From Bacteroidaceae bacterium (GTDB taxonomy: Bacteria > Bacteroidota > Bacteroidia > Bacteroidales > Bacteroidaceae), in assembly GCA_017556045.1 (NCBI GenBank), contig JAFZFF010000089.1, positions 1 through 59,422 on the forward strand: 59,422 nucleotides of DNA. The letters run 5' to 3'. The notes below the pieces were generated by a model. It was not told where the DNA came from. It searched no databases and saw nothing but the letters and a program-made list of their open reading frames with translations. The stretch's first letter is position 1. Each line of letters opens with the position of its first letter. Both the position numbers and the translations under genes were made by a program. Below, in pieces: positions 1-59,422 of the stretch.

Positions 1-1
1 A

Positions 2-352
2 TTAAGCAGCCTTAGCCTTAGCTACGATAGCCTTGAAAGCCTCAGGATGATTCATTGCAAGGTCAGCGAGAACTTTACGGTTGATCTCGATACCAGCCTT
101 GTGCAATGCACCCATCAGTTGAGAATAAGACATACCCTCGAGGCGAGCAGCAGCGTTGATACGCTGGATCCACAACGCACGGAAGTTACGCTTCTTATTC
201 TTACGGTCACGATAAGCATATGTCAAACCCTTCTCCCAAGTATTCTTGGCAACGGTCCACACGTTCTTACGAGCACCGAAGTAACCTCTGGTTAAACCTA
301 AAATTTTCTTTCTCTTTGCTCTTGAAGCAACATGATTTACTGATCTTGGCAT
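2..352 (-). CDS. rplT: 50S ribosomal protein L20
   Basis: This 116-residue protein is L20, an early-assembling 23S rRNA-binding protein of the large subunit. It has the usual family length, begins [18 protein letters not shown] and carries the typical [20 protein letters not shown] core (both seen directly). It is the last gene of thrS-infC-rpmI-rplT, 106 bp after rpmI, and its stop codon lies at the very edge of the window. In other bacteria L20 autoregulates this operon through an RNA leader; I cannot identify such a leader here. Confidence 0.98.
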
Positions 353-458
353 AGTTTTGTTCTTTTTTTAGATGTTAGCGCTGCTTGTGGCAGTCTTTAC
401 TTTTTGCTAACCATCCGATTAATAATTTTGTAGATAATACTCGCTTAACGTTTTAAGA

Positions 459-656
459 TTACTTCATTGCGAGAAGTTCCTTAACTGCATTCACATTTGC
501 ACTGTGTACGAGTGTGAAGTGGTCGAGGTTGCGCTTCTGCTTCTTAGTCTTCTTAGTCAAGATGTGACTGTGATAAGCGTGTTTTCTCTTAATTTTACCT
601 GTTCCGGTAAGAGCGAATCTTTTTTTTGAACCGGAGTTAGTCTTAACTTTTGGCAT
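459..656 (-). CDS. rpmI: 50S ribosomal protein L35
   Basis: This 65-residue, very basic protein is L35 of the large ribosomal subunit. It starts [20 protein letters not shown] and has the family's lysine/arginine-rich centre with [12 protein letters not shown]. Its length is normal. It lies between infC (76 bp upstream) and rplT (106 bp downstream) in the conserved translation operon, so it is probably cotranscribed from the promoter before thrS or from an internal one. Confidence 0.98.
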
Positions 657-691
657 GTTGTTAGTTATTAGTTAAATTATTAATATATAAA

Positions 692-719
692 CGGTGCGTA
701 CTATACCGGCACGCAGCCG
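692..719 (-). promoter_or_regulatory. Hairpin between infC and rpmI
   Basis: On the minus strand CGG-C-TGCGT pairs with ACGCACCG: 8 bp with one bulged C and an 11-nt loop. No U-tract follows, only AU-rich sequence leading to rpmI. It could be an RNA processing, pausing or translational control element of the operon. The role is inferred; only the pairing is seen. Confidence 0.35.
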
Positions 720-732
720 CTTTTTTCTTTTT

Positions 733-1311
733 TTACTCTTCAGTCTTGGGAGCTGCAGGCTTCTCAGCCTTCTCCTTCTTAGGAGCACCTGCCTTCTTGG
801 GTGAGAGAAAGATGGTCATGCGCTTACCTTCGAGTACGGGCATCTGATCTACCTTACCATACTCCTCGAGGTCGTTAGCAAATCGCAACAAGAGTACTTC
901 GCCCTGCTCTTTGAAGAGGATTGAGCGTCCCTTGAAGAATACGTAAGCCTTTACCTTATCGCCATCCTTAAGGAACTCAATAGCGTGCTTGAGCTTGAAG
1001 TTGTAGTCATGGTCATCAGTCTGAGGACCGAAACGAATCTCCTTGACTTCCACCTTCACCTGCTTAGCCTTGAGCTCTTTCTGCTTTTTCTTGAGCTGAT
1101 ACAAGAACTTTGAGTAATCGATGATTTTACAAACGGGCGGAACGGCGTTCGGTGAGATTTCCACTAAGTCGGCTTCGTTCTCCTCGGCCATTCTCAATGC
1201 TTCATGGATAGAAACTACTGTGGGTTCAATGTTGTCACCGACAATTCGGACTTCTTTGGCTCGTATCTGTTCGTTGATACGGTGTTGGCCTTTAAAATTG
1301 TCTTTTTTCAT
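733..1311 (-). CDS. infC: Translation initiation factor IF-3
   Basis: IF-3 binds the 30S subunit, prevents premature 50S joining and checks start-codon pairing. The 192-residue protein has the N-terminal domain ([16 protein letters not shown], about residues 10-25), the lysine-rich linker ([14 protein letters not shown]) and the C-terminal domain with [19 protein letters not shown] Lys/Pro/Ala/Glu-rich tail of about 20 residues follows, longer than in E. coli. The start is a normal ATG directly after an in-frame TGA; the rare AUU start of enterobacterial infC is not used. It lies 117 bp after thrS and 76 bp before rpmI. Confidence 0.98.
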
Positions 1312-1399
1312 TCAGATGAATTTGTTTGTTCTGCTCTGTTTTTTTAATCGTTTTACTTAATAAAGTTTTTGTATCTAACATCGAGAACGGCACATTTGC

Positions 1400-1431
1400 C
1401 GCCCACATTGCTAAATGCGGGCGCAAAGTTA
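1400..1431 (-). promoter_or_regulatory. thrS-infC junction: -7-like box and hairpin
   Basis: The thrS stop region contains TAACTTTG (1431-1424, minus strand), matching the Bacteroidota -7 box TAnnTTTG, but I see no -33 TTG at the right distance. Immediately downstream (1423-1400) a 10-bp stem with a 4-nt loop forms on the minus strand, fully paired if one G-U is allowed. It may be an internal promoter for infC-rpmI-rplT or an attenuator-like structure. The 117-bp gap to infC fits a control region. Confidence 0.4.
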
Positions 1432-3372
1432 CCATTTATTTATCATATTATTAACTTCTTCCTCGATTTTTTTACCAAAATCTTCAATTTTTAGGGTACC
1501 TTCGTTGATTCCGCCCTGTTTACGTACTGTAACTGCTCCCTCTGCTTGCTCTTTTTCACCTACAATGAGCATATAAGGGATATGTTTCATCTCGTTGTCG
1601 CGGATCTTACGGGTAATCTTCTCATTGCGATCGTCGATAATGCAACGTACATCGTACTTCTCGAGTTCCTTCTTCACCTGCTCAGCATAGTCGTTAAACT
1701 TCTCTGAGATGGGAAGGATAGCCACCTGGTCGGGAGTGAGCCACAAGGGGAACTTACCGCCTGTGTGCTCGATAAGCACAGCTACGAAGCGCTCCATAGA
1801 ACCGAAGGGTGCGCGGTGAATCATTACAGGCTGGTACTTCTGGTTGTCTGAACCTGTGTACTCGAGTTGGAAACGCTCGGGCAAGTTATAGTCAACCTGG
1901 ATGGTACCCAACTGCCAACGACGGCCAATAGCATCCTTCACCATGAAGTCGAGCTTAGGACCATAGAATGCAGCCTCACCGGTCTCAACGCGAGCGTTCA
2001 AGCCCTTCTCCTGACAAGCCTCTACGATAGCCTGCTCAGCACGCTCCCAGTTTTCGTCAGTACCTACATACTTGGTAGTGTTCTCGGGGTCGCGCAATGA
2101 GATCTGTGCCTCATAATTCTCAAAGTTGAGCGCCTTGAAGATGATCTCAATGATATCCATTACGCGAGTAAACTCTTCCTTCACCTGATCGGGACGACAG
2201 AAAATATGCGCATCGTCCTGTGTGAAGCTACGTACGCGGGTCAATCCATGGAGCTCACCACTCTGTTCGTAGCGGTATACGGTACCGAACTCTGCAAGAC
2301 GGATGGGCAGATCCTTGTATGAGCGGGGCTGATGCTTGTAGATCATACAGTGGTGGGGGCAGTTCATGGGCTTCAGCAAGTACACCTCACCCTCCTCGGG
2401 TGTAGTGATGGGCTGGAAGCTATCCTTACCATAGTGATCCCAGTGACCAGAGGTCACGTAGAGGTTCTTGTTACCGATATGGGGAGTCATCACCTGCTGA
2501 TAGCCAAAACGCTTCTGGATGCGCTTGAGGAAGTCCTCGAGGCGCAAGCGCAGTGCTGTACCGCGGGGCAGCCACATAGGCAATCCCTTACCTACGGTCT
2601 CAGAGAACATGAAGAGCTCGAGCTCCTTACCGATCTTACGATGGTCGCGCTTCTTAGCCTCCTCCATCATTACGAGATACTCATCGAGCATCTTCTTCTT
2701 GGGAAATGAGATACCATAGATACGAGTCATCATCTTGCGCTTCTCATCACCACGCCAGTAAGCACCAGCCACAGATGTCAGCTTGATAGCCTTAATGGGA
2801 GCTGTAGACAAGAGGTGCGGGCCACGGCAGAGGTCGGTGAAGGCACCCTGAGTGTAGGTGGTAATAGTACCATCCTCAAGCTCAGAGATAAGCTCACACT
2901 TGTAGGTCTCGCCACGCTCAGAGAACATCTTGAGCACCTCATCCTTAGAGATCTCGTTGCGTACCACGCTCTCGTTCTTAGCTACGAGCTCAGCCATCTT
3001 CTTCTCGATAGCAGCGAGGTCACCCTCTTTGATGGTCACACCTTCGCCCGGATCTACGTCATAGTAGAAACCATTTTCGATAGCGGGACCAATACCAAAC
3101 TGAATATTAGGATAGAGCTCCTGCAAAGCCTCAGCCAAGAGGTGAGCGCTAGTATGCCAAAAAGCATGCTTAGCCTCAGCATCGTCCCACTTGTGGAGAC
3201 GGATAGAAGCATCCTCATTGATGGGGCGATTGAGCTCCACAATTTCATCATTCACGCTGCACGCCAACACATCCTGTGCCAGACGAGCACTGATACTCTC
3301 AGCAATCTGCAAGCCAGTAACACCAGCCTCAAACTCTCTTACCGAGCCATCAGGAAAAGTAATTTTAATCAT
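1429..3372 (-). CDS. thrS: Threonine-tRNA ligase
   Basis: This enzyme charges tRNA(Thr) with threonine. The domain order is N-terminal TGS ([11 protein letters not shown]), editing domain with HTSAH (about residues 73-77) and CRGPH, then the class II catalytic core with [11 protein letters not shown] (zinc cysteine), motif 2 at [20 protein letters not shown] and motif 3 around FGSMERFV, and a C-terminal anticodon-binding domain. The frame is open to an upstream ATG at 3405, but those 11 residues (Asn/Lys-rich) are not part of the family, so I chose the ATG at 3372, giving 647 residues. It heads the operon and follows a strong promoter at 3470-3500. Confidence 0.97.
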
Positions 3373-3469
3373 CTTCTTATATTTGTTTTTATTTTTCGTA
3401 TTCACTATACCTTATTATATATAGGCACGCACTCACGGAGCACATCTACTGCCAACATACAATTGGCTG

Positions 3470-3500
3470 CAAAATTAGCTAAATTATTTGAGATGCACAA
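3470..3500 (-). promoter_or_regulatory. Promoter of the thrS operon
   Basis: Reading the minus strand, TTG (3500-3498), a 20-bp spacer and TAATTTTG (3477-3470) match the Bacteroidota housekeeping promoter (-33 TTG, -7 TAnnTTTG). Transcription should begin near 3463, leaving a leader of about 90 nt before thrS. The rest of the 3406-3828 gap holds only the uvrA terminator; I see no small gene in it. Confidence 0.75.
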
Positions 3501-3767
3501 TTTTATCACCCCATTTATCCACACGAATTTCACATTATAGATCAAAACATACGGTTAAGACCCTAATCTTCATCCATAGTGCATGCACTCCAAACGGCAT
3601 ACACCTATCTCAAAGAGTTAAAATTCTTCACATCGTTTTTCTCCCGATTTTGCAGTAGATATGGAACAATGTCAACTTACATAATAAAAGCCATAATTGA
3701 CAAGCGATCTCTAACATATTGTACAAACCAAAAGATAATTAACTAATAGTACTACCCTACTAAAAGC

Positions 3768-3803
3768 GTAGCAGGAACATGCAGTGAGACATGCTTCCGC
3801 TAC
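3768..3803 (-). terminator. Terminator after uvrA
   Basis: A 14-bp stem (3768-3781 with 3790-3803) pairs fully on the minus strand if three G-U pairs are allowed, with an 8-nt loop. GCTTTTAG follows on that strand. It lies 25 bp beyond the uvrA stop codon, as expected for an intrinsic terminator. Confidence 0.7.
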
Positions 3804-3828
3804 ATGGTGTAATAATCACTCCGCAGAG

Positions 3829-6645
3829 CTATCGAAGCTTATCACGAAGGTACTTCCCTGTATGTGAGGATGCGCACTGGGCTACCTCCTCGGGAGTGCC
3901 GCAAGCGACAAGCTGACCACCACGATCGCCTCCCTCGGGGCCTATGTCGATGATGTGGTCGGCACATTTAATGACCTCCATGTTGTGCTCGATAATGAGG
4001 ATGGTGTGGCCGCGCGAGATGAGGGCATCAAACGACTGCATCAGACGCTTGATGTCGTGGAAATGGAGTCCGGTAGTGGGCTCATCGAAGATAAACATGG
4101 TGGGCTCTGCCTTCTCAAGACTGAGATAGTAGGCGAGCTTCACGCGTTGGTTCTCACCACCAGAAAGTGTAGAGGAACTCTGACCTAGCTTGACATAGCC
4201 AAGGCCGACATCCTGCAGGGGTTTGAGGCGGCGTACCACCTTCTTGGCTCCATGTTCGGTAAAGAACTCAACGGCTTGGTTGACGGTCATTTCGAGGATG
4301 TCGTGTATATTTTTTTCGTGGTAGGTAACGAGTAGCGTGTCTGCCTTGAAGCGCTTGCCATGGCAGGCTTCACACTCAAGCACGAGGTCGGCCATAAACT
4401 GCATTTCGACGGTGATGGTGCCCTCGCCCTTACACTCTTCACAACGACCTCCCTCGCTATTGAAGGAGAAGTAGCCTGCGGTATAACCTAACTGCTTGGC
4501 CAAGGGCTGTTCGGCAAAGAGCTTGCGTATCTCATCGTAGGCTTTGAGGTAGGTGACGGGATTAGAGCGCGAAGACTTACCGATGGGATTCTGGTCAACA
4601 AACTCCACGGCACGAAGCATACGAATATCGCCCTTCAGTTCCAAGTGCTCACCGGGACGCTCAGTGCCCTCATCATACTCGCGTTTGAGAGCATTATAGA
4701 AGACGTCACGCACGAGCGAGCTCTTGCCCGAACCGCTGACACCTGTGACGACGGTCATCACATTGAGGGGAAACTTGACGTCGATGCCCTTGAGGTTGTG
4801 GTGACGAGCTCCGCGCACCTCGATATAGTTGTTCCACGGACGGCGCGAAGCGGGCACAGTGATGGTCTCCTCACCCAAGAGATATCGTACGGTGTGGCTC
4901 GTGGTACCAAGCTGCAGGTCGTGCATATCACCTTGATAGACAATTTCTCCACCGAGACGACCCGCATGAGGTCCCACATCAATAATGTAGTCGGCAGCAC
5001 GGATGATATCCTCATCGTGCTCCACGACAACGACGGTATTGCCAGCCTCTTGCAACTGGCGCAACACACGGACGAGTTTGTCGGTATCGCGGCTATGGAG
5101 GCCTATCGAGGGTTCGTCAAGGATATATAGAGAGCCTACAAGCGGACTGCCCAACGATGTGACAAGATTGATACGCTGGCTCTCACCTCCCGAAAGGGTA
5201 TTGCTCAAGCGGTTGAGCGTAAGGTATCCGAGGCCCACATCGAGCAGAAACTGCAGACGGCTATTGATCTCTACGAGCAGACGCTTGGCGATAGCTGCAT
5301 CATGTTCATCGAGCGCAAGCGTAGCGAAGAAGTGATGTAGCTCGGTCACGGGCATATCCACCAGTTCACAGATGTTGCGACCACCAATCTTGACATACTC
5401 AGCCTCCTTCTTCAGGCGAGAGCCACGGCACGTGGGACACAAAGTCTTTCCACGATAGCGGGCCAGCATCACTCGATACTGTATCTTATACTGGTTCTCT
5501 TCGAGCATCTTAAAGAAGGAGTCTATGCAGGGTTTCGTGCGAGGTCCATGCCATAGGTAGTCCTTCTGCGCTTGCGTAAGTTCATAATAGGGGGTAAAGA
5601 TGGGGAAGTTGTCCTTTGCCGCCAGGTGGATAAACTCATCGCGCCATGCACTCATCTTATCGCCACGCCAACATACCACACAGCTATCATATACGCTCAG
5701 AGCACTATTGGGAATCACCAGTTGCTCATCGATGCCTATGACACGACCAAAGCCGCCACACGTTGGGCAAGCGCCCATGGGCGAATTGAACGAAAAGAGT
5801 TGCTCAGTAGGCTCCTCAAAGGTGATACCATCGGCCTCAAACTCCTTGCTAAAAGTGTGTAAGATACCTGCAGGATAGAAACGTAGCATACAGGTACCCC
5901 CACCCTCGTAGAAGGCGGTTTCGGTACTATCGATAAGGCGACTGATGGTCTCCTTGCTATCATCTGCAGAGAGGCGGTCGATAACTATATTCAATTGACA
6001 ATGGATAGTTGACAATGGGGAATTATTTCCATCCGGCTCCTGTACTTTTTCATTTGTCAATTTTTCTAATACTTCCTCTATACGCATAACCTCGCCATTA
6101 TACTCCACTCTCGCAAAACCCTGTTGCATGGCCACGGTGAGCTGCTCTTGTGGGGTGCGTCCCTCACGGACAACGAGTGGAGCAAGCACGGTGAAGCGTG
6201 TTCCAGGACTATATGTACGCATACAAGCTACGATATCCTCTGTGTCGTGTTTCTTAACCAGCTGCCCAGTTATAGGTGAGTAGGTCTTACCCACACGAGC
6301 AAAGAGCAAGCGGAGGTACTCATAGATCTCTGTCGAGGTGCCCACGGTAGAGCGAGGATTGCGACTGCTCACCTTCTGCTCTATGGCAATGGCAGGCGGC
6401 AAACCTTGGATAAAGTCGCACTCGGGCTTCTTCATACGTCCGAGAAACTGGCGTGCATACGACGACAGGCTCTCCACATAGCGCCTCTGTCCCTCGGCAT
6501 ATAGCGTATCGAAGGCGAGTGACGACTTGCCCGAGCCCGACAATCCCGTCACCACAACCAATTTGTTGCGTGGGATATCGACCTCCACATTCTTCAGATT
6601 ATTGACACGTGCACCCTTGACACGGATATATTTCTCTTCGCTCAT
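3829..6645 (-). CDS. uvrA: Excinuclease ABC subunit A
   Basis: UvrA is the damage-sensing ATPase of nucleotide excision repair; it loads UvrB at lesions. Both ABC modules are present: Walker [10 protein letters not shown] (about residues 34-42) and GVSGSGKSS, signatures LSGGESQR and LSGGENQR, Walker [11 protein letters not shown] and [10 protein letters not shown]. The zinc-binding pairs CPTC and CEEC/CEAC are intact. Length (938) is normal. Residues 207-218 ([12 protein letters not shown]) are encoded by a heptamer-repeat array at 5992-6025 and do not look like native UvrA; they fall in the variable part of the first module and keep the frame. The gene has its own -7 box and terminator. Confidence 0.97.
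5992..6025. repeat. Heptamer array inside uvrA
   Basis: Four consecutive 7-mers CAATTGA, CAATGGA, TAGTTGA, CAATGGG start at 5992 and run with exact period 7, followed by GAATTA. They resemble the intergenic arrays at 24692, 34960 and 59027. The repeat is translated in frame as part of UvrA residues 207-218. Confidence 0.75.
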
Positions 6646-6669
6646 GGTCGTAAATCATTATTCAATCGT

Positions 6670-6677
6670 CAAAGATA
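6670..6677 (-). promoter_or_regulatory. -7 box upstream of uvrA
   Basis: TATCTTTG on the minus strand matches TAnnTTTG and lies 25 bp before the uvrA ATG, so the transcript would begin near 6663. No convincing -33 TTG is seen about 20 bp further up. Confidence 0.55.
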
Positions 6678-6725
6678 CGATTTTTTCTCATATGCCATAG
6701 CATAGTGAGGCTATATTTTAAAGCG

Positions 6726-6756
6726 AATCCCCACTGCATTTGTTGCTATGGGGACT
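6726..6756 (-). terminator. Terminator of the FAS1/SusCD gene run
   Basis: On the minus strand AGTCCCCA pairs with TGGGGATT around a 15-nt loop, followed by CGCTTTAAAA. It lies 25 bp after the nitroreductase stop and marks the end of the long minus-strand run before uvrA. Confidence 0.55.
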
Positions 6757-6781
6757 CATCTATCTTGTTTACCACTGAGAC

Positions 6782-7408
6782 TTAGTCTACATACTTCACT
6801 TTACCCCAGTCACGTGGTTTGGCTTCGGGAGTCTCTTCAGCATAACCAAAACCAACGCAGAGGCTGAGCTCATAGCCTTCGCTAAAACCTAACTTCTCGA
6901 GGTAGGGTACACACTCGGCATTGTCGGTAAGAAAGCGTACGGGACTACCAAGACATACGGAACCGATGCCCATAGACCATGCTGAAAGCACCATATTCTC
7001 TGCCAAAAGGCCACAATCGTAGGGAGAAAAATCGTACTTGGTGTCGCGAGCGATGAATACCATCGTGGGAGCACCACGGAAGCAACCCTTAGCCATCTCT
7101 GCAGGCATATTGGGATGACCCTTAGCTATAGCCTCCTTCATCTCATCGAGCAGAGCGGGGTTATCTACTACGCGTACCTCCCATGACTGCTTATTCTGTC
7201 CGTTAGGAGCATTAATACCACACTGGAGAATGAGGTCCATCTTTTCGCGCTCTACAGGCTGTGGTTTATACTTACGGATGCTGCGACGAGCCATAATAGT
7301 ACTCACCACAGGATTCTCTTGATCACAAGTCGTAGCGGTCTCTTGCTTGCTTTGGCAACTTGCGAACATACAGGCAAGGACGCCAATGGTTACGAGTGTC
7401 TTCTTCAT
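6782..7408 (-). CDS. Nitroreductase-family lipoprotein
   Basis: This 208-residue protein has a lipoprotein signal (MKKTLVTIGVLACMFASC, cysteine about 19) followed by a nitroreductase-type FMN domain: ARRSIRKYKPQPVE is the usual FMN-binding start, then INAPNGQNKQSWEV and the central AENMVLSAWSMGIGS. Family members reduce nitro compounds, quinones or flavins with NAD(P)H, but are normally cytoplasmic. The lipobox predicts an exported, membrane-anchored enzyme, so its electron source is unclear. It is the last gene of the minus-strand run, 22 bp after the TonB-C-domain gene, and may be cotranscribed. The substrate cannot be told from sequence. Confidence 0.88.
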   Translation of the reverse strand: MKKTLVTIGVLACMFASCQSKQETATTCDQENPVVSTIMARRSIRKYKPQPVEREKMDLILQCGINAPNGQNKQSWEVRVVDNPALLDEMKEAIAKGHPNMPAEMAKGCFRGAPTMVFIARDTKYDFSPYDCGLLAENMVLSAWSMGIGSVCLGSPVRFLTDNAECVPYLEKLGFSEGYELSLCVGFGYAEETPEAKPRDWGKVKYVD

Positions 7409-7430
7409 ATCATTATCATTTTACTATTCG

Positions 7431-7853
7431 TCAATTTTCTACTACTTCATTGGCAAAGGTCTTCTTCTTGCGAGCAGTATACTTGAAGTTGATGGGCATG
7501 GTCATTTTGTAGCGAACAGGAACACCGTTTTTGGTTCCAGGCACCCAGCGAGGCATATAGCGGGTGAGACGGATGGCTTCGTCATCAAACTCCTTAGAGA
7601 GACTCTTAACAACGCTTACACCAGAGATTACACCACTACGCTCGACGTAAAACTCTACGACAACCTCGCCCGACTTACGCAAACGACGCATCTCATCGGG
7701 GTATACAAGGTTCTTCTCCATGTACTTGAGCAACTCCTTGCGACCTCCAGGGAACTCAGGTTGTACGATCTTATCTTCTGTGGTCTGTGCTGAGAGATTG
7801 CTGCACAACATCAGCAACATTGAAAGCAAGGTAGCTATACGAATTCTTTTCAT
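7431..7853 (-). CDS. Secreted TonB C-terminal domain protein
   Basis: This 140-residue protein has a cleavable signal peptide (ending near LSAQ, residue 22) and a single TonB C-terminal domain: QPEFPGGRKELLKYMEKNL, then VVEFYVERSGVISGVSVVKS and MPRWVPGTKNG. It has no N-terminal membrane anchor and no Pro-rich stalk, so it is not a complete energy transducer; such free-standing domains are common in Bacteroidota and their role is unknown. It follows the SusD gene by 30 bp and precedes the nitroreductase by 22 bp. It could contact the two SusC porins encoded upstream (inference). Confidence 0.85.
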   Translation of the reverse strand: MKRIRIATLLSMLLMLCSNLSAQTTEDKIVQPEFPGGRKELLKYMEKNLVYPDEMRRLRKSGEVVVEFYVERSGVISGVSVVKSLSKEFDDEAIRLTRYMPRWVPGTKNGVPVRYKMTMPINFKYTARKKKTFANEVVEN

Positions 7854-7883
7854 AACATTAAGGTCTGTTTAATGATTATCAAA

Positions 7884-9740
7884 TTATTGTTTATTAATAT
7901 ACCAATTCTCCATAGATGAGAGGCGACTATAGAGCGCCTCATCGCGCTGCTGATGCTCGCCCTTACGACCAGCAACCTTAGCAGCCAAGTATGATGCATC
8001 GCCACGACGCATGGCCACACGCATGAGGTCATAGAAGCGACTGCCTTCAAAGGCTGTCTCGAGTGCCATCTCGTCGACGATGAGGTCCTCGACCTTCTCC
8101 TTCAGGTAGTTGACAGGGTATTCCTTATAGATACGCACGGCATTTTTACCTGTACCCACGACCTTCTCATAGAGGTAGTGACCACATGCGGCATAAGCTG
8201 CACCCTGAGCTACATCATAGTGGTAGCGAGGCACATTAGCGATAGAGTCGATGGTGAGGCCTGTAGAGTCAGCATAGGCATACCCCTTTGAGTAGAAGTA
8301 GGGCACACTATCGACTTTAGTAGCCAAAGTCTCATCAAAGACGGGAAGCACATATTCCTCATTAGAGGCTACGTCACCCGAGCCACGCGCATGGATACCT
8401 ACATAGGAGGTCTCTTCGATAGTGGGAACAGATGCCCACAACTCACCATCTACATAACGAATCTGCGATACTCCCTGTTTGAGGATTGAGAAGGCTACAT
8501 CACTCATGCCCACTTGGTTAAGAGCCTCAGCTAAACGCAAATAAACATTGCCAATGGTATAGATCGAGATATTATTATCATTAGCATACTTGGTGTTGAC
8601 CAAATACATGTCGTCTACATCGACCAGATACCAATCATCTTCACGTATATTAGGATTGTGTGAGCCATCATCCCACTTGGGCATCAGGGCATAGGCTCCG
8701 TAGGCACGTACATCACCACATGAGAGGTGACGCAGGGTAGAGTTTTGCTTGAAAGCATAATCTTGCTTCTCTGCCAACTCTTTCCAAGCATGTGAGGGCG
8801 AGATGGGACGACGTCCTTCGTTGACATCGGTAGCGCTGAAAATATTATTCAGATTGCTCACTGTACCATTTAGTTTGGTATCTGCCATAGGGATAATGGT
8901 GATATAATTGGTCGCCCCCATAGCCACCGATATGCTGGCAATATCATTGGTGGTAGGATTGAGTGCAGTGACGCGACTTCCGATATTGAGTGTACCTAAA
9001 TTGGCCAAGTAGAGATACTCGGCATAGTAGCGGATGGCATTCACATAGTCTTGCTTCCACAAGTACATATCAGCCAGCAGCAGACGAATAGGGAAGAACA
9101 TAGAGCGTGAATCCAAACCATTGATAATGCCATAGCTGGGCATCTCAGTATCGACATAAGGACTTAGGTCTTTGATAAAATAGTCACACATCTGCTCAAA
9201 ATCATAGTAGGGATACTCCTTCTCAGCATCCATCACAGATACTATAGGTTCGGTGATAAAGGGCACAGAGCGATATATCTGAGCCAGTTGCAAATAAGTC
9301 CATGCACGAACACCCTTAACCACAGCTTTCTCTCTCAAGAGCACCATCTGATTTGATACGAGCACGGTAGTATCGACCTTAGCAAGATAGTAGTTGCAGT
9401 TATTGATAACCGCATAAAAGTCACTATAGTTACAGAATGTATTGGTGGGTGACACCGAGTGGTTGATAAGCTCGCGCAGGTCATTCTCAGTATACACATT
9501 CTCGTCTACCAAGTCACCACGCAACTCACCCAATAGTACAGTACGATCAGCTATCGACTGCAGTTTGCTCAAGATACCAATAACCGAATACAAGCTATCA
9601 GATGGAGTGTTGATATTATGTAAATCTTCGTACTGTACTGAAGATGAAGTCACATTAAACATATCTTCACACGCAGTAAGCACACCCAATGTAGAGCACA
9701 GCGCAAGAGTATAGAATATAGATCTGTTTTTCATATGCAA
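7884..9740 (-). CDS. SusD/RagB-family outer-membrane lipoprotein (second pair)
   Basis: SusD-like lipoproteins form the hinged lid over a SusC porin and bind its ligand. This 618-residue protein has a lipobox (LGVLTACEDMF), the early RGDLVDENV segment typical of the family, and TPR-like helices (VRAWTYLQLAQIYRSVPFI; LLLADMYLWKQDYVNAIRYY). Near the C-terminus EMALETAFEGSRFYDLMRVAMR is a clear RagB signature. An in-frame second Met two codons in (9734) may be the true start. It lies 10 bp after its SusC partner. The ligand is unknown; no enzyme in the cluster gives a hint. Confidence 0.95.
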   Translation of the reverse strand: MHMKNRSIFYTLALCSTLGVLTACEDMFNVTSSSVQYEDLHNINTPSDSLYSVIGILSKLQSIADRTVLLGELRGDLVDENVYTENDLRELINHSVSPTNTFCNYSDFYAVINNCNYYLAKVDTTVLVSNQMVLLREKAVVKGVRAWTYLQLAQIYRSVPFITEPIVSVMDAEKEYPYYDFEQMCDYFIKDLSPYVDTEMPSYGIINGLDSRSMFFPIRLLLADMYLWKQDYVNAIRYYAEYLYLANLGTLNIGSRVTALNPTTNDIASISVAMGATNYITIIPMADTKLNGTVSNLNNIFSATDVNEGRRPISPSHAWKELAEKQDYAFKQNSTLRHLSCGDVRAYGAYALMPKWDDGSHNPNIREDDWYLVDVDDMYLVNTKYANDNNISIYTIGNVYLRLAEALNQVGMSDVAFSILKQGVSQIRYVDGELWASVPTIEETSYVGIHARGSGDVASNEEYVLPVFDETLATKVDSVPYFYSKGYAYADSTGLTIDSIANVPRYHYDVAQGAAYAACGHYLYEKVVGTGKNAVRIYKEYPVNYLKEKVEDLIVDEMALETAFEGSRFYDLMRVAMRRGDASYLAAKVAGRKGEHQQRDEALYSRLSSMENWYINKQ

Positions 9741-9750
9741 CGAAGTCTTT

Positions 9751-12700
9751 TTAGAGGTTAATCTTAATGCCCATCAATACACTGCGACCCTGAGCAGTCA
9801 AGCCACGATCGATACCCTGATACAACACGGAGTTGCCTGCCCATACCTCTGGATCACTACCCAGGTAATTGGTCAAGGTAAAGAGGTTATTGGCTGTAGC
9901 CCATACGGTAACACCCTGTAACCAAACTGAGGTCACAGGCAAAGCATAGCTGAGAGTCACACTACGCAAACGGAGGTATGAACCATCCTCGATCCAGCGA
10001 TCAGAGAAGCGCGAGTTACCCATAGGATCACCAAATGTAGCCTTGGGGACATCAGTCTGCTGCCCCTCTGCTATCCAGCGACGATTGAGTGCTGTAGTCT
10101 GATTGAAGAATTGCGAACCACCCTCAAGCAACGAACGCTGATAGTTGTAGATATCATTGCCATAAGAGTAGCTGAAGTTCATATTCAGTGTCAGACGTTT
10201 ATAGGAAAGGTTTGAGAACAGATTACCATAGAAGTCGGGGTTAGGATCACCTATGACTACCATATCCTTCTCATTGATGACATTGTCTGCATAGTGGTCT
10301 ACAAAGCGCATATCACCAGCGCCGAAGGGAGTGACCTCACCGGTAGTAGCCACGAGCTTCAAACCTTCAGCCTCAGCCTCCTGCTGGGTAGCGTACACAC
10401 CTGCAGTCTCATAACCATAGAAGACACCAGCAGCACGTCCTACAGAAGTCAACACATTGGCACCATAGATAGAGGTGGTGTAGTCACCATCGGGCAATGC
10501 TGTAATCTTATTCTTATATGCCGCTATATGGGCACCAGCCTCCCACTTCCATTCTTTATTGTTCAACAATTTGTAGCGCAAGCCCAAATCGCCACCCACA
10601 TTTTCCAACGAGCCATCATTGCTCCAATAGTATCCCGAACCTGTAATCTCAGGCAGAGACTTCACTGTGAGCAAATTATTGGTATAGCTCTTGAAGAGAT
10701 TAAACGAGAGATCCATGCGATTATTAAGCATTACCAAGTCAAGACCTGCGCGGAAGCGATGCGTAGTCTCCCACTGAATACCAGTATTTCCAATATTATC
10801 AAGTACAAGACCGATAGAACCATTCAAGAAGCGATTGGCACTAAGACTTGTACGCGATGCACTGACAGCAATATCATCATTACCCGAAGCATCATAACCT
10901 GCACTAAGCTTGAGGCTATTGATGCATGTATTCTCCACGCTAAAGAAATCTTCAGAAGAGACTAACCAAGCAGCCTGCAATGAAGGGAAGAGACCCCAGT
11001 GCACTCCTGCGAGCTTGACACCTGCATCTACATCCTTACCGAAGCGAGAGGTAGTCTCCATAGACAAACCACCCTGCACGAAATACTTATACTTGTAATT
11101 ATAATCGGCATTGGCATAATATGCAAATGAGCGCCATGTATCGTCAATACCACCTACATTGCTATAGTTGAGTGACCCCGACACATTAGGAGTCTTGTCA
11201 TTACCAGTATTATGACCCTCTTGCGCTGTAGACACGAAGTTATCATTTGTAAAGCGGAAACCACCGATAAGATTCAGATAGTGAGCACGCTGACGATAAG
11301 TCCAGTCGACCTTAGTATCGCTAAACAGTGACTCCTGCTTTGCATTGAGCGCTGAAGCACTATTGGTAGACTCTCCCACTCCATCGATATAGAAAGTCGG
11401 AGTACCTGTCATAGGCACGAAGGCGCGCTGGTTATTATTTGACAAAGCATAGTAGAACAAGGTAGTAGCATAAAGATTACTACTAAAGTCATAGCGAGGA
11501 GCTATAGAAATATTAAACACGCTGTATTCCAAGCGATTCTTGTTCTTAGCATCACCATATTTATTGATTGCTACGGGATTGGCCCACGAAGTATTGAGAC
11601 CAAAATCAGAAGCAAAGTCATCGGCCTGAGATACGAATGACGTGAGTTCACCATTATCATCATGACGATAAGGATGCAAGAAGGGAGCTTTTATCAAGGC
11701 CAAGAAGTTGGGCGACAAGATGGTCTCCTTCGTAAAGTCTTCGATGATACCATCATCACGCAAGTTACGAGTATTGTAGTTGTAGGCAACGTCAAAGCGG
11801 GTGCTCAGATTGCCTATGAGTTTGATATCAGTATTGAAGCGAAGGTTCATGCGGCTGAAATTATTGTAGTCGAGCATACTCTCCGCATTGGTATAGCCCA
11901 ACGAGAGGTTATAGTCGGCCACTTCGTCACCACCCTGTACACTCATATTATAGTTCTGAGTGAAGGCCTCACGATACACATAATCGTCCCAATTGGTATC
12001 GTTGTGATACTGCTTATAATAGTAATAGTTGAGATCATTATTCAAGAACTTATAATCAGTAAGCTCAGTGCCAGTACTTCCGATAAGCTCCGAAGCATAG
12101 AGACGATACTGACTAGCATTCATCATCGAGGGACGATTGGGCAATAGTTCTATGCCTGCCATCACATTGGCCTCGATGCGTGTAGCCATGCTTGTACTAC
12201 GCTTGGTATCGATAATGATGACACCGTTCGAACCCTTAGTACCATAGAGCGCTGTAGCATTTTTCAGCACTGTAATCTTCTCGATGTCGTTCACATTGAT
12301 TCCTGATAATACATTATTATAGTGTCCCTCGTGCAAGGCATCACGACTATATTGCTGGTCTACAAATACGCCATCTACCACGACAAGAGGCTGCGCATTA
12401 GCATTGAGCGAGTTCAGTCCTCCAATAAACATGGCTGATCCCATAGCAGGAGTACCACTACGAGTGATGCTACGCAAGTCGCCCCCCAAACGTGTACCTA
12501 TCTCTTGATCTACGGTCAATGCTGTACTGATAGAGAAATCCTCTGTCTGCGCCAAATCGCTAACATTGACCTCTGCACTATAATCGCGACTAAACTGCTC
12601 TGAATAGAGATTAACAGTCTGAGACTTCTCCCCCACAGCCATCTGAATAAGATTATATCCAGGAGCTTGCAAGTCGAGCAAAGTCACAAATGTAGGCACC

Positions 12701-12951
12701 TTCAGCGTGTACGAACCTGACTCATCAGTCATAGTAGAGTATTTCTGGTTGCCATGGGCTACTACACGTACACCAGGCAATGGGGCACGAGTAGCAGCAT
12801 CAAATACGACACCACTCACGGTAATCATCTTCTCGGCCTGCGCTGTAGCCTCCTCGGGCAAAGCTGCATATGCTGTTGGGGCAGTCAACAGCATGCTACC
12901 AAGCATGATATTGCACAGCACTGTTTGTATATGATTCTTTATCCTCTTCAT
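9751..12951 (-). CDS. SusC/RagA TonB-dependent porin (second pair)
   Basis: This 1066-residue outer-membrane protein has a signal peptide (ending near AYAAL), a carboxypeptidase-regulatory-like beta-sandwich (VSGVVFDAATRAPLPGVRV), a plug domain with PLVVVDGVFVD and KITVLKNATALYGTKGSNG, and a long beta-barrel ending with a hydrophobic/aromatic pattern. It has no STN signalling domain, so an ECF-sigma/anti-sigma control circuit acting through it is unlikely. The gene is 4 bp after a FAS1 lipoprotein gene and 10 bp before susD, so it is clearly operonic. It imports an unknown ligand across the outer membrane with TonB energy. Confidence 0.96.
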   Translation of the reverse strand: MKRIKNHIQTVLCNIMLGSMLLTAPTAYAALPEEATAQAEKMITVSGVVFDAATRAPLPGVRVVAHGNQKYSTMTDESGSYTLKVPTFVTLLDLQAPGYNLIQMAVGEKSQTVNLYSEQFSRDYSAEVNVSDLAQTEDFSISTALTVDQEIGTRLGGDLRSITRSGTPAMGSAMFIGGLNSLNANAQPLVVVDGVFVDQQYSRDALHEGHYNNVLSGINVNDIEKITVLKNATALYGTKGSNGVIIIDTKRSTSMATRIEANVMAGIELLPNRPSMMNASQYRLYASELIGSTGTELTDYKFLNNDLNYYYYKQYHNDTNWDDYVYREAFTQNYNMSVQGGDEVADYNLSLGYTNAESMLDYNNFSRMNLRFNTDIKLIGNLSTRFDVAYNYNTRNLRDDGIIEDFTKETILSPNFLALIKAPFLHPYRHDDNGELTSFVSQADDFASDFGLNTSWANPVAINKYGDAKNKNRLEYSVFNISIAPRYDFSSNLYATTLFYYALSNNNQRAFVPMTGTPTFYIDGVGESTNSASALNAKQESLFSDTKVDWTYRQRAHYLNLIGGFRFTNDNFVSTAQEGHNTGNDKTPNVSGSLNYSNVGGIDDTWRSFAYYANADYNYKYKYFVQGGLSMETTSRFGKDVDAGVKLAGVHWGLFPSLQAAWLVSSEDFFSVENTCINSLKLSAGYDASGNDDIAVSASRTSLSANRFLNGSIGLVLDNIGNTGIQWETTHRFRAGLDLVMLNNRMDLSFNLFKSYTNNLLTVKSLPEITGSGYYWSNDGSLENVGGDLGLRYKLLNNKEWKWEAGAHIAAYKNKITALPDGDYTTSIYGANVLTSVGRAAGVFYGYETAGVYATQQEAEAEGLKLVATTGEVTPFGAGDMRFVDHYADNVINEKDMVVIGDPNPDFYGNLFSNLSYKRLTLNMNFSYSYGNDIYNYQRSLLEGGSQFFNQTTALNRRWIAEGQQTDVPKATFGDPMGNSRFSDRWIEDGSYLRLRSVTLSYALPVTSVWLQGVTVWATANNLFTLTNYLGSDPEVWAGNSVLYQGIDRGLTAQGRSVLMGIKINL

Positions 12952-12955
12952 AATA

Positions 12956-14506
12956 TCATTCTTTTACAGGTTCCAAGATTATACAGTCAATCAAGAATGT
13001 ACGAGACTTATTCTTATCTTTCGCACTGGCAGCAGACTTCACTGTAATCACAGTAGAAGACTTCTCCTCGCCATAGGTCGCTACGGGGAACTTGAACACA
13101 CCTGCACTTACAGTGTCGATGCGTGTAGGATTCACCATTAACGAATCTTTGGGTTTCACCAACGTAGTACTTTTCGACTTTCCATTGGCATCCAGATAGC
13201 TCAGTGCCACTTGAATATGATTGGGCAAAACGCCAATGCTCTTATCAGTGGCGATATTCTGAGGCAGGAACACGAGCTTTATCTCATAAGAGGCAGCCAA
13301 TGTATTCCACACACTGAAATCTATACTTGGGGTAACAGAAGAGTTCTTGGGTACTATTTCCACATAACCTCCCTTAGAGACTCTTGAATAGAGCGAGTCG
13401 GTATAGGTGAGGGTTCTACGATAAGCTACGCAGTTAGTAAACTCATGACCATTGGTGCGCTCACCCTCTACTTTCAGACGAGAGTGCCATGAGTCCCAAG
13501 GCTGATGACGCAACGAATCTACTACAAACACACGTCCATTACTACAGGTCTGAGCCTCATCCATAGAGGCATAGTCTGCCAGAATATAATCAAACGGATG
13601 GTAGAACACATTACCAGAGGTAGACACCAATGAATCCTGTACCGAGCCCTGTGACTCATGACGAAAGACAAGGTCACCCACGATGCCCATCTTGGTGTAG
13701 AGGTCTTGCAGTGAGTCGCGGTTCTCCTTATTCTTCGGATATGCCAGATAGGGATACACACGCTGATAAGCATCGTCCCAAGCGGCATTGGTAGGTAATA
13801 TCATCGTATAGGTGCTATCCTCATCATTCAAGCGACCTAACCTGTAAAGCAGTTCATTATAGGTAATGACCACTGAGTCCACATAGGTCTGCATACCATC
13901 TACGATAGGCCCCTTCACGCTGGCCTCTTCGTCCAGCTCAATCTCATCAAACGAAGAGAGAAACTTCTTGATCTGTGAGTATGCCGAATCAGTTGTCATA
14001 TACTCCCACAGGTTATAGAAGAAGGGCACCTGAGCACCTATGACATGCAACACGCCATTCTTTGCCAAAATATTATTCTCACTCAAAGTGCGTTCACCGA
14101 AAGTATATCCATCGCCCTCCTTAGTAAAGTTGATAAACTTTTCATTGAGCATCAGCACCTCTTTGTCTACAGTAGCACTATTGGCCGAGTGAGCAAAACG
14201 AGCAACGTGGTTCTTGATAAACTCCTCTTTGACCTTCTCTGCAGAGAGATTGCCCAAATCTATCTCTCCCTGAGGAGCAAAGACTGTATACATCTGGTCG
14301 CCATCAAGCACTTCATCGTATCCATGCTGCTTCAGGCATGCGGCAAAGGAAGCCAACTCGGGACGAGCAGAAATCTCTTCCCAGAGAGTCTTATCAGCAT
14401 TTTGCTTCTGATTGTCCACATCATAGTGATTGTTCCACACATCGGTACATCCCATAAGGCAGATGGGCATTACCAAGAAATGGACAAGGTGTTTTATAGA
14501 TTTCAT
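12956..14506 (-). CDS. Lipoprotein with two FAS1 (fasciclin) domains
   Basis: This 516-residue protein has a lipobox (ICLMGC, Cys20). Two FAS1 domains follow, each recognised by the H1 and H2 strands of the fold: MYTVFAPQGEID with AKNGVLHVIGAQVP (about 40-162), and STYTMILPTNAAWDDAY with CSNGRVFVVDSL (about 170-335). The remaining 170 residues look like a beta-sandwich that I do not recognise. FAS1 domains mediate adhesion or binding in other systems; here, next to SusC/D, a surface ligand-binding role is a reasonable inference. The gene lies 30 bp after another FAS1 gene and 4 bp before the second susC. Confidence 0.88.
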   Translation of the reverse strand: MKSIKHLVHFLVMPICLMGCTDVWNNHYDVDNQKQNADKTLWEEISARPELASFAACLKQHGYDEVLDGDQMYTVFAPQGEIDLGNLSAEKVKEEFIKNHVARFAHSANSATVDKEVLMLNEKFINFTKEGDGYTFGERTLSENNILAKNGVLHVIGAQVPFFYNLWEYMTTDSAYSQIKKFLSSFDEIELDEEASVKGPIVDGMQTYVDSVVITYNELLYRLGRLNDEDSTYTMILPTNAAWDDAYQRVYPYLAYPKNKENRDSLQDLYTKMGIVGDLVFRHESQGSVQDSLVSTSGNVFYHPFDYILADYASMDEAQTCSNGRVFVVDSLRHQPWDSWHSRLKVEGERTNGHEFTNCVAYRRTLTYTDSLYSRVSKGGYVEIVPKNSSVTPSIDFSVWNTLAASYEIKLVFLPQNIATDKSIGVLPNHIQVALSYLDANGKSKSTTLVKPKDSLMVNPTRIDTVSAGVFKFPVATYGEEKSSTVITVKSAASAKDKNKSRTFLIDCIILEPVKE

Positions 14507-14536
14507 AAGTAACTTTATTCTTTGTATGTTATTAGA

Positions 14537-16417
14537 TTAGTGGCTATCTTCGGGGACAGTAGGAGAGTCATACACAGTCTTAGGACACAACTCTACATAG
14601 TCAAGCATAAATTCCTTACCATTCTCATCTACCGCACGGAAACGGATGTAATGGTCTTTATCACTCGTCAGATACTCTGTAGCAACAATGCGACGTAGCA
14701 AGTTCTGCAATGTGCGAGCATTGCTATCCTCATTGGCGCCCATCGTCTGTGTATCAGGAGCACGCATATAGCCACGATTGTGCATTGACTTATCATTCTT
14801 CACGATTTCGTCCGGAGTAAGTCCCTCCTCAGAGAACCAACCCACCTTAGGGCTTGAAGAAGAGGCATTGAGTGTCAAGTCGATAGGGATACCGCAAGGG
14901 ATATCATCGACATATACCTGAGTAACTCCACGCTGTGTCATAGGCACATAACCATAGCGAATTTCATAGGTACCCTCCGGCACAGGAGGCAACTTAATAG
15001 CAAAGTCATACTGACCTTGAGCAATGATTTCGTCACCCTGCCAACACCAAAATCCCCATACGGGATATGAGTACCACACGGTAGCCTCTTGGTACATCTT
15101 CATATTCTTGACATAGCCATCAGGCAATTGGTAACACTTCTCTTCTTTATTTCTAAAGATACCATTGGTAGCTAACTCAGGCATCAATGTAGCTGCATCA
15201 AAACGCATACGGTCATTGAGCACCTTCATGGTCACATCGGTATCGTAGGCCAAGATGTTATCAATGGTGTAGTAAACAGCATTGTTACCATCGTAGGCGG
15301 TAGACTTATTTACGATACTACCACGCACCTGATACTGGGCATCCCAACGACGATTGATATGAAGGTCCCAGCTTGAGCGACGTCCACACTGTACCTTGAG
15401 GATGGTACCCTTACACATTGTCTCATAGAAGTCATATGCATCGTATGCTCCCTCGGGATAGTGCATATAGGTAAACAACTGTCCCTCACTTGCATATATC
15501 TTACGATCAAGGAAGTGATATGCGACAAAGCGATTGAGCGGGTTCTTCGGGTGGGTATAATCATCATCGTACTTTCCTGCATCTTTGGGGAAGGTAACGT
15601 CGTACTTGCTCTTTGCATAGGCTGCCAAATCCTCTACCGTATTGATGCCTTTAGCAGCAAATACATCATTGGTCTCAATGAAACCAGTATAGCCAAAGCG
15701 ACGTTTCTGCGGATACCATGTCTCCCATCCGTGGCGTGCGTAATACTCACCATGTTCGCCAGGAGCTACGTAACTCTCATCCATATATAACTGTAGAGAG
15801 TCTTGGAAATGGGTGAGCTGCATAGCCTCACAGAAGAGACTGATATCGGGGTTCTCCATCATCAAATCAGGCAAAGCTGCGATAGAGTGCATCAATACAT
15901 GGTCAATGATATGTACCACACCATTCTCTACCTCCTCATCTCGTACGATAATCTTCGAGTTGCGATTGATATAGTAGTCACCTGTGAGAGAGTCTATCAG
16001 TACCTGTATGTAGCGGTCGTTCATATTGGTGGTACCTATAATACCATTGTCCATATCAGTAGTCATGAAGCAATCCAACTCAGACTTGATCACATGGCCA
16101 TATGAGATCGTATCACACTCCTCATCAGTAAGCTCCTGCACGCTGCTCTTGCCACGCTCGGCAAGGTAAAGATCAAAGGCCTCATTCGTAGGAGCAAAAC
16201 AGGTATAATTACCATAAGCAGCCAAGAGTTCCTTCACGCCAGAGCGACCTAACACGTATACAAAGTCACTAAATTGGTCCTCTCGATTGACCAAATAGTC
16301 TGTGACCATCTCACCAGTAAAAGTGTAATAGTTTTCCGTCTTCAGCTCCTCCACACAGCTACTCATCAGCAGTGCGATTAGAGAACAGATAACAACAATA
16401 TATTTATTTGTCTTCAT
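14537..16417 (-). CDS. FAS1-domain lipoprotein with C-terminal beta-sandwich
   Basis: This 626-residue lipoprotein (ALLMSSC, Cys21) starts with a FAS1 domain (about 36-178; H1 YTCFAPTNEAFDLYL, H2 VENGVVHIIDHVL). A second, more divergent FAS1-like unit follows (about 182-410; GFIETNDVFAAKG and NNAVYYTIDNIL). The C-terminal 190 residues (GTYEIRYGYVPMTQRG, QVYVDDIPCGIPIDL) resemble a ligand-binding beta-sandwich such as a carbohydrate-binding module, though I cannot name it. It sits 8 bp after susD and 30 bp before the next FAS1 gene. In the position normally held by a surface glycan-binding protein, it may play that part. Confidence 0.85.
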   Translation of the reverse strand: MKTNKYIVVICSLIALLMSSCVEELKTENYYTFTGEMVTDYLVNREDQFSDFVYVLGRSGVKELLAAYGNYTCFAPTNEAFDLYLAERGKSSVQELTDEECDTISYGHVIKSELDCFMTTDMDNGIIGTTNMNDRYIQVLIDSLTGDYYINRNSKIIVRDEEVENGVVHIIDHVLMHSIAALPDLMMENPDISLFCEAMQLTHFQDSLQLYMDESYVAPGEHGEYYARHGWETWYPQKRRFGYTGFIETNDVFAAKGINTVEDLAAYAKSKYDVTFPKDAGKYDDDYTHPKNPLNRFVAYHFLDRKIYASEGQLFTYMHYPEGAYDAYDFYETMCKGTILKVQCGRRSSWDLHINRRWDAQYQVRGSIVNKSTAYDGNNAVYYTIDNILAYDTDVTMKVLNDRMRFDAATLMPELATNGIFRNKEEKCYQLPDGYVKNMKMYQEATVWYSYPVWGFWCWQGDEIIAQGQYDFAIKLPPVPEGTYEIRYGYVPMTQRGVTQVYVDDIPCGIPIDLTLNASSSSPKVGWFSEEGLTPDEIVKNDKSMHNRGYMRAPDTQTMGANEDSNARTLQNLLRRIVATEYLTSDKDHYIRFRAVDENGKEFMLDYVELCPKTVYDSPTVPEDSH

Positions 16418-16425
16418 AGCATATA

Positions 16426-18081
16426 TTATTTTGCAGTTGATATAGTCTCATCGGTTACATACTCTGGGTTCTGCTCCAAGAGTGTATTCACCTTCAACTC
16501 ATTCTCATGGATAGGCAGATAGAGCATGTCGGGCTTGATCCACTTACTCTTCACAGCATCGGGCTTGTTGTATTTACGCTTTGCCAAGTCAAGCATTGCG
16601 CCATTGCTACCCTCACGACGAGCCTTACGCACGAGGTCAAACCAACGCTTACCCTCAAACATCAATTCACGCTGACGCTCCAGCAATACGAAGTCACGCA
16701 TCTGATTCTGTGTGCCGTATGAGCCGAAGGTTAGTGAATCCTTCACCGCAGCAGCCAAGTTTGAACGACTATACACGGCATTGGTCAAATTAAATGCCAT
16801 GCGCAAGTCATTGGCAGCAGAATCATTACGCTCTACCAAAGCCTCTGCCTCCATCAGCATCACGTCGGTCAAGCGGTAGAATATCCAGTTAGAGTAGTTT
16901 GCCATACGCTTGCTCGCATCGCCCTCATCATCGATATAGCTTGCGATGTATTTGCGGATTGAGTATACATTTACATCATTCACATCGAAGAGTTCGTAGG
17001 GGCGGATATCGGTCTTAGCAAAGTACTCATTACCATTCTTTGCATTCTCAGCAAAGAAGGCCGAGGCCGACAAAGCACCCATATCCACGTCGTAAGCGCC
17101 ATAGTAGCTGCGGAGTGGGTTCTTCTTATCGTCGTAGTTATAGTCTATCTGAATTTCGAAGATGCTCTCAAAGGAGTTACCCATACCAAAAATAGAGTTA
17201 TAGGCCTGGTGGATATTATTGGATGCACTAGCCTTTTGGTTTGCCAACAAAGGATAGTCACCGTCGTAGCTCATACGATTCTCTTCGGCCTCCTCCACTT
17301 TGGCAGCAATGACCTTCTCACAATATGCGATACAGTCATCATAACGCTCCATCCAAAGGTATACATCAGCAAGTAATGCCCATACCGCCTGACGAGTGAT
17401 ACGACCCTTGGTGTATGACACATTATTGTTGTTTTTCTGAGGATACTCCTTCACAGCATTGAGCTCAGCCTTCTTCAGATCACTCACAATCTGGCTGAGC
17501 ACACTATCGGGATTGGCAGCAGCCACCAGCATGGGCTTGCTATCATCGATGGTAGGCTCCAACACCATGGGCACATCGCGGAACGAACGTACCAAGTAGA
17601 AGTAACACAAAGCACGCAAAGTAAGCATCTCTGCCTCTATCGCCAACCACTCCGACTCACTGAAATCAGGGTCTACATCAATCACACCGGGGGCATAGTA
17701 CAACACTGTATTACATCGATTGATCACAGTATAGAAGCATGACCAATCTGCGATGTAGTAGTTAGGGAGAATATTACCCTCCAGCATCTCGGGGAGCTGT
17801 ATATGGTCTACATAAGGAGTCTCGGGATTGATAAGGCCCTTGCTCATATTATCAGATCTCAACTCACCCCACAGCATAGCACGTGTGAGGAAGTTACCAT
17901 CAGCGATACCACTATAGCAAGAGGCTACTACCGAGGTCACCTCAGCCTCATTCTCCCAATAGTTCTCGAGCACGATCTCATTGAGCGGAACGATGCTCAA
18001 GAAGTCTTCACACGAAGACATCAGCACTACAGAGCACAATGCCGCTGATACATATTTTATCTTTGCTAATATTCTTTTCAT
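16426..18081 (-). CDS. SusD/RagB-family outer-membrane lipoprotein (first pair)
   Basis: This 551-residue SusD homologue has a lipobox (VLMSSCEDFL), the typical RSDNMSKG-type segment after GELRSDN, TPR-like helices (LRALCYFYLVRSFRDVPMVL; VWALLADVYLWMERYDDCI) and the C-terminal RagB signature FVLLERQRELMFEGKRWFDL. The spacing from susC is 12 bp, as usual for a pair encoding one outer-membrane complex. Length is standard. It probably forms the lid of the 1094-residue porin. The bound substrate is unknown. Confidence 0.96.
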   Translation of the reverse strand: MKRILAKIKYVSAALCSVVLMSSCEDFLSIVPLNEIVLENYWENEAEVTSVVASCYSGIADGNFLTRAMLWGELRSDNMSKGLINPETPYVDHIQLPEMLEGNILPNYYIADWSCFYTVINRCNTVLYYAPGVIDVDPDFSESEWLAIEAEMLTLRALCYFYLVRSFRDVPMVLEPTIDDSKPMLVAAANPDSVLSQIVSDLKKAELNAVKEYPQKNNNNVSYTKGRITRQAVWALLADVYLWMERYDDCIAYCEKVIAAKVEEAEENRMSYDGDYPLLANQKASASNNIHQAYNSIFGMGNSFESIFEIQIDYNYDDKKNPLRSYYGAYDVDMGALSASAFFAENAKNGNEYFAKTDIRPYELFDVNDVNVYSIRKYIASYIDDEGDASKRMANYSNWIFYRLTDVMLMEAEALVERNDSAANDLRMAFNLTNAVYSRSNLAAAVKDSLTFGSYGTQNQMRDFVLLERQRELMFEGKRWFDLVRKARREGSNGAMLDLAKRKYNKPDAVKSKWIKPDMLYLPIHENELKVNTLLEQNPEYVTDETISTAK

Positions 18082-18093
18082 AGTACTATCTGC

Positions 18094-21000
18094 TTAGAAT
18101 GTAACATTTAATCTGCAAGTGAATGACTTCGCACGCGGTGTCTTAGAGTTATCTGTGCTCAAGCCATAGCCACCATAGCCCACCTCGGGGTCAACACCAG
18201 AGTAGCGTGTCCAGTTGAAGAGGTTATTGGCCGAGAGCGACAGCATGGCACTCTTCACGCCCAGACGCTTGGCGATGTCGGGATCAAGATTGTAGCCTAC
18301 CTGCAGATAATTGAGACGGCAGAATGAGCCATCCTCTACAAAGCGATCGCTACCCAAGAAGTTGTATCCAGCCTGATGCAGAGCACGAGGAATTGTAGTG
18401 ATGTCACCCTCAGTGCGCCAACGCCAGTTGACAGCATAGCTCTGATTATTGTTGTCATACATATTCTCGGCATTCATCTTGGCAATATTCAAGACTTTAC
18501 TGCCGTAGCGGTAGTTAAACTGTGCATTCATAGACCAGCGTTTGTAGAAGAAACGAAGGCCAAAGCCACCAGTAAACAAGGGGTTACAGTTACCTAAGTA
18601 CACGATATCCAGCTCGTTGATGTTACCATCATGGTTGACATCCTCATAGATAGCGTCACCGCCCTGGAACTCATAGTTTGTCTCACCGTAGTTAAACATC
18701 ATGGGCAGTGGCTTACCCTTCTCATCGGTAATGACATTGCCATTGACATCGCGAGCTACGGGAGCATTCTCCTGCTCACCTGCGATGTAGTCGCTATACT
18801 GATATACGCCCTTGTAGCGGAATCCATAGATAGATCCGAAGGCATTGGCCATCTGTACGCGAGTGAGGTATGAGCCGTTGGCATAGTTAAAGTCACTGTT
18901 CAAGCTGGCAAGCACGGTTTCGTCCATCTCCACGATCTCGTTCACATTGTTACCCAATGTAAAGTTAAATCCTGCAGAGAAGTCACCCACCTTCACACAT
19001 TTGTTACCATATATATTAAGTTCCCAACCCTGGTTGCGCATGCTACCTACATTCTTCCAAGCCAAGGTGCTGAAACCTGTAGATGAGGGTATACGCACAT
19101 CCTTCATGAGCAGGTCTTCGGTAAGCTGCGAATATACGTTGATATCCATGGTGAGCAGGTCATCAAAGAATCCGAGGTCAGTACCCAAGTTCCAGGTAGT
19201 CTTGGTCTCCCACTTAAGGTCTGACAGGCGGATATTGTTGGGAGCGGTAGCTGCCATATCTCCATATACATCTACAGGCGAGTATTTGCTGAAGTGCAGA
19301 TACTCTGCAGAGGGCTGCGCACCCACCTGACCCCATCCTGGACGGACAGAGAGCATAGAGAGCCAGCTGCGTGTAGACTCCATGAAGTCCTCATCGATAA
19401 TGTTCCAACGTCCTGACAGTGCAGGGAATACACCCCAGCGATTGGCGGCACCAAACTTAGTGCTACCATCCAGACGAGCCGAGAAGTCGAGCATATACTT
19501 AGACTTGTACGAATAGTGTCCTGAGTAGGTGTAGTATACGCTGCGCCACTGGCTCTGACTGGTCCACTGATTTTTCAGTTGTCCCTGTGCTGTAGGAGAG
19601 GTAATATTTCCCGAAGGCAATCCTGAAGATATGGTACCATAGCCACTGCCATCGCCACTATTTACCTCCATACGCAACAAAGTGGTGAAGAAGTTGTCTT
19701 CATTGTCAAACTTCGGTGTATAGATCAGCGTATGCTTGGTCTTAAACGATACGTTCTTACCCGAGCTCTGCTCTGAGCGGTTTACACTCTCATCGGCCCA
19801 GCCAAGTGTAGAGAGTTCACGCGGATAGAACATATCGGTATAGTCATTAAATACCGCCATGCTCACCTGTCCATTATAGTTGAGCTGATGTCCATTAGCG
19901 TCGGGGCTGAGCAATTTGTACTGCATCTCAAACAGGGCATTCAGGTTGTATGAGCGATAGTCATTCTTAGCCAGATTGGCTACAGCTACGGGATTGATGC
20001 GCTCGCGCTGGTCTTTCAAGGCCTCAGGCACTGACTGCAGAGCCATGTAGTACTCACCGGTAGAGTTGCCATCAGCATCTTCGCGATAGATAGCCATATT
20101 GGGCATCTTCAGATAAGCCGCGCCTAACATACCTATATCCGTATCATTCTCCTTATAGGGATAGTTACGGGCATTATCGGTATAGGTCAGCGAGAAGTCA
20201 GAGATAATCTTGATACGGTCTGACACGAAGTAGTCGAGGTTCACACGAGTAGAGAAGCGGTCAAGGCTCTGAGCGATGATAGAGCCAGACTCAGTATCAT
20301 AACCTCCCGACACGCGGAAGTTTGCCTTCTCACCTCCACCCGAGAGTGACAGATAGTGAGAGTGCTTCATACCGATCTGCTTCACTGCATCTACCCAGTT
20401 GGTATTGTTGTTATACATCTGATACTCTGAGAATGAGGGATCATAGTTGAGTTCACTCAGGTTAGCAGCAGCATCATTCAACTGAGGATTAAAGTATGCC
20501 TCCTTCATAAACATGGTGTAGTCATCACCATTGAGCATACGTATACCGTCGGGCTGGTAAGTGAGGTTCATACCATACGAGTAGGTCACTCGGGTAGGAC
20601 CGCGCACACCACGCTTAGTCTTGATAGAGATGACACCATTGGCACCCTGTGAGCCCCACACTGCTGTAGCGGCAGCATCTTTCAGTACGTCAATCTCCTC
20701 GATATCATCGGGGTTTACACAAAGCAGCTCGGCAAACTTCTCCTGGTCTGCACTGGCGTAGTCAAAGTCATCGTTTCCAGTGGTCTCAAAAACGTTACCA
20801 TCCACCACGATGAGAGGTTCTGAGTTTCCATTGATAGACGACACACCACGCAGACGCATGGTAGTACCACTACCCAGGTTACCCGAGTTCATCACGATGT
20901 CAAGACCCGCGATACGTCCCTGCAGAGCCTCGTCTACGGAGGTAAAGTTAAGTCCCTCAAACTCTGACATCTTCAGATTCTGTGCAGAGATAGACATCTC

Positions 21001-21378
21001 ACGCTCAGGGATATCCAGTCCGCCGGTATTCTTTTTCTTTACGGCGTTGATGACAATCTCCTCGATCAGGTTCTCATCCTTCATGACGATGTTGAACACT
21101 CTGCGCTCGCCGATAGTGAGTATCTCGGTCTTATAACCGATGTAAGAAATCTGCAGTTTGTCGTTAGTATTCTTCACACGCAATGAGAAGTTACCATTCA
21201 TATCCGTAGTGGTAGCCTCTACGAAACGTCCGGTCTCGTCTACCTCCACGACATTCACCATCATCAGTGGTTCTATAGCGTCGGACACTGTACCCGTAAC
21301 TATCACTTGGGCCAAAGCTGAAGATATGCTCACCGTGAGCATCACCATCAATATATATAGTCTGTTTCTCATAGCCAT
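18094..21378 (-). CDS. SusC/RagA TonB-dependent porin (first pair)
   Basis: This 1094-residue outer-membrane porin has a signal peptide (ending near SALAQ), a carboxypeptidase-regulatory-like domain (VTGTVSDAIEPLMMVNVVEV), a plug with PLIVVDGNVFE and IDVLKDAAATAVWGSQGANG, and a beta-barrel ending RAKSFTCRLNVTF. There is no STN domain. Its ATG overlaps the stop of the preceding FAS1 gene (TAATG), indicating translational coupling; a Met two codons further (21372) is an alternative start. It works with the SusD encoded 12 bp downstream to import an unknown ligand. Confidence 0.96.
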   Translation of the reverse strand: MAMRNRLYILMVMLTVSISSALAQVIVTGTVSDAIEPLMMVNVVEVDETGRFVEATTTDMNGNFSLRVKNTNDKLQISYIGYKTEILTIGERRVFNIVMKDENLIEEIVINAVKKKNTGGLDIPEREMSISAQNLKMSEFEGLNFTSVDEALQGRIAGLDIVMNSGNLGSGTTMRLRGVSSINGNSEPLIVVDGNVFETTGNDDFDYASADQEKFAELLCVNPDDIEEIDVLKDAAATAVWGSQGANGVISIKTKRGVRGPTRVTYSYGMNLTYQPDGIRMLNGDDYTMFMKEAYFNPQLNDAAANLSELNYDPSFSEYQMYNNNTNWVDAVKQIGMKHSHYLSLSGGGEKANFRVSGGYDTESGSIIAQSLDRFSTRVNLDYFVSDRIKIISDFSLTYTDNARNYPYKENDTDIGMLGAAYLKMPNMAIYREDADGNSTGEYYMALQSVPEALKDQRERINPVAVANLAKNDYRSYNLNALFEMQYKLLSPDANGHQLNYNGQVSMAVFNDYTDMFYPRELSTLGWADESVNRSEQSSGKNVSFKTKHTLIYTPKFDNEDNFFTTLLRMEVNSGDGSGYGTISSGLPSGNITSPTAQGQLKNQWTSQSQWRSVYYTYSGHYSYKSKYMLDFSARLDGSTKFGAANRWGVFPALSGRWNIIDEDFMESTRSWLSMLSVRPGWGQVGAQPSAEYLHFSKYSPVDVYGDMAATAPNNIRLSDLKWETKTTWNLGTDLGFFDDLLTMDINVYSQLTEDLLMKDVRIPSSTGFSTLAWKNVGSMRNQGWELNIYGNKCVKVGDFSAGFNFTLGNNVNEIVEMDETVLASLNSDFNYANGSYLTRVQMANAFGSIYGFRYKGVYQYSDYIAGEQENAPVARDVNGNVITDEKGKPLPMMFNYGETNYEFQGGDAIYEDVNHDGNINELDIVYLGNCNPLFTGGFGLRFFYKRWSMNAQFNYRYGSKVLNIAKMNAENMYDNNNQSYAVNWRWRTEGDITTIPRALHQAGYNFLGSDRFVEDGSFCRLNYLQVGYNLDPDIAKRLGVKSAMLSLSANNLFNWTRYSGVDPEVGYGGYGLSTDNSKTPRAKSFTCRLNVTF

Positions 21379-24008
21379 TATTCAATTATAGAGAATTGTT
21401 GTTTGAGGCGCTCCACCTTCTCCTTATATCCCACTACTTGGTCTTTGTGATGATAAAGCGCATCCTTCACGTGGTGTATCACGGCAAACGAAGAGGTCTC
21501 TATCAGCTTTGACTGCTGCAGATCACTTGCGTCAAAGAGATAGTCACGTGTCATGATGTTATAAAGCTTAGGATCCTCAGTGAGCACCTTCTGCACATTG
21601 CCAGCGCCATCAGTCACAGTCAGGTCTGAGTTGGTACCCACCACGCTAAGGCGACAGAATGTACCAGTCTCCTCATCCAAGGTGCTGGTCTCATAGTTAC
21701 CCACATTATGTCCTCCACCTACGTATACCGAGTTGTCCTGTATGTGATAGTTGACAAAGTCTGCGATGATAGCTCTGATAGAGTCGCGGTAGTCGTCCTC
21801 ATCAAAAGAGTAGTTCTCCTCTTGCGAGAGGATAAACTCCTCGGCCTGCTCCATCGTGGGCAGACCAGCTGCTATAGCCTCACGCACGGCCTCGTTTGAG
21901 GGTATATATATAGTATAGTGGTAGGTATTGAATGCCTCTACCGTCTGACCGAACGAAGCGAAATCTTCATCCACATAGAAGGCTCCCGACTCGCCCATCA
22001 GCTTGTGAAACTCATAGAACGGTCCAGGGTTAGCCTCATCGCCCGCCTGTGCTGTGATAGCCGAGTAGGCCGACTGCAGTGAGGTCATCATCACATCAGG
22101 CACGATGTAGGTCTTACCATTACCCTCCTTCGTCTGGTCCTTGATATTATCCAATGTCACATGTATGGGCATCTCCTTCTCGATCTGATAGCCACCATAT
22201 ACATTATATCCACCCTGCGGGCTCACATCTACGCGCACCGTACCGTTAGCCTTGTTGCGATAGTAGAGCTTGCCATCGTGACTGAGGTCGATGGTGTCTA
22301 CGATGATGTGATAGTCAATGATGTCTTCCAAGCGGTCATCCACCTGCGCCAAAGTAGGAGCCGTAGACTTCTCGGCACCCTTGGTACCCGACTCCATATC
22401 GTACTCATAGGCTCTGGCCTTCACGCGCTTGCCCTTCTCATCATAGTAGAACTCCCACACCTCGGGTTCGCCCTTAGCCACTGACAAGGGGTCCACATAA
22501 GCCTTGAAGGCATCGTCGGTGGGGAGGATAAAGCTATAGTATGAGTCCATAGAGAGCAGATAAGCATCGAATCCATACTGCTCGATAGCCCAGCGCATAA
22601 TCTTCATATTCTCATTTACCAACGTCGGAGCTGACACTGCTACATACGATACTGGTGGGAACACGCGGTTAGTGACGAATACCACACCATTACAGCAGAG
22701 GATAGAGCGTACCACGTCATCCTTCTCGATACCCATCTCGACCTGTCCATCATTCTTGACCTGACTGAACTTGCTCGGTACTGATGCCACGAACGAGGGT
22801 TTCATGTGGTTATTGACAAAGTCGTCGATGACATAGTTGGGGACATTCTCCCATGTACCGAAGCGGTCTTTCAGGAACTCACCGCCACCACCATTCCAGT
22901 AGGCATTGAGCGCCTCATCAGAGGGGACAAACATTACGCCCATGTCCTGATGCATCGCCACGATGTTAGAGCTGGTGAAGGTGTTCCATCCCGGATCAAA
23001 CTTAAGATAGCTATCCACCAATGTGTCAGCAGGAGCAGAGATCTGCACCCCGCTCGTAGTAGAGGTGATATAGTTGCCACTGAGACCCGTATTGTGTCCG
23101 TGCGTAGCAAGGTACTTCTTCACATACACCGAGTCAGTGCCTCCATACAGGCGCTGGTACTCGAGCGAAGCGGTGCGGCTGTAGTAGGGAGCAGCGAAGC
23201 GATTGAGCAATTGGCTAAATCTGGTCACCGCGGAATCCGTCGTCACCACCTCAGCCATATTGGTCAGCGGAGTGATGAGGCGCTCCATGCGATGTACTAC
23301 ACCATTCTTACACTTCAAGTTAGGCTCTGCGATGCGTACGCCATTGACAAAGACATCACTCTTGTTATATACATAGCTGGAGTCTTGACCCGTGATGATG
23401 ATATAGTCCTCGGGGCTAAAGTTATTGGCCACGAGATAGTCGTGTGTGAAGTTCACAAGCGGAGCCGGTGAGTTGTCCTTGAGCAATACCAGGCCATCGG
23501 CACGGAAGCTATCCCAGTAGGGCGACTCCGGCAATGCTGTGCCAGGCATCTTATACAGATCATCATATATAGACACTGCCGACGTGCGTCTGATAGTGCG
23601 TCCCTCGAGACGGCCCGATGCGTAGCCCAGCATATCTGAGAAGTACACATTATTGAGCATCGAAGAGTTGAGCAGCAACTTCTTATGCGAGTCACTCAGT
23701 TCGTCATACGACGATACCCCCCAAGCATTGTTGGCAAAGAAAGCATCGAACGTAGCGTCATCTACGACAAACAACGTCTTACTACCCGTCTTAGACAACA
23801 CCTCCGTATAGTCCAAGTCATTGATCAGGCGTACGAAGTAGGTATACGTACCCTCCTCATCGAGAAACTCATAGATACTCTCGCCCAGCCACGTAGGTTC
23901 CTTCTCATCGAGATAGTAATCCTCCCTACAAGAGGTGCATAGCACACACGCCACCATCATGGGCAGCAGCCACCACCTTTGGGCTGTTTTTTTCGATCTG
24001 TTTTTCAT
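21378..24008 (-). CDS. Lipoprotein with four tandem FAS1 domains
   Basis: This 876-residue protein heads the cluster. A lipobox (VLCTSC, Cys27) anchors it, and the gene context suggests the outer membrane. I count four FAS1 domains by their H1 strands: KTLFVVDDATFDAFF (78-91), MGVMFVPSDEALNAYW (356-371), YYSFILPTDDAFKAYV (490-505) and YTIYIPSNEAVREAI (698-712). The matching H2 strands are at about 234-246, 440-450, 630-638 and 838-848. Four FAS1 domains with a lipid anchor suggest a long surface stalk or multivalent binder. The ORF ends in a short Lys-rich helix. Its stop overlaps the susC start. Upstream I find no clear TAnnTTTG promoter; the regulation is unknown. Confidence 0.88.
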   Translation of the reverse strand: MKNRSKKTAQRWWLLPMMVACVLCTSCREDYYLDEKEPTWLGESIYEFLDEEGTYTYFVRLINDLDYTEVLSKTGSKTLFVVDDATFDAFFANNAWGVSSYDELSDSHKKLLLNSSMLNNVYFSDMLGYASGRLEGRTIRRTSAVSIYDDLYKMPGTALPESPYWDSFRADGLVLLKDNSPAPLVNFTHDYLVANNFSPEDYIIITGQDSSYVYNKSDVFVNGVRIAEPNLKCKNGVVHRMERLITPLTNMAEVVTTDSAVTRFSQLLNRFAAPYYSRTASLEYQRLYGGTDSVYVKKYLATHGHNTGLSGNYITSTTSGVQISAPADTLVDSYLKFDPGWNTFTSSNIVAMHQDMGVMFVPSDEALNAYWNGGGGEFLKDRFGTWENVPNYVIDDFVNNHMKPSFVASVPSKFSQVKNDGQVEMGIEKDDVVRSILCCNGVVFVTNRVFPPVSYVAVSAPTLVNENMKIMRWAIEQYGFDAYLLSMDSYYSFILPTDDAFKAYVDPLSVAKGEPEVWEFYYDEKGKRVKARAYEYDMESGTKGAEKSTAPTLAQVDDRLEDIIDYHIIVDTIDLSHDGKLYYRNKANGTVRVDVSPQGGYNVYGGYQIEKEMPIHVTLDNIKDQTKEGNGKTYIVPDVMMTSLQSAYSAITAQAGDEANPGPFYEFHKLMGESGAFYVDEDFASFGQTVEAFNTYHYTIYIPSNEAVREAIAAGLPTMEQAEEFILSQEENYSFDEDDYRDSIRAIIADFVNYHIQDNSVYVGGGHNVGNYETSTLDEETGTFCRLSVVGTNSDLTVTDGAGNVQKVLTEDPKLYNIMTRDYLFDASDLQQSKLIETSSFAVIHHVKDALYHHKDQVVGYKEKVERLKQQFSIIE

Positions 24009-24260
24009 TTATAGTATATGTTTTTACAATTTCTTCACACAAAAGCGACTAATCCGCCATTTCAATCTGCAAATTTGCAAAAAAAACTTTAATTTCACGA
24101 ACAAAAGTTCACTTTTTCTAACACAAAATATTTTATCGTTGTGTCGCGCCTCAACTATGCAGGTAAAAGTTAGCTAAGTCCCCAGCAAACATTAAGGTCT
24201 TTTACCCTAAAATCCCCATTTTCCAGGTGACAAAAGTTTATTTTTGGGGTGGCATGGCAG

Positions 24261-24316
24261 AGCTCATAGCTCAATGCTCATCGCTCATAGCTCAAGGCTC
24301 ACAGCTCATAGCTATT
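24261..24316. repeat. Heptamer array NGCTCAN
   Basis: Seven consecutive units of the form NGCTCAN (AGCTCAT, AGCTCAA, TGCTCAT, CGCTCAT, AGCTCAA, GGCTCAC, AGCTCAT) and one decayed unit run with exact period 7. No gene overlaps it. Confidence 0.85.
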
Positions 24317-24691
24317 ATACAAAGTACTATTTTGCTCGCACTAAGCGAAAAATATTTTTTACTTAGTACTATGTTTTATACTATTTTGCTTTACGCTCGA
24401 AAATCATAGGTTCGTTTTTTAGAAAAGGGCTATTCGTTTTTTAGAAAACACAAAGGCCTTTTCTTGCAATCGAACCTGCGTTTTTTACATCAAAGCTGTT
24501 TGGCAAAATTATCAGAGCTGTCCTCGAGAAAAATCACAGGCCTTCGTTGCAAAAAATGCAGCTGTCCAATTCGTCAAGTGTATACATCGAGTAAGAAATT
24601 TCTACACATGCAATAAAATTATTACGCACCTGCAATATATTTTTTACGTAAGTTAGATATAAGGCTCACGTTTAATAAAGCCCGGAGGCGA

Positions 24692-24739
24692 ATTATCAAT
24701 TATCCATTATCCATTGTCCATTAGCGAGCTCCGCTCGCT
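24692..24739. repeat. Heptamer array ATTRTCM plus stem-loop
   Basis: Four units (ATTATCA, ATTATCC, ATTATCC, ATTGTCC) are followed by TT and then AGCGAGC-TCC-GCTCGCT, a perfect 7-bp stem with a 3-nt loop (24723-24739). The same design (heptamers, TTA, stem with TTC or TCC loop) occurs at 34868 and inside clpB. Confidence 0.75.
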
Positions 24740-24853
24740 CTGCCATGCCACCCCAAAAATAAACTTTTGTCACCTGGAAAATGGCTATTTCGCATAGGTC
24801 ATTCGTCCCAAAACCACGAATCCATCGGATTTTACTAATTTTCCTAAGAGCAG

Positions 24854-24883
24854 ATGGAGGCCACCCACACGGGCAGCCTCCAT
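24854..24883 (-). terminator. Terminator after the thioredoxin-fold lipoprotein gene
   Basis: On the minus strand ATGGAGGC and GCCTCCAT pair perfectly, and the stem continues with two G-U and three G-C pairs to a 4-nt loop (13 bp in all). It lies 43 bp beyond the stop codon. The downstream U-tract is weak. Confidence 0.6.
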
Positions 24884-24925
24884 ACATCTTTAGACATTAC
24901 AATCTATATAAAGTGAGTGTTATCA

Positions 24926-26014
24926 TTACTGCTCCAAGTACTTCCTAATTGCCTGTAGAGTTTCTTCTTCATGTGCTCCACGCTTGAGTATGGTGCCATC
25001 GGGACCCAAGAAGATGATGCTGGGTATACCAGCTATACCGCAGGACTCAGATGGTACACGACCTCCGTTTATAATCTGCGGATAAGGGATACCAAGTTCT
25101 TTGGCAGCCTTTTCAGCATCTTCAGGGTCAGTGTTGCTATCAATGCCAAGAACGATGAGGCCTTTGTCCTTGTACTGCTTATGCAACTTAGCTATCTCGG
25201 GGATTCCTCTACCGTTATTTCTGTTTCCGCGTGATGACCAGAAGTACATCAGTACATACTGTCCGCGTCCCGCATAGTCAGACAAGCGCTGTACCTTGCC
25301 TTTATACTCTACCTCAAAATCGGTATACATGTCACCTTCTCCCTTGCCGGATAAGCGTTTTCTCCTTTCCACCCCACCTTTAAGACCGCTTGAATAAAGC
25401 TGAATGAAGCTGCCAGGTGTAAGCTCTTGGTGAGTATTATCGATGATAGATATAAGCTCTTCATCAGTGAGTAGTTGCTGTATGCCGATATTTTGAATCA
25501 GCGCTGCAGGGACAAGTGTCTGTTTGTGTTGCTGGATAAATGCTGTAATACGCTGCAGCTTCGCTTGTGGACTATCGGTAGTTTCCTTTAGATAGCACAA
25601 TTCGTTATACATGGCATCATTGAGCGGAGTTCCTTGTATGTTGCCTTGCTGAAGATTGTTCACGATAATGTTTCCGTCTTCGAGCACCAATATTTGTGAC
25701 CAATATTCCGTCTTACCGTCCACTGTAAGCTGGATTATGAGGTTGGTTTCTAATTCACACTTCATAATACTTTTCTTTAGAGGTCCGTCTATTGAGCCAG
25801 ACAGCCTAAACGCGCCGTTAGGATTTACTGCAGTTCTTCCACTTAAAATATAGTCCCCATATGCAATGAAAACAGAGTCTGCAGTGACATTCCCATTGTA
25901 ACGACTGAGAACATCGTTGACATTACCTGTAACTGTATAATGAACAGTTTGGTTGCCACATGCCCCCAGCAATAGTGCTGTGACAAGGGCGATAAATAGT
26001 TTTTCCGTCTTCAT
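24926..26014 (-). CDS. TlpA/ResA-like thioredoxin-fold lipoprotein without CxxC
   Basis: This 362-residue lipoprotein (ALLLGAC, Cys19) has an N-terminal beta-rich region of the type found before TlpA domains in Bacteroidota (YTVTGNVNDVLSRYNGNVTA, residues about 26-120) and a C-terminal thioredoxin fold (about 235-362; YVLMYFWSSRG, GLIVLGIDSNTDPEDAEKAA, cis-Pro GIAGIPSIIFLGPDG). The place where TlpA proteins have WCxPC reads FWSSRGNRNNG, so both redox cysteines are missing. Fold and loop are otherwise well kept, which argues against simple decay. It should not act as a dithiol oxidoreductase; a binding or scaffold role is possible. It has its own -7 box and terminator. Confidence 0.85.
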   Translation of the reverse strand: MKTEKLFIALVTALLLGACGNQTVHYTVTGNVNDVLSRYNGNVTADSVFIAYGDYILSGRTAVNPNGAFRLSGSIDGPLKKSIMKCELETNLIIQLTVDGKTEYWSQILVLEDGNIIVNNLQQGNIQGTPLNDAMYNELCYLKETTDSPQAKLQRITAFIQQHKQTLVPAALIQNIGIQQLLTDEELISIIDNTHQELTPGSFIQLYSSGLKGGVERRKRLSGKGEGDMYTDFEVEYKGKVQRLSDYAGRGQYVLMYFWSSRGNRNNGRGIPEIAKLHKQYKDKGLIVLGIDSNTDPEDAEKAAKELGIPYPQIINGGRVPSESCGIAGIPSIIFLGPDGTILKRGAHEEETLQAIRKYLEQ

Positions 26015-26065
26015 AGTTTTATATCATTAATATTGTTTCGTTCCGAGCATTTTCTCGAGTCATTG

Positions 26066-26073
26066 CAAAGGTA
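26066..26073 (-). promoter_or_regulatory. -7 box upstream of the TlpA-like gene
   Basis: TACCTTTG on the minus strand matches TAnnTTTG and lies 51 bp before the start codon. No good -33 element is seen. Confidence 0.5.
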
Positions 26074-26201
26074 AGTATTATATGGCGAATAAAATGAGGA
26101 AATTCCCTCAAAGTTTTGGGGAAATTTCCTCAAAGTGCCCAAAATGAAGTAGACAGTAGATTATAGTAAATCAATATACTCTCCCTATCTATACATAAAG
26201 A

Positions 26202-26231
26202 CCACGCCGGAACTTCACAGCCCCAGCGTGG
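26202..26231 (-). terminator. Terminator after the M56 peptidase gene
   Basis: A 9-bp minus-strand stem (CCACGCTGG with CCGGCGTGG, one U-G) and 12-nt loop are followed by TCTTTAT. It lies 45 bp beyond the stop codon and closes the blaI-M56 operon. Confidence 0.75.
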
Positions 26232-26276
26232 ATTGGTCTGACCTAATTATTAACTTATGTCTCTTATTTACGATTA

Positions 26277-27932
26277 TTATTTCTTTAGACTGAATGCAAT
26301 AGGCATTGTGTATCTTACGCTTACAGGTTCACCGCGTTGCTCGCCAGGCTTCCACTTAGGCATCAAGCCTACGACACGCATGGCTTCTGCATCCAGTTCG
26401 GGATTTACTCCCTGTTTAATGGTGATGTCTGCAATGCTACCATCTTTCTCAATCAAGAATTCTACGATGACCTTGCCTTGAATACCCGCCTTACTTGCAG
26501 CTGTAGGGTACTTGATATTCTGCGAGAAGAACTTGTAACACTCTCCCATACCACCAGGATACTCGGGCATACGCTCCACTACAAAAAAGCTTTCTTTTTT
26601 GCCTGTATTTGACATGACCTCTTTAGGAGCTTCATCTGCAGCAGCTTCCGTCTCTTCTTGTGGAGCATAGCCAACAACTGACATTTCGGGAAAATCCAAC
26701 ACCGCTTCGCTAAGAGCTATCGTCATTGATCTTGCACCACCTTCAGGTACGATGACCGAAAAATCTTGCATGCCGACAAAAGAAAACTTCAGTACATTAC
26801 CTTCGTAGGTGTCGAGAGAGAATTTTCCTTTTTCAGAGACTACACCACCCAAAATGCGCGGATTTCCAGATTTCATTACATATACATTTACGCCAGAAAG
26901 AGGTTTACCACTCTTTGCGTCAACGATTTTTCCAGAGACCTTGACCTTCTTTCTTGCATCAACGGAACTAATACCGTCTTCGCTAAGTTGGTTAGATACT
27001 TCTGGAGTTGCAAATGCACTGAGCAAAATAATTACCAAAGGTAAAATGTAGAGCGCCTTATAACGCTTCCACAAACTGGGGGATTGGTTCTTCATCATAA
27101 CAATACGATTTTTAATAAAACAATGGTTGAAATTATTCGCAAAAGTATATTTCCCTACTCCAACGGCCGTTTTGAGTAGTAGGGTCTGATACTCACTTAT
27201 GGTGACGCCTTGGCACAAGACGTAGTCGTCAGCCTCATATTCGTGTACGTCGCGCAGGCTGGCACCCAGCATGTAGGCAAAGGGATTGTACCACTGGATG
27301 GTCTGCACGAGCATGAGCAGCAGGATATCCCAAGAGTGGTGGCATAGCACGTGGCCGCGCTCGTGGAGCAGTATCTCGTGGCGATGGTGGTGGTAGTCGT
27401 GCTCGCTGATGACGATATGGCGCATCCAGCTGCAAGGGGCTACATCGTCGGCATGGCAGTGGATGGTGATGCCGTCCTCGACGTCGCTCCACAGGCAGCC
27501 TCGACGGATGAGGCGGTGCATGCGGGCAAACTGCCATAGACGGATGATGAGCATGATGAGAGCGCCTATGACGTATAGGTGACATAGCCAAGGGATGAGG
27601 CGGAAGGGCTGATGGCTCACCTCGGTGGTGATCATAGGCTCCATGGTGGCGGTGACACTAATCGGGGTGGGTACGTCTGCCTCAACGACCTGCGCTGTAG
27701 GCAGCGAGGGCAACGAGGAAAACAGCTCGCCCGGGTAGAGGGCGTGGAAGTCGCAGAAGGGCAGCACCAGCGAGAGCACCATGATGGCGAGCAGGGTGAA
27801 GCGGTTTTGACGGAAGAAGCGCTCCTTGCGCAACAGCAGCGTATAGGGTGCATAGAGCAGGGTAAGCACCAGGGTGGTGCTGACGAGGAACGAAGCCACG
27901 TCGCTCACGGGGAGGGTGAAGTCATTGATCAT
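26277..27932 (-). CDS. BlaR1-type M56 membrane peptidase fused to TonB C-terminal domain
   Basis: This 551-residue protein begins with hydrophobic segments (about 14-34, 45-60, 115-133) around a zinc-peptidase site, LLHERGHVLCHHSWD, where HERGH (190-194) is the HExxH motif, and a downstream EYEADDYVL acid motif typical of M56. A fourth membrane segment (LYILPLVIILLSAF) is followed by a carboxypeptidase-regulatory-like domain (VSGKIVDAKSGKPLSGVNVY) and a TonB C-terminal domain (MPEYPGGMGECYKFF to the end). In staphylococcal BlaR1/MecR1 the sensor domain is a penicillin-binding fold; here that is replaced. It overlaps blaI by 4 bp (ATGA), so the pair probably works as sensor-protease and repressor. 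The stimulus is unknown. Confidence 0.9.
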   Translation of the reverse strand: MINDFTLPVSDVASFLVSTTLVLTLLYAPYTLLLRKERFFRQNRFTLLAIMVLSLVLPFCDFHALYPGELFSSLPSLPTAQVVEADVPTPISVTATMEPMITTEVSHQPFRLIPWLCHLYVIGALIMLIIRLWQFARMHRLIRRGCLWSDVEDGITIHCHADDVAPCSWMRHIVISEHDYHHHRHEILLHERGHVLCHHSWDILLLMLVQTIQWYNPFAYMLGASLRDVHEYEADDYVLCQGVTISEYQTLLLKTAVGVGKYTFANNFNHCFIKNRIVMMKNQSPSLWKRYKALYILPLVIILLSAFATPEVSNQLSEDGISSVDARKKVKVSGKIVDAKSGKPLSGVNVYVMKSGNPRILGGVVSEKGKFSLDTYEGNVLKFSFVGMQDFSVIVPEGGARSMTIALSEAVLDFPEMSVVGYAPQEETEAAADEAPKEVMSNTGKKESFFVVERMPEYPGGMGECYKFFSQNIKYPTAASKAGIQGKVIVEFLIEKDGSIADITIKQGVNPELDAEAMRVVGLMPKWKPGEQRGEPVSVRYTMPIAFSLKK

Positions 27933-28318
27933 AGGTCTTCCTCCTGAGCTATGAGGTCCAACAATTCCTTAATCTCCTCTATCGTGAGGTTCTCCTCCTT
28001 GACGAAGAAGCAGAGCATACTCTTGAGGCTACCGCCAAAGAGGTTCTTCTTGGTCTCCTGCATGGCCTTGCGGGCATACTCGGCACGTGTGAGCTTGGCA
28101 ATGTACATGTGGGTCTTGCCCTCGCCCTTGTTCTTGAAGTAGTCGATGTAGCCCTTCTCGTAGAGCACCTTCAGGTTGGTGGCTACGGTAGTGTAGGCTG
28201 GCTTGGGCTCCTCATAGCGGTCGAGGATGTCCCACACGCAGGCGGAGTGGTTGATGTCCCAAAGGATGGACATGATCTGAAACTCGATTCTCGTAAGTGT
28301 ATTGTCTCTCTTTCCCAT
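27929..28318 (-). CDS. BlaI/MecI-family transcriptional repressor
   Basis: This 129-residue protein has the BlaI/CopY winged helix: LTRIEFQIMSILWDINHSAC, then the recognition region AYTTVATNLKVLYEKGYIDY and the wing GEGKTHMYIAKLTRAEYARK. The C-terminal half contains the dimerising helices (EENLTIEEIKELLDLI). Length is normal. Repressors of this family are cleaved or released when a partner M56 protein is triggered; the gene for that partner overlaps by 4 bp downstream. It probably represses its own operon through the dyad described at 28322-28341. Confidence 0.93.
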   Translation of the reverse strand: MGKRDNTLTRIEFQIMSILWDINHSACVWDILDRYEEPKPAYTTVATNLKVLYEKGYIDYFKNKGEGKTHMYIAKLTRAEYARKAMQETKKNLFGGSLKSMLCFFVKEENLTIEEIKELLDLIAQEEDL

Positions 28319-28321
28319 CGG

Positions 28322-28393
28322 TGTAGTGTATTTGTGTTACAGGCTTTCGCCTCATTGCACCAACAAAGTAAAGAAAAGCTAGATGAATTCAAA
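28322..28393 (-). promoter_or_regulatory. Probable promoter and operator of the blaI operon
   Basis: On the minus strand TTTG (28393-28390), 19 bp and TACTTTG (28370-28364) resemble a promoter whose -7 box is one base short of TAnnTTTG. Between it and the start codon lies a dyad with TGTA and TACA ends (28322-28341), reminiscent of the TACA/TGTA halves of BlaI operators but with poor inner symmetry. Confidence 0.4.
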
Positions 28394-28632
28394 GCATGAC
28401 GGAGCGAAAAACTTCCGTCTGTGCCCCGTTTTTAACGAATTTTAATCGAAATAGAGTGAAATGGAGAAGGCTGGGTACTGCTTTTTTATCACAAATGTAG
28501 ACTGTGACAATTAACTTGCGCACTAGAAACATAAAAGCTTTCTTAATCCAAGTATTGTTTATTTGCTCGCTTAATCGTACCTTTAATTTGCTGCGCAACT
28601 TGAAGGTAAGCTGCACTCGTTGAAAATAAAGC

Positions 28633-28663
28633 TTGCTTTATTCACTCGTTTGCATTACCTTTG
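28633..28663 (+). promoter_or_regulatory. Promoter of nanA
   Basis: TTG (28633-28635), a 20-bp spacer and TACCTTTG (28656-28663) match the Bacteroidota promoter consensus. Transcription should begin near 28670, leaving an AT-rich leader of about 52 nt. The rest of the 28319-28722 gap holds the divergent blaI promoter and nothing else I recognise. Confidence 0.75.
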
Positions 28664-28722
28664 CATCTATCAAAAACAAATAATAATTAAAAACGCCTAT
28701 TAACATTTAAGAAATACGTACT

Positions 28723-29640
28723 ATGGAAAAGATTATCGGACTTATCGATGCTCCATTCACACCATTCTATCCCGATGGTGAGGTCAACTACGAACCCATA
28801 CCCGCATACGCTGCTATGCTGCAGAAGAACGGACTCAAGGGTGTATTCATCAACGGATCATCTGGCGAAGGATACATGCTCACCGAAGAGGAGCGCATGA
28901 GCTTGGCAGAGGCCTGGATGAAGGCTGCTCCCAAAGACTTTAAGGTCATCGTACACGTGGGTAGCACTTGCGTGAAGAGTGCTCGCCGCATGGCTGCTCA
29001 TGCCCAGCAGATAGGAGCCTTCGGCATAGGTACCATGGCACCTCCCTTCCCCAAGATTGGCCGTATTGAGGAGCTTGTAAAGTATTGTGAAGAGATAGCA
29101 TCGGCAGCGCCCGACCTGCCCTTCTACTACTATCATATCCCGGCATTCAACGGTGCATTCCTCTCTATGGTAGACTTCCTCAAGGCTGTAGATGGCCGCA
29201 TACCTAACTTTGCTGGTATCAAGTATACCTTTGAGAGCATCTACGAGTACAACCAGTGCCGCCTCTATAAGAATGGCAAGTATGATATGCTCCACGGACA
29301 AGATGAGACCATACTGCCCTCACTCGCTATGGGTGGCGCACAAGGCGGCATAGGTGGCACGACCAACTACAATGGATGTAACCTGGTAGGTATCATCGAT
29401 GCATGGAACGCTGGTGACATAGAGAAGGCACGCGAACTGCAAAACTTCTCACAAGAGGTCATCAACGTCATCTGCCACTATCGCGGCAACATCGTGTGCG
29501 GTAAGCGCATCATGAAGCTCATCGGTCTCGACCTGGGCCCCAACCGTACTCCGTTCCAAAACATGACTGATGCCGAAGAAGAGGCTTGCCGCAAAGAGCT
29601 CGAAGCCATCAACTTCTTTGACCGATGCAATAAATTCTAA
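28723..29640 (+). CDS. nanA: N-acetylneuraminate lyase
   Basis: This 305-residue protein belongs to the DapA/NanA aldolase family (TIM barrel). GSSGE (45-49) binds the substrate carboxylate, Tyr137 in YYYHIP and Lys167 in GIKYT match the catalytic Tyr and Schiff-base Lys of sialic acid lyase, and the YYYHIP form favours NanA over DapA. The reaction splits N-acetylneuraminate into N-acetylmannosamine and pyruvate in the cytoplasm, the first step of sialic acid use. No sialidase, epimerase or sialic acid transporter lies within this window, so the gene stands alone here. A well-formed promoter precedes it. Confidence 0.9.
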   Translation: MEKIIGLIDAPFTPFYPDGEVNYEPIPAYAAMLQKNGLKGVFINGSSGEGYMLTEEERMSLAEAWMKAAPKDFKVIVHVGSTCVKSARRMAAHAQQIGAFGIGTMAPPFPKIGRIEELVKYCEEIASAAPDLPFYYYHIPAFNGAFLSMVDFLKAVDGRIPNFAGIKYTFESIYEYNQCRLYKNGKYDMLHGQDETILPSLAMGGAQGGIGGTTNYNGCNLVGIIDAWNAGDIEKARELQNFSQEVINVICHYRGNIVCGKRIMKLIGLDLGPNRTPFQNMTDAEEEACRKELEAINFFDRCNKF

Positions 29641-29646
29641 ATCATC

Positions 29647-29723
29647 AAGAGTGAAGAGTTAGGGTAAGCTCCCTCGCTCTTCGCTCTTCACTCTTCGCTC
29701 TTCACTTATAACTCTTCACTCTT
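29647..29723. repeat. Heptamer array with 15-bp inverted ends, directly before oxyR
   Basis: Seven 7-mers of form [AC][AG]CTCTT (29675-29723, one decayed to CACTTAT) end exactly at the base before the oxyR ATG. In addition 29647-29661 is the perfect reverse complement of 29709-29723 (15 bp). The array fills nearly all of the 83-bp nanA-oxyR gap. Confidence 0.85.
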
Positions 29724-30650
29724 ATGAACCTCCAACAGTTAGAGTATATCGTGGCGCTCGACAAGCACCGCCACTTCCAGAGAGCCGCCGAGTCGTGCGG
29801 CGTGAGCCAGCCCACCCTGAGTGCACTGATACAAAAGCTCGAGGAGGAGCTCGACCTCACACTCTTCGACCGCAAGAGTCATCCCATCTGCCCCACTGAT
29901 AGTGGACGTGCTGTCATTGACCAAGCCCGTGTGGTACTATACCATGTGGCTCAGCTCAAGGAGATGACTCTCAAGGAGAAAGAGATAGGATGTGGCACCA
30001 TACGCATCGGTGTCATCCCCACCGTAGCGCCCTACATCTTGCCACGCTTGTTCAAGCAGATGCAGCAGATGTTCCCACAGATAGAGCTGAAGGCCTATGA
30101 GCTGCGCACCTCTGTCATCATCGAGCAGTTGCGCAAGGCCGAGCTTGACATGGCTATCCTCGCCACCCCACTGGAGCAGCCCGACTTCCTCGAGATACCT
30201 CTCTACTATGAGAAGTTTGCCGCCTACGTAGCGCCCACCGAAGAGATATATGAGAAAGAAGAGATAGCTGCGCATGAGATGCCCACCGAGCACCTATGGG
30301 TACTCAAGGAGGGACACTGCATGAGAAATCAGGTGTTTAACTTCTGTCAGACTCAGTCGGCCTACTCTACCTCATACGAAGCAGGCAGCATCGACACCCT
30401 TATCAAGATTGTCGACGAGAACGGAGGCTATACCGTCATCCCCGAACTACACCTGCCGCTCCTCCATGAGGGACAACAGGCACATGTACGCCAGCTCTCA
30501 GCCCCCACTCCCGTGCGTGAGATATCGCTTGTCATCCGCCAAGACTACGTACGCGAGCGCCTTGTCAACTCAGTAGCAGATGCCGTCAAGGCCATCATCC
30601 CTGAGAGTATGCTCGACGCACGATTAAAGAAATTTGCCATCAAGCTATAA
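29724..30650 (+). CDS. oxyR: Hydrogen peroxide sensor OxyR (LysR family)
   Basis: This 308-residue LysR-type regulator has the N-terminal winged helix (MNLQQLEYIVALDKHRHFQR, AAESCGVSQPTLSALIQKLE) and a periplasmic-binding-like sensor domain. The redox cysteines are exactly where E. coli OxyR has them: Cys199 in LKEGHCMRNQ and Cys208 in FNFC. Peroxide should join them and switch on oxidative stress genes such as ahpCF, dps and katA, none of which lies in this window. The start codon directly abuts a heptamer repeat that could fold over it (see findings). A strong terminator follows at 30682-30709. Confidence 0.95.
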   Translation: MNLQQLEYIVALDKHRHFQRAAESCGVSQPTLSALIQKLEEELDLTLFDRKSHPICPTDSGRAVIDQARVVLYHVAQLKEMTLKEKEIGCGTIRIGVIPTVAPYILPRLFKQMQQMFPQIELKAYELRTSVIIEQLRKAELDMAILATPLEQPDFLEIPLYYEKFAAYVAPTEEIYEKEEIAAHEMPTEHLWVLKEGHCMRNQVFNFCQTQSAYSTSYEAGSIDTLIKIVDENGGYTVIPELHLPLLHEGQQAHVRQLSAPTPVREISLVIRQDYVRERLVNSVADAVKAIIPESMLDARLKKFAIKL

Positions 30651-30681
30651 AGCCGATGGCAAATCTCAAATGACTATTCAT

Positions 30682-30709
30682 AAGGGGTGGCACACTGGTG
30701 TCACTCCTT
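30682..30709 (+). terminator. oxyR terminator overlapping the convergent CPBP gene
   Basis: A 12-bp stem (30682-30693 with 30698-30709, two G-U pairs on the plus strand), a 4-nt loop and then CGCATTTT form an intrinsic terminator 31 bp after oxyR. Its right arm lies within the last codons and stop of the convergent CPBP gene, so both genes share the structure. Confidence 0.8.
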
Positions 30710-31600
30710 TCGCATTTTATAAGCAATCCACACCGCCACTACGATGTAGGCAGCTGCACCGATGATGCCTGTAGGCACGGGACCTACGAAACGGTCATAT
30801 GCCATAGGATTGGCAATGAAGAGTACGCCGATAGAGGCTGTACCATTCAGAGCACCATGCGCAAATACGGCAGGCAAGCAGCTCTCAGTCTTCAAGGTGA
30901 CGTATGAGAAGAGCGTGCCACACACGATGCAAAAGACACACATGGCAATGATGCCCCACCACGGATAACCAGGATAGTTCATACCATAGTTGTGTCCGGC
31001 CACAATGATGGGAGCATGCCAGATACCCCAGATAAAGCCGGTGAGCAGTACGGAAGGGATGAACTTCATACGCTGTGCCACCTTGGGCAACAGGTAACCA
31101 CGCCAGCCCCACTCTTCGCCAAAGCAGGGGATGAAGTTGAGCAGCGGCGCCAAGCACATGAGCACTACCTGCGTCGCCCAAAATGCCGCGGGAGGTATAG
31201 GCTGCGTAGCCATCATAGCATTGTAAGAGGTGAGGGTAAACTCCGAAGGGCACACCGCGAAGTAGATGACTGCACCAATAATGGTCAGCACCATAGGGCC
31301 AAACCATCCGATAAGGTAGTAGCGTACATTGCCCTTGAGATTGAGGCGAAGCATCGCATTCTTGAATCCCTCACGAGTAACAAGGCGGGTGATGAGCACT
31401 CCGATAGCAGGGAAGAACATCAGCACGGCAGTGAGAGCCGTATTGATGAGTGTCTCTTCGGTAGTAAACGATGCTGCATCGCGTCCCAGCGTGCGAGGCC
31501 AGATGAGTGCGATAGTCCATGCATAGGTCATCGCAAAGGTGATGAGGAGAAATAGCCAAATGCGGCGAGTCTCCAATTTCTTTTCATTTTCCATAATCAA
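30701..31600 (-). CDS. CPBP-family intramembrane metalloprotease
   Basis: This 299-residue, largely hydrophobic protein has the CPBP (Abi, CAAX-protease-like) motifs in order: FGEEWGWRGYLLP (EExxxR), FIWGIWHAP and FAHGALNG. About eight membrane segments can be counted. Bacterial members include bacteriocin self-immunity proteins and anti-sigma proteases, but most have no known substrate. The second Met two codons in (31594) may be the true start. The gene converges on oxyR and its 5' side abuts a palindromic repeat cluster (31602-31690), where I see no promoter. Confidence 0.9.
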   Translation of the reverse strand: MIMENEKKLETRRIWLFLLITFAMTYAWTIALIWPRTLGRDAASFTTEETLINTALTAVLMFFPAIGVLITRLVTREGFKNAMLRLNLKGNVRYYLIGWFGPMVLTIIGAVIYFAVCPSEFTLTSYNAMMATQPIPPAAFWATQVVLMCLAPLLNFIPCFGEEWGWRGYLLPKVAQRMKFIPSVLLTGFIWGIWHAPIIVAGHNYGMNYPGYPWWGIIAMCVFCIVCGTLFSYVTLKTESCLPAVFAHGALNGTASIGVLFIANPMAYDRFVGPVPTGIIGAAAYIVVAVWIAYKMRKE

Positions 31601-31601
31601 T

Positions 31602-31690
31602 AGACCCCCTCTGCCCTTTGGGAACTCCTCGGGGAAACTAAAGTTTCCTTCGTCGCAACCGACGCTTTCATACCGCGTCGGCTATGGGGA
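31602..31690. repeat. GC-rich palindromic repeat cluster
   Basis: AGACCCCCTCTGCCCTTTGG begins a copy related to the repeats at 31775 and 33655. It is followed by the palindrome GGAAACTAAAGTTTCC and a hairpin with 7-bp arms CCGACGC and GCGTCGG. No gene lies in 31601-31762. Confidence 0.6.
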
Positions 31691-31762
31691 GAACTTTCCA
31701 GACAGTTTACCAAGGAGGCATGGTTTTTAATTATTATTTATCACGATTATTACTTAACTCCA

Positions 31763-32911
31763 TTACTTTGCCTCGCTCCCCATAGAGGGGGAGCTGTCCG
31801 AAGGACTGAGGGGGTCTTTTATCCCAAATACACACCATCTCACGAAAGGTATCCTGCGCAGCACCTCCCACAACACGACAGAGCCCGCAAAGGTTGCGAT
31901 GAGGGCAAGGGAGTAGATAAGCCACAGAGGAAGCTCCGTACCCTTGAGCAGCAGACACGAACCGGTACATACGGACATATGCACGATGTAGAGGCCGAAG
32001 CTACTGCGCGTCATATACTGCGCAAAGGGCGTAGTGCTATCGAATCGACGTTTGAAAAGCCCGAAGAGGGACATCGAGGCATATCCGCAGTAGAGCATAC
32101 ACGACAAACTCTGCAACGCTGCAGGCGAGGTATAGTCCTTGCTATAGAACTGCACGCAGAACAACACTCCCCAACAAACTGCGCACAACAGATTCCCCCT
32201 ACACTCATCAGCCAAAAGACTGTGTAGACGTTCACACGCAAACAGGTAATATCCCCCTAAGAAGGCTGTAAAGTAATAGATTGGGCGATAGAGATTGAGG
32301 AGTCCGTCAAGAGCGCCAGGTTCGTCAATCTGTGTCTGCGCCACCAGACATAATAGCAAGAAGAGTGAGCGCGGTACATATGTCAACTTGGTGTCTGACA
32401 TCTTATCCAGCCATGCCTCTACCCTATCGGCATCCAGCACCTTGCGCACCACGAGCAGCAAAAGAGAGAACACATAGAGGTCTTGGATAAACCACAAGGG
32501 CCCCGTGCCACTAACCACAGCGATAAGGTATTTTGCCACGAAGGGCATATCGGCAGGCATGGCATCCCAGCCACCTCCAGCAGTGATATTGAGTGCGCCG
32601 AGCGCGCCACCAAAGACAAGCAGGCCAAGTGTAGAGGGCACGAGTAGCTTGCGGGTACGCTCACGGAAAAACTCCCTTGCCGTACGACTCTTCAGCGCAT
32701 AGCGACATGAGGCACCAGCCAAGACGAACATCAGTGTCATAAACCATGGGTAGAGCACCGTACACACGGTGTCCCACCACTGATGCTCGCGAAATCCTCC
32801 GATAGCGCCAAAGACGCCCTGAGCATTGAAGTTGTAGAACACATGATAGATTAGCACCAGCACCACAATAACCCAGCGCAGATTATCGATAAAGTAATGA
32901 CGGGAATTCAT
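31763..32911 (-). CDS. Acyltransferase family 3 membrane protein
   Basis: This 382-residue protein has about ten membrane segments and the acyltransferase-3 start pattern (FIDNLRWVIVVLVLIYHVFY, with the conserved His in the first segment), plus ERTRKLLVP, the typical R-x10-20-P loop. Such proteins O-acylate sugars, glucans or peptidoglycan components at the membrane; the acceptor is unknown. The last residues (DPLSPSDSSPSMGSEAK) and the stop region are encoded by a palindromic repeat (31775-31817), so the natural C-terminus has apparently been replaced or extended. Confidence 0.88.
   Translation of the reverse strand: MNSRHYFIDNLRWVIVVLVLIYHVFYNFNAQGVFGAIGGFREHQWWDTVCTVLYPWFMTLMFVLAGASCRYALKSRTAREFFRERTRKLLVPSTLGLLVFGGALGALNITAGGGWDAMPADMPFVAKYLIAVVSGTGPLWFIQDLYVFSLLLLVVRKVLDADRVEAWLDKMSDTKLTYVPRSLFLLLCLVAQTQIDEPGALDGLLNLYRPIYYFTAFLGGYYLFACERLHSLLADECRGNLLCAVCWGVLFCVQFYSKDYTSPAALQSLSCMLYCGYASMSLFGLFKRRFDSTTPFAQYMTRSSFGLYIVHMSVCTGSCLLLKGTELPLWLIYSLALIATFAGSVVLWEVLRRIPFVRWCVFGIKDPLSPSDSSPSMGSEAK
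31775..31817. repeat. 43-bp palindromic repeat, copy inside acyltransferase 3' end
   Basis: This segment is the exact reverse complement of 33655-33697 (43 of 43 bases). Each copy contains two stem-loops: GTCC-TTC-GGAC and GCTCCCC-CTCTAT-GGGGAGC. Here it is translated as the C-terminus of the acyltransferase. Confidence 0.85.
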
Positions 32912-32981
32912 AACAGCAAATTACTGTTTTTGACGATTTCCGAGATGATACATCCCGGAGGCAATTATCATTTTTTAATTC

Positions 32982-33446
32982 TCAATTATCAATTTTTAAC
33001 AGCTCCTGCGGATAGTTTATCACATACTGCTTGCCGTTGGTGAGGGTTACAAGTGCCAACTCATTTAAGTTGACAACAGACATATAGTAGAAGCCAAACA
33101 TTCTCTTAAAATACCAACCTGTATATCCGAAGAAGCCTCCATTTCCTATCAAACGAATGCTATGGGCTAATTCGCGCATCGTAATGCTATGAACAGAAGC
33201 TATATCCGAGAGGACTTTACTTCCTAGGTAAAACTTTATTATAATCTGTTCCTTCTCAACGTAAACATAGCGTGGAGTACGCAAACCTGTTGCGGTGACC
33301 AGTAGGAATATAGCTCCAATAGCAATGAGCCCACCTACAGGCGCATTTCCAAACAATGCTATATAAAAAAAGACTCCCCACAAGGATAAAATGGAAAGCA
33401 CCGATATCGTGATGACTTTCCAGTCTCTACGAAATTTGTAAATCAT
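32982..33446 (-). CDS. Small membrane protein with PH-like domain
   Basis: This 154-residue protein has two N-terminal membrane segments (about 11-31 and 37-54) and a C-terminal beta-rich domain with EKEQIIIKFYLGSKVLSDIA and ALVTLTNGKQYVINY, the pattern of bacterial PH-like domains. No enzymatic motif is visible. It is 10 bp after the ribbon-helix-helix gene and is the last gene of the SPFH operon. Its final residues (LLKIDN) and stop run into a CAATTNT-type heptamer stretch (about 32963-33000), so the gene end has been shaped by the repeat. Function unknown; membrane homeostasis is an inference from its SPFH neighbour. Confidence 0.7.
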   Translation of the reverse strand: MIYKFRRDWKVITISVLSILSLWGVFFYIALFGNAPVGGLIAIGAIFLLVTATGLRTPRYVYVEKEQIIIKFYLGSKVLSDIASVHSITMRELAHSIRLIGNGGFFGYTGWYFKRMFGFYYMSVVNLNELALVTLTNGKQYVINYPQELLKIDN

Positions 33447-33456
33447 ATCGTTTCAG

Positions 33457-33645
33457 TTATTGATTCTCACTTTTTGCCTTCACCTTCTTTGCCCTACCAT
33501 GCTTCTTCAGCGCCTCAGCAATGATCCATTGCAGCTGGCCATTGGTAGAGCGGAACTCGTCGGCAGCCCATTTTTCGATAGCCGCCAACGTGTCCGCATC
33601 GATGCGCAAGACGAAGTTCTTGGTTTTATTTTCTTTCTCAGCCAT
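33457..33645 (-). CDS. Arc-type ribbon-helix-helix DNA-binding protein
   Basis: This 62-residue protein reads as a ribbon-helix-helix: strand NFVLRIDADTLAAIEKWA followed by STNGQLQWIIAEALKKHG. The open frame extends upstream to 33726, but those 27 residues are encoded by a palindromic repeat and are not protein-like, so I chose the ATG at 33645 (MAEKENKTKN). It lies between the SPFH gene and the PH-like gene. A dimer of such proteins binds palindromic operators; the 15-bp palindrome at 34755-34769 near the operon start is a candidate target. Confidence 0.85.
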   Translation of the reverse strand: MAEKENKTKNFVLRIDADTLAAIEKWAADEFRSTNGQLQWIIAEALKKHGRAKKVKAKSENQ

Positions 33646-33654
33646 AATAATAAG

Positions 33655-33750
33655 AGACCCCCTCAGTCCTTCGGACAGCTCCCCCTCTATGGGGAGCAGC
33701 TCCGCAATTCTACAAAGCCCCTCCATAGAGGGAGGGGTTGGGGTGGGTCT
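33655..33750. repeat. 43-bp palindromic repeat and related GGGGAGG segment
   Basis: Positions 33655-33697 are the inverted partner of 31775-31817. A second related hairpin segment follows (CCCCTCC-ATA-GAGGGAGGGG, about 33719-33735), with TTGGGGTGGGT after it. The cluster separates the SPFH gene from the ribbon-helix-helix gene. Confidence 0.85.
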
Positions 33751-33755
33751 GTTTT

Positions 33756-34703
33756 TTAATGATTCAGCGTACCCGAATTAATCACTGGCTGCGCAGGCTC
33801 ATCGGCGCAGAGCACTACGAGCAAGTTGCTCACCATGGCAGCCTTCTTCTCCTCGTCGAGGTCCACGATCTCCTCCGATGATAGCTTGTCGAGCGCGAGC
33901 TTCACCATCGACACAGCACCCTCTACGATCTTCTCACGGGCGGTGATGATAGCGCTTGCCTGCTGACGCTTGAGCATGATAGCAGCAATCTCGGGAGCAT
34001 AGGCGAGATAGTTGATGCGAGCCTCTACCACCTCGATACCAGCCATTGAGAGGCGTTCGTTGAGCTGCTTCACCAGCTCCAGATTGATCTCATCAGCGCT
34101 TGAGCGCAAGGTGAGCTGCTCCTCCTTCGTATCAGTATCATCATAGGCATAGCGGCCAGCCACCTGACGAAGAGCAGCATCGCTCTGCACACGCACAAAG
34201 TTCTCAAAAGCACGCATACGGCTTGCCACTGCGGTGACGCCAACGGTATTGCTTGCCATCGTTTGAGAGTCGATCTCGAAGAGCGCCTTATACGTATCCT
34301 TCAACTTCCACACCAGCACCACACCGATCATGATGGGGTTACCCGTGAGGTCGTTCACCTTGATAGGCTCGGGGTTGAGGTTACGAGCACGGAGCGACAC
34401 CTTCTTCTTGTCCATGAAAGGATTTACCCAGAAGAAACCTGTGCGGAAGCAAGTACCCTCATACTTACCGAAGAACACCATCACACGCGCCTCATTAGGC
34501 TCCTGAGTAGTAAAGCCAATCAAGTGGAATATCCAAGCCAGGCCGAGCACCGAAGCACACACGCCGCCCACCACCTCGGGGATCCATCCATTTACAGCAC
34601 CTACGATAGACAGCACCACTGCTGCTACCATCAGCAAGTTGAGCAACAAAGCCACAAAGCCATTCATCACAAAACCATTGTAATCTCTTTCTTTCGTTTC
34701 CAT
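33756..34703 (-). CDS. SPFH/band 7 domain membrane protein
   Basis: This 315-residue protein has two N-terminal membrane segments (about 15-37 and 43-63) and an SPFH (stomatin/prohibitin) domain: EARVMVFFGKYEGTCF, NPIMIGVVLVWKLKDTYKAL, then a long helical stretch (VKQLNERLSMAGIEVVEARI) and a helix with ALDKLSSEEIVDLDEEKK. Family members form ring-like oligomers in membrane microdomains and often control proteases. It heads an operon with a ribbon-helix-helix protein and a PH-like membrane protein and has a consensus promoter at 34772-34803. The specific role is unknown. Confidence 0.92.
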   Translation of the reverse strand: METKERDYNGFVMNGFVALLLNLLMVAAVVLSIVGAVNGWIPEVVGGVCASVLGLAWIFHLIGFTTQEPNEARVMVFFGKYEGTCFRTGFFWVNPFMDKKKVSLRARNLNPEPIKVNDLTGNPIMIGVVLVWKLKDTYKALFEIDSQTMASNTVGVTAVASRMRAFENFVRVQSDAALRQVAGRYAYDDTDTKEEQLTLRSSADEINLELVKQLNERLSMAGIEVVEARINYLAYAPEIAAIMLKRQQASAIITAREKIVEGAVSMVKLALDKLSSEEIVDLDEEKKAAMVSNLLVVLCADEPAQPVINSGTLNH

Positions 34704-34754
34704 AGTTCTTATTTTTAGTTGTTAAACAATCATTACATTACGCCCGTTTCAGTA

Positions 34755-34803
34755 ATATCATTTTGATATCACAAAGATAGTGATTTAAAAATTGATTTTA
34801 CAA
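34755..34803 (-). promoter_or_regulatory. Promoter of the SPFH operon with palindromic operator candidate
   Basis: TTG (34803-34801), a 21-bp spacer and TATCTTTG (34779-34772) on the minus strand match the phylum consensus. A perfect 15-bp palindrome, ATATCA-TTT-TGATAT (34755-34769), covers the expected start site near 34765. A dimeric ribbon-helix-helix protein is encoded in the same operon, so autoregulation is plausible. Confidence 0.7.
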
Positions 34804-34867
34804 ATATTTTGGTAAGAAAATTAAAATAATACTCAAAAAAAATAAGGACAGCCCTATCACATAGACT

Positions 34868-34985
34868 GTCCATTATCAATTAACAACTTCGTTGTTGAGC
34901 TTCGGCTGCGCTCGCTGCAAAAGATAAGCCAGCTTCTCTCTTGCTCACTGGCACGAACCTTATCAATTATCAATTATCAATTGCC
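34868..34985. repeat. Composite repeat module, intergenic copy
   Basis: The module runs: CCATTATCAATTA, a stem AACAAC-TTC-GTTGTT, GAGCTTCGGCTGCGCTC, a middle part with AGCTTCTCTCTTGC, GCACGAACC, then TTATCAA three times (34960-34980). The clpB insertion at 59027-59137 (minus strand) shows the same order and much of the same sequence. The right end supplies the stop codon of the kinase gene (34977-34979). Confidence 0.75.
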
Positions 34986-36620
34986 AATATCCCCTACTAC
35001 CTTCGCACGATTCCAGTTGTCGGCTTTGCGGTATAGCTCCTCTGAGCCTTGTGGTACGTGTAGAGTGATGTTCTTCTTATTATATATGGGTGGTATGCGC
35101 TGTGGCACGGGGGAGTAGTTATATACATCGGTGAGGCTATCGCAGTCAAAGAATACATACTCACCTATCTCCTCCACCGAGGCGGGTATGTGTATCTCCT
35201 TCAGGCTTGTGCAGTGCCAGAATACGCCACGGTCTATCTTGGTCAATGTCGAGGGTAGCGATACCTCTTTCAGACTTGTGCAGATGGCAAAGGCATCGAG
35301 CCCCAGTACCTCTACACCTTCGGGGATGATGAGTTTCTCCAGCTTACCACACTTCACGAATGCCTTTTGTGGTATCTCCTTGATGTTTGTGGAGAGTTGA
35401 AGATTTATTAAGTTTTCTAGCATTTCGAAACTGCTCGCTCCAATCTTCTCAACGCTTTTAGGTAGATGTACCAATTTTAGTCGATTACACCGTCCGAAGG
35501 CATTGAATCCAATCTCCCGAATACCCTCAGGAATATAAACAGATTTCATATGACGCCCGCCATATGCTTCCGCCTCTACTGCTACTGTGCGATATTCCTT
35601 GCCCGCATTGTCGTACACCTTGTCATGGATGTAGAGATTCTCAAGTCGTTTACCTCCTACCGCCATGCAGATGAGACTGTCTTTAGAGAGTATTCGGTAG
35701 TAATTTCGTTCATAATAGATATCATAGTCAGGTTTTCTGAATCTCCACCTAAGTTCCAATAGCATTGTCCTATAATGGTCGGTCTTGCTATAGTGCGTAT
35801 ATCCTATATACAGGAACATCGCAAGAGTAAATGTTATCAGTATGCTACGCATCCATCTGCGCTTTTGTACGATGGCTCTGATGACCTCGTCCACATTGTC
35901 ATAGCGGTCTTGCTTAGCTATTGCGCTACATTTCTCGATGACGCGTCGCAAGCGCTTGGGTACATCAGCACACGTCACCTCCATCACATACCTCATCAGC
36001 TGTCCCAGGGCATAGATATCGGTGCGCTCATCTACCTCTCGGACATCGCCCATCTGTAGCTCGGGTGCCGCGAATGCCTGCGTAGTGCCTGCCGTATGGC
36101 TATAGGCATCGGCAAAGCAAAACCCGAGGTCAATGATTTTCACATCGCTATTCACCTGCGTCAGCATCACATTCTCAGGCTTCAGATCCAGGTATGCCAC
36201 ATGAGCTTCGTGTAGCGCCTTCAGTCCGCGTAGCAATTGCAGAAACAGTTTCTCAAAGTTACGCCTGCTTGCGAAATACTCTGGCTCCTGTGCCAACTTC
36301 TCTTCGAGCGTACGGCCATTCACCAGCTCCATTAGTATGTATAGTTCCTCGGCATCCTCATCGATAGCCTCGTATCGTACGATATATTCGTTGCTGATGC
36401 TACGCCCCACCTCATACTCCTTTTGGTAGGCCGAGCGGTATCGCCAGTCGCTCTTGAGCTCGGGGCGCAGGCGCTTCACAAAGTACTCCTTGCCCTCAAT
36501 GCGCACACGATAGGCCAACGATGTAGCGCCGCCGAAGGGCATAAGCTCCACGCGGTCAAAGCCCTCGCTCTCGATGATGCCCGAGGTGAGCGCCTTACTA
36601 TTTCTTATCAGTATGCTCAA
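34977..36620 (-). CDS. Hanks-type protein kinase fused to BspA-like leucine-rich repeats
   Basis: This 547-residue protein starts with a Ser/Thr kinase domain (about 22-255): glycine-rich FGGATSLAYRV, catalytic Lys49 (YFVKRL), a YLDLKPENV catalytic loop with Asp145 and Asn150, DLG (Asp164) in place of DFG, and APE (185-187). HRD reads YLD, but all catalytic residues are present, so activity is likely. One membrane segment (about 258-276) follows, then BspA-type leucine-rich repeats (about 340-520; IPEGIREIGFNAFGRCNRL, LPSTLTKIDRGVFWHCTSL). The kinase should face the cytoplasm and the repeats the periplasm, the layout of a receptor kinase. It is 6 bp after a small regulator-like gene and its stop lies in a repeat module. 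Confidence 0.9.
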   Translation of the reverse strand: MSILIRNSKALTSGIIESEGFDRVELMPFGGATSLAYRVRIEGKEYFVKRLRPELKSDWRYRSAYQKEYEVGRSISNEYIVRYEAIDEDAEELYILMELVNGRTLEEKLAQEPEYFASRRNFEKLFLQLLRGLKALHEAHVAYLDLKPENVMLTQVNSDVKIIDLGFCFADAYSHTAGTTQAFAAPELQMGDVREVDERTDIYALGQLMRYVMEVTCADVPKRLRRVIEKCSAIAKQDRYDNVDEVIRAIVQKRRWMRSILITFTLAMFLYIGYTHYSKTDHYRTMLLELRWRFRKPDYDIYYERNYYRILSKDSLICMAVGGKRLENLYIHDKVYDNAGKEYRTVAVEAEAYGGRHMKSVYIPEGIREIGFNAFGRCNRLKLVHLPKSVEKIGASSFEMLENLINLQLSTNIKEIPQKAFVKCGKLEKLIIPEGVEVLGLDAFAICTSLKEVSLPSTLTKIDRGVFWHCTSLKEIHIPASVEEIGEYVFFDCDSLTDVYNYSPVPQRIPPIYNKKNITLHVPQGSEELYRKADNWNRAKVVGDIGN

Positions 36621-36626
36621 TGCTGC

Positions 36627-37202
36627 TTAATCCTCTATTCTAAACTTCACTCCATTCTTGCGGCCACATACATAGCTGGTCTGTTCGCCACCCTCATGCA
36701 CGAGTCCCGACAGATGCATCGGCTCACCCTCGACGATAAGTCCGCATCGGAAGGTGTCGCCCACGCTCAGCTTGCTATTCACCGACTCCACTACGGTAAA
36801 CACCTCATAACCCTCGTGGCGTACGATCACCACACGGTCGGGCTGCCACATCAGTCGTATCTTCGTACCCTTGGCCAGTGAGTTGGTGACGAGCGAGTTG
36901 TTTTTCAGGAAGTCGCTCTCCACCTCTCCTGCAGCGCTCGAGTGCTTATAGTAGGTCATCCAGTCGGTGTATCCCACATATAGTGCCAGCGCATTCAGCG
37001 TCGATAGTCTGGGCTGTCTCATGTTCTTCTCGCCCAGGTATCCCCAAAATCTCTTCAGTGTCATCGCGCTGATGCGTACCTTCATCGTTTCGAGCAGATG
37101 GGCGGCCAGGTGATCAAAGTCACATGTGGTCTTCATCTCTCTGCCCACGGTCTTCTCCACAGCTCCTCTCAGTGCTCCGTATATCTCTTCTATCGTTCTC
37201 AT
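36627..37202 (-). CDS. Possible HTH protein partnered with the receptor kinase
   Basis: This 191-residue protein has a helical N-terminal part (1-85; ISAMTLKRFWGYLGEK, RLSTLNALALYVGYTDW) like the probable DNA-binding region of many Bacteroidota hypothetical proteins, and a beta-rich C-terminal part (about 105-191; GTKIRLMWQPDRVVIV, EPMHLSGLVHEGG). I do not recognise a named family. The frame is open to an ATG at 37241, but the -7 box at 37226-37233 lies downstream of that, so I chose 37202. The 6-bp gap to the kinase gene implies one operon. It may be a substrate or output of the kinase (inference). Confidence 0.7.
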   Translation of the reverse strand: MRTIEEIYGALRGAVEKTVGREMKTTCDFDHLAAHLLETMKVRISAMTLKRFWGYLGEKNMRQPRLSTLNALALYVGYTDWMTYYKHSSAAGEVESDFLKNNSLVTNSLAKGTKIRLMWQPDRVVIVRHEGYEVFTVVESVNSKLSVGDTFRCGLIVEGEPMHLSGLVHEGGEQTSYVCGRKNGVKFRIED

Positions 37203-37225
37203 CAGTGAGTGTCGTTTCTTTTTTG

Positions 37226-37233
37226 CAAAAGTA
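37226..37233 (-). promoter_or_regulatory. -7 box of the kinase operon
   Basis: TACTTTTG on the minus strand matches TAnnTTTG; transcription would begin near 37219, 17 nt before the chosen start codon. No -33 TTG is seen at 19-21 bp. Confidence 0.5.
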
Positions 37234-37292
37234 AGCAACATTTCTCAAATACAGCCTATCTCCGCCCACTAAAAATAATGCGAAGTGTTGAA

Positions 37293-37342
37293 TGTACCAA
37301 AGTGTACCAAACACGCGAACCATATCGGTGTTTTAATAGAGT
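37293..37342. promoter_or_regulatory. Tandem TGTACCAA motif, orphan copy
   Basis: TGTACCAA occurs twice with a period of exactly 10 bp (37293 and 37303), then GTTTTAATAGAGT at 37330. The same two parts precede the fimbrillin genes (41476-41515), with the distance 10 bp shorter. No plus-strand gene follows here and no -7 box is present, so this looks like a decayed promoter region. Confidence 0.45.
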
Positions 37343-37352
37343 CCAAATTATT

Positions 37353-37382
37353 CTGCCGAGGGGCAATGATATCCCTTGGCAG
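37353..37382. repeat. CTGCCAAGGG-type hairpin
   Basis: CTGCCGAGGG pairs with CCCTTGGCAG (10 bp, one wobble) around a 10-nt loop. A related, longer hairpin lies on the other side of the VirE-like gene at 39392-39433. The remaining gap (37383-37535) holds a heptamer array ATTGAAA x3 (37474-37494) and CTTCA/ACCCTTAACCC-type low-complexity sequence. Confidence 0.5.
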
Positions 37383-37535
37383 AAATGTACCTTCCACACA
37401 TATTTATCACTGATTATCAGCATCTGTACGCTATATAATGATTCGCGTTTACCCCCTGGCAGTGGCTTTTTGAATTGAAAATTGAAAATTGAAACAACCA
37501 ACCTTCATTCTTCACTTTTAACTCTGCCCTCACCC

Positions 37536-38894
37536 TTAACCCACCTTTCGCAGTAACCATAAGCGTCGATTATCCACACGCACCTGCCGTGCACCTATCT
37601 CCTTGAGGTACCAGCCGAAGGTGGTGCGCTCGATGCCCTCCATCGCTGCGGGCGACTTCTCGCGCAAGCAGTCATATACATGAGCGGCAGGCCATAGCAC
37701 CTGCTGGCGCTCCTCTTCGCTGGTGGGCACCTCGCAAGGCTCGAAGGTACGACGCAGCAGATCCCACACGCCACGGTTGGTAGAGAAACCCTGGTTGTGG
37801 GCCTCGATGAGGCGTGTCTCGGCATCGTCAAACCAACTGCGCTCGCCCGCGGCAAGAGCAGCCAAGGCCTGGGCATAGAGCTGGGCATGGTCTACAGGCG
37901 TATCCACATCGATGGGAGCCTGCAGCTCTATGCAGATGAAGCGGCGACTACCCGTCTCATCACGCAAGAGGTAACGGCGGTTGCTCGTCGCCACGAACGA
38001 GGCCATACGCTCCAGCTCCTCCATCTGTCCGCGGTGAGGACGCTTCAGCGATATCGTGGCCAGCTGCACGAGGTTCTTCAGCGTAGCCATACGTGTAGTA
38101 GAGAAGCGGTCGAGCTCGTCTACATTGATGAGCCAGTACGAGGCCATACGGCGCAGACAGGTCTCCTCCTGTGCCAGGTTGAAGGTGTCGGTATAGAACA
38201 TCTGCAAGGTGGGTGGCACGATGAGCTTGGCAAACTGACTCTTGCCCCATCCCTGTTGCCGACTGATGATGAGCGGGCACACGCTATTGCCATACCTGCC
38301 GAGACGCCCCTGCACCTGTGCCACCATACCTAATAGCCAGCGGCGTAGCCATAGCAGCTGCTGCTCGTCGCTTGTGATGCGGCGAAAGAGCGCATCGATA
38401 TGGTCACAGCCATCCCACTGGGGCAGTGCATCGAGGTAGCTACACACGGGATGATAGAGCGGTATCCCCTTATGCCCCCTCACCACGGTGCGCACCAGGT
38501 AAGGCTTGTTCAGCCCGATGCCTGCATGCTGCATCTCCATCAGCAGGGTACAGCACAGCTCATCATTGAACGCGTGCCACGTAGCGCCAGCATTACCTCG
38601 CTCGCGCAGCTCGTGCTCGCGGCTCAAGCGATTGTAGCGCACGTTGTAGTGCTCCATGACATACTCTTCGGCACGAAGCAGCGATGAGTCATTCTTTGAA
38701 TTGAAAATTGAAAATTGAGAATTGAAAGTAGACTTCAACTCTTCCCTTTTCACTCTTACAGCGTTATCGTCATCGTTATCGTCATCGTTAACGTCAACGT
38801 TATCGTTAACGTACACGCCCCGCGTGTCTCTAAGCGCTGCTACTCTTCTTCGCAGCCACTCCTTTACTTCTAACAATAGATTTTTCACATTCAT
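37536..38894 (-). CDS. VirE/VapE-like P-loop ATPase
   Basis: This 452-residue protein resembles virulence-associated E (VirE/VapE) proteins, the helicase/primase-associated ATPases of phages and integrated elements. It has a degenerate Walker A (RQQGWGKSQF, about 210-219), Walker B (WLINVDELDRF, about 254-264) and an arginine-rich motif LLRDETGSRRFICIEL. The frame opens at 38960, but the promoter at 38958-38988 implies transcription from about 38951, so I chose the ATG at 38894 (MNVKNLLLEVKEW). Residues about 28-65 come from hexamer and heptamer repeats and give an Asp/Asn-rich low-complexity stretch. No integrase or phage gene is nearby. Its role in a chromosome is unknown. Confidence 0.78.
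   Translation of the reverse strand: MNVKNLLLEVKEWLRRRVAALRDTRGVYVNDNVDVNDDDNDDDNAVRVKREELKSTFNSQFSIFNSKNDSSLLRAEEYVMEHYNVRYNRLSREHELRERGNAGATWHAFNDELCCTLLMEMQHAGIGLNKPYLVRTVVRGHKGIPLYHPVCSYLDALPQWDGCDHIDALFRRITSDEQQLLWLRRWLLGMVAQVQGRLGRYGNSVCPLIISRQQGWGKSQFAKLIVPPTLQMFYTDTFNLAQEETCLRRMASYWLINVDELDRFSTTRMATLKNLVQLATISLKRPHRGQMEELERMASFVATSNRRYLLRDETGSRRFICIELQAPIDVDTPVDHAQLYAQALAALAAGERSWFDDAETRLIEAHNQGFSTNRGVWDLLRRTFEPCEVPTSEEERQQVLWPAAHVYDCLREKSPAAMEGIERTTFGWYLKEIGARQVRVDNRRLWLLRKVG
38700..38815. repeat. Heptamer and hexamer arrays inside the VirE-like gene
   Basis: ATTGAAA, ATTGAAA, ATTGAGA, ATTGAAA run with period 7 (38700-38727). Nine 6-mers of form CGTYAW follow (38762-38815; the last is CGTACA), translated on the minus strand as alternating Val/Asp and Asn/Asp residues. 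More CGTYAT hexamers lie in the leader at about 38912-38938, and similar ones near 39548-39570. Confidence 0.85.
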
Positions 38895-38957
38895 ATAAAT
38901 AGGTATTATAGTCATCGTCATCGTTTGCGTTATCGTTGAAAACATTGTTTTCTTCCG

Positions 38958-38988
38958 CAAAGTTACAACATAAAAATCCCGATGTCAA
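38958..38988 (-). promoter_or_regulatory. Promoter of the VirE-like gene
   Basis: TTG (38988-38986), a 20-bp spacer and TAACTTTG (38965-38958) on the minus strand match the consensus. Expected start near 38951, giving a leader of about 57 nt that contains hexamer repeats. Confidence 0.7.
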
Positions 38989-39072
38989 TACCCCCACCCC
39001 CGCATAATGAGGACGGCTTGATGAAATAAAATCTCCTTGTCGTCCCAATAATTTCAAGCTGCACTTCTCTAT

Positions 39073-39156
39073 TATTGATGGCGACCATTCGCACAAATGG
39101 TCGCGACCATCCACGCGAATGTACACGTCCATTCGCGCGGATGGTCGCCATCAATA
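39073..39156. repeat. 84-bp compound palindrome
   Basis: Outer arms TATTGATGGCGACCAT (39073-39088) and their inverse (39141-39156) are perfect. Inside are two separate hairpins: GCGACCATT-6 nt-AATGGTCGC (39081-39104) and a 19-bp stem with one mismatch and an 8-nt loop (39103-39148). The whole can fold as one long or two smaller structures. It lies in the gene-free stretch 38961-39712 between two divergent ATPase genes, upstream of the VirE-like gene's promoter. Confidence 0.8.
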
Positions 39157-39203
39157 AATATCAATCCTTTGCAAAATGAGAAAAACGCACGTATGCCCTA
39201 AGA

Positions 39204-39224
39204 TTTTGAGCTTTGAGCTTTGGG
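39204..39224. repeat. Heptamer array YTTTGRG
   Basis: TTTTGAG, CTTTGAG, CTTTGGG run with period 7. Its inverse form, AGCTCAAAGCTGG, lies nearby at about 39258-39270, within the same gene-free stretch. Confidence 0.65.
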
Positions 39225-39391
39225 CTTACCTCCAAATGGGAAAAAGTTCACCACTCATAGCTCAAAGCTGGTTAAATTGTGAATTGTCACTCCCAGCCAA
39301 GGGGCAAATAAAAAATCGCTATAGCAGGTGTTGCATGAGGCATGGGCACAAAGCGCTATCACGCGCAACTCACCTATTATCAAGAAGAAAG

Positions 39392-39433
39392 CCCTTGGCA
39401 GGCATCCTACAAACGAGGATGCTCTGCCAAGGG
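39392..39433. repeat. CTGCCAAGGG hairpin, long copy
   Basis: Arms CCCTTGGCAG-GCATCCT and AGGATGC-TCTGCCAAGGG pair over 17 bp with one bulge and an 8-nt loop. A further half copy (TTGCCAAGGG) follows at about 39447. It is related to the hairpin at 37353-37382. Confidence 0.7.
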
Positions 39434-39660
39434 GGTATTGAGGGCATTGCCAAGGGACAGCAGATATACGTTCAGAAGAACTCTGCCATCAATGAAAATT
39501 CGGTAAATTATGGCGATTTCATTCGTCAATTTGTTGAGGTCCCCACCGTTATCGTTATCATCATCTTCACCAGCAACCACATCTGTTTTATCAAAAATTC
39601 TGCATTAATCCATCCGCGAATCGGCAAAAACACCATAATCGGCAGAATATACAGATGCAT

Positions 39661-39702
39661 ATTTTGCCGTTTGCCAACTATTTTATATATTTGCGGCAAA
39701 AT
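39661..39702 (+). promoter_or_regulatory. Promoter of the DUF234-type ATPase flanked by 9-bp inverted repeat
   Basis: TTG (39664-39666), a 19-bp spacer and TATATTTG (39686-39693) form a consensus promoter. It is framed by ATTTTGCCG (39661-39669) and CGGCAAAAT (39694-39702), a perfect 9-bp inverted repeat that would place a dimeric regulator directly over both promoter boxes. Expected start is near 39700 and the ATG is at 39713. Confidence 0.7.
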
Positions 39703-39712
39703 ATAGCATAAC

Positions 39713-41155
39713 ATGAGCAAGATAGTCGGTAGAAAAAATGAGTTAGAAGAACTTGAAAGATTATACCATAGCGGACGACCTGAATTTGTAGCCGTGTATG
39801 GAAGGAGACGTGTCGGAAAAACGTTCTTGATAAAGCAGGCACTGAAGGGACGTATTACATTCCAGCATACAGGAGTGTCACCCGTAGATCAAGAAGGAGA
39901 GAAAAATTTGATGAGGACACAACTGGAAAGTTTTTACTACACCTTATTAAGCCACGGATTAGAGGGGTACGCCAAACCCAAATCGTGGTTAGAAGCTTTC
40001 TTCCAATTGGAGCAACTATTGATAAAGTTAGACGATGGCTACAGACAAGTTGTATTTCTGGACGAACTACCTTGGATGGATACACCTCGCTCGGGATTCT
40101 TATCTGCATTTGAGAGTTTTTGGAACGGTTGGTGCAGTGGTAGGGACAATATAATGCTCGTGGTATGCGGCAGTGCCACTTCATGGATTCTTGGGAACCT
40201 CTCTCGCAACAAGGGAGGTCTGTATGGCAGATTGACAGATGAGATAAAGCTATCTCCCTTTACCTTAAAAGAATGCGAAGAGTATTTTGCCGGCGAAAAC
40301 ATTGAACTATCACGTTATGACATAGCACAATCATACATGGTCTTTGGCGGCATTCCTTATTATTTGAGCTACTTCAAGAAGGGGTTAAGTCTCGAAGGTA
40401 ATGTTGACAATATACTTTTTGGTCGAAACCCGAGACTCAAAGATGAATATAATCGACTGTTCAATGCGATTTTCTCTAACCCTGAAGACAGCAAAAAAAT
40501 CATCAGACTGCTGGCGAAGAAGCATGTAGGCTTTACCCGTGAAGAGATTGCCAAAGAGACAGGACTACCATTGGGGGGTGGACTGACAGATACGCTTAAT
40601 GCATTGGCTGAAAGTGATTTCATCCAACGATATAATCCTTATGGCAAAAGCGGAAGAACGATACTTTACAAATTGATAGACAACTTCTCTTTGTTTTGGT
40701 TGAAGTATGTAGAGCACAATCAGTCTGACACCAACTTCATGACAGAGAATATGGCTTCAAATATCATGAAGTCGTGGAGAGGCATCGCTTTTGAGGAATT
40801 GTGTTGGCAGCATGTCGGACAAATCAAACAAGCTCTTGGCATTGCTGGAGTTGGTTCGACCATATCAGCATGGGGCATCAAAGGAACAGACGAGACTGAA
40901 GGAGCACAAATAGACCTTATTATAGCTCGAAACGACAATGTCGTGAATCTGTGTGAAATGAAATTTGTAGGAGGTTCATACATCATTGACAAAGAAGAGG
41001 AGGTTAAGCTGAGGAATAGGATCGAAGCCCTTAAAAGCTCGCTGTCATCCAAGCAAACGGTACATCTGACGATGGTTACAACTTATGGAATATCCTATGG
41101 TAAGCATAGCGGGGTTGTACAGAAGCAGATCACACTGGATGATTTGTTCCAATAG
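39713..41155 (+). CDS. Archaeal-type AAA ATPase with C-terminal nuclease-like domain
   Basis: This 480-residue protein belongs to the ATPase/DUF234 family. It has IVGRKNELEELERLY at the start, Walker A GRRRVGKT (30-37), Walker B VVFLDELPWMD (113-123), an AAA lid and a winged-helix segment (FTREEIAKETGLPLGGGLT). The C-terminal region (about 370-440) contains EGAQIDLII (Asp401) and CEMKF (Glu415-x-Lys417), the D...ExK pattern of a PDEXK nuclease fold. Members are widespread in Bacteroidota and archaea; their function is largely unknown, with links to mobile elements or defence proposed. It is monocistronic with a promoter inside an inverted repeat. Confidence 0.88.
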   Translation: MSKIVGRKNELEELERLYHSGRPEFVAVYGRRRVGKTFLIKQALKGRITFQHTGVSPVDQEGEKNLMRTQLESFYYTLLSHGLEGYAKPKSWLEAFFQLEQLLIKLDDGYRQVVFLDELPWMDTPRSGFLSAFESFWNGWCSGRDNIMLVVCGSATSWILGNLSRNKGGLYGRLTDEIKLSPFTLKECEEYFAGENIELSRYDIAQSYMVFGGIPYYLSYFKKGLSLEGNVDNILFGRNPRLKDEYNRLFNAIFSNPEDSKKIIRLLAKKHVGFTREEIAKETGLPLGGGLTDTLNALAESDFIQRYNPYGKSGRTILYKLIDNFSLFWLKYVEHNQSDTNFMTENMASNIMKSWRGIAFEELCWQHVGQIKQALGIAGVGSTISAWGIKGTDETEGAQIDLIIARNDNVVNLCEMKFVGGSYIIDKEEEVKLRNRIEALKSSLSSKQTVHLTMVTTYGISYGKHSGVVQKQITLDDLFQ

Positions 41156-41189
41156 GACCAAAACTATTCTACTAAGAGGAGCTACAATA

Positions 41190-41435
41190 GTCAGTGCTTT
41201 GTCGCTATATATTTCCACCAAGGGCTACATCGAGCGCCTCCGCCAAGGATCCTACCGCAAGCTGATAAAGCGTGTGAGCAAGAAACTATCACAAGCTGCC
41301 TAATTGCCGAACACCACGCATTACACACTGATACCCCATTAGTTACGCGCGCAACTTTTGCCGAAACTTTTGCCGATTCATTGCTGAAGTTTTGCGCAAA
41401 AGTTGCGGTGTTTTATACAGACTCTGTATCGGCGC
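41190..41435 (+). repeat. Dispersed repeat, copy A: ORF tail plus structured non-coding segment
   Basis: From 41190 an open frame encodes GATIVSALSLYISTKG and IERLRQGSYRKLIKRV up to a stop at 41303; it has no start of its own and looks like the remnant of a lost gene. From about 41297 a non-coding part contains CTAATTGCCGAA and arms GCAACTTTTG (41351-41360) and CAAAAGTTGC (41397-41406). A diverged copy in the same orientation lies at 47156-47370. Confidence 0.6.
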
Positions 41436-41475
41436 CTACGCCATCATTATATAAAGTCACGCGCGCGAGCCTATA

Positions 41476-41522
41476 TGTACCAAAATGTACCAAGCTTGTT
41501 CAGTTTTATTAGAGTAACTTTG
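41476..41522 (+). promoter_or_regulatory. Promoter region of the small peptide/fimbrillin genes
   Basis: TGTACCAA occurs twice with 10-bp period (41476 and 41486), followed by GTTTTATTAGAG and TAACTTTG (41515-41522), a good -7 box. The nearest TTG (41496-41498) is 16 bp away, shorter than usual, so an activator at the tandem motif may be needed. Expected start near 41529. Confidence 0.55.
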
Positions 41523-41588
41523 CAATGAATAACATTCGAGTCCGCATAAACAGACGAGATAGTAAAGATTTATAAAAAATATTGTTCA

Positions 41589-41726
41589 ATGAAAGAAGCA
41601 AAATGTTATGCACCTCCCGAGATGGTGCTTATAGAGGTAGCTATCGAGCAAGGGTTCTTTGCCAGTGATGTAACCATAGGTGGATGGAACGAGGGCGGTA
41701 GCCTCGGAGATTATGATATAGATTAA
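41589..41726 (+). CDS. 45-residue peptide preceding the fimbrillin genes
   Basis: The ORF starts MKEAKCYAPPEMVLIEVAIE, continues QGFFASDVTIGGWNEGGSLG and ends DYDID. It has no signal peptide. The pattern (PE-M-x-L-IEVAxEQGF-A-S, then a GGW-x-EGG acidic tail) resembles short proteins I know to sit next to fimbrillin-type genes in Bacteroidales, which have no known function. It lies 67 bp after the -7 box and 30 bp before the first fimbrillin gene, so it is probably cotranscribed. Codon use looks normal. It could be a leader or signalling peptide, or a fimbrial assembly factor; there is no proof. Confidence 0.7.
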   Translation: MKEAKCYAPPEMVLIEVAIEQGFFASDVTIGGWNEGGSLGDYDID

Positions 41727-41756
41727 TAATTATTCATTTATATATGACTAAGTAAT

Positions 41757-42644
41757 ATGAAACAAAAGTTTTTTACTCTTGCAGTTGTGGCAACGATGTT
41801 TGCTGCCTGCACACAAAGTGATGAAGTTATCAATCCGGAGATTCCGCAGGAATCACCCATGACTGTTACAGCTGAAGTGGACGAGATGGGAGAGACTCGC
41901 GCAGGATATGATGCAAACAACCTCCCCTCTACATTCTACCTCACAGTGACTCAAGGTGCTACCGGATATGATTATTCGAACGTAACAATGGCCCAGCAAA
42001 ACTCTGGTAAATACACATCTACCACCGAATTGAAGTGGAAGGATGCGACATCTCGTTCTCCATTTGTCAGCGCATACACTATTAATGGAACAAGCATTAC
42101 TGTTACTACAGATCAAATAACTGCCGACAAAGTGAAAAGCAATGACCTCTTGGGTGCTGTAAAGGCTTCAGGTGCGTCAAGTGATGACGTTACTATCAGC
42201 GATGATCAAATCCAGATCAACTTCCGCCACTTGCTCTGCAAGCTTGATGTCACCTATGAGTGGGGAAGCGAGTTTACAGATCAAAACAAGTCTATCGAGA
42301 GAGTTATCTATCAAGGCTTCGGCACCAGCGCTACATTAGATCGCACCGCAGCTACTGTCACAGCTTCTGCTACAGGTAACATACAGGGATATGTGAATGG
42401 TAGCAAGTCAGAGGCGATTTTTGCACCAAAGAGCAGCAATCCCAAACTGGAAATCGTAGCTAAGATCAATGACGTAGAGCGCACATTTGCTGTAAATGTG
42501 ACAGCACCCAATGGTGGATTCAATTCAGGCAACTGCTACACTATGAATGTCACCATCGGCGGAAGTCCTGTTTCATCCGTTTCGGCTAATATTAGCAACG
42601 GATGGGGCACTACTATTACTGGTGGAAATCTTGCAACAAATTAA
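41757..42644 (+). CDS. Fimbrillin-family lipoprotein
   Basis: This 295-residue protein has a lipobox (ATMFAACTQSDEV, Cys18), then the fimbrillin-like N-terminal sequence with MTVTAEVDEMGETRAGYD, where the basic residue after the TR motif is a possible Rgp-type processing site as in Porphyromonas-like fimbriae. The middle has QINFRHLLCKLDVTYEW, the conserved FRHxLxKLxV strand of fimbrillins. It ends with a donor-like segment (SANISNGWGTTITGG). It is probably a surface-exposed pilin or accessory subunit and is followed 24 bp later by a second fimbrillin-like gene. Confidence 0.88.
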   Translation: MKQKFFTLAVVATMFAACTQSDEVINPEIPQESPMTVTAEVDEMGETRAGYDANNLPSTFYLTVTQGATGYDYSNVTMAQQNSGKYTSTTELKWKDATSRSPFVSAYTINGTSITVTTDQITADKVKSNDLLGAVKASGASSDDVTISDDQIQINFRHLLCKLDVTYEWGSEFTDQNKSIERVIYQGFGTSATLDRTAATVTASATGNIQGYVNGSKSEAIFAPKSSNPKLEIVAKINDVERTFAVNVTAPNGGFNSGNCYTMNVTIGGSPVSSVSANISNGWGTTITGGNLATN

Positions 42645-42668
42645 TAACACTCTTAAATGACAATAAAT

Positions 42669-44408
42669 ATGAATAAGACATATAAATACTTAGCAATGGC
42701 AGCTCTCGCTCTTGGCGTAGTAGCTTGTCAGCAGGACGATGAGTTCGCATCTCTCCACTCTGATGTCGTACGTATCGCTTCAGCCAATATCGCTGCTGAG
42801 GTGGACACTCGTGTAAATACTCTTGAAAATGGTAATGCTTTCGAATTCAACGACCAGATACTTTTGGTAAACGAGAACCGTACCAACAAGAACAAAGGTT
42901 TTTATACCTATAAAGGTTCTGCATGGAGCACCTCTGATATGGTACTTTATGCTTCAGGAACAAACACATTCAAGGCATACTATCCTGCACAAGAGAGCTT
43001 CGTACTCCCTGTTGACCAAAGCACTACAGAAGGCATCAAGTCAGCAGACCGTATGATAGCTTCTGCAACTGCCACAAAGGGAAATGCAGTAAGTCTTAGC
43101 TTCGCACGTCAGATGGCAAAAGTTACGGTAAATGTGACGATGAACACAGAGTACTCATCTACTACTAAAATCTCGTCATTGACTATCAATAGCTATGATG
43201 GAAAACAAGTTACTCCATACGGTAGTGACAAATCCTATACCGCTATCCTTACTCCTGGAACATACACCTCTGGCGCGACATTCATCGAAGTCACTGTAGG
43301 CGACAAGACAATGACCGTTCCCGTAAACAGCACCCTGACAGGAGGACTCCAAGCTGGTAAGCACTACACATTCTCACTCACCGTGGGCAAGGAGGCTGTC
43401 ATAAGCAATGATGTCACTGTTAAGTCATGGACAACAACCGCTATTACTGATGGAGAAGCAGAGGAGATAGTAATCCCGTATTTGACATTTGCTGCTATAA
43501 ATGAACAATATGTAACCGTCAATATCAATGGCACATACGATTTAGGAGATAACTTTGAGTATTCCCTAAACAATGGAGCATGGACAACACTTACAGCTAA
43601 TACAGCCATAAAATTTGGTGGTACCAACGGTAACTTGCGTTTGCGCGGTAAGAGTAATAACGGTACCGCAACAGATGGCAAAAATTATGCCTATTTCGAC
43701 TTTACTTATGATAATCACACCGTGAGATGTACCGGAGATATTCGCACATTGGTAGATTATAGTAATTATAACACTGTAAATACTGAAAATGCAAGATTTT
43801 GTTCATTATTCGAGAACTGTGATTGTCTGAAATCAACTCCAGATTTGCCTGCTACTAAATTGGCATCATACTGCTATTTTAATATGTTTCATAACTGTAG
43901 CAAACTAACCACAACTCCTGCTCTACCAGCTATGACTATGAAAGAATCATGCTATAATAGTATGTTTTGGGCTTGTGATGCTTTAACAACAGCCTTAGAA
44001 TTACCAGCTACCACCTTGGCTAAGTCTTGTTATGCAAACATGTTTGGTAATTGCAATGCATTGACTAATGTACAGAACATATTACCAGCAACCACTCTGC
44101 AAGAAGCATGCTATAAAAGAATGTATTATGGTTGTAGAATGACATCTGCACCAACTTTGCCAGCCTCTACTCTTGTAAAAGATTGCTACAGGGATATGTT
44201 TGCTTATTGTGAAAAGCTTAATAATGTCGTTATGTTGGCTACTACAATTCCGAGTAATGAAGATTGCCTTACTTCTTGGTTAGTTTCCTCAACAGATGAC
44301 GACGGAGATATAAAAAGAAAGCCAGGAACAATCACACTAAAAACTGGAGTAACGTTGCCTACGGGTGAATCTGGTATACCTGAAGGTTGGACAGTTATTC
44401 GTCAGTAA
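42669..44408 (+). CDS. Fimbrillin-like lipoprotein with Cys-rich BspA-like repeats
   Basis: This 579-residue lipoprotein (ALGVVACQQDDEF, lipobox cysteine 20) starts with a fimbrillin-like half (residues to about 270; SLSFARQMAKVTVNVTM is the conserved strand, GKHYTFSLTVGKE the domain end). A linker follows, then about six 23-26-residue repeats of the form CYxxMFxxCxxLxxxPxLPAxTL (about 385-530), for example SCYNSMFWACDALTTALELP. I chose the second ATG (42669) because the first four residues of the longer frame precede a normal signal. Fusion of a pilin-like base to an LRR tip suggests a surface adhesin. A strong terminator follows. Confidence 0.85.
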   Translation: MNKTYKYLAMAALALGVVACQQDDEFASLHSDVVRIASANIAAEVDTRVNTLENGNAFEFNDQILLVNENRTNKNKGFYTYKGSAWSTSDMVLYASGTNTFKAYYPAQESFVLPVDQSTTEGIKSADRMIASATATKGNAVSLSFARQMAKVTVNVTMNTEYSSTTKISSLTINSYDGKQVTPYGSDKSYTAILTPGTYTSGATFIEVTVGDKTMTVPVNSTLTGGLQAGKHYTFSLTVGKEAVISNDVTVKSWTTTAITDGEAEEIVIPYLTFAAINEQYVTVNINGTYDLGDNFEYSLNNGAWTTLTANTAIKFGGTNGNLRLRGKSNNGTATDGKNYAYFDFTYDNHTVRCTGDIRTLVDYSNYNTVNTENARFCSLFENCDCLKSTPDLPATKLASYCYFNMFHNCSKLTTTPALPAMTMKESCYNSMFWACDALTTALELPATTLAKSCYANMFGNCNALTNVQNILPATTLQEACYKRMYYGCRMTSAPTLPASTLVKDCYRDMFAYCEKLNNVVMLATTIPSNEDCLTSWLVSSTDDDGDIKRKPGTITLKTGVTLPTGESGIPEGWTVIRQ

Positions 44409-44535
44409 TATTCCTTAGTTAATAAAACCACAGCAATGTAAAGGACAATGTGTCAAACAAACATATACAGCAATATAGATTTTGGCACCACTCCCGACAC
44501 ATCATATTAGTTATCTGCTGATAATTAAGTAAAAC

Positions 44536-44580
44536 AAGAAATGCGATTTGCAATTAATCAATATGCAAGTCGCATTTCTT
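44536..44580 (+). terminator. Terminator after the fimbrillin genes
   Basis: Arms of 17 bp (44536-44552 and 44564-44580) pair with one mismatch around an 11-nt loop, ending in TTTCTTATA. This is the strongest hairpin in the 44409-44758 gap and can work in both directions. Confidence 0.75.
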
Positions 44581-44685
44581 ATATAGTAATAACAGGTAGA
44601 GTCTACTGAGTGTACACTCTTAGTTCTACTATCATCTCTCAGCGTTGATCCCCACAATAGGGGTCACTAAACTCATAAAAAAGAA

Positions 44686-44709
44686 GCGAGCAGTCATCAG
44701 ACTACCCGC
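44686..44709 (-). terminator. Terminator of the EF-hand membrane protein gene
   Basis: On the minus strand GCGGGTAGTC pairs with GACTGCTCGC (two G-U) around a 4-nt loop and is followed by TTCTTTTTT. It lies 49 bp after the stop codon. Confidence 0.85.
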
Positions 44710-44758
44710 TTTTTTACTAGCAATACAGTTCGCTTATACGAGACTATACTGATCGTGA

Positions 44759-46984
44759 TTATTCCTCTACGGTCTCATTGCTTGTCTCTACTTCTATGGA
44801 TTCTGTAGTCTCCACCACCTCTACAGCTGCCTTATTGAAGCAAGAGAGAGGTGAGGGATACTTGGCCCATGCGAGCAGGTTGGTGAGCCAGAGCGCACCG
44901 ATTACCACTGCCAGCATCACCAGAGAGATGAGGCACTTCTTCCATGTGGGAATGCCCTTCTTAGCATAGGGGTCCTTGAGCTTAAGCTTTGGATACTTGG
45001 CAATGTCGGTGAGTGTCTCGCCGAAGGGGATGCTGATCTTTGATGCCGCATTGATAGCCCATCCGTTGGCGTTGAGCAACGGAGCTATATTGCGGCGGCG
45101 CAGCTTCATCCATGCCAATATCATCGCAGGACCAGAGATTACGAGCATGATGCCTACGAATGCTGCGATCAGCTGCCACCAACTGAGCTCGAAGATACCC
45201 TTGAAGATAGAGGTCAGCATTGTGCCTATCATGCCGACGGCCATACCTATGGCAGCAAAGATACCGGCAAACTTAGCGATATCGAAGGGGGGAGTCGCTG
45301 TCTTGCCATCTGTGGCGGCGCCAGCGGCGGGTGCAGCGGTAGGTGCTGCATTGATCTTTGCCGTCACATCCTTCATCATAGCAGCATCCTTGTCGGCAGC
45401 GCTCTTATTGATGAGATTCTCGATGGCGGTAGCCATGCGGCGGTAGGGAGACCAGAAGGCCTGTCCTATGCTGATGGGGTTGTCGATAATCTTGGTGATG
45501 ACAGCATCCCATATGCAACCTTCGTTGTCGTAGTAAATAGCATTCTTACCCACGAAGAGGTCACCGATGTCGCCCACGGTCACCGTAGCTACGATGGTCT
45601 GCTTTGTACTCTTGATGGGTGAGGTGCAGTCACAGTACACGAGATACATGCCACTGGCGGCTGCCATTGTGTTGTGCTTGCCCATGTCGGCCACCTTCAT
45701 ACAGAGGCGACACTCGCGCTGGTCGATGATAAGTCGGCCACTCTGGAAGATAGCTGCCACCTTCTTATCCTTGTCGTAGAAGTCGTGGAAGGTGATGAAG
45801 TTGCGGAGCAGACGATAGAAGTCGCGATAGATATGCAAAAATCTGTTTACCATCTCGATGCTCTCGGCCTCCTCCTTGAGTGTGGCGTCTTTGGCAATGA
45901 GGTCGAGCAACGCCTGTTTCTTGTCGTCAGCGATAAGCTTCTGTATCGCCTCTGTGCCGAGCACCTCTACCTCGCCACCCTTCTTGGCAGCCTTCCAACC
46001 GTTATATGCAGCGAAGGTAGCTCCAATAGCCGCCCATGAAGCCTCGGTGAAGGCCTTCTCGGTGGGTTTGACGATAGCTACGAGTGTCTCAAACTGAGCT
46101 GCCCATGCGGGGTTGATGGGGGCGTCGATGTCGAGCTCTACCTTGTCGGTGATGCGTGCCAGTGGATATGAAGCTATCTCATCGGTTTTGCCGGTGAGGT
46201 TATCGGCGCTGATGCTCTCGATGAGCGCGGTTTGTACGTCGAGCTTTGCAGTGCTCTCGGGAGAGAATGAGGCCAGTTTGGCGCGTACGAAGTAGTCCTT
46301 TACTTTAGCGTCGAGAGCATTATAAATCTCTATTGCCTTGTCTGTGTCAGCGCCATAAGGAGCCTCTATAGCAGCAGCCTGCCATGCGGTATAGTCGTTG
46401 AGCGCCTGGTAAAACTTTTCAATGCTTTCTGCATTGACACCGTTCTCTCCGCTACGGTCAGCCACGCTGCCCATTGTCTTGATGATAGCTGCTATAGCAG
46501 CCTTCTCCTCATCGTTAGATGCGCTCAGTTCTGAGATGATGCCATCGCCATTGAATCCAGTCTTGGCGAATATTGCCGCGATGTCAGCCGAATCAGCCAA
46601 GGTGATGACGTTGCCCTCCTTACCCAGGTTAGAGAGTATCTGTCGGCTCGAATTATAAAGCTTCTTGCCAGCTGCGTCCTCCTTATTCAGCAGCTCGATG
46701 TCGATATTGTCGTCACCCTTGAGCAGCAGATCGGCATTCTTGATGGCACCCGTCATCCACTGAGCAGTAGCCACGATATCATTTACTCTGATACGTCCGT
46801 CGTGGTCGGTGTCGATGTATTGCAAACTCTTTTCGTCTATCTCAAGTCCTGTTGATGGGCATGAGAGTACAGTCCACATCTTGGGGTCCAACTCGCCGAG
46901 GTGCGCGATATCGGCTCCCGTAGTAATCTTTACGCGGGTAGAACCTCCGATGTTCTCGTAGTTCCATGAGTGTTTCTTTGCCAT
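44759..46984 (-). CDS. Large EF-hand membrane protein of unknown function
   Basis: This 741-residue protein starts MAKKHSWNYENIGGSTRVKI. An EF-hand loop, DTDHDGRIRVND (58-69), is well formed; a second calcium-loop-like stretch, FNGDGIIS, lies at about 146-153. A long Ala-rich helical middle follows, then a patch with CRLCMKVADMGKHNTMAA and YCDCTSP. The C-terminal third has membrane segments (FAGIFAAIGMAVGMIGTML; LIAAFVGIMLVISGPAMILA; CLISLVMLAVVIGALWL) and ends in an acidic tail. There is no signal peptide. I know of no characterised family. It is monocistronic, with a consensus promoter and intrinsic terminator, which argues for a regulated, real gene. Confidence 0.8.
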   Translation of the reverse strand: MAKKHSWNYENIGGSTRVKITTGADIAHLGELDPKMWTVLSCPSTGLEIDEKSLQYIDTDHDGRIRVNDIVATAQWMTGAIKNADLLLKGDDNIDIELLNKEDAAGKKLYNSSRQILSNLGKEGNVITLADSADIAAIFAKTGFNGDGIISELSASNDEEKAAIAAIIKTMGSVADRSGENGVNAESIEKFYQALNDYTAWQAAAIEAPYGADTDKAIEIYNALDAKVKDYFVRAKLASFSPESTAKLDVQTALIESISADNLTGKTDEIASYPLARITDKVELDIDAPINPAWAAQFETLVAIVKPTEKAFTEASWAAIGATFAAYNGWKAAKKGGEVEVLGTEAIQKLIADDKKQALLDLIAKDATLKEEAESIEMVNRFLHIYRDFYRLLRNFITFHDFYDKDKKVAAIFQSGRLIIDQRECRLCMKVADMGKHNTMAAASGMYLVYCDCTSPIKSTKQTIVATVTVGDIGDLFVGKNAIYYDNEGCIWDAVITKIIDNPISIGQAFWSPYRRMATAIENLINKSAADKDAAMMKDVTAKINAAPTAAPAAGAATDGKTATPPFDIAKFAGIFAAIGMAVGMIGTMLTSIFKGIFELSWWQLIAAFVGIMLVISGPAMILAWMKLRRRNIAPLLNANGWAINAASKISIPFGETLTDIAKYPKLKLKDPYAKKGIPTWKKCLISLVMLAVVIGALWLTNLLAWAKYPSPLSCFNKAAVEVVETTESIEVETSNETVEE

Positions 46985-47035
46985 TTCTTCTTATGTTATA
47001 TGTTTGTGATTGTCGTGCGTTGATCTAAAATCATG

Positions 47036-47066
47036 CAAATATACTTCTTTTTTTTACCCACGCAAA
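47036..47066 (-). promoter_or_regulatory. Promoter of the EF-hand membrane protein gene
   Basis: TTTG (47066-47063), a 19-bp spacer and TATATTTG (47043-47036) on the minus strand match the consensus closely. Confidence 0.75.
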
Positions 47067-47155
47067 GCGATAGCCTAATAAAATCACAGCACCCAATCTA
47101 CCAACATTGGCGCAGCTCATGTAAGACCTGAACGGCCTATTGAGAGACATGCTGC

Positions 47156-47370
47156 TCCAGTGTAGACGCTGGCGCCGATAGGATGAGAAGCTATAAGGGA
47201 GATAGAGTGCATGAGCAGAAATCTATCGCAGACTTCCTAATTGCCGAAACCACTATATTATCCACTGATTGTCATAGGAATTACACATACAACTTTTGCC
47301 GAATCATTGCCGAAGTTTTGCGCGAAAGTTGCGGTGTATCATACTGATTCAGCACCAGTGTCTGCAAGCA
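47156..47370 (+). repeat. Dispersed repeat, copy B
   Basis: This segment aligns by eye with 41221-41435 in the same orientation, sharing the diverged ORF tail and CTAATTGCCGAA, ACAACTTTTGCCGAA, GAAGTTTTGCGC and AAAGTTGCGGTGT in order. The frame is no longer open, so this copy is more decayed. It occupies most of the gene-free stretch 46985-47551. Confidence 0.6.
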
Positions 47371-47418
47371 ATTTTAATAAATCCTACGATAATCCGCACA
47401 CGTATCGACAAAATATAC

Positions 47419-47426
47419 TATCTTTG
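47419..47426 (+). promoter_or_regulatory. -7 box upstream of the YciO/Sua5-like gene
   Basis: TATCTTTG matches TAnnTTTG; the transcript would begin near 47433 and include the heptamer array before the start codon. No clear -33 element is present. Confidence 0.5.
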
Positions 47427-47489
47427 CGATAAATAAGGATTGAGAATTGAAAGTGATTACAATCCTATTTAATTTATAAATTACAATCT

Positions 47490-47538
47490 ACTCTAAACAC
47501 TAAACTCTCAACCCTCAACTCTCAACACTCAACCCTAA
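47490..47538. repeat. Heptamer array ACNCTMA
   Basis: Seven perfect units of pattern ACNCTMA (ACTCTAA, ACACTAA, ACTCTCA, ACCCTCA, ACTCTCA, ACACTCA, ACCCTAA) end 13 bp before the start codon of the YciO/Sua5-like gene, in its 5' untranslated region. Confidence 0.85.
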
Positions 47539-47551
47539 TACCCCTACTACC

Positions 47552-48163
47552 ATGTTACTAAAACTCTACGAAAAGAACAACGCGCGCCGCGACATCGACC
47601 GCATTGTGGAGATACTCAACGATGGAGGTGTCATCATCTACCCTACCGACACGACCTATGCATTTGGCTGCCATGCGCTGAAGGAGAGAGCCATCGAACG
47701 CGTATGTGAGATCAAGGGACTGGACACGAAGCATCACCTGCTCTCGGTAGTAGCACACGACATCAGTAGTATGAGCGAATATGTGCGTATCGATAACGAC
47801 ACCTTCCGCCTCATGCGCGACAACTTGCCAGGCCCCTTTACTTTTATCCTCCCTGCAGGAAACCGTCTGCCCAAGATATTCAAAAATCGTAAGGAGGTGG
47901 GTATACGCATCCCTGACAATAGCATCGTACAGGAGATATGCGAGGCCTTGGGTGCTCCCCTACTCTCTACCAGCCTCAAGGTGAGCGAACGCGAAGATGT
48001 GGAATATATGACTCTACCCGAACTGATCGATGAGAAGTATGGCGACCGCGTAGACCTAATCATCGATGGTGGTGTGGGTGACACGGAGCAGAGCACCATC
48101 ATCAACTGTGTAGATGGCGAACTGGAGATAGTACGACAGGGTAAAGGGTGGATAGAGGTATAA
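47552..48163 (+). CDS. YciO/Sua5/YrdC-family protein
   Basis: This 203-residue protein has the YrdC fold: VIIYPTDTTYAFGCHAL (27-43), LPGPFTFILPAG, VGIRIPDNSIVQ and LLSTSLKVS. True TsaC/Sua5 enzymes make threonylcarbamoyl-AMP for tRNA t6A modification and have a KxR...K binding set. Here the region after IKG reads LDTKHHLLSVV, closer to the YciO branch, whose function is poorly known. I therefore give no gene symbol. A heptamer array fills the leader. A bidirectional terminator follows, shared with convergent rpsP. Confidence 0.88.
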   Translation: MLLKLYEKNNARRDIDRIVEILNDGGVIIYPTDTTYAFGCHALKERAIERVCEIKGLDTKHHLLSVVAHDISSMSEYVRIDNDTFRLMRDNLPGPFTFILPAGNRLPKIFKNRKEVGIRIPDNSIVQEICEALGAPLLSTSLKVSEREDVEYMTLPELIDEKYGDRVDLIIDGGVGDTEQSTIINCVDGELEIVRQGKGWIEV

Positions 48164-48199
48164 AGGGTATAACCCTTGTCAAGAAGTATTTAAAAAGTT

Positions 48200-48225
48200 A
48201 AAAGGCCCCTAATAAGGAGCCTTTT
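48200..48225. terminator. Bidirectional terminator between YciO-like gene and rpsP
   Basis: AAAAGGCCCC pairs with GGAGCCTTTT (10 bp, one mismatch on plus, G-U on minus) around a 6-nt loop, with T-rich sequence on both sides. It lies between the two convergent stop codons. Confidence 0.8.
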
Positions 48226-48253
48226 ATTTATTGAATGCAGAGAGTGTTTTTGA

Positions 48254-48781
48254 TTAAGCCTCCTCAGCGGGAGCCTCTTCAGTTGTAGCTTCAGCAGCAG
48301 CTTCAGCCTCAGCCATCTTAGCAGCAGCCTTCTTCTCAGCTACCTTCTGTGCGATAGCCTCGTTGACCTTCTTCTCGGCCTCGAGTGCAGCCTTAGCAGC
48401 ATCGCGCTTAGCCTGCTCGTTCTTGCTTACGATAGCAGCGAGGTTAGCCTGCTTGTTGCTCTTCCAAGCCTCAAAGCGAGCCTGTGCAGTAGCTTCGTCA
48501 AACGCGCCCTTCTTTACACCACCCTGGAGGTGCTTCATCATGTAAACACCTTCGCGAGAAAGGATGTTACGAGCGGTATCAGTAGGCTGTGCACCTACGC
48601 CAACCCAGTACATAGCTCTCTCGAAATTCAAATCTACTGTGGCAGGATCGGTGTTGGGATTGTAAGTACCGATCTTTTCAATAAATTTTCCATCACGTGG
48701 AGCTCTTGCATCAGCAATTACGATTGAGTAGAAAGCGTAGTCTTTGTGACCTCTTCTCTGTAATCTGATTTTTGTTGCCAT
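48254..48781 (-). CDS. rpsP: 30S ribosomal protein S16 with C-terminal extension
   Basis: S16 is a small-subunit assembly protein. The N-terminal 80 residues are typical ([40 protein letters not shown]). The total of 175 residues is about twice the E. coli length because of an Ala/Glu/Lys-rich helical extension (about 95-175, ending EAPAEEA), which is usual in Bacteroidota. It stands alone here, without rimM or trmD. It has a consensus promoter at 48843-48873 and shares a terminator with the convergent gene. Confidence 0.97.
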
Positions 48782-48842
48782 TTGTTGTTGTTTTTTAATT
48801 AGTTAATGATTTGAATGTGCTAACATCTCGTATTAGCGGGCG

Positions 48843-48873
48843 CAAAGGTACTACTTTTTTGTGGAACAGCCAA
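48843..48873 (-). promoter_or_regulatory. Promoter of rpsP
   Basis: TTG (48873-48871), a 20-bp spacer and TACCTTTG (48850-48843) on the minus strand match the consensus; expected start near 48836. Confidence 0.8.
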
Positions 48874-48899
48874 CTATTTCTTATATATTTTTGAAATTC

Positions 48900-49766
48900 T
48901 TAGAGTTCGCGCAACCATTTTTCGAGTTCTTCCTTCCACAAATGCTTGTAGGGGAAGCTGTCTCTATAGCCCCAGCCGTGGCCTCCGACGGGGTAGCAGT
49001 GGAATGACACGGGTACGCGATTTTTTACCAATGCCTGATAGTAGCGGATAGAGTTTTCTACGACTACGCCGCCATCATCGCTGCTGTGGAGGATAAATGC
49101 GGGAGGGGTCTGCGCATTTACGTGAAGCTCATTGCTGTATTTGTTTACCAACTCCTCTGAGGGGTTCTTGCCGATGAGGTTTTCGCGTGAGCCACGGTGT
49201 GTGATGTCAGACTGCATGCTGATCACGGGATAGAAGAGCACCTGGAAGTCGGGGCGTGAGTCTTCGGTATAGTGTGTAGCTGCTGTGCTGGCAAGGTGTC
49301 CGCCTGCCGATGCACCCATGATACCGATCTTGCTGATCTTCCACTCCTCGCTATGCTGACGCAAGATGCGCATAGCCTGCAATGCATCACTCAGAGGTAC
49401 CTCGTCGTTACCATTGGGCATACGATACTTGAGCACTGCCAAGGTGTAGCCCTGTGCATTGAGCCATGCTGCCATGTCATTTCCCTCGTGGTTCATAGCT
49501 ACGATCGAGTAGCCACCACCGGGGCAGCAGAGTATAGCCTTACCATTGGGTTTGTTGGCCACGTGTACGGTGAGTGTGGGGGTCACAATCTTTGAGGGAA
49601 AGTCGGTCTTCTTCTCATCCTCATTGGCTTCGAGGCCATTGGTGTTAGGCGCTCCATCGGGCCATATACTTAACTCTACTTTACGCTGGGCCATCAGGGT
49701 ATTGGTGGCACACAAAAATGTCAAAGCGAACATCACTCTTCTCCAAATTCCACGATTTGTCTTCAT
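48900..49766 (-). CDS. Secreted alpha/beta-hydrolase (esterase-like)
   Basis: This 288-residue protein has a signal peptide (ending near TLMAQ, residue 26) and an alpha/beta-hydrolase domain. ILCCPGGGYSIVAMNHEG supplies the oxyanion loop, GIMGASAGGHLAS the nucleophile elbow (GxSxG), HSSDDGGVVVENS the acid and VGGHGWGYR the histidine. This BD-FAE-like type often acts as a carbohydrate or feruloyl esterase in gut Bacteroidota, but no polysaccharide locus adjoins it. Its end lies between rpsP and a 5'-nucleotidase gene on the same strand, 24 bp downstream of the latter. Confidence 0.9.
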   Translation of the reverse strand: MKTNRGIWRRVMFALTFLCATNTLMAQRKVELSIWPDGAPNTNGLEANEDEKKTDFPSKIVTPTLTVHVANKPNGKAILCCPGGGYSIVAMNHEGNDMAAWLNAQGYTLAVLKYRMPNGNDEVPLSDALQAMRILRQHSEEWKISKIGIMGASAGGHLASTAATHYTEDSRPDFQVLFYPVISMQSDITHRGSRENLIGKNPSEELVNKYSNELHVNAQTPPAFILHSSDDGGVVVENSIRYYQALVKNRVPVSFHCYPVGGHGWGYRDSFPYKHLWKEELEKWLREL

Positions 49767-49790
49767 ATTCCTTATTATTTATTAAATGAT

Positions 49791-51518
49791 TTATTTTGTT
49801 CTATCTCCAAAGAGCAACTTATAATCTCGCTCTGCTGCCGACGCCGCCCAACGCTCGGGCACGAAGCGCCAGTGATTCAGAGCTTTCGGCTCTACGATCT
49901 CACGCATCTCGATGTAGTTGAGCATATAGAAGCGAAGGTCTATATCGGTAGAGGTCAACAGTCGGCTCTCGAGATTCTCCTTGGGTATGCCAGCACCTTG
50001 AGTGATCAGGCCACCACCTCCATTGCCTCGATACGAGTTGAGCGCCACACGATAAGAGCGATTGAGGTCGAAGGCTCTACCATCGGCCATGCCTTTGATG
50101 CTTACCCTGTGCCCCGCAGGCTTGGTGACATCCACTTCGTAGAGGATACCGGCTGCCGAGTCAAAGTCGTAATAGGCATTTCTCAGACGAGGATCATCGC
50201 CCTCAGCAAAGAGCAGCAGATGATCGTTGGCAGACTTCATGGTGCTCACCCACTGATCGTATGACATCTCCAGATAGTCCTTGATCTCTTGGCCCGTGAG
50301 CATCATCACATACAGCATATTCTCATAGCGATAGAGCGAGAACATATCTCGTACGTACACATCTCCTGCGGGCATCGAGAGGTCATACTCTAAAGGCGCA
50401 GCAAATGACACCTCTGCACTGGTGATATCGAGTTGCATACGATGGAGAAAGTCCACGAAGGCCGAGGGGCCAAAGTAAGCCTCGCGAGAGTCGATGCCTT
50501 GCGCCAACGTGCCAACCTTCTTATTTACATACTCCTTCACCTTATTGGCATGGGGAGCAAAATGCGCCATATAAGCCTCATCAGGCTCATACCCACTCAT
50601 ATCCACGAGCTCTGCTGCAAGAGTTATCTGCGGCTCGTCACCCTTGATGTACTGAATATCCAGCGTCGCCACTTTATTGGCTTTGCTCGAGGGATTGATA
50701 AGCAGCACGGTGTCACCCTCTACGTTGACCACCTTGTCACACGCAGCCTGATGCTCATGTCCGTAGAAGATAGCATCAAATCCGGGCACCTTCTCTGCCA
50801 CAGCACGGGTAGCATTCTCGGCATACTCTGCGGTGACAATACCTCCATCGAGACCCGAGTGAAACAGGCCGATGACGAGGTCGGGCATCTCCTTCTTCTG
50901 CAGATACTCCATCCAGTAGCGAGCACTCGACTCCATATCTCTGAACTCCAGTCCCTGCCACAATGTACGAGGTAGCCATTCAGGCACTACAGGAGTGGTG
51001 AGACCCATCACAGCTATTCTCACGCCACCGCGCTCTATCATCGTATAGGGCGGAAGGAAAGCTATCTCCGACTCTTCCATATAGATATTACCGCCCAGCA
51101 CCGTGCACTCGGTATTGCGTACATATCTCTGATACGTAGGGCCACCCGTCTCAATGTCATGGTTGCCCAATACTGCCGCCTCACAGCCCAAATAGTTGAG
51201 CGCCTCGGCTGCCACGTGCGGAGGATGTATAGCTACCGTATTATAATAGTATGCCGCAGGGTCGCCATGCAATATATCACCATTGTCCACGTAGATCACA
51301 TTATCTCCATAGGCCGATGGTGAACGCAGTTCCTTGAGATAGCTACTCACACGAGCCAAACTACCCGAAGTAGGCTTGTCAGCCCGATAGTCATAAGGGA
51401 AGTAGGCTGCATGTACATCACTCGTACACACCATCTTGATGTGTACAGGACGTTGGTCACCACACGCGACCAACACCAACAGCACGAGCATCGAAAATAT
51501 AGTTCTGAAATATCTCAT
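49791..51518 (-). CDS. 5'-nucleotidase/UDP-sugar hydrolase-family lipoprotein
   Basis: This 575-residue protein has a metallophosphatase domain: TSDVHAAYFPYD, VDNGDILHGDPAA, LGNHDIETGG, GLFHSGLDGG and FYGHEHQ provide the two-metal site. A 5'-nucleotidase C-terminal domain follows (SFAAPLEYDLSMPAGDVYVR; RVALNSYRGNGGGGLITQG). The frame is open to 51581, but a promoter-like sequence lies there and MRYFRTIFSMLVLLVLVACG (from 51518) is a good lipoprotein signal, so I chose it. It should hydrolyse nucleotides or nucleotide sugars in the periplasm or at the surface. The esterase gene follows by 24 bp. Confidence 0.92.
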   Translation of the reverse strand: MRYFRTIFSMLVLLVLVACGDQRPVHIKMVCTSDVHAAYFPYDYRADKPTSGSLARVSSYLKELRSPSAYGDNVIYVDNGDILHGDPAAYYYNTVAIHPPHVAAEALNYLGCEAAVLGNHDIETGGPTYQRYVRNTECTVLGGNIYMEESEIAFLPPYTMIERGGVRIAVMGLTTPVVPEWLPRTLWQGLEFRDMESSARYWMEYLQKKEMPDLVIGLFHSGLDGGIVTAEYAENATRAVAEKVPGFDAIFYGHEHQAACDKVVNVEGDTVLLINPSSKANKVATLDIQYIKGDEPQITLAAELVDMSGYEPDEAYMAHFAPHANKVKEYVNKKVGTLAQGIDSREAYFGPSAFVDFLHRMQLDITSAEVSFAAPLEYDLSMPAGDVYVRDMFSLYRYENMLYVMMLTGQEIKDYLEMSYDQWVSTMKSANDHLLLFAEGDDPRLRNAYYDFDSAAGILYEVDVTKPAGHRVSIKGMADGRAFDLNRSYRVALNSYRGNGGGGLITQGAGIPKENLESRLLTSTDIDLRFYMLNYIEMREIVEPKALNHWRFVPERWAASAAERDYKLLFGDRTK

Positions 51519-51550
51519 CCGTTTCGTACGATTTTTGTCCGTTAAAGATG

Positions 51551-51581
51551 CAAAGTAAATAAAATATTTATCGTCGTGCAA
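51551..51581 (-). promoter_or_regulatory. Promoter-like sequence before the 5'-nucleotidase gene
   Basis: TTG (51581-51579), 21 bp and TACTTTG (51557-51551) on the minus strand resemble the consensus with a -7 box one base short, as before blaI. It supports the start at 51518, since an ATG at 51581 would be upstream of transcription. Confidence 0.4.
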
Positions 51582-51629
51582 CTTTTATCTCGCTAAAAAG
51601 TTATTTATAACACCCACATCACCCACCCT

Positions 51630-52592
51630 ATGAGTTTCATCGATTACTACAAAGTACTGGGCGTAGAGCGCGATGCCACGCAAGCCGACATCCGCAAGGC
51701 CTTCCGCCGACTGGCCAAGCAGTATCACCCCGACACCAACAAGGGCGACCCTCAAGCACAAGAGCGCTTCCAAGAGATCAACGAGGCGAATGCTGTGCTG
51801 AGCGACCCCGACAAGCGCAAGCGCTATGACGAGTATGGTGAGCACTGGGCACATGCCGAAGAGTACGAGGCACAACGCCGTCAGTACGAACAGCAGTATG
51901 GCGGTGGCGCTCAAGGCCCCTACGGCAGCTACGGAGGCTTCAGCGGCCGCGGCTTCGGCGGGTTTGACTTTGGAGGCTTTGGCGACTTTACCCGTTCTGA
52001 GGGCAACACTGGTGGTTTCAGCGACTTCTTCGAGCAACTATTTGGTGGAGCACGTAGCCGCCAGCACCGTCAGTCTGCACCTCGCGGGCAAGACTACGAA
52101 GCCGAGCTACACCTCACCCTACGCGATGCCTACGAGAGTCATAAGCAGATACTCACCATCAATGGCCATCAACTGCGTGTCACCATCCCCGCTGGTGTGG
52201 CAGACGGCCAGCGCCTCCGCCTACGCGGACATGGCGGCGAGGCACCCCAGGGCGGCACCAAGGGAGACCTCTACATCACCTTCCGCATCGAGAGTGACCC
52301 CACCTTTACCCGCATCGCCAATGACCTTGCCATCACCCTACCCCTCTCCGTCACCACCGCTGTGCTCGGAGGTGAGGTCACAGCCCCCACCCTCACGGGC
52401 AACGTACGCCTCAAGGTCAATCCTGGCACCCAGCCTGATAGCAAGGTACGTCTGCGTGGCAAGGGCATGCCCATCTACCGACACGATGGCAGCTATGGCG
52501 ACCTCATCGTCACCTACAGCATCACCATCCCTACCAGCCTCACCACCCGCCAACGCGAACTCTACGAAGCACTACAGCGCGAAGAGGGATGA
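51630..52592 (+). CDS. DnaJ/CbpA-like cochaperone
   Basis: This 320-residue protein has a J domain (1-70) with the HPD motif ([11 protein letters not shown]), which stimulates Hsp70 ATPase. A Gly/Phe-rich linker follows (about 90-140; [15 protein letters not shown]), then two DnaJ C-terminal beta domains ([60 protein letters not shown]). The zinc-binding CxxCxGxG repeats of true DnaJ are absent, so it is a CbpA-type protein. It is divergent from the nucleotidase gene and ends with a terminator. Confidence 0.93.
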
Positions 52593-52634
52593 ACATTAAC
52601 ACACCGTCTTCCCTTATAACGAAAAAAAATAACG

Positions 52635-52661
52635 CTCCCTAACCTTACAAGGATCAGGGAG
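52635..52661 (+). terminator. Terminator after the CbpA-like gene
   Basis: CTCCCT pairs with AGGGAG and CCTT with AAGG inside a slightly bulged stem with a short loop, followed by TTGTTACCTTTATT. It lies 42 bp after the stop. Confidence 0.7.
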
Positions 52662-52788
52662 TTGTTACCTTTATTAATGCATTACTAATTTTACACATCA
52701 AGCCTCAGCGTTATTCCGTAGAACCTGCCAAACATCATGTGAGAGATAAATCCCGCGGGGAAAGTTATGATATTTGCATTAAAATCAC

Positions 52789-52796
52789 TAATTTTG
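52789..52796 (+). promoter_or_regulatory. -7 box of the CotH-family gene
   Basis: TAATTTTG matches TAnnTTTG; the start would be near 52803, about 20 nt before the ATG. The -33 region is poor (TTATG at about 19 bp). Confidence 0.5.
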
Positions 52797-52822
52797 CAGA
52801 TTGAATATAAGCTCTCACAAAC

Positions 52823-55618
52823 ATGAAGAACTATTACCTACGTTTGCTCCTGTGTATCGGTCTCGTGATGCTGACCTGCGGAGCTATGGCACAGAGTGCA
52901 AAAAAGCTTACTGGAGAAATCATCGGAACAAAGTATAGTGTGGACTACGACACCAATACTCAGTCAACAACAGTTAACACGAAAGAGGATGTTTTTGACG
53001 GTAACTACAACACCTTCTTCGCTTCGTATGATCGCAGCAACACATGGGTGGGACTGGACTTGGGTAAGCCACACATCATCACCAGAGTGGGATGGTCTCC
53101 CCGAGTTGCAGGTAGTGGACCTGAGCGCTGTCAGCTGGGTCTGTTTGAGGGAGCTAATGACCCGAACTTCTTGGATGCAGTACCTCTGTATATCATCCCT
53201 GACCAGAAGACTACGAAGGTGATGCACTACCAGAGCGTAAAGGTGAGCCGCGGATTCCGCTACGTGCGTTACGTGGGTCCCAACGATGCTCGATGCAACC
53301 TCTCGGAGTTGGCTTTCTATGGCTATGAGGGTGAGGGTGACGACTCGCAGTTTTACCAGTTGACCAATATCCCGACGGTAACCATACACACCTATACGGG
53401 AGGAAACCCGCAGACAAAGGGTGAAGACTTTGAGGCAAACATTGCTATCATCTATGACGATGGCACACGCATACAGGAGCAGCCCATCACGACGAGAGTG
53501 AGAGGTAACGGTTCGGCTACATTCCCTAAGAAGCCTTATCGCGTGAAGTTCGTGGGTAAGAGCCAACATATATTTAAGGATTCACCCATAGAGAGCCCTG
53601 CCAAAGCTAAGAAGTGGACTCTCATCAACAACTATAGTGATAAGGGCTTGATGCGTAACTATATCGCCTTCGAGATGAGCCGTCGCATAGGATTCCCCTA
53701 CACTCCGTGGGGCCAGTCGGTAGATGTGATTATGAATGGTGAGTATCAAGGTAACTATCAGTTGTGTGACCAGATTACCATCGACTCTGAGCGTATGAAT
53801 ATCACCGAGATGTCGTCTACGGATATCGAATATCCCTACATCACGGGCGGATATCTGATAGAGGTGGATGCGTATGCTAAACAGGAGCCTGCCCAGTCAT
53901 GGTTTACAAGTAATAGAAGCAACCCTGTCACCATCAAGTATCCCGACGAAGATGAGATAGTACCTGTACAGTACAACTACATCAAGGCCTACTTCAATGA
54001 AATGGAGAGCAGACTATACGCAAACAACTACACCGACATGGAGCTGGGCTATCGTAGCCGTCTTGATCTGAATAGCTTCTTAAAGTACTTCATCGTGGGT
54101 GAGTTTGCCGGCAACTTGGACTCTTACTGGAGTGTATATATGTATAAGGACCGCGAAGACCAGCTCTTCCATGTGGGTCCTTGCTGGGACTTTGACTTGG
54201 CCTTTGATAACGCAAGAGCCATCTACCCCTCAAATGAGCGTACAGACTGGGTGTATAAGAATGGTTCGGCAGCAGGTAACATGAAGTCTTTTGTAAACCG
54301 AATACTCAGTGACCCCAATGCCTATCAAGACCTGCGCAAGTTGTGGAAGCAGATGCGCGATAGCGGAGCTTACGAAGCAGAGCCGCTGAATGCCTACATC
54401 GATAGCTTAGGTAAGGTATTGAACAAGTCGCAAGCCTTGAACTTCACTCGTTGGAAGATACTCAGCACTGCAGTACAGAGCAACCCCCGTGTACCAGCAA
54501 CCTACAAGGAAGAGCTTACATTCCTCAAGAACTACATCACTGGCCGTATCGCATGGATTGACAAGTACCTTGCCTACGAACCTGGTGAGATAGATGATGG
54601 CACAGGCAAAACATTCGAAATCAAGAATGCAGAGGACCTGATCACCTTCGCCGAAAAGGTCAACAATGGTATGGTCAATGCCAATGCAGTGCTTAAGACA
54701 GACCTCAACCTCATCCTCTATCACTCTCGCCTCAACCCCATCGGTTCGGTATCATACCCCTACAAAGGCACCTTTGACGGAGAGGGTCATGTGCTGAAGA
54801 ATGCAGGCGCTATGCTATTCGGTACCACAGAGGGAGCTACCATCATGAACATTGGTCTCGAGAGTGGCCGTATCGATGAGGATCTATCCTTTGCTTACCA
54901 CACAGGTACGCTGGTTGGTAGCTGTATAGATACAGCCCCCACAACGATCACCAACTGCTACAGTAAGGTCAACCTCCTGAGCGCAACCAAAGATGCTGGT
55001 GGACTCGTAGGTAAGCTCTACGGTACATTGTCAAACTGCTACTACGCAGGTATCTTGCGCGTATCAGGCGTAGCTGGTGGACTTGTCGGAAGCAGTCACT
55101 CTGACAGCAAATCTGCAACCATAGACCACTGCTACGTAGCAAGCACTCAGCTCAAGAGTTCAGGCACCGATACATACTGCGGCGCCTTGGTAGGTTATCT
55201 GCATGGCGGCAGCAAGATACTCAGCTGCTACAGCACTGAGACTACAGATAAGCTCTTTGGCGCAAACAACGGTGAAGCATCACAGTGTGAATTCCGCACA
55301 GAAGATGAGTTTGCAAGCGGTAGCGTATGCTGGGCACTCAATGACGAGAGCGAGAGCAACCCCACATGGTATCAGACACTCGGAGAAGACGTATTCCCCG
55401 TACTCAACAGCTCACGCGGCATAGTCATCTACAAGGATAACACCTACGTCAACCTCGGAGACAACGCTATAGAGAACATTACTGATGACGCTGACAGACT
55501 CGTCGACGTATACGACATGAGAGGTAACCTCGTACGCAAGTCTGTACCAGTCAGCACAAGCCTCGAAGACCTGCCACACGGCATCTACATCATCGATGGC
55601 GTAAAGGTGATGCATTAG
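52823..55618 (+). CDS. Secreted CotH-kinase-domain protein with discoidin-like and GLUG-like regions
   Basis: This 931-residue protein has a signal peptide (ending GAMAQ, residue 24), an F5/8-type discoidin-like domain (about 40-170; DGNYNTFFASYDRSNTWVGL, FRYVRYVGPNDARCNLSELA), and a CotH domain (about 190-570) with TRVRGNGSATFPKKPYRVK, LINNYSDKGLMRNYIAFEMS and GPCWDFDLAFDNA, where the Asp residues match the kinase site of spore-coat CotH. GLUG-like repeats follow (DAGGLVGKLYGTLSNCYYAG; VAGGLVGSSHSD). The last 50 residues (VDVYDMRGNLVRKSV, LPHGIYIIDG) look like a type IX secretion C-terminal domain. It is monocistronic with a terminator. The substrate it may phosphorylate is unknown. Confidence 0.88.
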   Translation: MKNYYLRLLLCIGLVMLTCGAMAQSAKKLTGEIIGTKYSVDYDTNTQSTTVNTKEDVFDGNYNTFFASYDRSNTWVGLDLGKPHIITRVGWSPRVAGSGPERCQLGLFEGANDPNFLDAVPLYIIPDQKTTKVMHYQSVKVSRGFRYVRYVGPNDARCNLSELAFYGYEGEGDDSQFYQLTNIPTVTIHTYTGGNPQTKGEDFEANIAIIYDDGTRIQEQPITTRVRGNGSATFPKKPYRVKFVGKSQHIFKDSPIESPAKAKKWTLINNYSDKGLMRNYIAFEMSRRIGFPYTPWGQSVDVIMNGEYQGNYQLCDQITIDSERMNITEMSSTDIEYPYITGGYLIEVDAYAKQEPAQSWFTSNRSNPVTIKYPDEDEIVPVQYNYIKAYFNEMESRLYANNYTDMELGYRSRLDLNSFLKYFIVGEFAGNLDSYWSVYMYKDREDQLFHVGPCWDFDLAFDNARAIYPSNERTDWVYKNGSAAGNMKSFVNRILSDPNAYQDLRKLWKQMRDSGAYEAEPLNAYIDSLGKVLNKSQALNFTRWKILSTAVQSNPRVPATYKEELTFLKNYITGRIAWIDKYLAYEPGEIDDGTGKTFEIKNAEDLITFAEKVNNGMVNANAVLKTDLNLILYHSRLNPIGSVSYPYKGTFDGEGHVLKNAGAMLFGTTEGATIMNIGLESGRIDEDLSFAYHTGTLVGSCIDTAPTTITNCYSKVNLLSATKDAGGLVGKLYGTLSNCYYAGILRVSGVAGGLVGSSHSDSKSATIDHCYVASTQLKSSGTDTYCGALVGYLHGGSKILSCYSTETTDKLFGANNGEASQCEFRTEDEFASGSVCWALNDESESNPTWYQTLGEDVFPVLNSSRGIVIYKDNTYVNLGDNAIENITDDADRLVDVYDMRGNLVRKSVPVSTSLEDLPHGIYIIDGVKVMH

Positions 55619-55645
55619 TAAAGACTAGTTGACAAATACGACACT

Positions 55646-55677
55646 GAGGAGTTATCGCATTCGGGCGGTAACTCCTC
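55646..55677 (+). terminator. Terminator after the CotH-family gene
   Basis: A 13-bp stem (55646-55658 with 55665-55677, one U-G) and 6-nt loop are followed by TTGCATT. It lies 27 bp after the stop codon. Confidence 0.75.
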
Positions 55678-55713
55678 TTGCATTACACCCATTCAATAAT
55701 TTTAGATATTTTC

Positions 55714-55744
55714 TTTGCATATGACATATAAATACGTAACTTTG
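55714..55744 (+). promoter_or_regulatory. Promoter of the hydrogenase genes
   Basis: TTTG (55714-55717), a 19-bp spacer and TAACTTTG (55737-55744) fit the consensus exactly. The start would be near 55751 with a short leader of about 22 nt. Confidence 0.8.
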
Positions 55745-55772
55745 CTCAGATAAACATGACAACCACTACCAT

Positions 55773-57221
55773 ATGGCTATTAAAAACAATGTAATGATTG
55801 TGCGCCAGAAGCTCTTGACAAAGCTTGTGAGCCTTTGGAACGAAGACAAGTTGACAACAGATGCCGACCGTGTACCCATTGAGTTTGTACCCCGCACCTC
55901 GCAGCATAGTGGACGATGCTGCATACACAAGAAACGCGCAGTATTGAAGTACAAGTCGCTCCCCCTCTTGGGCTACGACATGACCGACGAGACCGACGAG
56001 CTCACTCCCCTCACCGAGTACGCCAAGAATGCACTTAACCGCACAGAATTGAAAGACAACATCATGTGCGTCATCGACGAGGCTTGCTCATCATGTGTGC
56101 GTACCAACTATGCCATTACCAACCTCTGTCGTGGTTGTGAGGCGCGTGCTTGCGAACATGCGTGTCCGAAGAATGCTATAGAGTTTGACCCCGACACATC
56201 GCAGGGTCGCATCAATCCGAAGATATGTATCAGCTGCGGCAAGTGCTATGCGGCTTGTCCCTACCATGCCATCGTGTACATCCCTGTACCATGTGAGGAG
56301 GCTTGCCCCGTAGGCGCCATCTCAAAGGACGAGTACGGTGTAGAGCATATCGACGAGAACAAGTGTATCTACTGCGGTAAGTGTATGAATGCTTGTCCGT
56401 TCGGAGCCATCTTCGAGATCTCACAGGTGTTCGATGTACTGCAGGCTATCCGCCGTGGCGAAGAGGTGATAGCTATGGTAGCTCCCTCTATCCTCTCACA
56501 ATATAACGCCCCCACCGAGCAGGTGTATGGCGCTATCAAGGCCATCGGCTTCACAGATGTCATCGAGGTGGCACGTGGTGCTGAGGTGACTACCGCAAAC
56601 GAGGCTCACGAGTTTGCCGAGAAGCTTGCCGAGGGTCAACCCTTCATGACTACCTCATGCTGCCCATCGTACATGGAGATGGCGCGTAAGCATGCTCCCG
56701 ACTTGCAGAAGTATATCTCATCGACCTACTCACCCATGGTGTACACTGCCGACATCGCTCGCGAGAAGTACCCCAACGCCAAGCTCGTATTCGTAGGCCC
56801 CTGTATCGCCAAGCGCAAGGAGGCTCGCCGCGAAGACTTGGAGGGTAAGGTAAACTTCGTGCTCACCTTCGAGGAGATACACGCAATGCTCAAGGGTATG
56901 AACATCGAGTTGGGCAAGGAGCACGTGCATGCTATTGACTGCACATCATGTCGCGCTGCACATGGCTTTGCCGAGAATGGTGGCGTAACAGGTGCCGTGA
57001 AGCAGTTTGTAGGTGACTCGCTCGACTTCACCTCTATACAGATCGCTGGCCTCAACAAGAAGAGCGTAGCTCTGCTCAAGGCTTATGGCAAGACAGGCAA
57101 GGCTCCCGCACAGTTCATCGAGGTCATGGCCTGTGAGGGAGGTTGTATCTCAGGTCCCAGCGTACATACCGCTTATGGCGATGGCAAGAAGACCTTTGAT
57201 GCAGAGTTGAAGAAACGATAA
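55773..57221 (+). CDS. Monomeric [FeFe] hydrogenase, group B-like
   Basis: This 482-residue enzyme makes or uses H2 with ferredoxin as the likely partner. The N-terminal part holds several cysteine clusters: CSSC, CRGCEARACEHACPKNAI, CISCGKCYAACPYHAI, CEEACPVGAI and CIYCGKCMNACPFGAI, at least two of them classical [4Fe-4S] sites. The H-cluster motifs are present as TTSCCPSYMEMA (L1), FVGPCIAKRKEARRED (L2) and EVMACEGGCISGP (L3). The form of these motifs and the lack of extra subunits suggest group B, the kind common in gut Bacteroides. The maturase gene hydE starts 9 bp downstream, confirming the assignment. Confidence 0.94.
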   Translation: MAIKNNVMIVRQKLLTKLVSLWNEDKLTTDADRVPIEFVPRTSQHSGRCCIHKKRAVLKYKSLPLLGYDMTDETDELTPLTEYAKNALNRTELKDNIMCVIDEACSSCVRTNYAITNLCRGCEARACEHACPKNAIEFDPDTSQGRINPKICISCGKCYAACPYHAIVYIPVPCEEACPVGAISKDEYGVEHIDENKCIYCGKCMNACPFGAIFEISQVFDVLQAIRRGEEVIAMVAPSILSQYNAPTEQVYGAIKAIGFTDVIEVARGAEVTTANEAHEFAEKLAEGQPFMTTSCCPSYMEMARKHAPDLQKYISSTYSPMVYTADIAREKYPNAKLVFVGPCIAKRKEARREDLEGKVNFVLTFEEIHAMLKGMNIELGKEHVHAIDCTSCRAAHGFAENGGVTGAVKQFVGDSLDFTSIQIAGLNKKSVALLKAYGKTGKAPAQFIEVMACEGGCISGPSVHTAYGDGKKTFDAELKKR

Positions 57222-57230
57222 TCCCACACG

Positions 57231-58280
57231 ATGAAAGAGTTGGTTGAGCAGTTGGCGTCACACCGCACACTCGGTGCCTCAGCGATGGAACAGCTGCTTC
57301 AGCATGCTGCTCACGATGCAGACACGCTCAACTACTTACGAGATAAAGCCGTCCGGACTGCCCAAAAGCAGTTCGGACGTGGTGTATATATACGTGGCCT
57401 CATCGAACTCTCCAGCTACTGCCACTGCGATTGCCTCTACTGCGGCCTACGCCGTAGCAACAAGAGTGCCGAGCGATATAGGCTTACTCACGAGGAGGTC
57501 TTGTCATGTTGTGCCGAAGGCTACCTACTGGGATTCCGCACCTTCGTGCTTCAAGCAGGCGAAGATACCACCCACACCGATGAGTGGCTCACGACACTCA
57601 TCACCGAGATGCGCCACCGCTATCCCGAAGCAGCTATCACCCTCTCATTGGGCGAGCGCAACGAAGCATCGTACACGAAGCTCAAGGAGGCAGGTGCCGA
57701 CCGCTACCTATTGCGTCACGAGGCTGCCAACGAAGCCCTCTACACATCACTACACCCCCATGGCCGCGGACTGAGCCATCGACTTGCGTGTGCCGAAGCC
57801 TTGCAGCGAGCAGGCTATCAAGTAGGCTTAGGCATGATGATAGGCGTCAAGGGACAAACCATACAGCACCTTGTAGAAGACCTGAAGCTCATAGAGAATA
57901 TGCGCCCCGAGATGGTAGGCATAGGTCCCTTCATCCCCCACCCTGCTACCCCACTTGGCGGTGAACCAGCAGGCACACTCCCCCTCACGCTTGCCACCAT
58001 CGCCATCGCCCGCCTGCTACTTCCCGAGGCGCTCATACCCTCCACCACAGCCCTCGCCACCCTATCCCCTGGGGGACGCATCGAGGGCATACTCTCAGGC
58101 GCCAACGTAGTGATGCCCAACCTCTCCCCCTCAGACGTACGCACCAAGTACGCCATCTACGACAACAAAGCCTCATGGGGTGCCGAAGCCGCCGAAGGGC
58201 TCACCGCCCTGGAGACTGAGCTCCACAGCATCGGCTATCATATTGATTACACACGAGGAGATTATTACACTCTGCCTTAA
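57231..58280 (+). CDS. hydE: [FeFe] hydrogenase maturase HydE (radical SAM)
   Basis: HydE helps build the dithiolate bridge of the H-cluster. The 349-residue protein has the radical SAM motif CHCDCLYC (CxxxCxxC, about 64-71) in ELSSYCHCDCLYCGLRR, then RYRLTHEEVLSCCAEGYLLG, FVLQAGEDTTHTDEWL and the typical VGIGPFIPHPATPLG and VVMPNLSPSDVRTKYAIYDN. It is close to the usual length and cotranscribed with the hydrogenase (9-bp gap). The other two maturases, HydF and HydG, are not in this window and must lie elsewhere if the enzyme is active. Confidence 0.93.
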   Translation: MKELVEQLASHRTLGASAMEQLLQHAAHDADTLNYLRDKAVRTAQKQFGRGVYIRGLIELSSYCHCDCLYCGLRRSNKSAERYRLTHEEVLSCCAEGYLLGFRTFVLQAGEDTTHTDEWLTTLITEMRHRYPEAAITLSLGERNEASYTKLKEAGADRYLLRHEAANEALYTSLHPHGRGLSHRLACAEALQRAGYQVGLGMMIGVKGQTIQHLVEDLKLIENMRPEMVGIGPFIPHPATPLGGEPAGTLPLTLATIAIARLLLPEALIPSTTALATLSPGGRIEGILSGANVVMPNLSPSDVRTKYAIYDNKASWGAEAAEGLTALETELHSIGYHIDYTRGDYYTLP

Positions 58281-58415
58281 TTTATCGTTTTATCACTTTT
58301 ATATAATTACTAAAAACATATAAAAAGATACGATTATATCAAACACATTTAGCGATATAATTAACATTTATAAGCCTGAAGCAATGTATGGAAATGTACA
58401 ATATTACACTGAAAC

Positions 58416-58434
58416 AGGAGGGTTGATCCCTCCT
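58416..58434 (+). terminator. Terminator-like hairpin 135 bp after hydE
   Basis: AGGAGGG pairs perfectly with CCCTCCT around a 5-nt loop, followed by ATTTTAG. The 135 nt between the hydE stop and the hairpin are AT-rich with no ORF, so they may be a long 3' untranslated region or an unrecognised small RNA. I see nothing else in 58281-58653. Confidence 0.6.
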
Positions 58435-58653
58435 ATTTTAGTATCTACAGTTATAAAACGATGTAAACATTTTTCAAGTATCACTATTCACTCATAATCA
58501 AGCTCTTATAATACATTCCTTAAAGAAGAACAAAATAATAACACTGATAATGATCGTGGACGCATAGATATAATGGCTCATATCAGATCTACATAAACAA
58601 AAACACATTACAACTAATGTTAGATTGTACAATTGTTCATATGGATTTTTGTA

Positions 58654-59422
58654 TCAATTAGTAAAGGTAAGCCCATCACTATCTGCATCGACCACGATCT
58701 CTCGGCCACGGTCAATCTCCATGCCCAGTATCTTCGTGGAGAGCACATTGAGCAGAAGATTCTGTATAGCACGCTTCACGGGGCGAGCACCAAACTCGGG
58801 GTCGTAGCCCGCATCGGCAATATAGTCTACCGCCTTCTCGGTCAATCGCAGACGGATGTCGTTAGCAGCCAACATGCGGCATACATTATTAATCTGTAGA
58901 CGCACGACCTGAGCTATCTCCTCACGATTGAGCGGGAGGAACATAATGGTCTCATCAATACGATTGAGAAACTCGGGTTTGATGGTCTGCTTGAGCATCT
59001 CGAGAAGCTCGCCGCGCAACTTTTCTAATTGAGAATTGACAATGGACAAGGTTTGTGCAAGCGAACGAGAGTCAAGCTTGCTCGAACTCTTGTTGTGAGC
59101 GCAGCCAAAGCTCAGCGAAGCTAATTGACAATTATCCTCAGAGAGGCTTCCCAACCGTTCGCGAATGAGCGAACTACCGAGATTAGAGGTCATAATGATG
59201 ATGGTATTCTTGAAGTTCACCGTACGTCCTTTATTATCAGTGAGGCGACCATCGTCGAGTACCTGTAAGAGAATATTAAAGACATCGGGATGAGCCTTCT
59301 CTATCTCGTCGAAGAGCACTACGGAGTAGGGCTTGCGGCGCACAGCCTCGGTAAGCTGGCCTCCCTCATCGTAGCCGATGTAGCCCGGAGGCGCTCCGAT
59401 GAGACGGGTCACGGAGAACTTC
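58654..59422 (-). CDS. clpB: ClpB disaggregase, C-terminal part (cut by window edge)
   Basis: ClpB is the Hsp100 protein disaggregase that works with DnaK. Only about 256 C-terminal residues are here, and the frame stays open to the window end. Visible parts of the second AAA module are TRLIGAPPGYIGYDEGGQL, Walker B VVLFDEIEKAHPDV, IIIMTSNLGS, FLNRIDETIMFLPLN and sensor 2 GARPVKRAIQ. Between the SNLGS strand and the FLNRID region lies an extra segment of about 37 residues encoded by a composite repeat module (59027-59137); ordinary ClpB has a short linker there. The frame is kept, so the protein may be functional. No obvious terminator is seen after the stop. Confidence 0.95.
   Translation of the reverse strand, partial: KFSVTRLIGAPPGYIGYDEGGQLTEAVRRKPYSVVLFDEIEKAHPDVFNILLQVLDDGRLTDNKGRTVNFKNTIIIMTSNLGSSLIRERLGSLSEDNCQLASLSFGCAHNKSSSKLDSRSLAQTLSIVNSQLEKLRGELLEMLKQTIKPEFLNRIDETIMFLPLNREEIAQVVRLQINNVCRMLAANDIRLRLTEKAVDYIADAGYDPEFGARPVKRAIQNLLLNVLSTKILGMEIDRGREIVVDADSDGLTFTN
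59027..59137. repeat. Composite repeat module inserted in clpB
   Basis: On the minus strand the order is: AATTGTCAATTAGC, a TTC-loop stem (AGC-TTC-GCT), GAGCTTTGGCTGCGCTC, a middle part with AAGCTTGACTCTCGTTC, GCACAAACC, then heptamers GTCCATT, GTCAATT, CTCAATT. The intergenic module at 34868-34985 has the same parts in the same order. The length (111 bp by my boundaries) is a multiple of three and adds about 37 residues. Confidence 0.75.

Follow-up and report, generated by a model that had tools for sequence, protein, structure and literature searches.

Tandem repeats with a unit of seven bases are a long-described feature of several bacterial groups, Bacteroidetes included, as can be seen in passages of two papers (PMC4679880; PMC4692102), and the original prediction for this locus, which named such repeats from filamentous cyanobacteria and knew of no described counterpart here, is therefore incomplete. 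TAACTGA heptamers have been reported from Beggiatoaceae, Cyanobacteria and five Bacteroidetes (PMC4679880), and convergent pairs of GGGAATC heptamers from Xanthomonas (PMC4692102). Heptamers were the most abundant class in most genomes of a survey that Mrazek and co-workers published in 2007 (as cited in PMC4679880), and polymerase slippage was proposed as their origin (Mrazek 2007, as cited in PMC4679880 and PMC4692102). In the literature outside subscription journals, we found nothing on heptamer repeats together with Prevotella, Bacteroidales or MITEs beyond these two papers.

Here we describe heptamer arrays in a contig of 59,422 nucleotides from a Bacteroidaceae bacterium (the window), in further samples of its own genome and in four congeners. 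They show a head-to-tail excess at 7 bases, a mainly intergenic location and 7-base steps between element copies, as expected of bacterial heptanucleotide repeats. With the GGGAATC and GGGGA(C/T)T repeats of Xanthomonas and Nostoc, as portrayed in passages of PMC4692102, they share the unit of 7, the mostly intergenic location, the few units per array and the close convergent pairs (there 70 cases in one strain and 75 in another); we also count as alike that the marked strand reads away from neighbouring ORFs and that length varies between relatives. However, that system consists of one G-rich, quadruplex-capable unit family, whereas the 81 arrays of our own-genome sample hold at least 38 unit consensuses, many of them AT-rich, and a GGGAATC or GGGANTN consensus is not found among their units. 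The passages of PMC4692102 that treat these repeats make no mention of their being carried in elements with terminal inverted repeats. Like the TAACTGA repeats in the corresponding passages of PMC4679880, our arrays are intergenic heptamers, often beside start codons, changing in 7-base steps, there between close strains and here between element copies; unlike them, they are not built of one unit lying mostly forward to the downstream start, and none of the 38 consensuses derived from the 81 own-genome arrays is TAACTGA. The long simple sequence repeats (unit 5–11) of Mrazek 2007, known to us through the later papers, are similar in heptamer over-representation and in the suggested slippage origin, but are given as counts by genome, which the present work extends to the pairing of arrays, their polarity and their carriage in elements. 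Hence the kind of repeat is already known, and what is added is the inward polarity of pairs, the carriage in an element with terminal inverted repeats (TIR), and the occurrence of like units in the same spacer across species.

Period-7 arrays in the window and its relatives

Arrays were called by self-match at offset 7 with at least 12 of 14 positions identical, looser levels being 11/14 and 10/14, and genes throughout are ORF calls from our own script. The features of the window are as follows.

5992..6019, plus: degenerate array CAATKGA in ORF 3829-6645, followed by CCATCCGG; doubtful, not in the Tandem Repeats Finder list
24210..24263, plus: left terminal inverted repeat of a MITE-like element, conserved core AGGTGACAAAAGTTTATTTTTGGGGTGGCATGGCA; 54-base arms, 96% complementary
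24261..24316, plus: heptamer array NGCTCAN, adjoining the left repeat on its inner side; stop-bearing strand not inward
24690..24723, minus: heptamer array AATGGAT/AATTGAT, from the right repeat inward TAATGGACAATGGATAATGGATAATTGATAATT; self-match, Tandem Repeats Finder, slot comparison
24737..24790, minus: right terminal inverted repeat, paired with 24210..24263 in one element; arm complementarity, relatives elsewhere in the genome
29647..29661, plus: left purine arm AAGAGTGAAGAGTTA, partner of array 29675..29723; 15/15 complementary to 29709-29723
29675..29723, plus: heptamer array [AC][AG]CTCTT, its last base immediately preceding the ATG of LysR-type gene 29724-30650
34958..34988, minus: heptamer array TTATCAA, running into the 3′ end of minus-strand gene 34977-36620
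37471..37496, plus: heptamer array AATTGAA, left arm; Tandem Repeats Finder, self-match
37503..37523, plus: pyrimidine-rich array TTCATTCTTCACTTTTAACTC, right arm, unit unlike that of the left arm; passes at 11/14
38697..38727, plus: heptamer array AATTGAA, left arm, in the 5′ part of VapE-like ORF 37536-38960 (minus)
38733..38760, plus: pyrimidine-rich stretch TTCAACTCTTCCCTTTTCACTCTTACAG after array 38697..38727, right arm; by eye, not called as an array
38762..38812, plus: hexamer array CGTTAT/CGTCAT beside the heptamer pair; Tandem Repeats Finder
39204..39228, plus: heptamer array TTTGAGC, left arm; Tandem Repeats Finder, self-match
39256..39269, plus: right arm CATAGCTCAAAGCT; 93% complementary to 39209-39222
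47432..47454, plus: weak left arm ATTGAGAATTGAAAG; passes only at 10/14
47490..47538, plus: heptamer array ACNCTMA, ahead of Sua5/YciO/YrdC gene 47552-48163
59027..59049, plus: heptamer array AATTGAS within minus-strand ORF 58654-59412

Ten arrays had been listed beforehand, and eight of them (24692, 29675, 34960, 37474, 38700, 39204, 47490 and 59027) pass at 12/14, being also every array that is called in the window at this level. A ninth, 24261-24316, passes at 11/14, with Tandem Repeats Finder scores of 64 at period 7 and 85 at period 21. The tenth, 5992-6019, passes only at 10/14, where the window yields 24 calls, and is absent from the 55 Tandem Repeats Finder rows for the window (score 30), so that on its own it is not above chance, although CCATCCGG comes next in the same stretch. 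Tandem Repeats Finder also reports a weaker array at 32962-32994 which, like the inverted partners, was missing from the earlier list. Rfam gave no match in the window.

Against these eight arrays, 20 dinucleotide-preserving shuffles of the window average 0.0, periods 6 and 8 give one call each, and the harmonics at 14 and 21 bases give five and six calls. In the own-genome sample (516,485 bases in 34 stretches), there are 81 arrays of period 7, 21 of period 6 and 4 of period 8, and in own genome and four congeners together (2.03 Mb, several congener stretches having been picked since prior searches had matches there) 350, 80 and 36. For 21 stretches, 37 arrays stand against 5.6 in shuffles; five calls on each side are stretches of N, and the real contrast is therefore about 32 against 0.6. 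A dispersed set of real heptameric arrays is thus borne out: because the period-7 counts exceed both the shuffles and periods 6 and 8, in the window as in the genome samples, neither of the two outcomes named beforehand as fatal to the idea, a signal no higher than in shuffled sequence and equal strength at 6 and 8, was found. That the period is constant is right insofar as 7 far outweighs 6 and 8, but that it never changes is too strong, as the hexamer array 38762-38812 adjoins a heptamer array; CGTTAT-like 10-mers also top the list of those enriched near arrays. Units do combine fixed and free positions: in 192 arrays, the mean number of variable columns is 2.33, where 2.80 would arise at random, and the same variant recurs within an array 115 times against 32 expected.

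A dispersed element with terminal inverted repeats

MITEs and other small intergenic inverted elements are short, non-coding and dispersed, and end in terminal inverted repeats. They are named in passing in a passage of PMC4692102. The stretch 24210-24790 is one copy of a dispersed family of this form, and two of the listed arrays lie within this single element. It is like MITEs in its terminal inverted repeats, shortness, non-coding nature and many dispersed copies, but unlike them its interior is built of heptamer and hexamer arrays. In the own genome, 141 stretches match window 24200-24800, mostly short and at element ends. Inspection of the element flanks by eye revealed neither a target-site duplication nor a link to a transposase, the outer ends themselves being repeated. 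A 53-base relative of array 24261..24316 occurs on a Pseudomonas plasmid.

Comparison of copies shows that the slot beside the terminal repeat is occupied by different unit types, namely AATGGAT/AATTGAT/AATTGAC, AATTAAA, AGTTATG or GAGCTNN-type. Between the same anchors, the slot is 35 bases long in three copies (window, L041, L202) and 49 bases long in two others (L204, L211), and L215 has one AATTGAT unit more than L018; unit number thus shifts between element copies in 7-base steps, by exactly 7 or 14. Read from the terminal repeat inward, polarity (the direction of the stop-codon-bearing strand) is inward in 18, outward in 4 and equal in 4 of 26 cases, the window's own left array (24261) being outward. 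Nevertheless, 48 distinct inner TIR ends were compared in loci chosen for resemblance to the window element, and 22 of these ends lie more than 70 bases from any array. The 516-kb own-genome sample holds the TIR core only seven times, in four cases with an array no more than 80 bases away, and the samples of the four congeners hold it 21 times, in one case near an array; this family therefore covers only a few of the 350.

A second motif is also linked to arrays: of 26 intergenic sites with the core CCGGATGG, 14 have an array no farther than 100 bases away, where 8.8% would be expected. In addition, array flanks match another place in the same sample in 72 of 159 cases, against 245 of 860 control spacers, with genome G007 showing no such rise (3/13 against 46/156).

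Polarity, gene ends and spacers

Arrays often form close pairs, and in 77 pairs the stop-bearing strand reads inward 53 times, outward 11 times and neither way 13 times, counts in which some near-equal cases were entered as in or out and two pairs identical in G015 and G013 (L091, L130) were counted twice. Pairs with unlike arms keep this polarity (23 inward, 2 outward, 4 equal; n=29). A purine rule was tried in place of the stop-codon rule. Each is borne out by the data, and the cases within 60 bases in which they conflict go 19 times with the stop rule and 11 times with the purine rule, which does not separate the two.

Gene ends show the same bias. Over five genomes, array edges 0-40 bases from stop codons read inward in 30 and outward in 11 of 53 cases, those 0-40 bases from start codons in 37 and 11 of 57, and the bias is absent for arrays more than 40 bases from gene ends. 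A first test on two genomes had given a non-significant bias at start codons (18 in, 10 out), which became significant with five. Arrays mostly avoid genes, 269 of the 350 lying outside ORF calls though 88% of the sequence lies inside, a roughly 24-fold higher density. Several arrays had been said to touch start or stop codons, and some do: position 29723 abuts the ATG at 29724, and array 34958-34988 shares 12 bases with the 3′ end of ORF 34977-36620 and therefore contains its stop codon. Not three arrays, as first stated, but four fall within ORF calls (5992, in 3829-6645; 38700; 39204; 59027).

Between species, 149 conserved gene pairs have an array in the same spacer of both species 17 times and in one species only 24 times. 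Of the 17 shared spacers, 12 have units at a distance of 0 or 1, which random pairs reach in 29% of cases, and some units are swapped. Median spacer similarity is 0.34 where no array is present (27 spacers), 0.003 where one species has an array (12) and 0.42 where both do (10), with no difference between no array and any array (p = 0.32). Whole spacers are exchanged between species while gene ends stay.

Probable origin and spread of the arrays

On balance, we consider it somewhat probable that these are slippage-grown heptanucleotide repeats of the long-known kind, in a gut Bacteroidaceae genus, partly dispersed in MITE-like elements. Within a site, whole 7-base units would be gained or lost and base changes would spread to adjacent units, as the copies of the element family display, presumably by slippage or unequal exchange. 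From place to place, arrays would travel inside short inverted elements of modular build, whose inner arms they form. The order is terminal repeat, small hairpin, heptamer array with stop-bearing strand inward, a core resembling CCGGATGG, a further array or a run of hexamers, hairpin and terminal repeat, an anatomy seen in the TIR family of window 24210-24790. Shared core motif, pairing and polarity suggest that many TIR-less pairs are remnants or cousins of such elements, though they could have arisen independently. The elements would settle or survive mainly between genes, most simply without positive function, and matched pairs, if transcribed, would form stable hairpins by start or stop codons that may affect expression in single cases.

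Slippage alone, which PMC4679880 and PMC4692102 trace to Mrazek 2007, is possible but doubtful. Arrays would have grown in place from chance doublets through machinery that slips most readily at 7 bases, mobility would not be needed, and like units would recur through base composition and codon avoidance. The exact period with varying sequence, the higher-order periods of 14 and 21 bases and the variants shared within arrays are all consistent with it, as is the patchy presence of the AATTNNN pattern in 103 of 247 genomes of the phylum. However, it would not predict inverted pairing of fixed polarity, a homologous array slot in dispersed element copies, a core motif next to arrays or whole-spacer exchange between species. 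It is unlikely, on the other side, that the arrays of Bacteroidota and Xanthomonas are arms of one class of selfish, modular, inverted spacer element with built-in polarity, in which the stop-bearing or G-rich strand points inward, a 7-base copying step continually rebuilds the arms, and conservation extends to period and polarity only, not to base pairing or a fixed sequence.

Another reading is selection for RNA or DNA hairpins, in which paired arrays act as intergenic terminators, attenuators or mRNA stabilisers and inward stops block read-through into neighbours. Strong predicted RNA folds (window 29641-29723, z = -6.1; L020 14830-14935, z = -10.9; L048 4590-4735, z = -6.1), the closeness of arms to gene ends (median 2.5 bases at stops, 16 at starts) and the retention of arrays in the same spacer at those 17 gene pairs speak for it, but unlike-arm pairs keep their polarity and yet fold weakly (L027, z = -2.1; L035, z = -2.3), polarity is equally strong at start and stop codons, and at many same spacers congeners lack any array, as by eye in 11 congener loci for the window's Sua5 spacer, which makes this reading quite improbable. 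Very remote indeed is filling during break repair, both 3′ ends of a broken spacer being extended by heptamers and then joined, since the inward direction of both arms even when they are unlike, the replacement of whole spacers with gene ends retained, and the adjacency in three relatives of the regions bordering the 12.7-kb stretch 34.8-47.5 kb, with arrays near both edges, are opposed by adjacencies being broken 47 and kept 61 times with arrays against 518 and 251 without (compared in both directions and so not independent), by Ku in 0 of 61 genomes and by arrays not being associated with reverse transcriptases.

Several causes were considered and rejected. Arrays as rearrangement breakpoints had been hinted at by the DHDPS-LysR junction and the 12.7-kb stretch, but over the 877 junction comparisons arrays go with kept adjacency. 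Besides Ku, loss of SbcD (p = 0.12 over all genomes, 0.75 with one per genus) was set aside, as were RAYT (Y1_Tnp) across 61 genomes and reverse transcriptase (RVT_1), neither associated with arrays in tests one of which counted the reversed control pattern TTAANNN, itself frequent in several genomes, together with the arrays; as to REP elements with a RAYT transposase, a search of G000 (78% complete) for Y1_Tnp gave 0 matches.

Close to such arrays, predicted ORFs and their start sites may be in error, as may the ends of MAG contigs. Bacterial genomes commonly contain heptamer repeats, for which passages of PMC4679880 and PMC4692102 give no accepted origin or function. Comparing the same slot across copies of a dispersed element allows three things to be told apart: how the number of units changes, how their sequence changes, and how arrays reach new places. 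Any explanation must also account for the polarity of pairs whose arms are unlike.

Period-7 arrays and their units

The head-to-tail heptanucleotide arrays that the original prediction had listed at ten places were found in position when the sequence was read back, and they are genuine repeats of a known kind. With an offset-7 self-match test the window yields 8 arrays, whereas 20 shuffles average 0.0; periods 6 and 8 yield one array each. The listed array at 5992-6019, taken alone, showed no excess over chance. Counts of arrays with periods 7, 6 and 8 were 81, 21 and 4 in 516 kb sampled from the genome under study and 350, 80 and 36 when four congeners were added (five samples, 2.03 Mb), and the contrast with period 6 may in truth be larger, because period 6 would partake of codon periodicity. 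Median array length was 4.3 units, and 81 of the 350 arrays lay inside ORF calls, though these make up 88% of the five samples. The genome comprises 2.54 Mb in 104 contigs (the window being its contig C78) and is 78% complete. A protein search with its Sua5/YciO/YrdC gene product found the closest named relatives, with up to 93% identity, in ruminant-gut MAGs labelled Bacteroidaceae, and the host is therefore a gut member of this family.

The 81 arrays of this genome reduce to 38 unit consensuses, most commonly AACCCTC (8), AATTATC, AACTCTC and AAAATTG (6 each), and AATTCTC (5). Among 192 arrays, variable positions were below random expectation and identical variants common to units of one array numbered 115, compared to 32 expected, as would be the case if neighbouring units serve as copy templates. 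The pattern ACTCTTCACTCTTC, allowing at most one mismatch, occurred at 58 places in this genome versus 6 for its reversed form, and at one place or more in 50 of 61 relatives.

Array pairs and strand polarity

Arrays often lie in close pairs, and those of the window include the following.

Paired or compound arrays in the window
29647-29661 with 29709-29723: complementary arms
39209-39222 with 39256-39269: complementary arms
37471 and 38697: AATTGAA arrays, each followed by a pyrimidine-rich run of a different unit

The VapE-like ORF at 37536-38960 is called from a TTG, and its first ~170 residues, which span the array at 38697 and a hexamer run, matched no Pfam family; its true start may lie downstream. 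Strong nested palindromes (39072-39157; 39-base arms, 82%; period-22 tandem) lie between this ORF and 39176-39706.

Polarity was scored by the number of reading frames containing stop codons on each strand. Among 77 pairs spaced by at most 120 bases in the five samples, a count including twice two pairs that are identical in the related genomes G015 and G013, the stop-bearing strand read inward in 53 and outward in 11, with 13 scored as equal. Complementary-arm pairs gave 26, 7 and 5, respectively, and pairs with arms related neither by complementarity nor as direct copies gave 23, 2 and 4. As unlike arms also keep the polarity, base pairing alone cannot explain it. Gene ends show it as well: arrays beginning 0-40 bases from a stop codon were 30 inward and 11 outward, those beginning 0-40 bases from a start codon 37 and 11, and the bias was absent more than 40 bases from gene ends. 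For arrays overlapping a stop codon the count of 34 versus 3 is partly trivial, because the array itself provides the stop.

A terminal-repeat element as carrier

Two listed arrays (24261 and 24692) lie within 24210-24790, an element with terminal inverted repeats of 54 bases; by eye, no target duplication was seen in the flanks inspected. Its sequence has 141 matching stretches in the same genome, mostly short and located at the terminal repeats. Twenty matching places were fetched and added to loci already sampled; as these were chosen for resemblance to the element, the fractions that follow are not genome-wide estimates. From the terminal repeat inward, copies carry a small GC-rich hairpin and at some ends a heptamer array, frequently followed by a core that contains CCGG and by either a hexamer run or a second array. 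An array stood within 70 bases inward of the terminal repeat at 26 of 48 distinct ends, and its polarity was inward in 18, equal in 4 and outward in 4, the window's left array (24261) being among the last. Units in this slot vary among copies (AATGGAT/AATTGAT/AATTGAC, AATTAAA, AGTTATG or GAGCTNN types), and with the same anchors on either side the slot is 35 bases long in three copies and exactly two units longer, at 49 bases, in two others. Loci L215 and L018 have slots one unit apart; the slot of L201 is 34 bases, but its right anchor differs. L214 and L218 have the same terminal repeats around a different short palindromic interior without heptamer array. The array at 24261-24313 has a 53-base relative (89%) on the Pseudomonas rhodesiae plasmid NZ_CP125985.1.

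In unselected samples, the terminal-repeat core occurred near an array in 4 of 7 cases in this genome and 1 of 21 in the four congeners, and the family therefore accounts for only few arrays. There are wider signs of modularity: CCGGATGG and CTCCGCGATG lay within 100 bases of an array at 14 of 26 (8.8% expected) and 8 of 17 intergenic sites, respectively; array flanks matched elsewhere for 72 of 159 testable arrays versus 245 of 860 controls, with no raised matching in the relative G007; and, at some conserved gene pairs, the spacer carries a heptamer pair in one species and a different repeat in the other. The spacers at loci L078 and L138 are taken up by CCCCTCCTTGGGAGGGG, a second spacer family, where a relative has heptamer pairs; none of its 20 sites was within 100 bases of an array.

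Inheritance, spread and probable origin

Across 149 conserved neighbouring gene pairs, arrays were present in both species in 17, in one in 24 and in none in 108. Nearest units in the 17 shared spacers were 0 or 1 base apart in 12 and 2 or 3 in 5, while random pairings reach 0 or 1 in 29%. Arrays are thus inherited in part and exchanged in part. The idea that they mark rearrangements was rejected, gene adjacency being kept in 61 of 108 comparisons with arrays and 251 of 769 without. Two anecdotes run counter to this: the DHDPS and LysR neighbours are on separate contigs in all 8 relatives where both are listed, and the regions flanking the 12.7-kb stretch 34823-47548 (a kinase/LRR gene, the VapE-like gene and others), which has arrays near both edges, adjoin in the relatives G008, G013 and G015, 45-57 bases apart, so that in this lineage the stretch has either moved from where it normally lies or been inserted. 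In the congeners G015 and G013, proteins of a common stretch (L091, L130) are 100% identical and its arrays are the same, through recent transfer or MAG mixing.

Of 61 relatives, 34 have a four-unit AATTNNN pattern, as do 103 of 247 genomes from the phylum at large; its spread is patchy, with dozens to hundreds in some genera and none in others. SbcD, Y1_Tnp and RVT_1 showed no association, Ku was found in none of the 61 genomes (partly incomplete, which weakens absences), and the spread is explained by none of the gene families tested. Within the genus, G005 and G016 almost lack AATT-type arrays and provide a natural contrast for tracing a responsible gene.

PMC4692102 already reports convergent heptamer pairs and their strand preference in Xanthomonas; apart from these, the literature searched held no description of paired, polarised, element-borne heptamer arrays. 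This form is a variant of a known repeat kind. Most likely, units change by a slippage-like process and arrays disperse inside inverted elements, which calls for no positive function.
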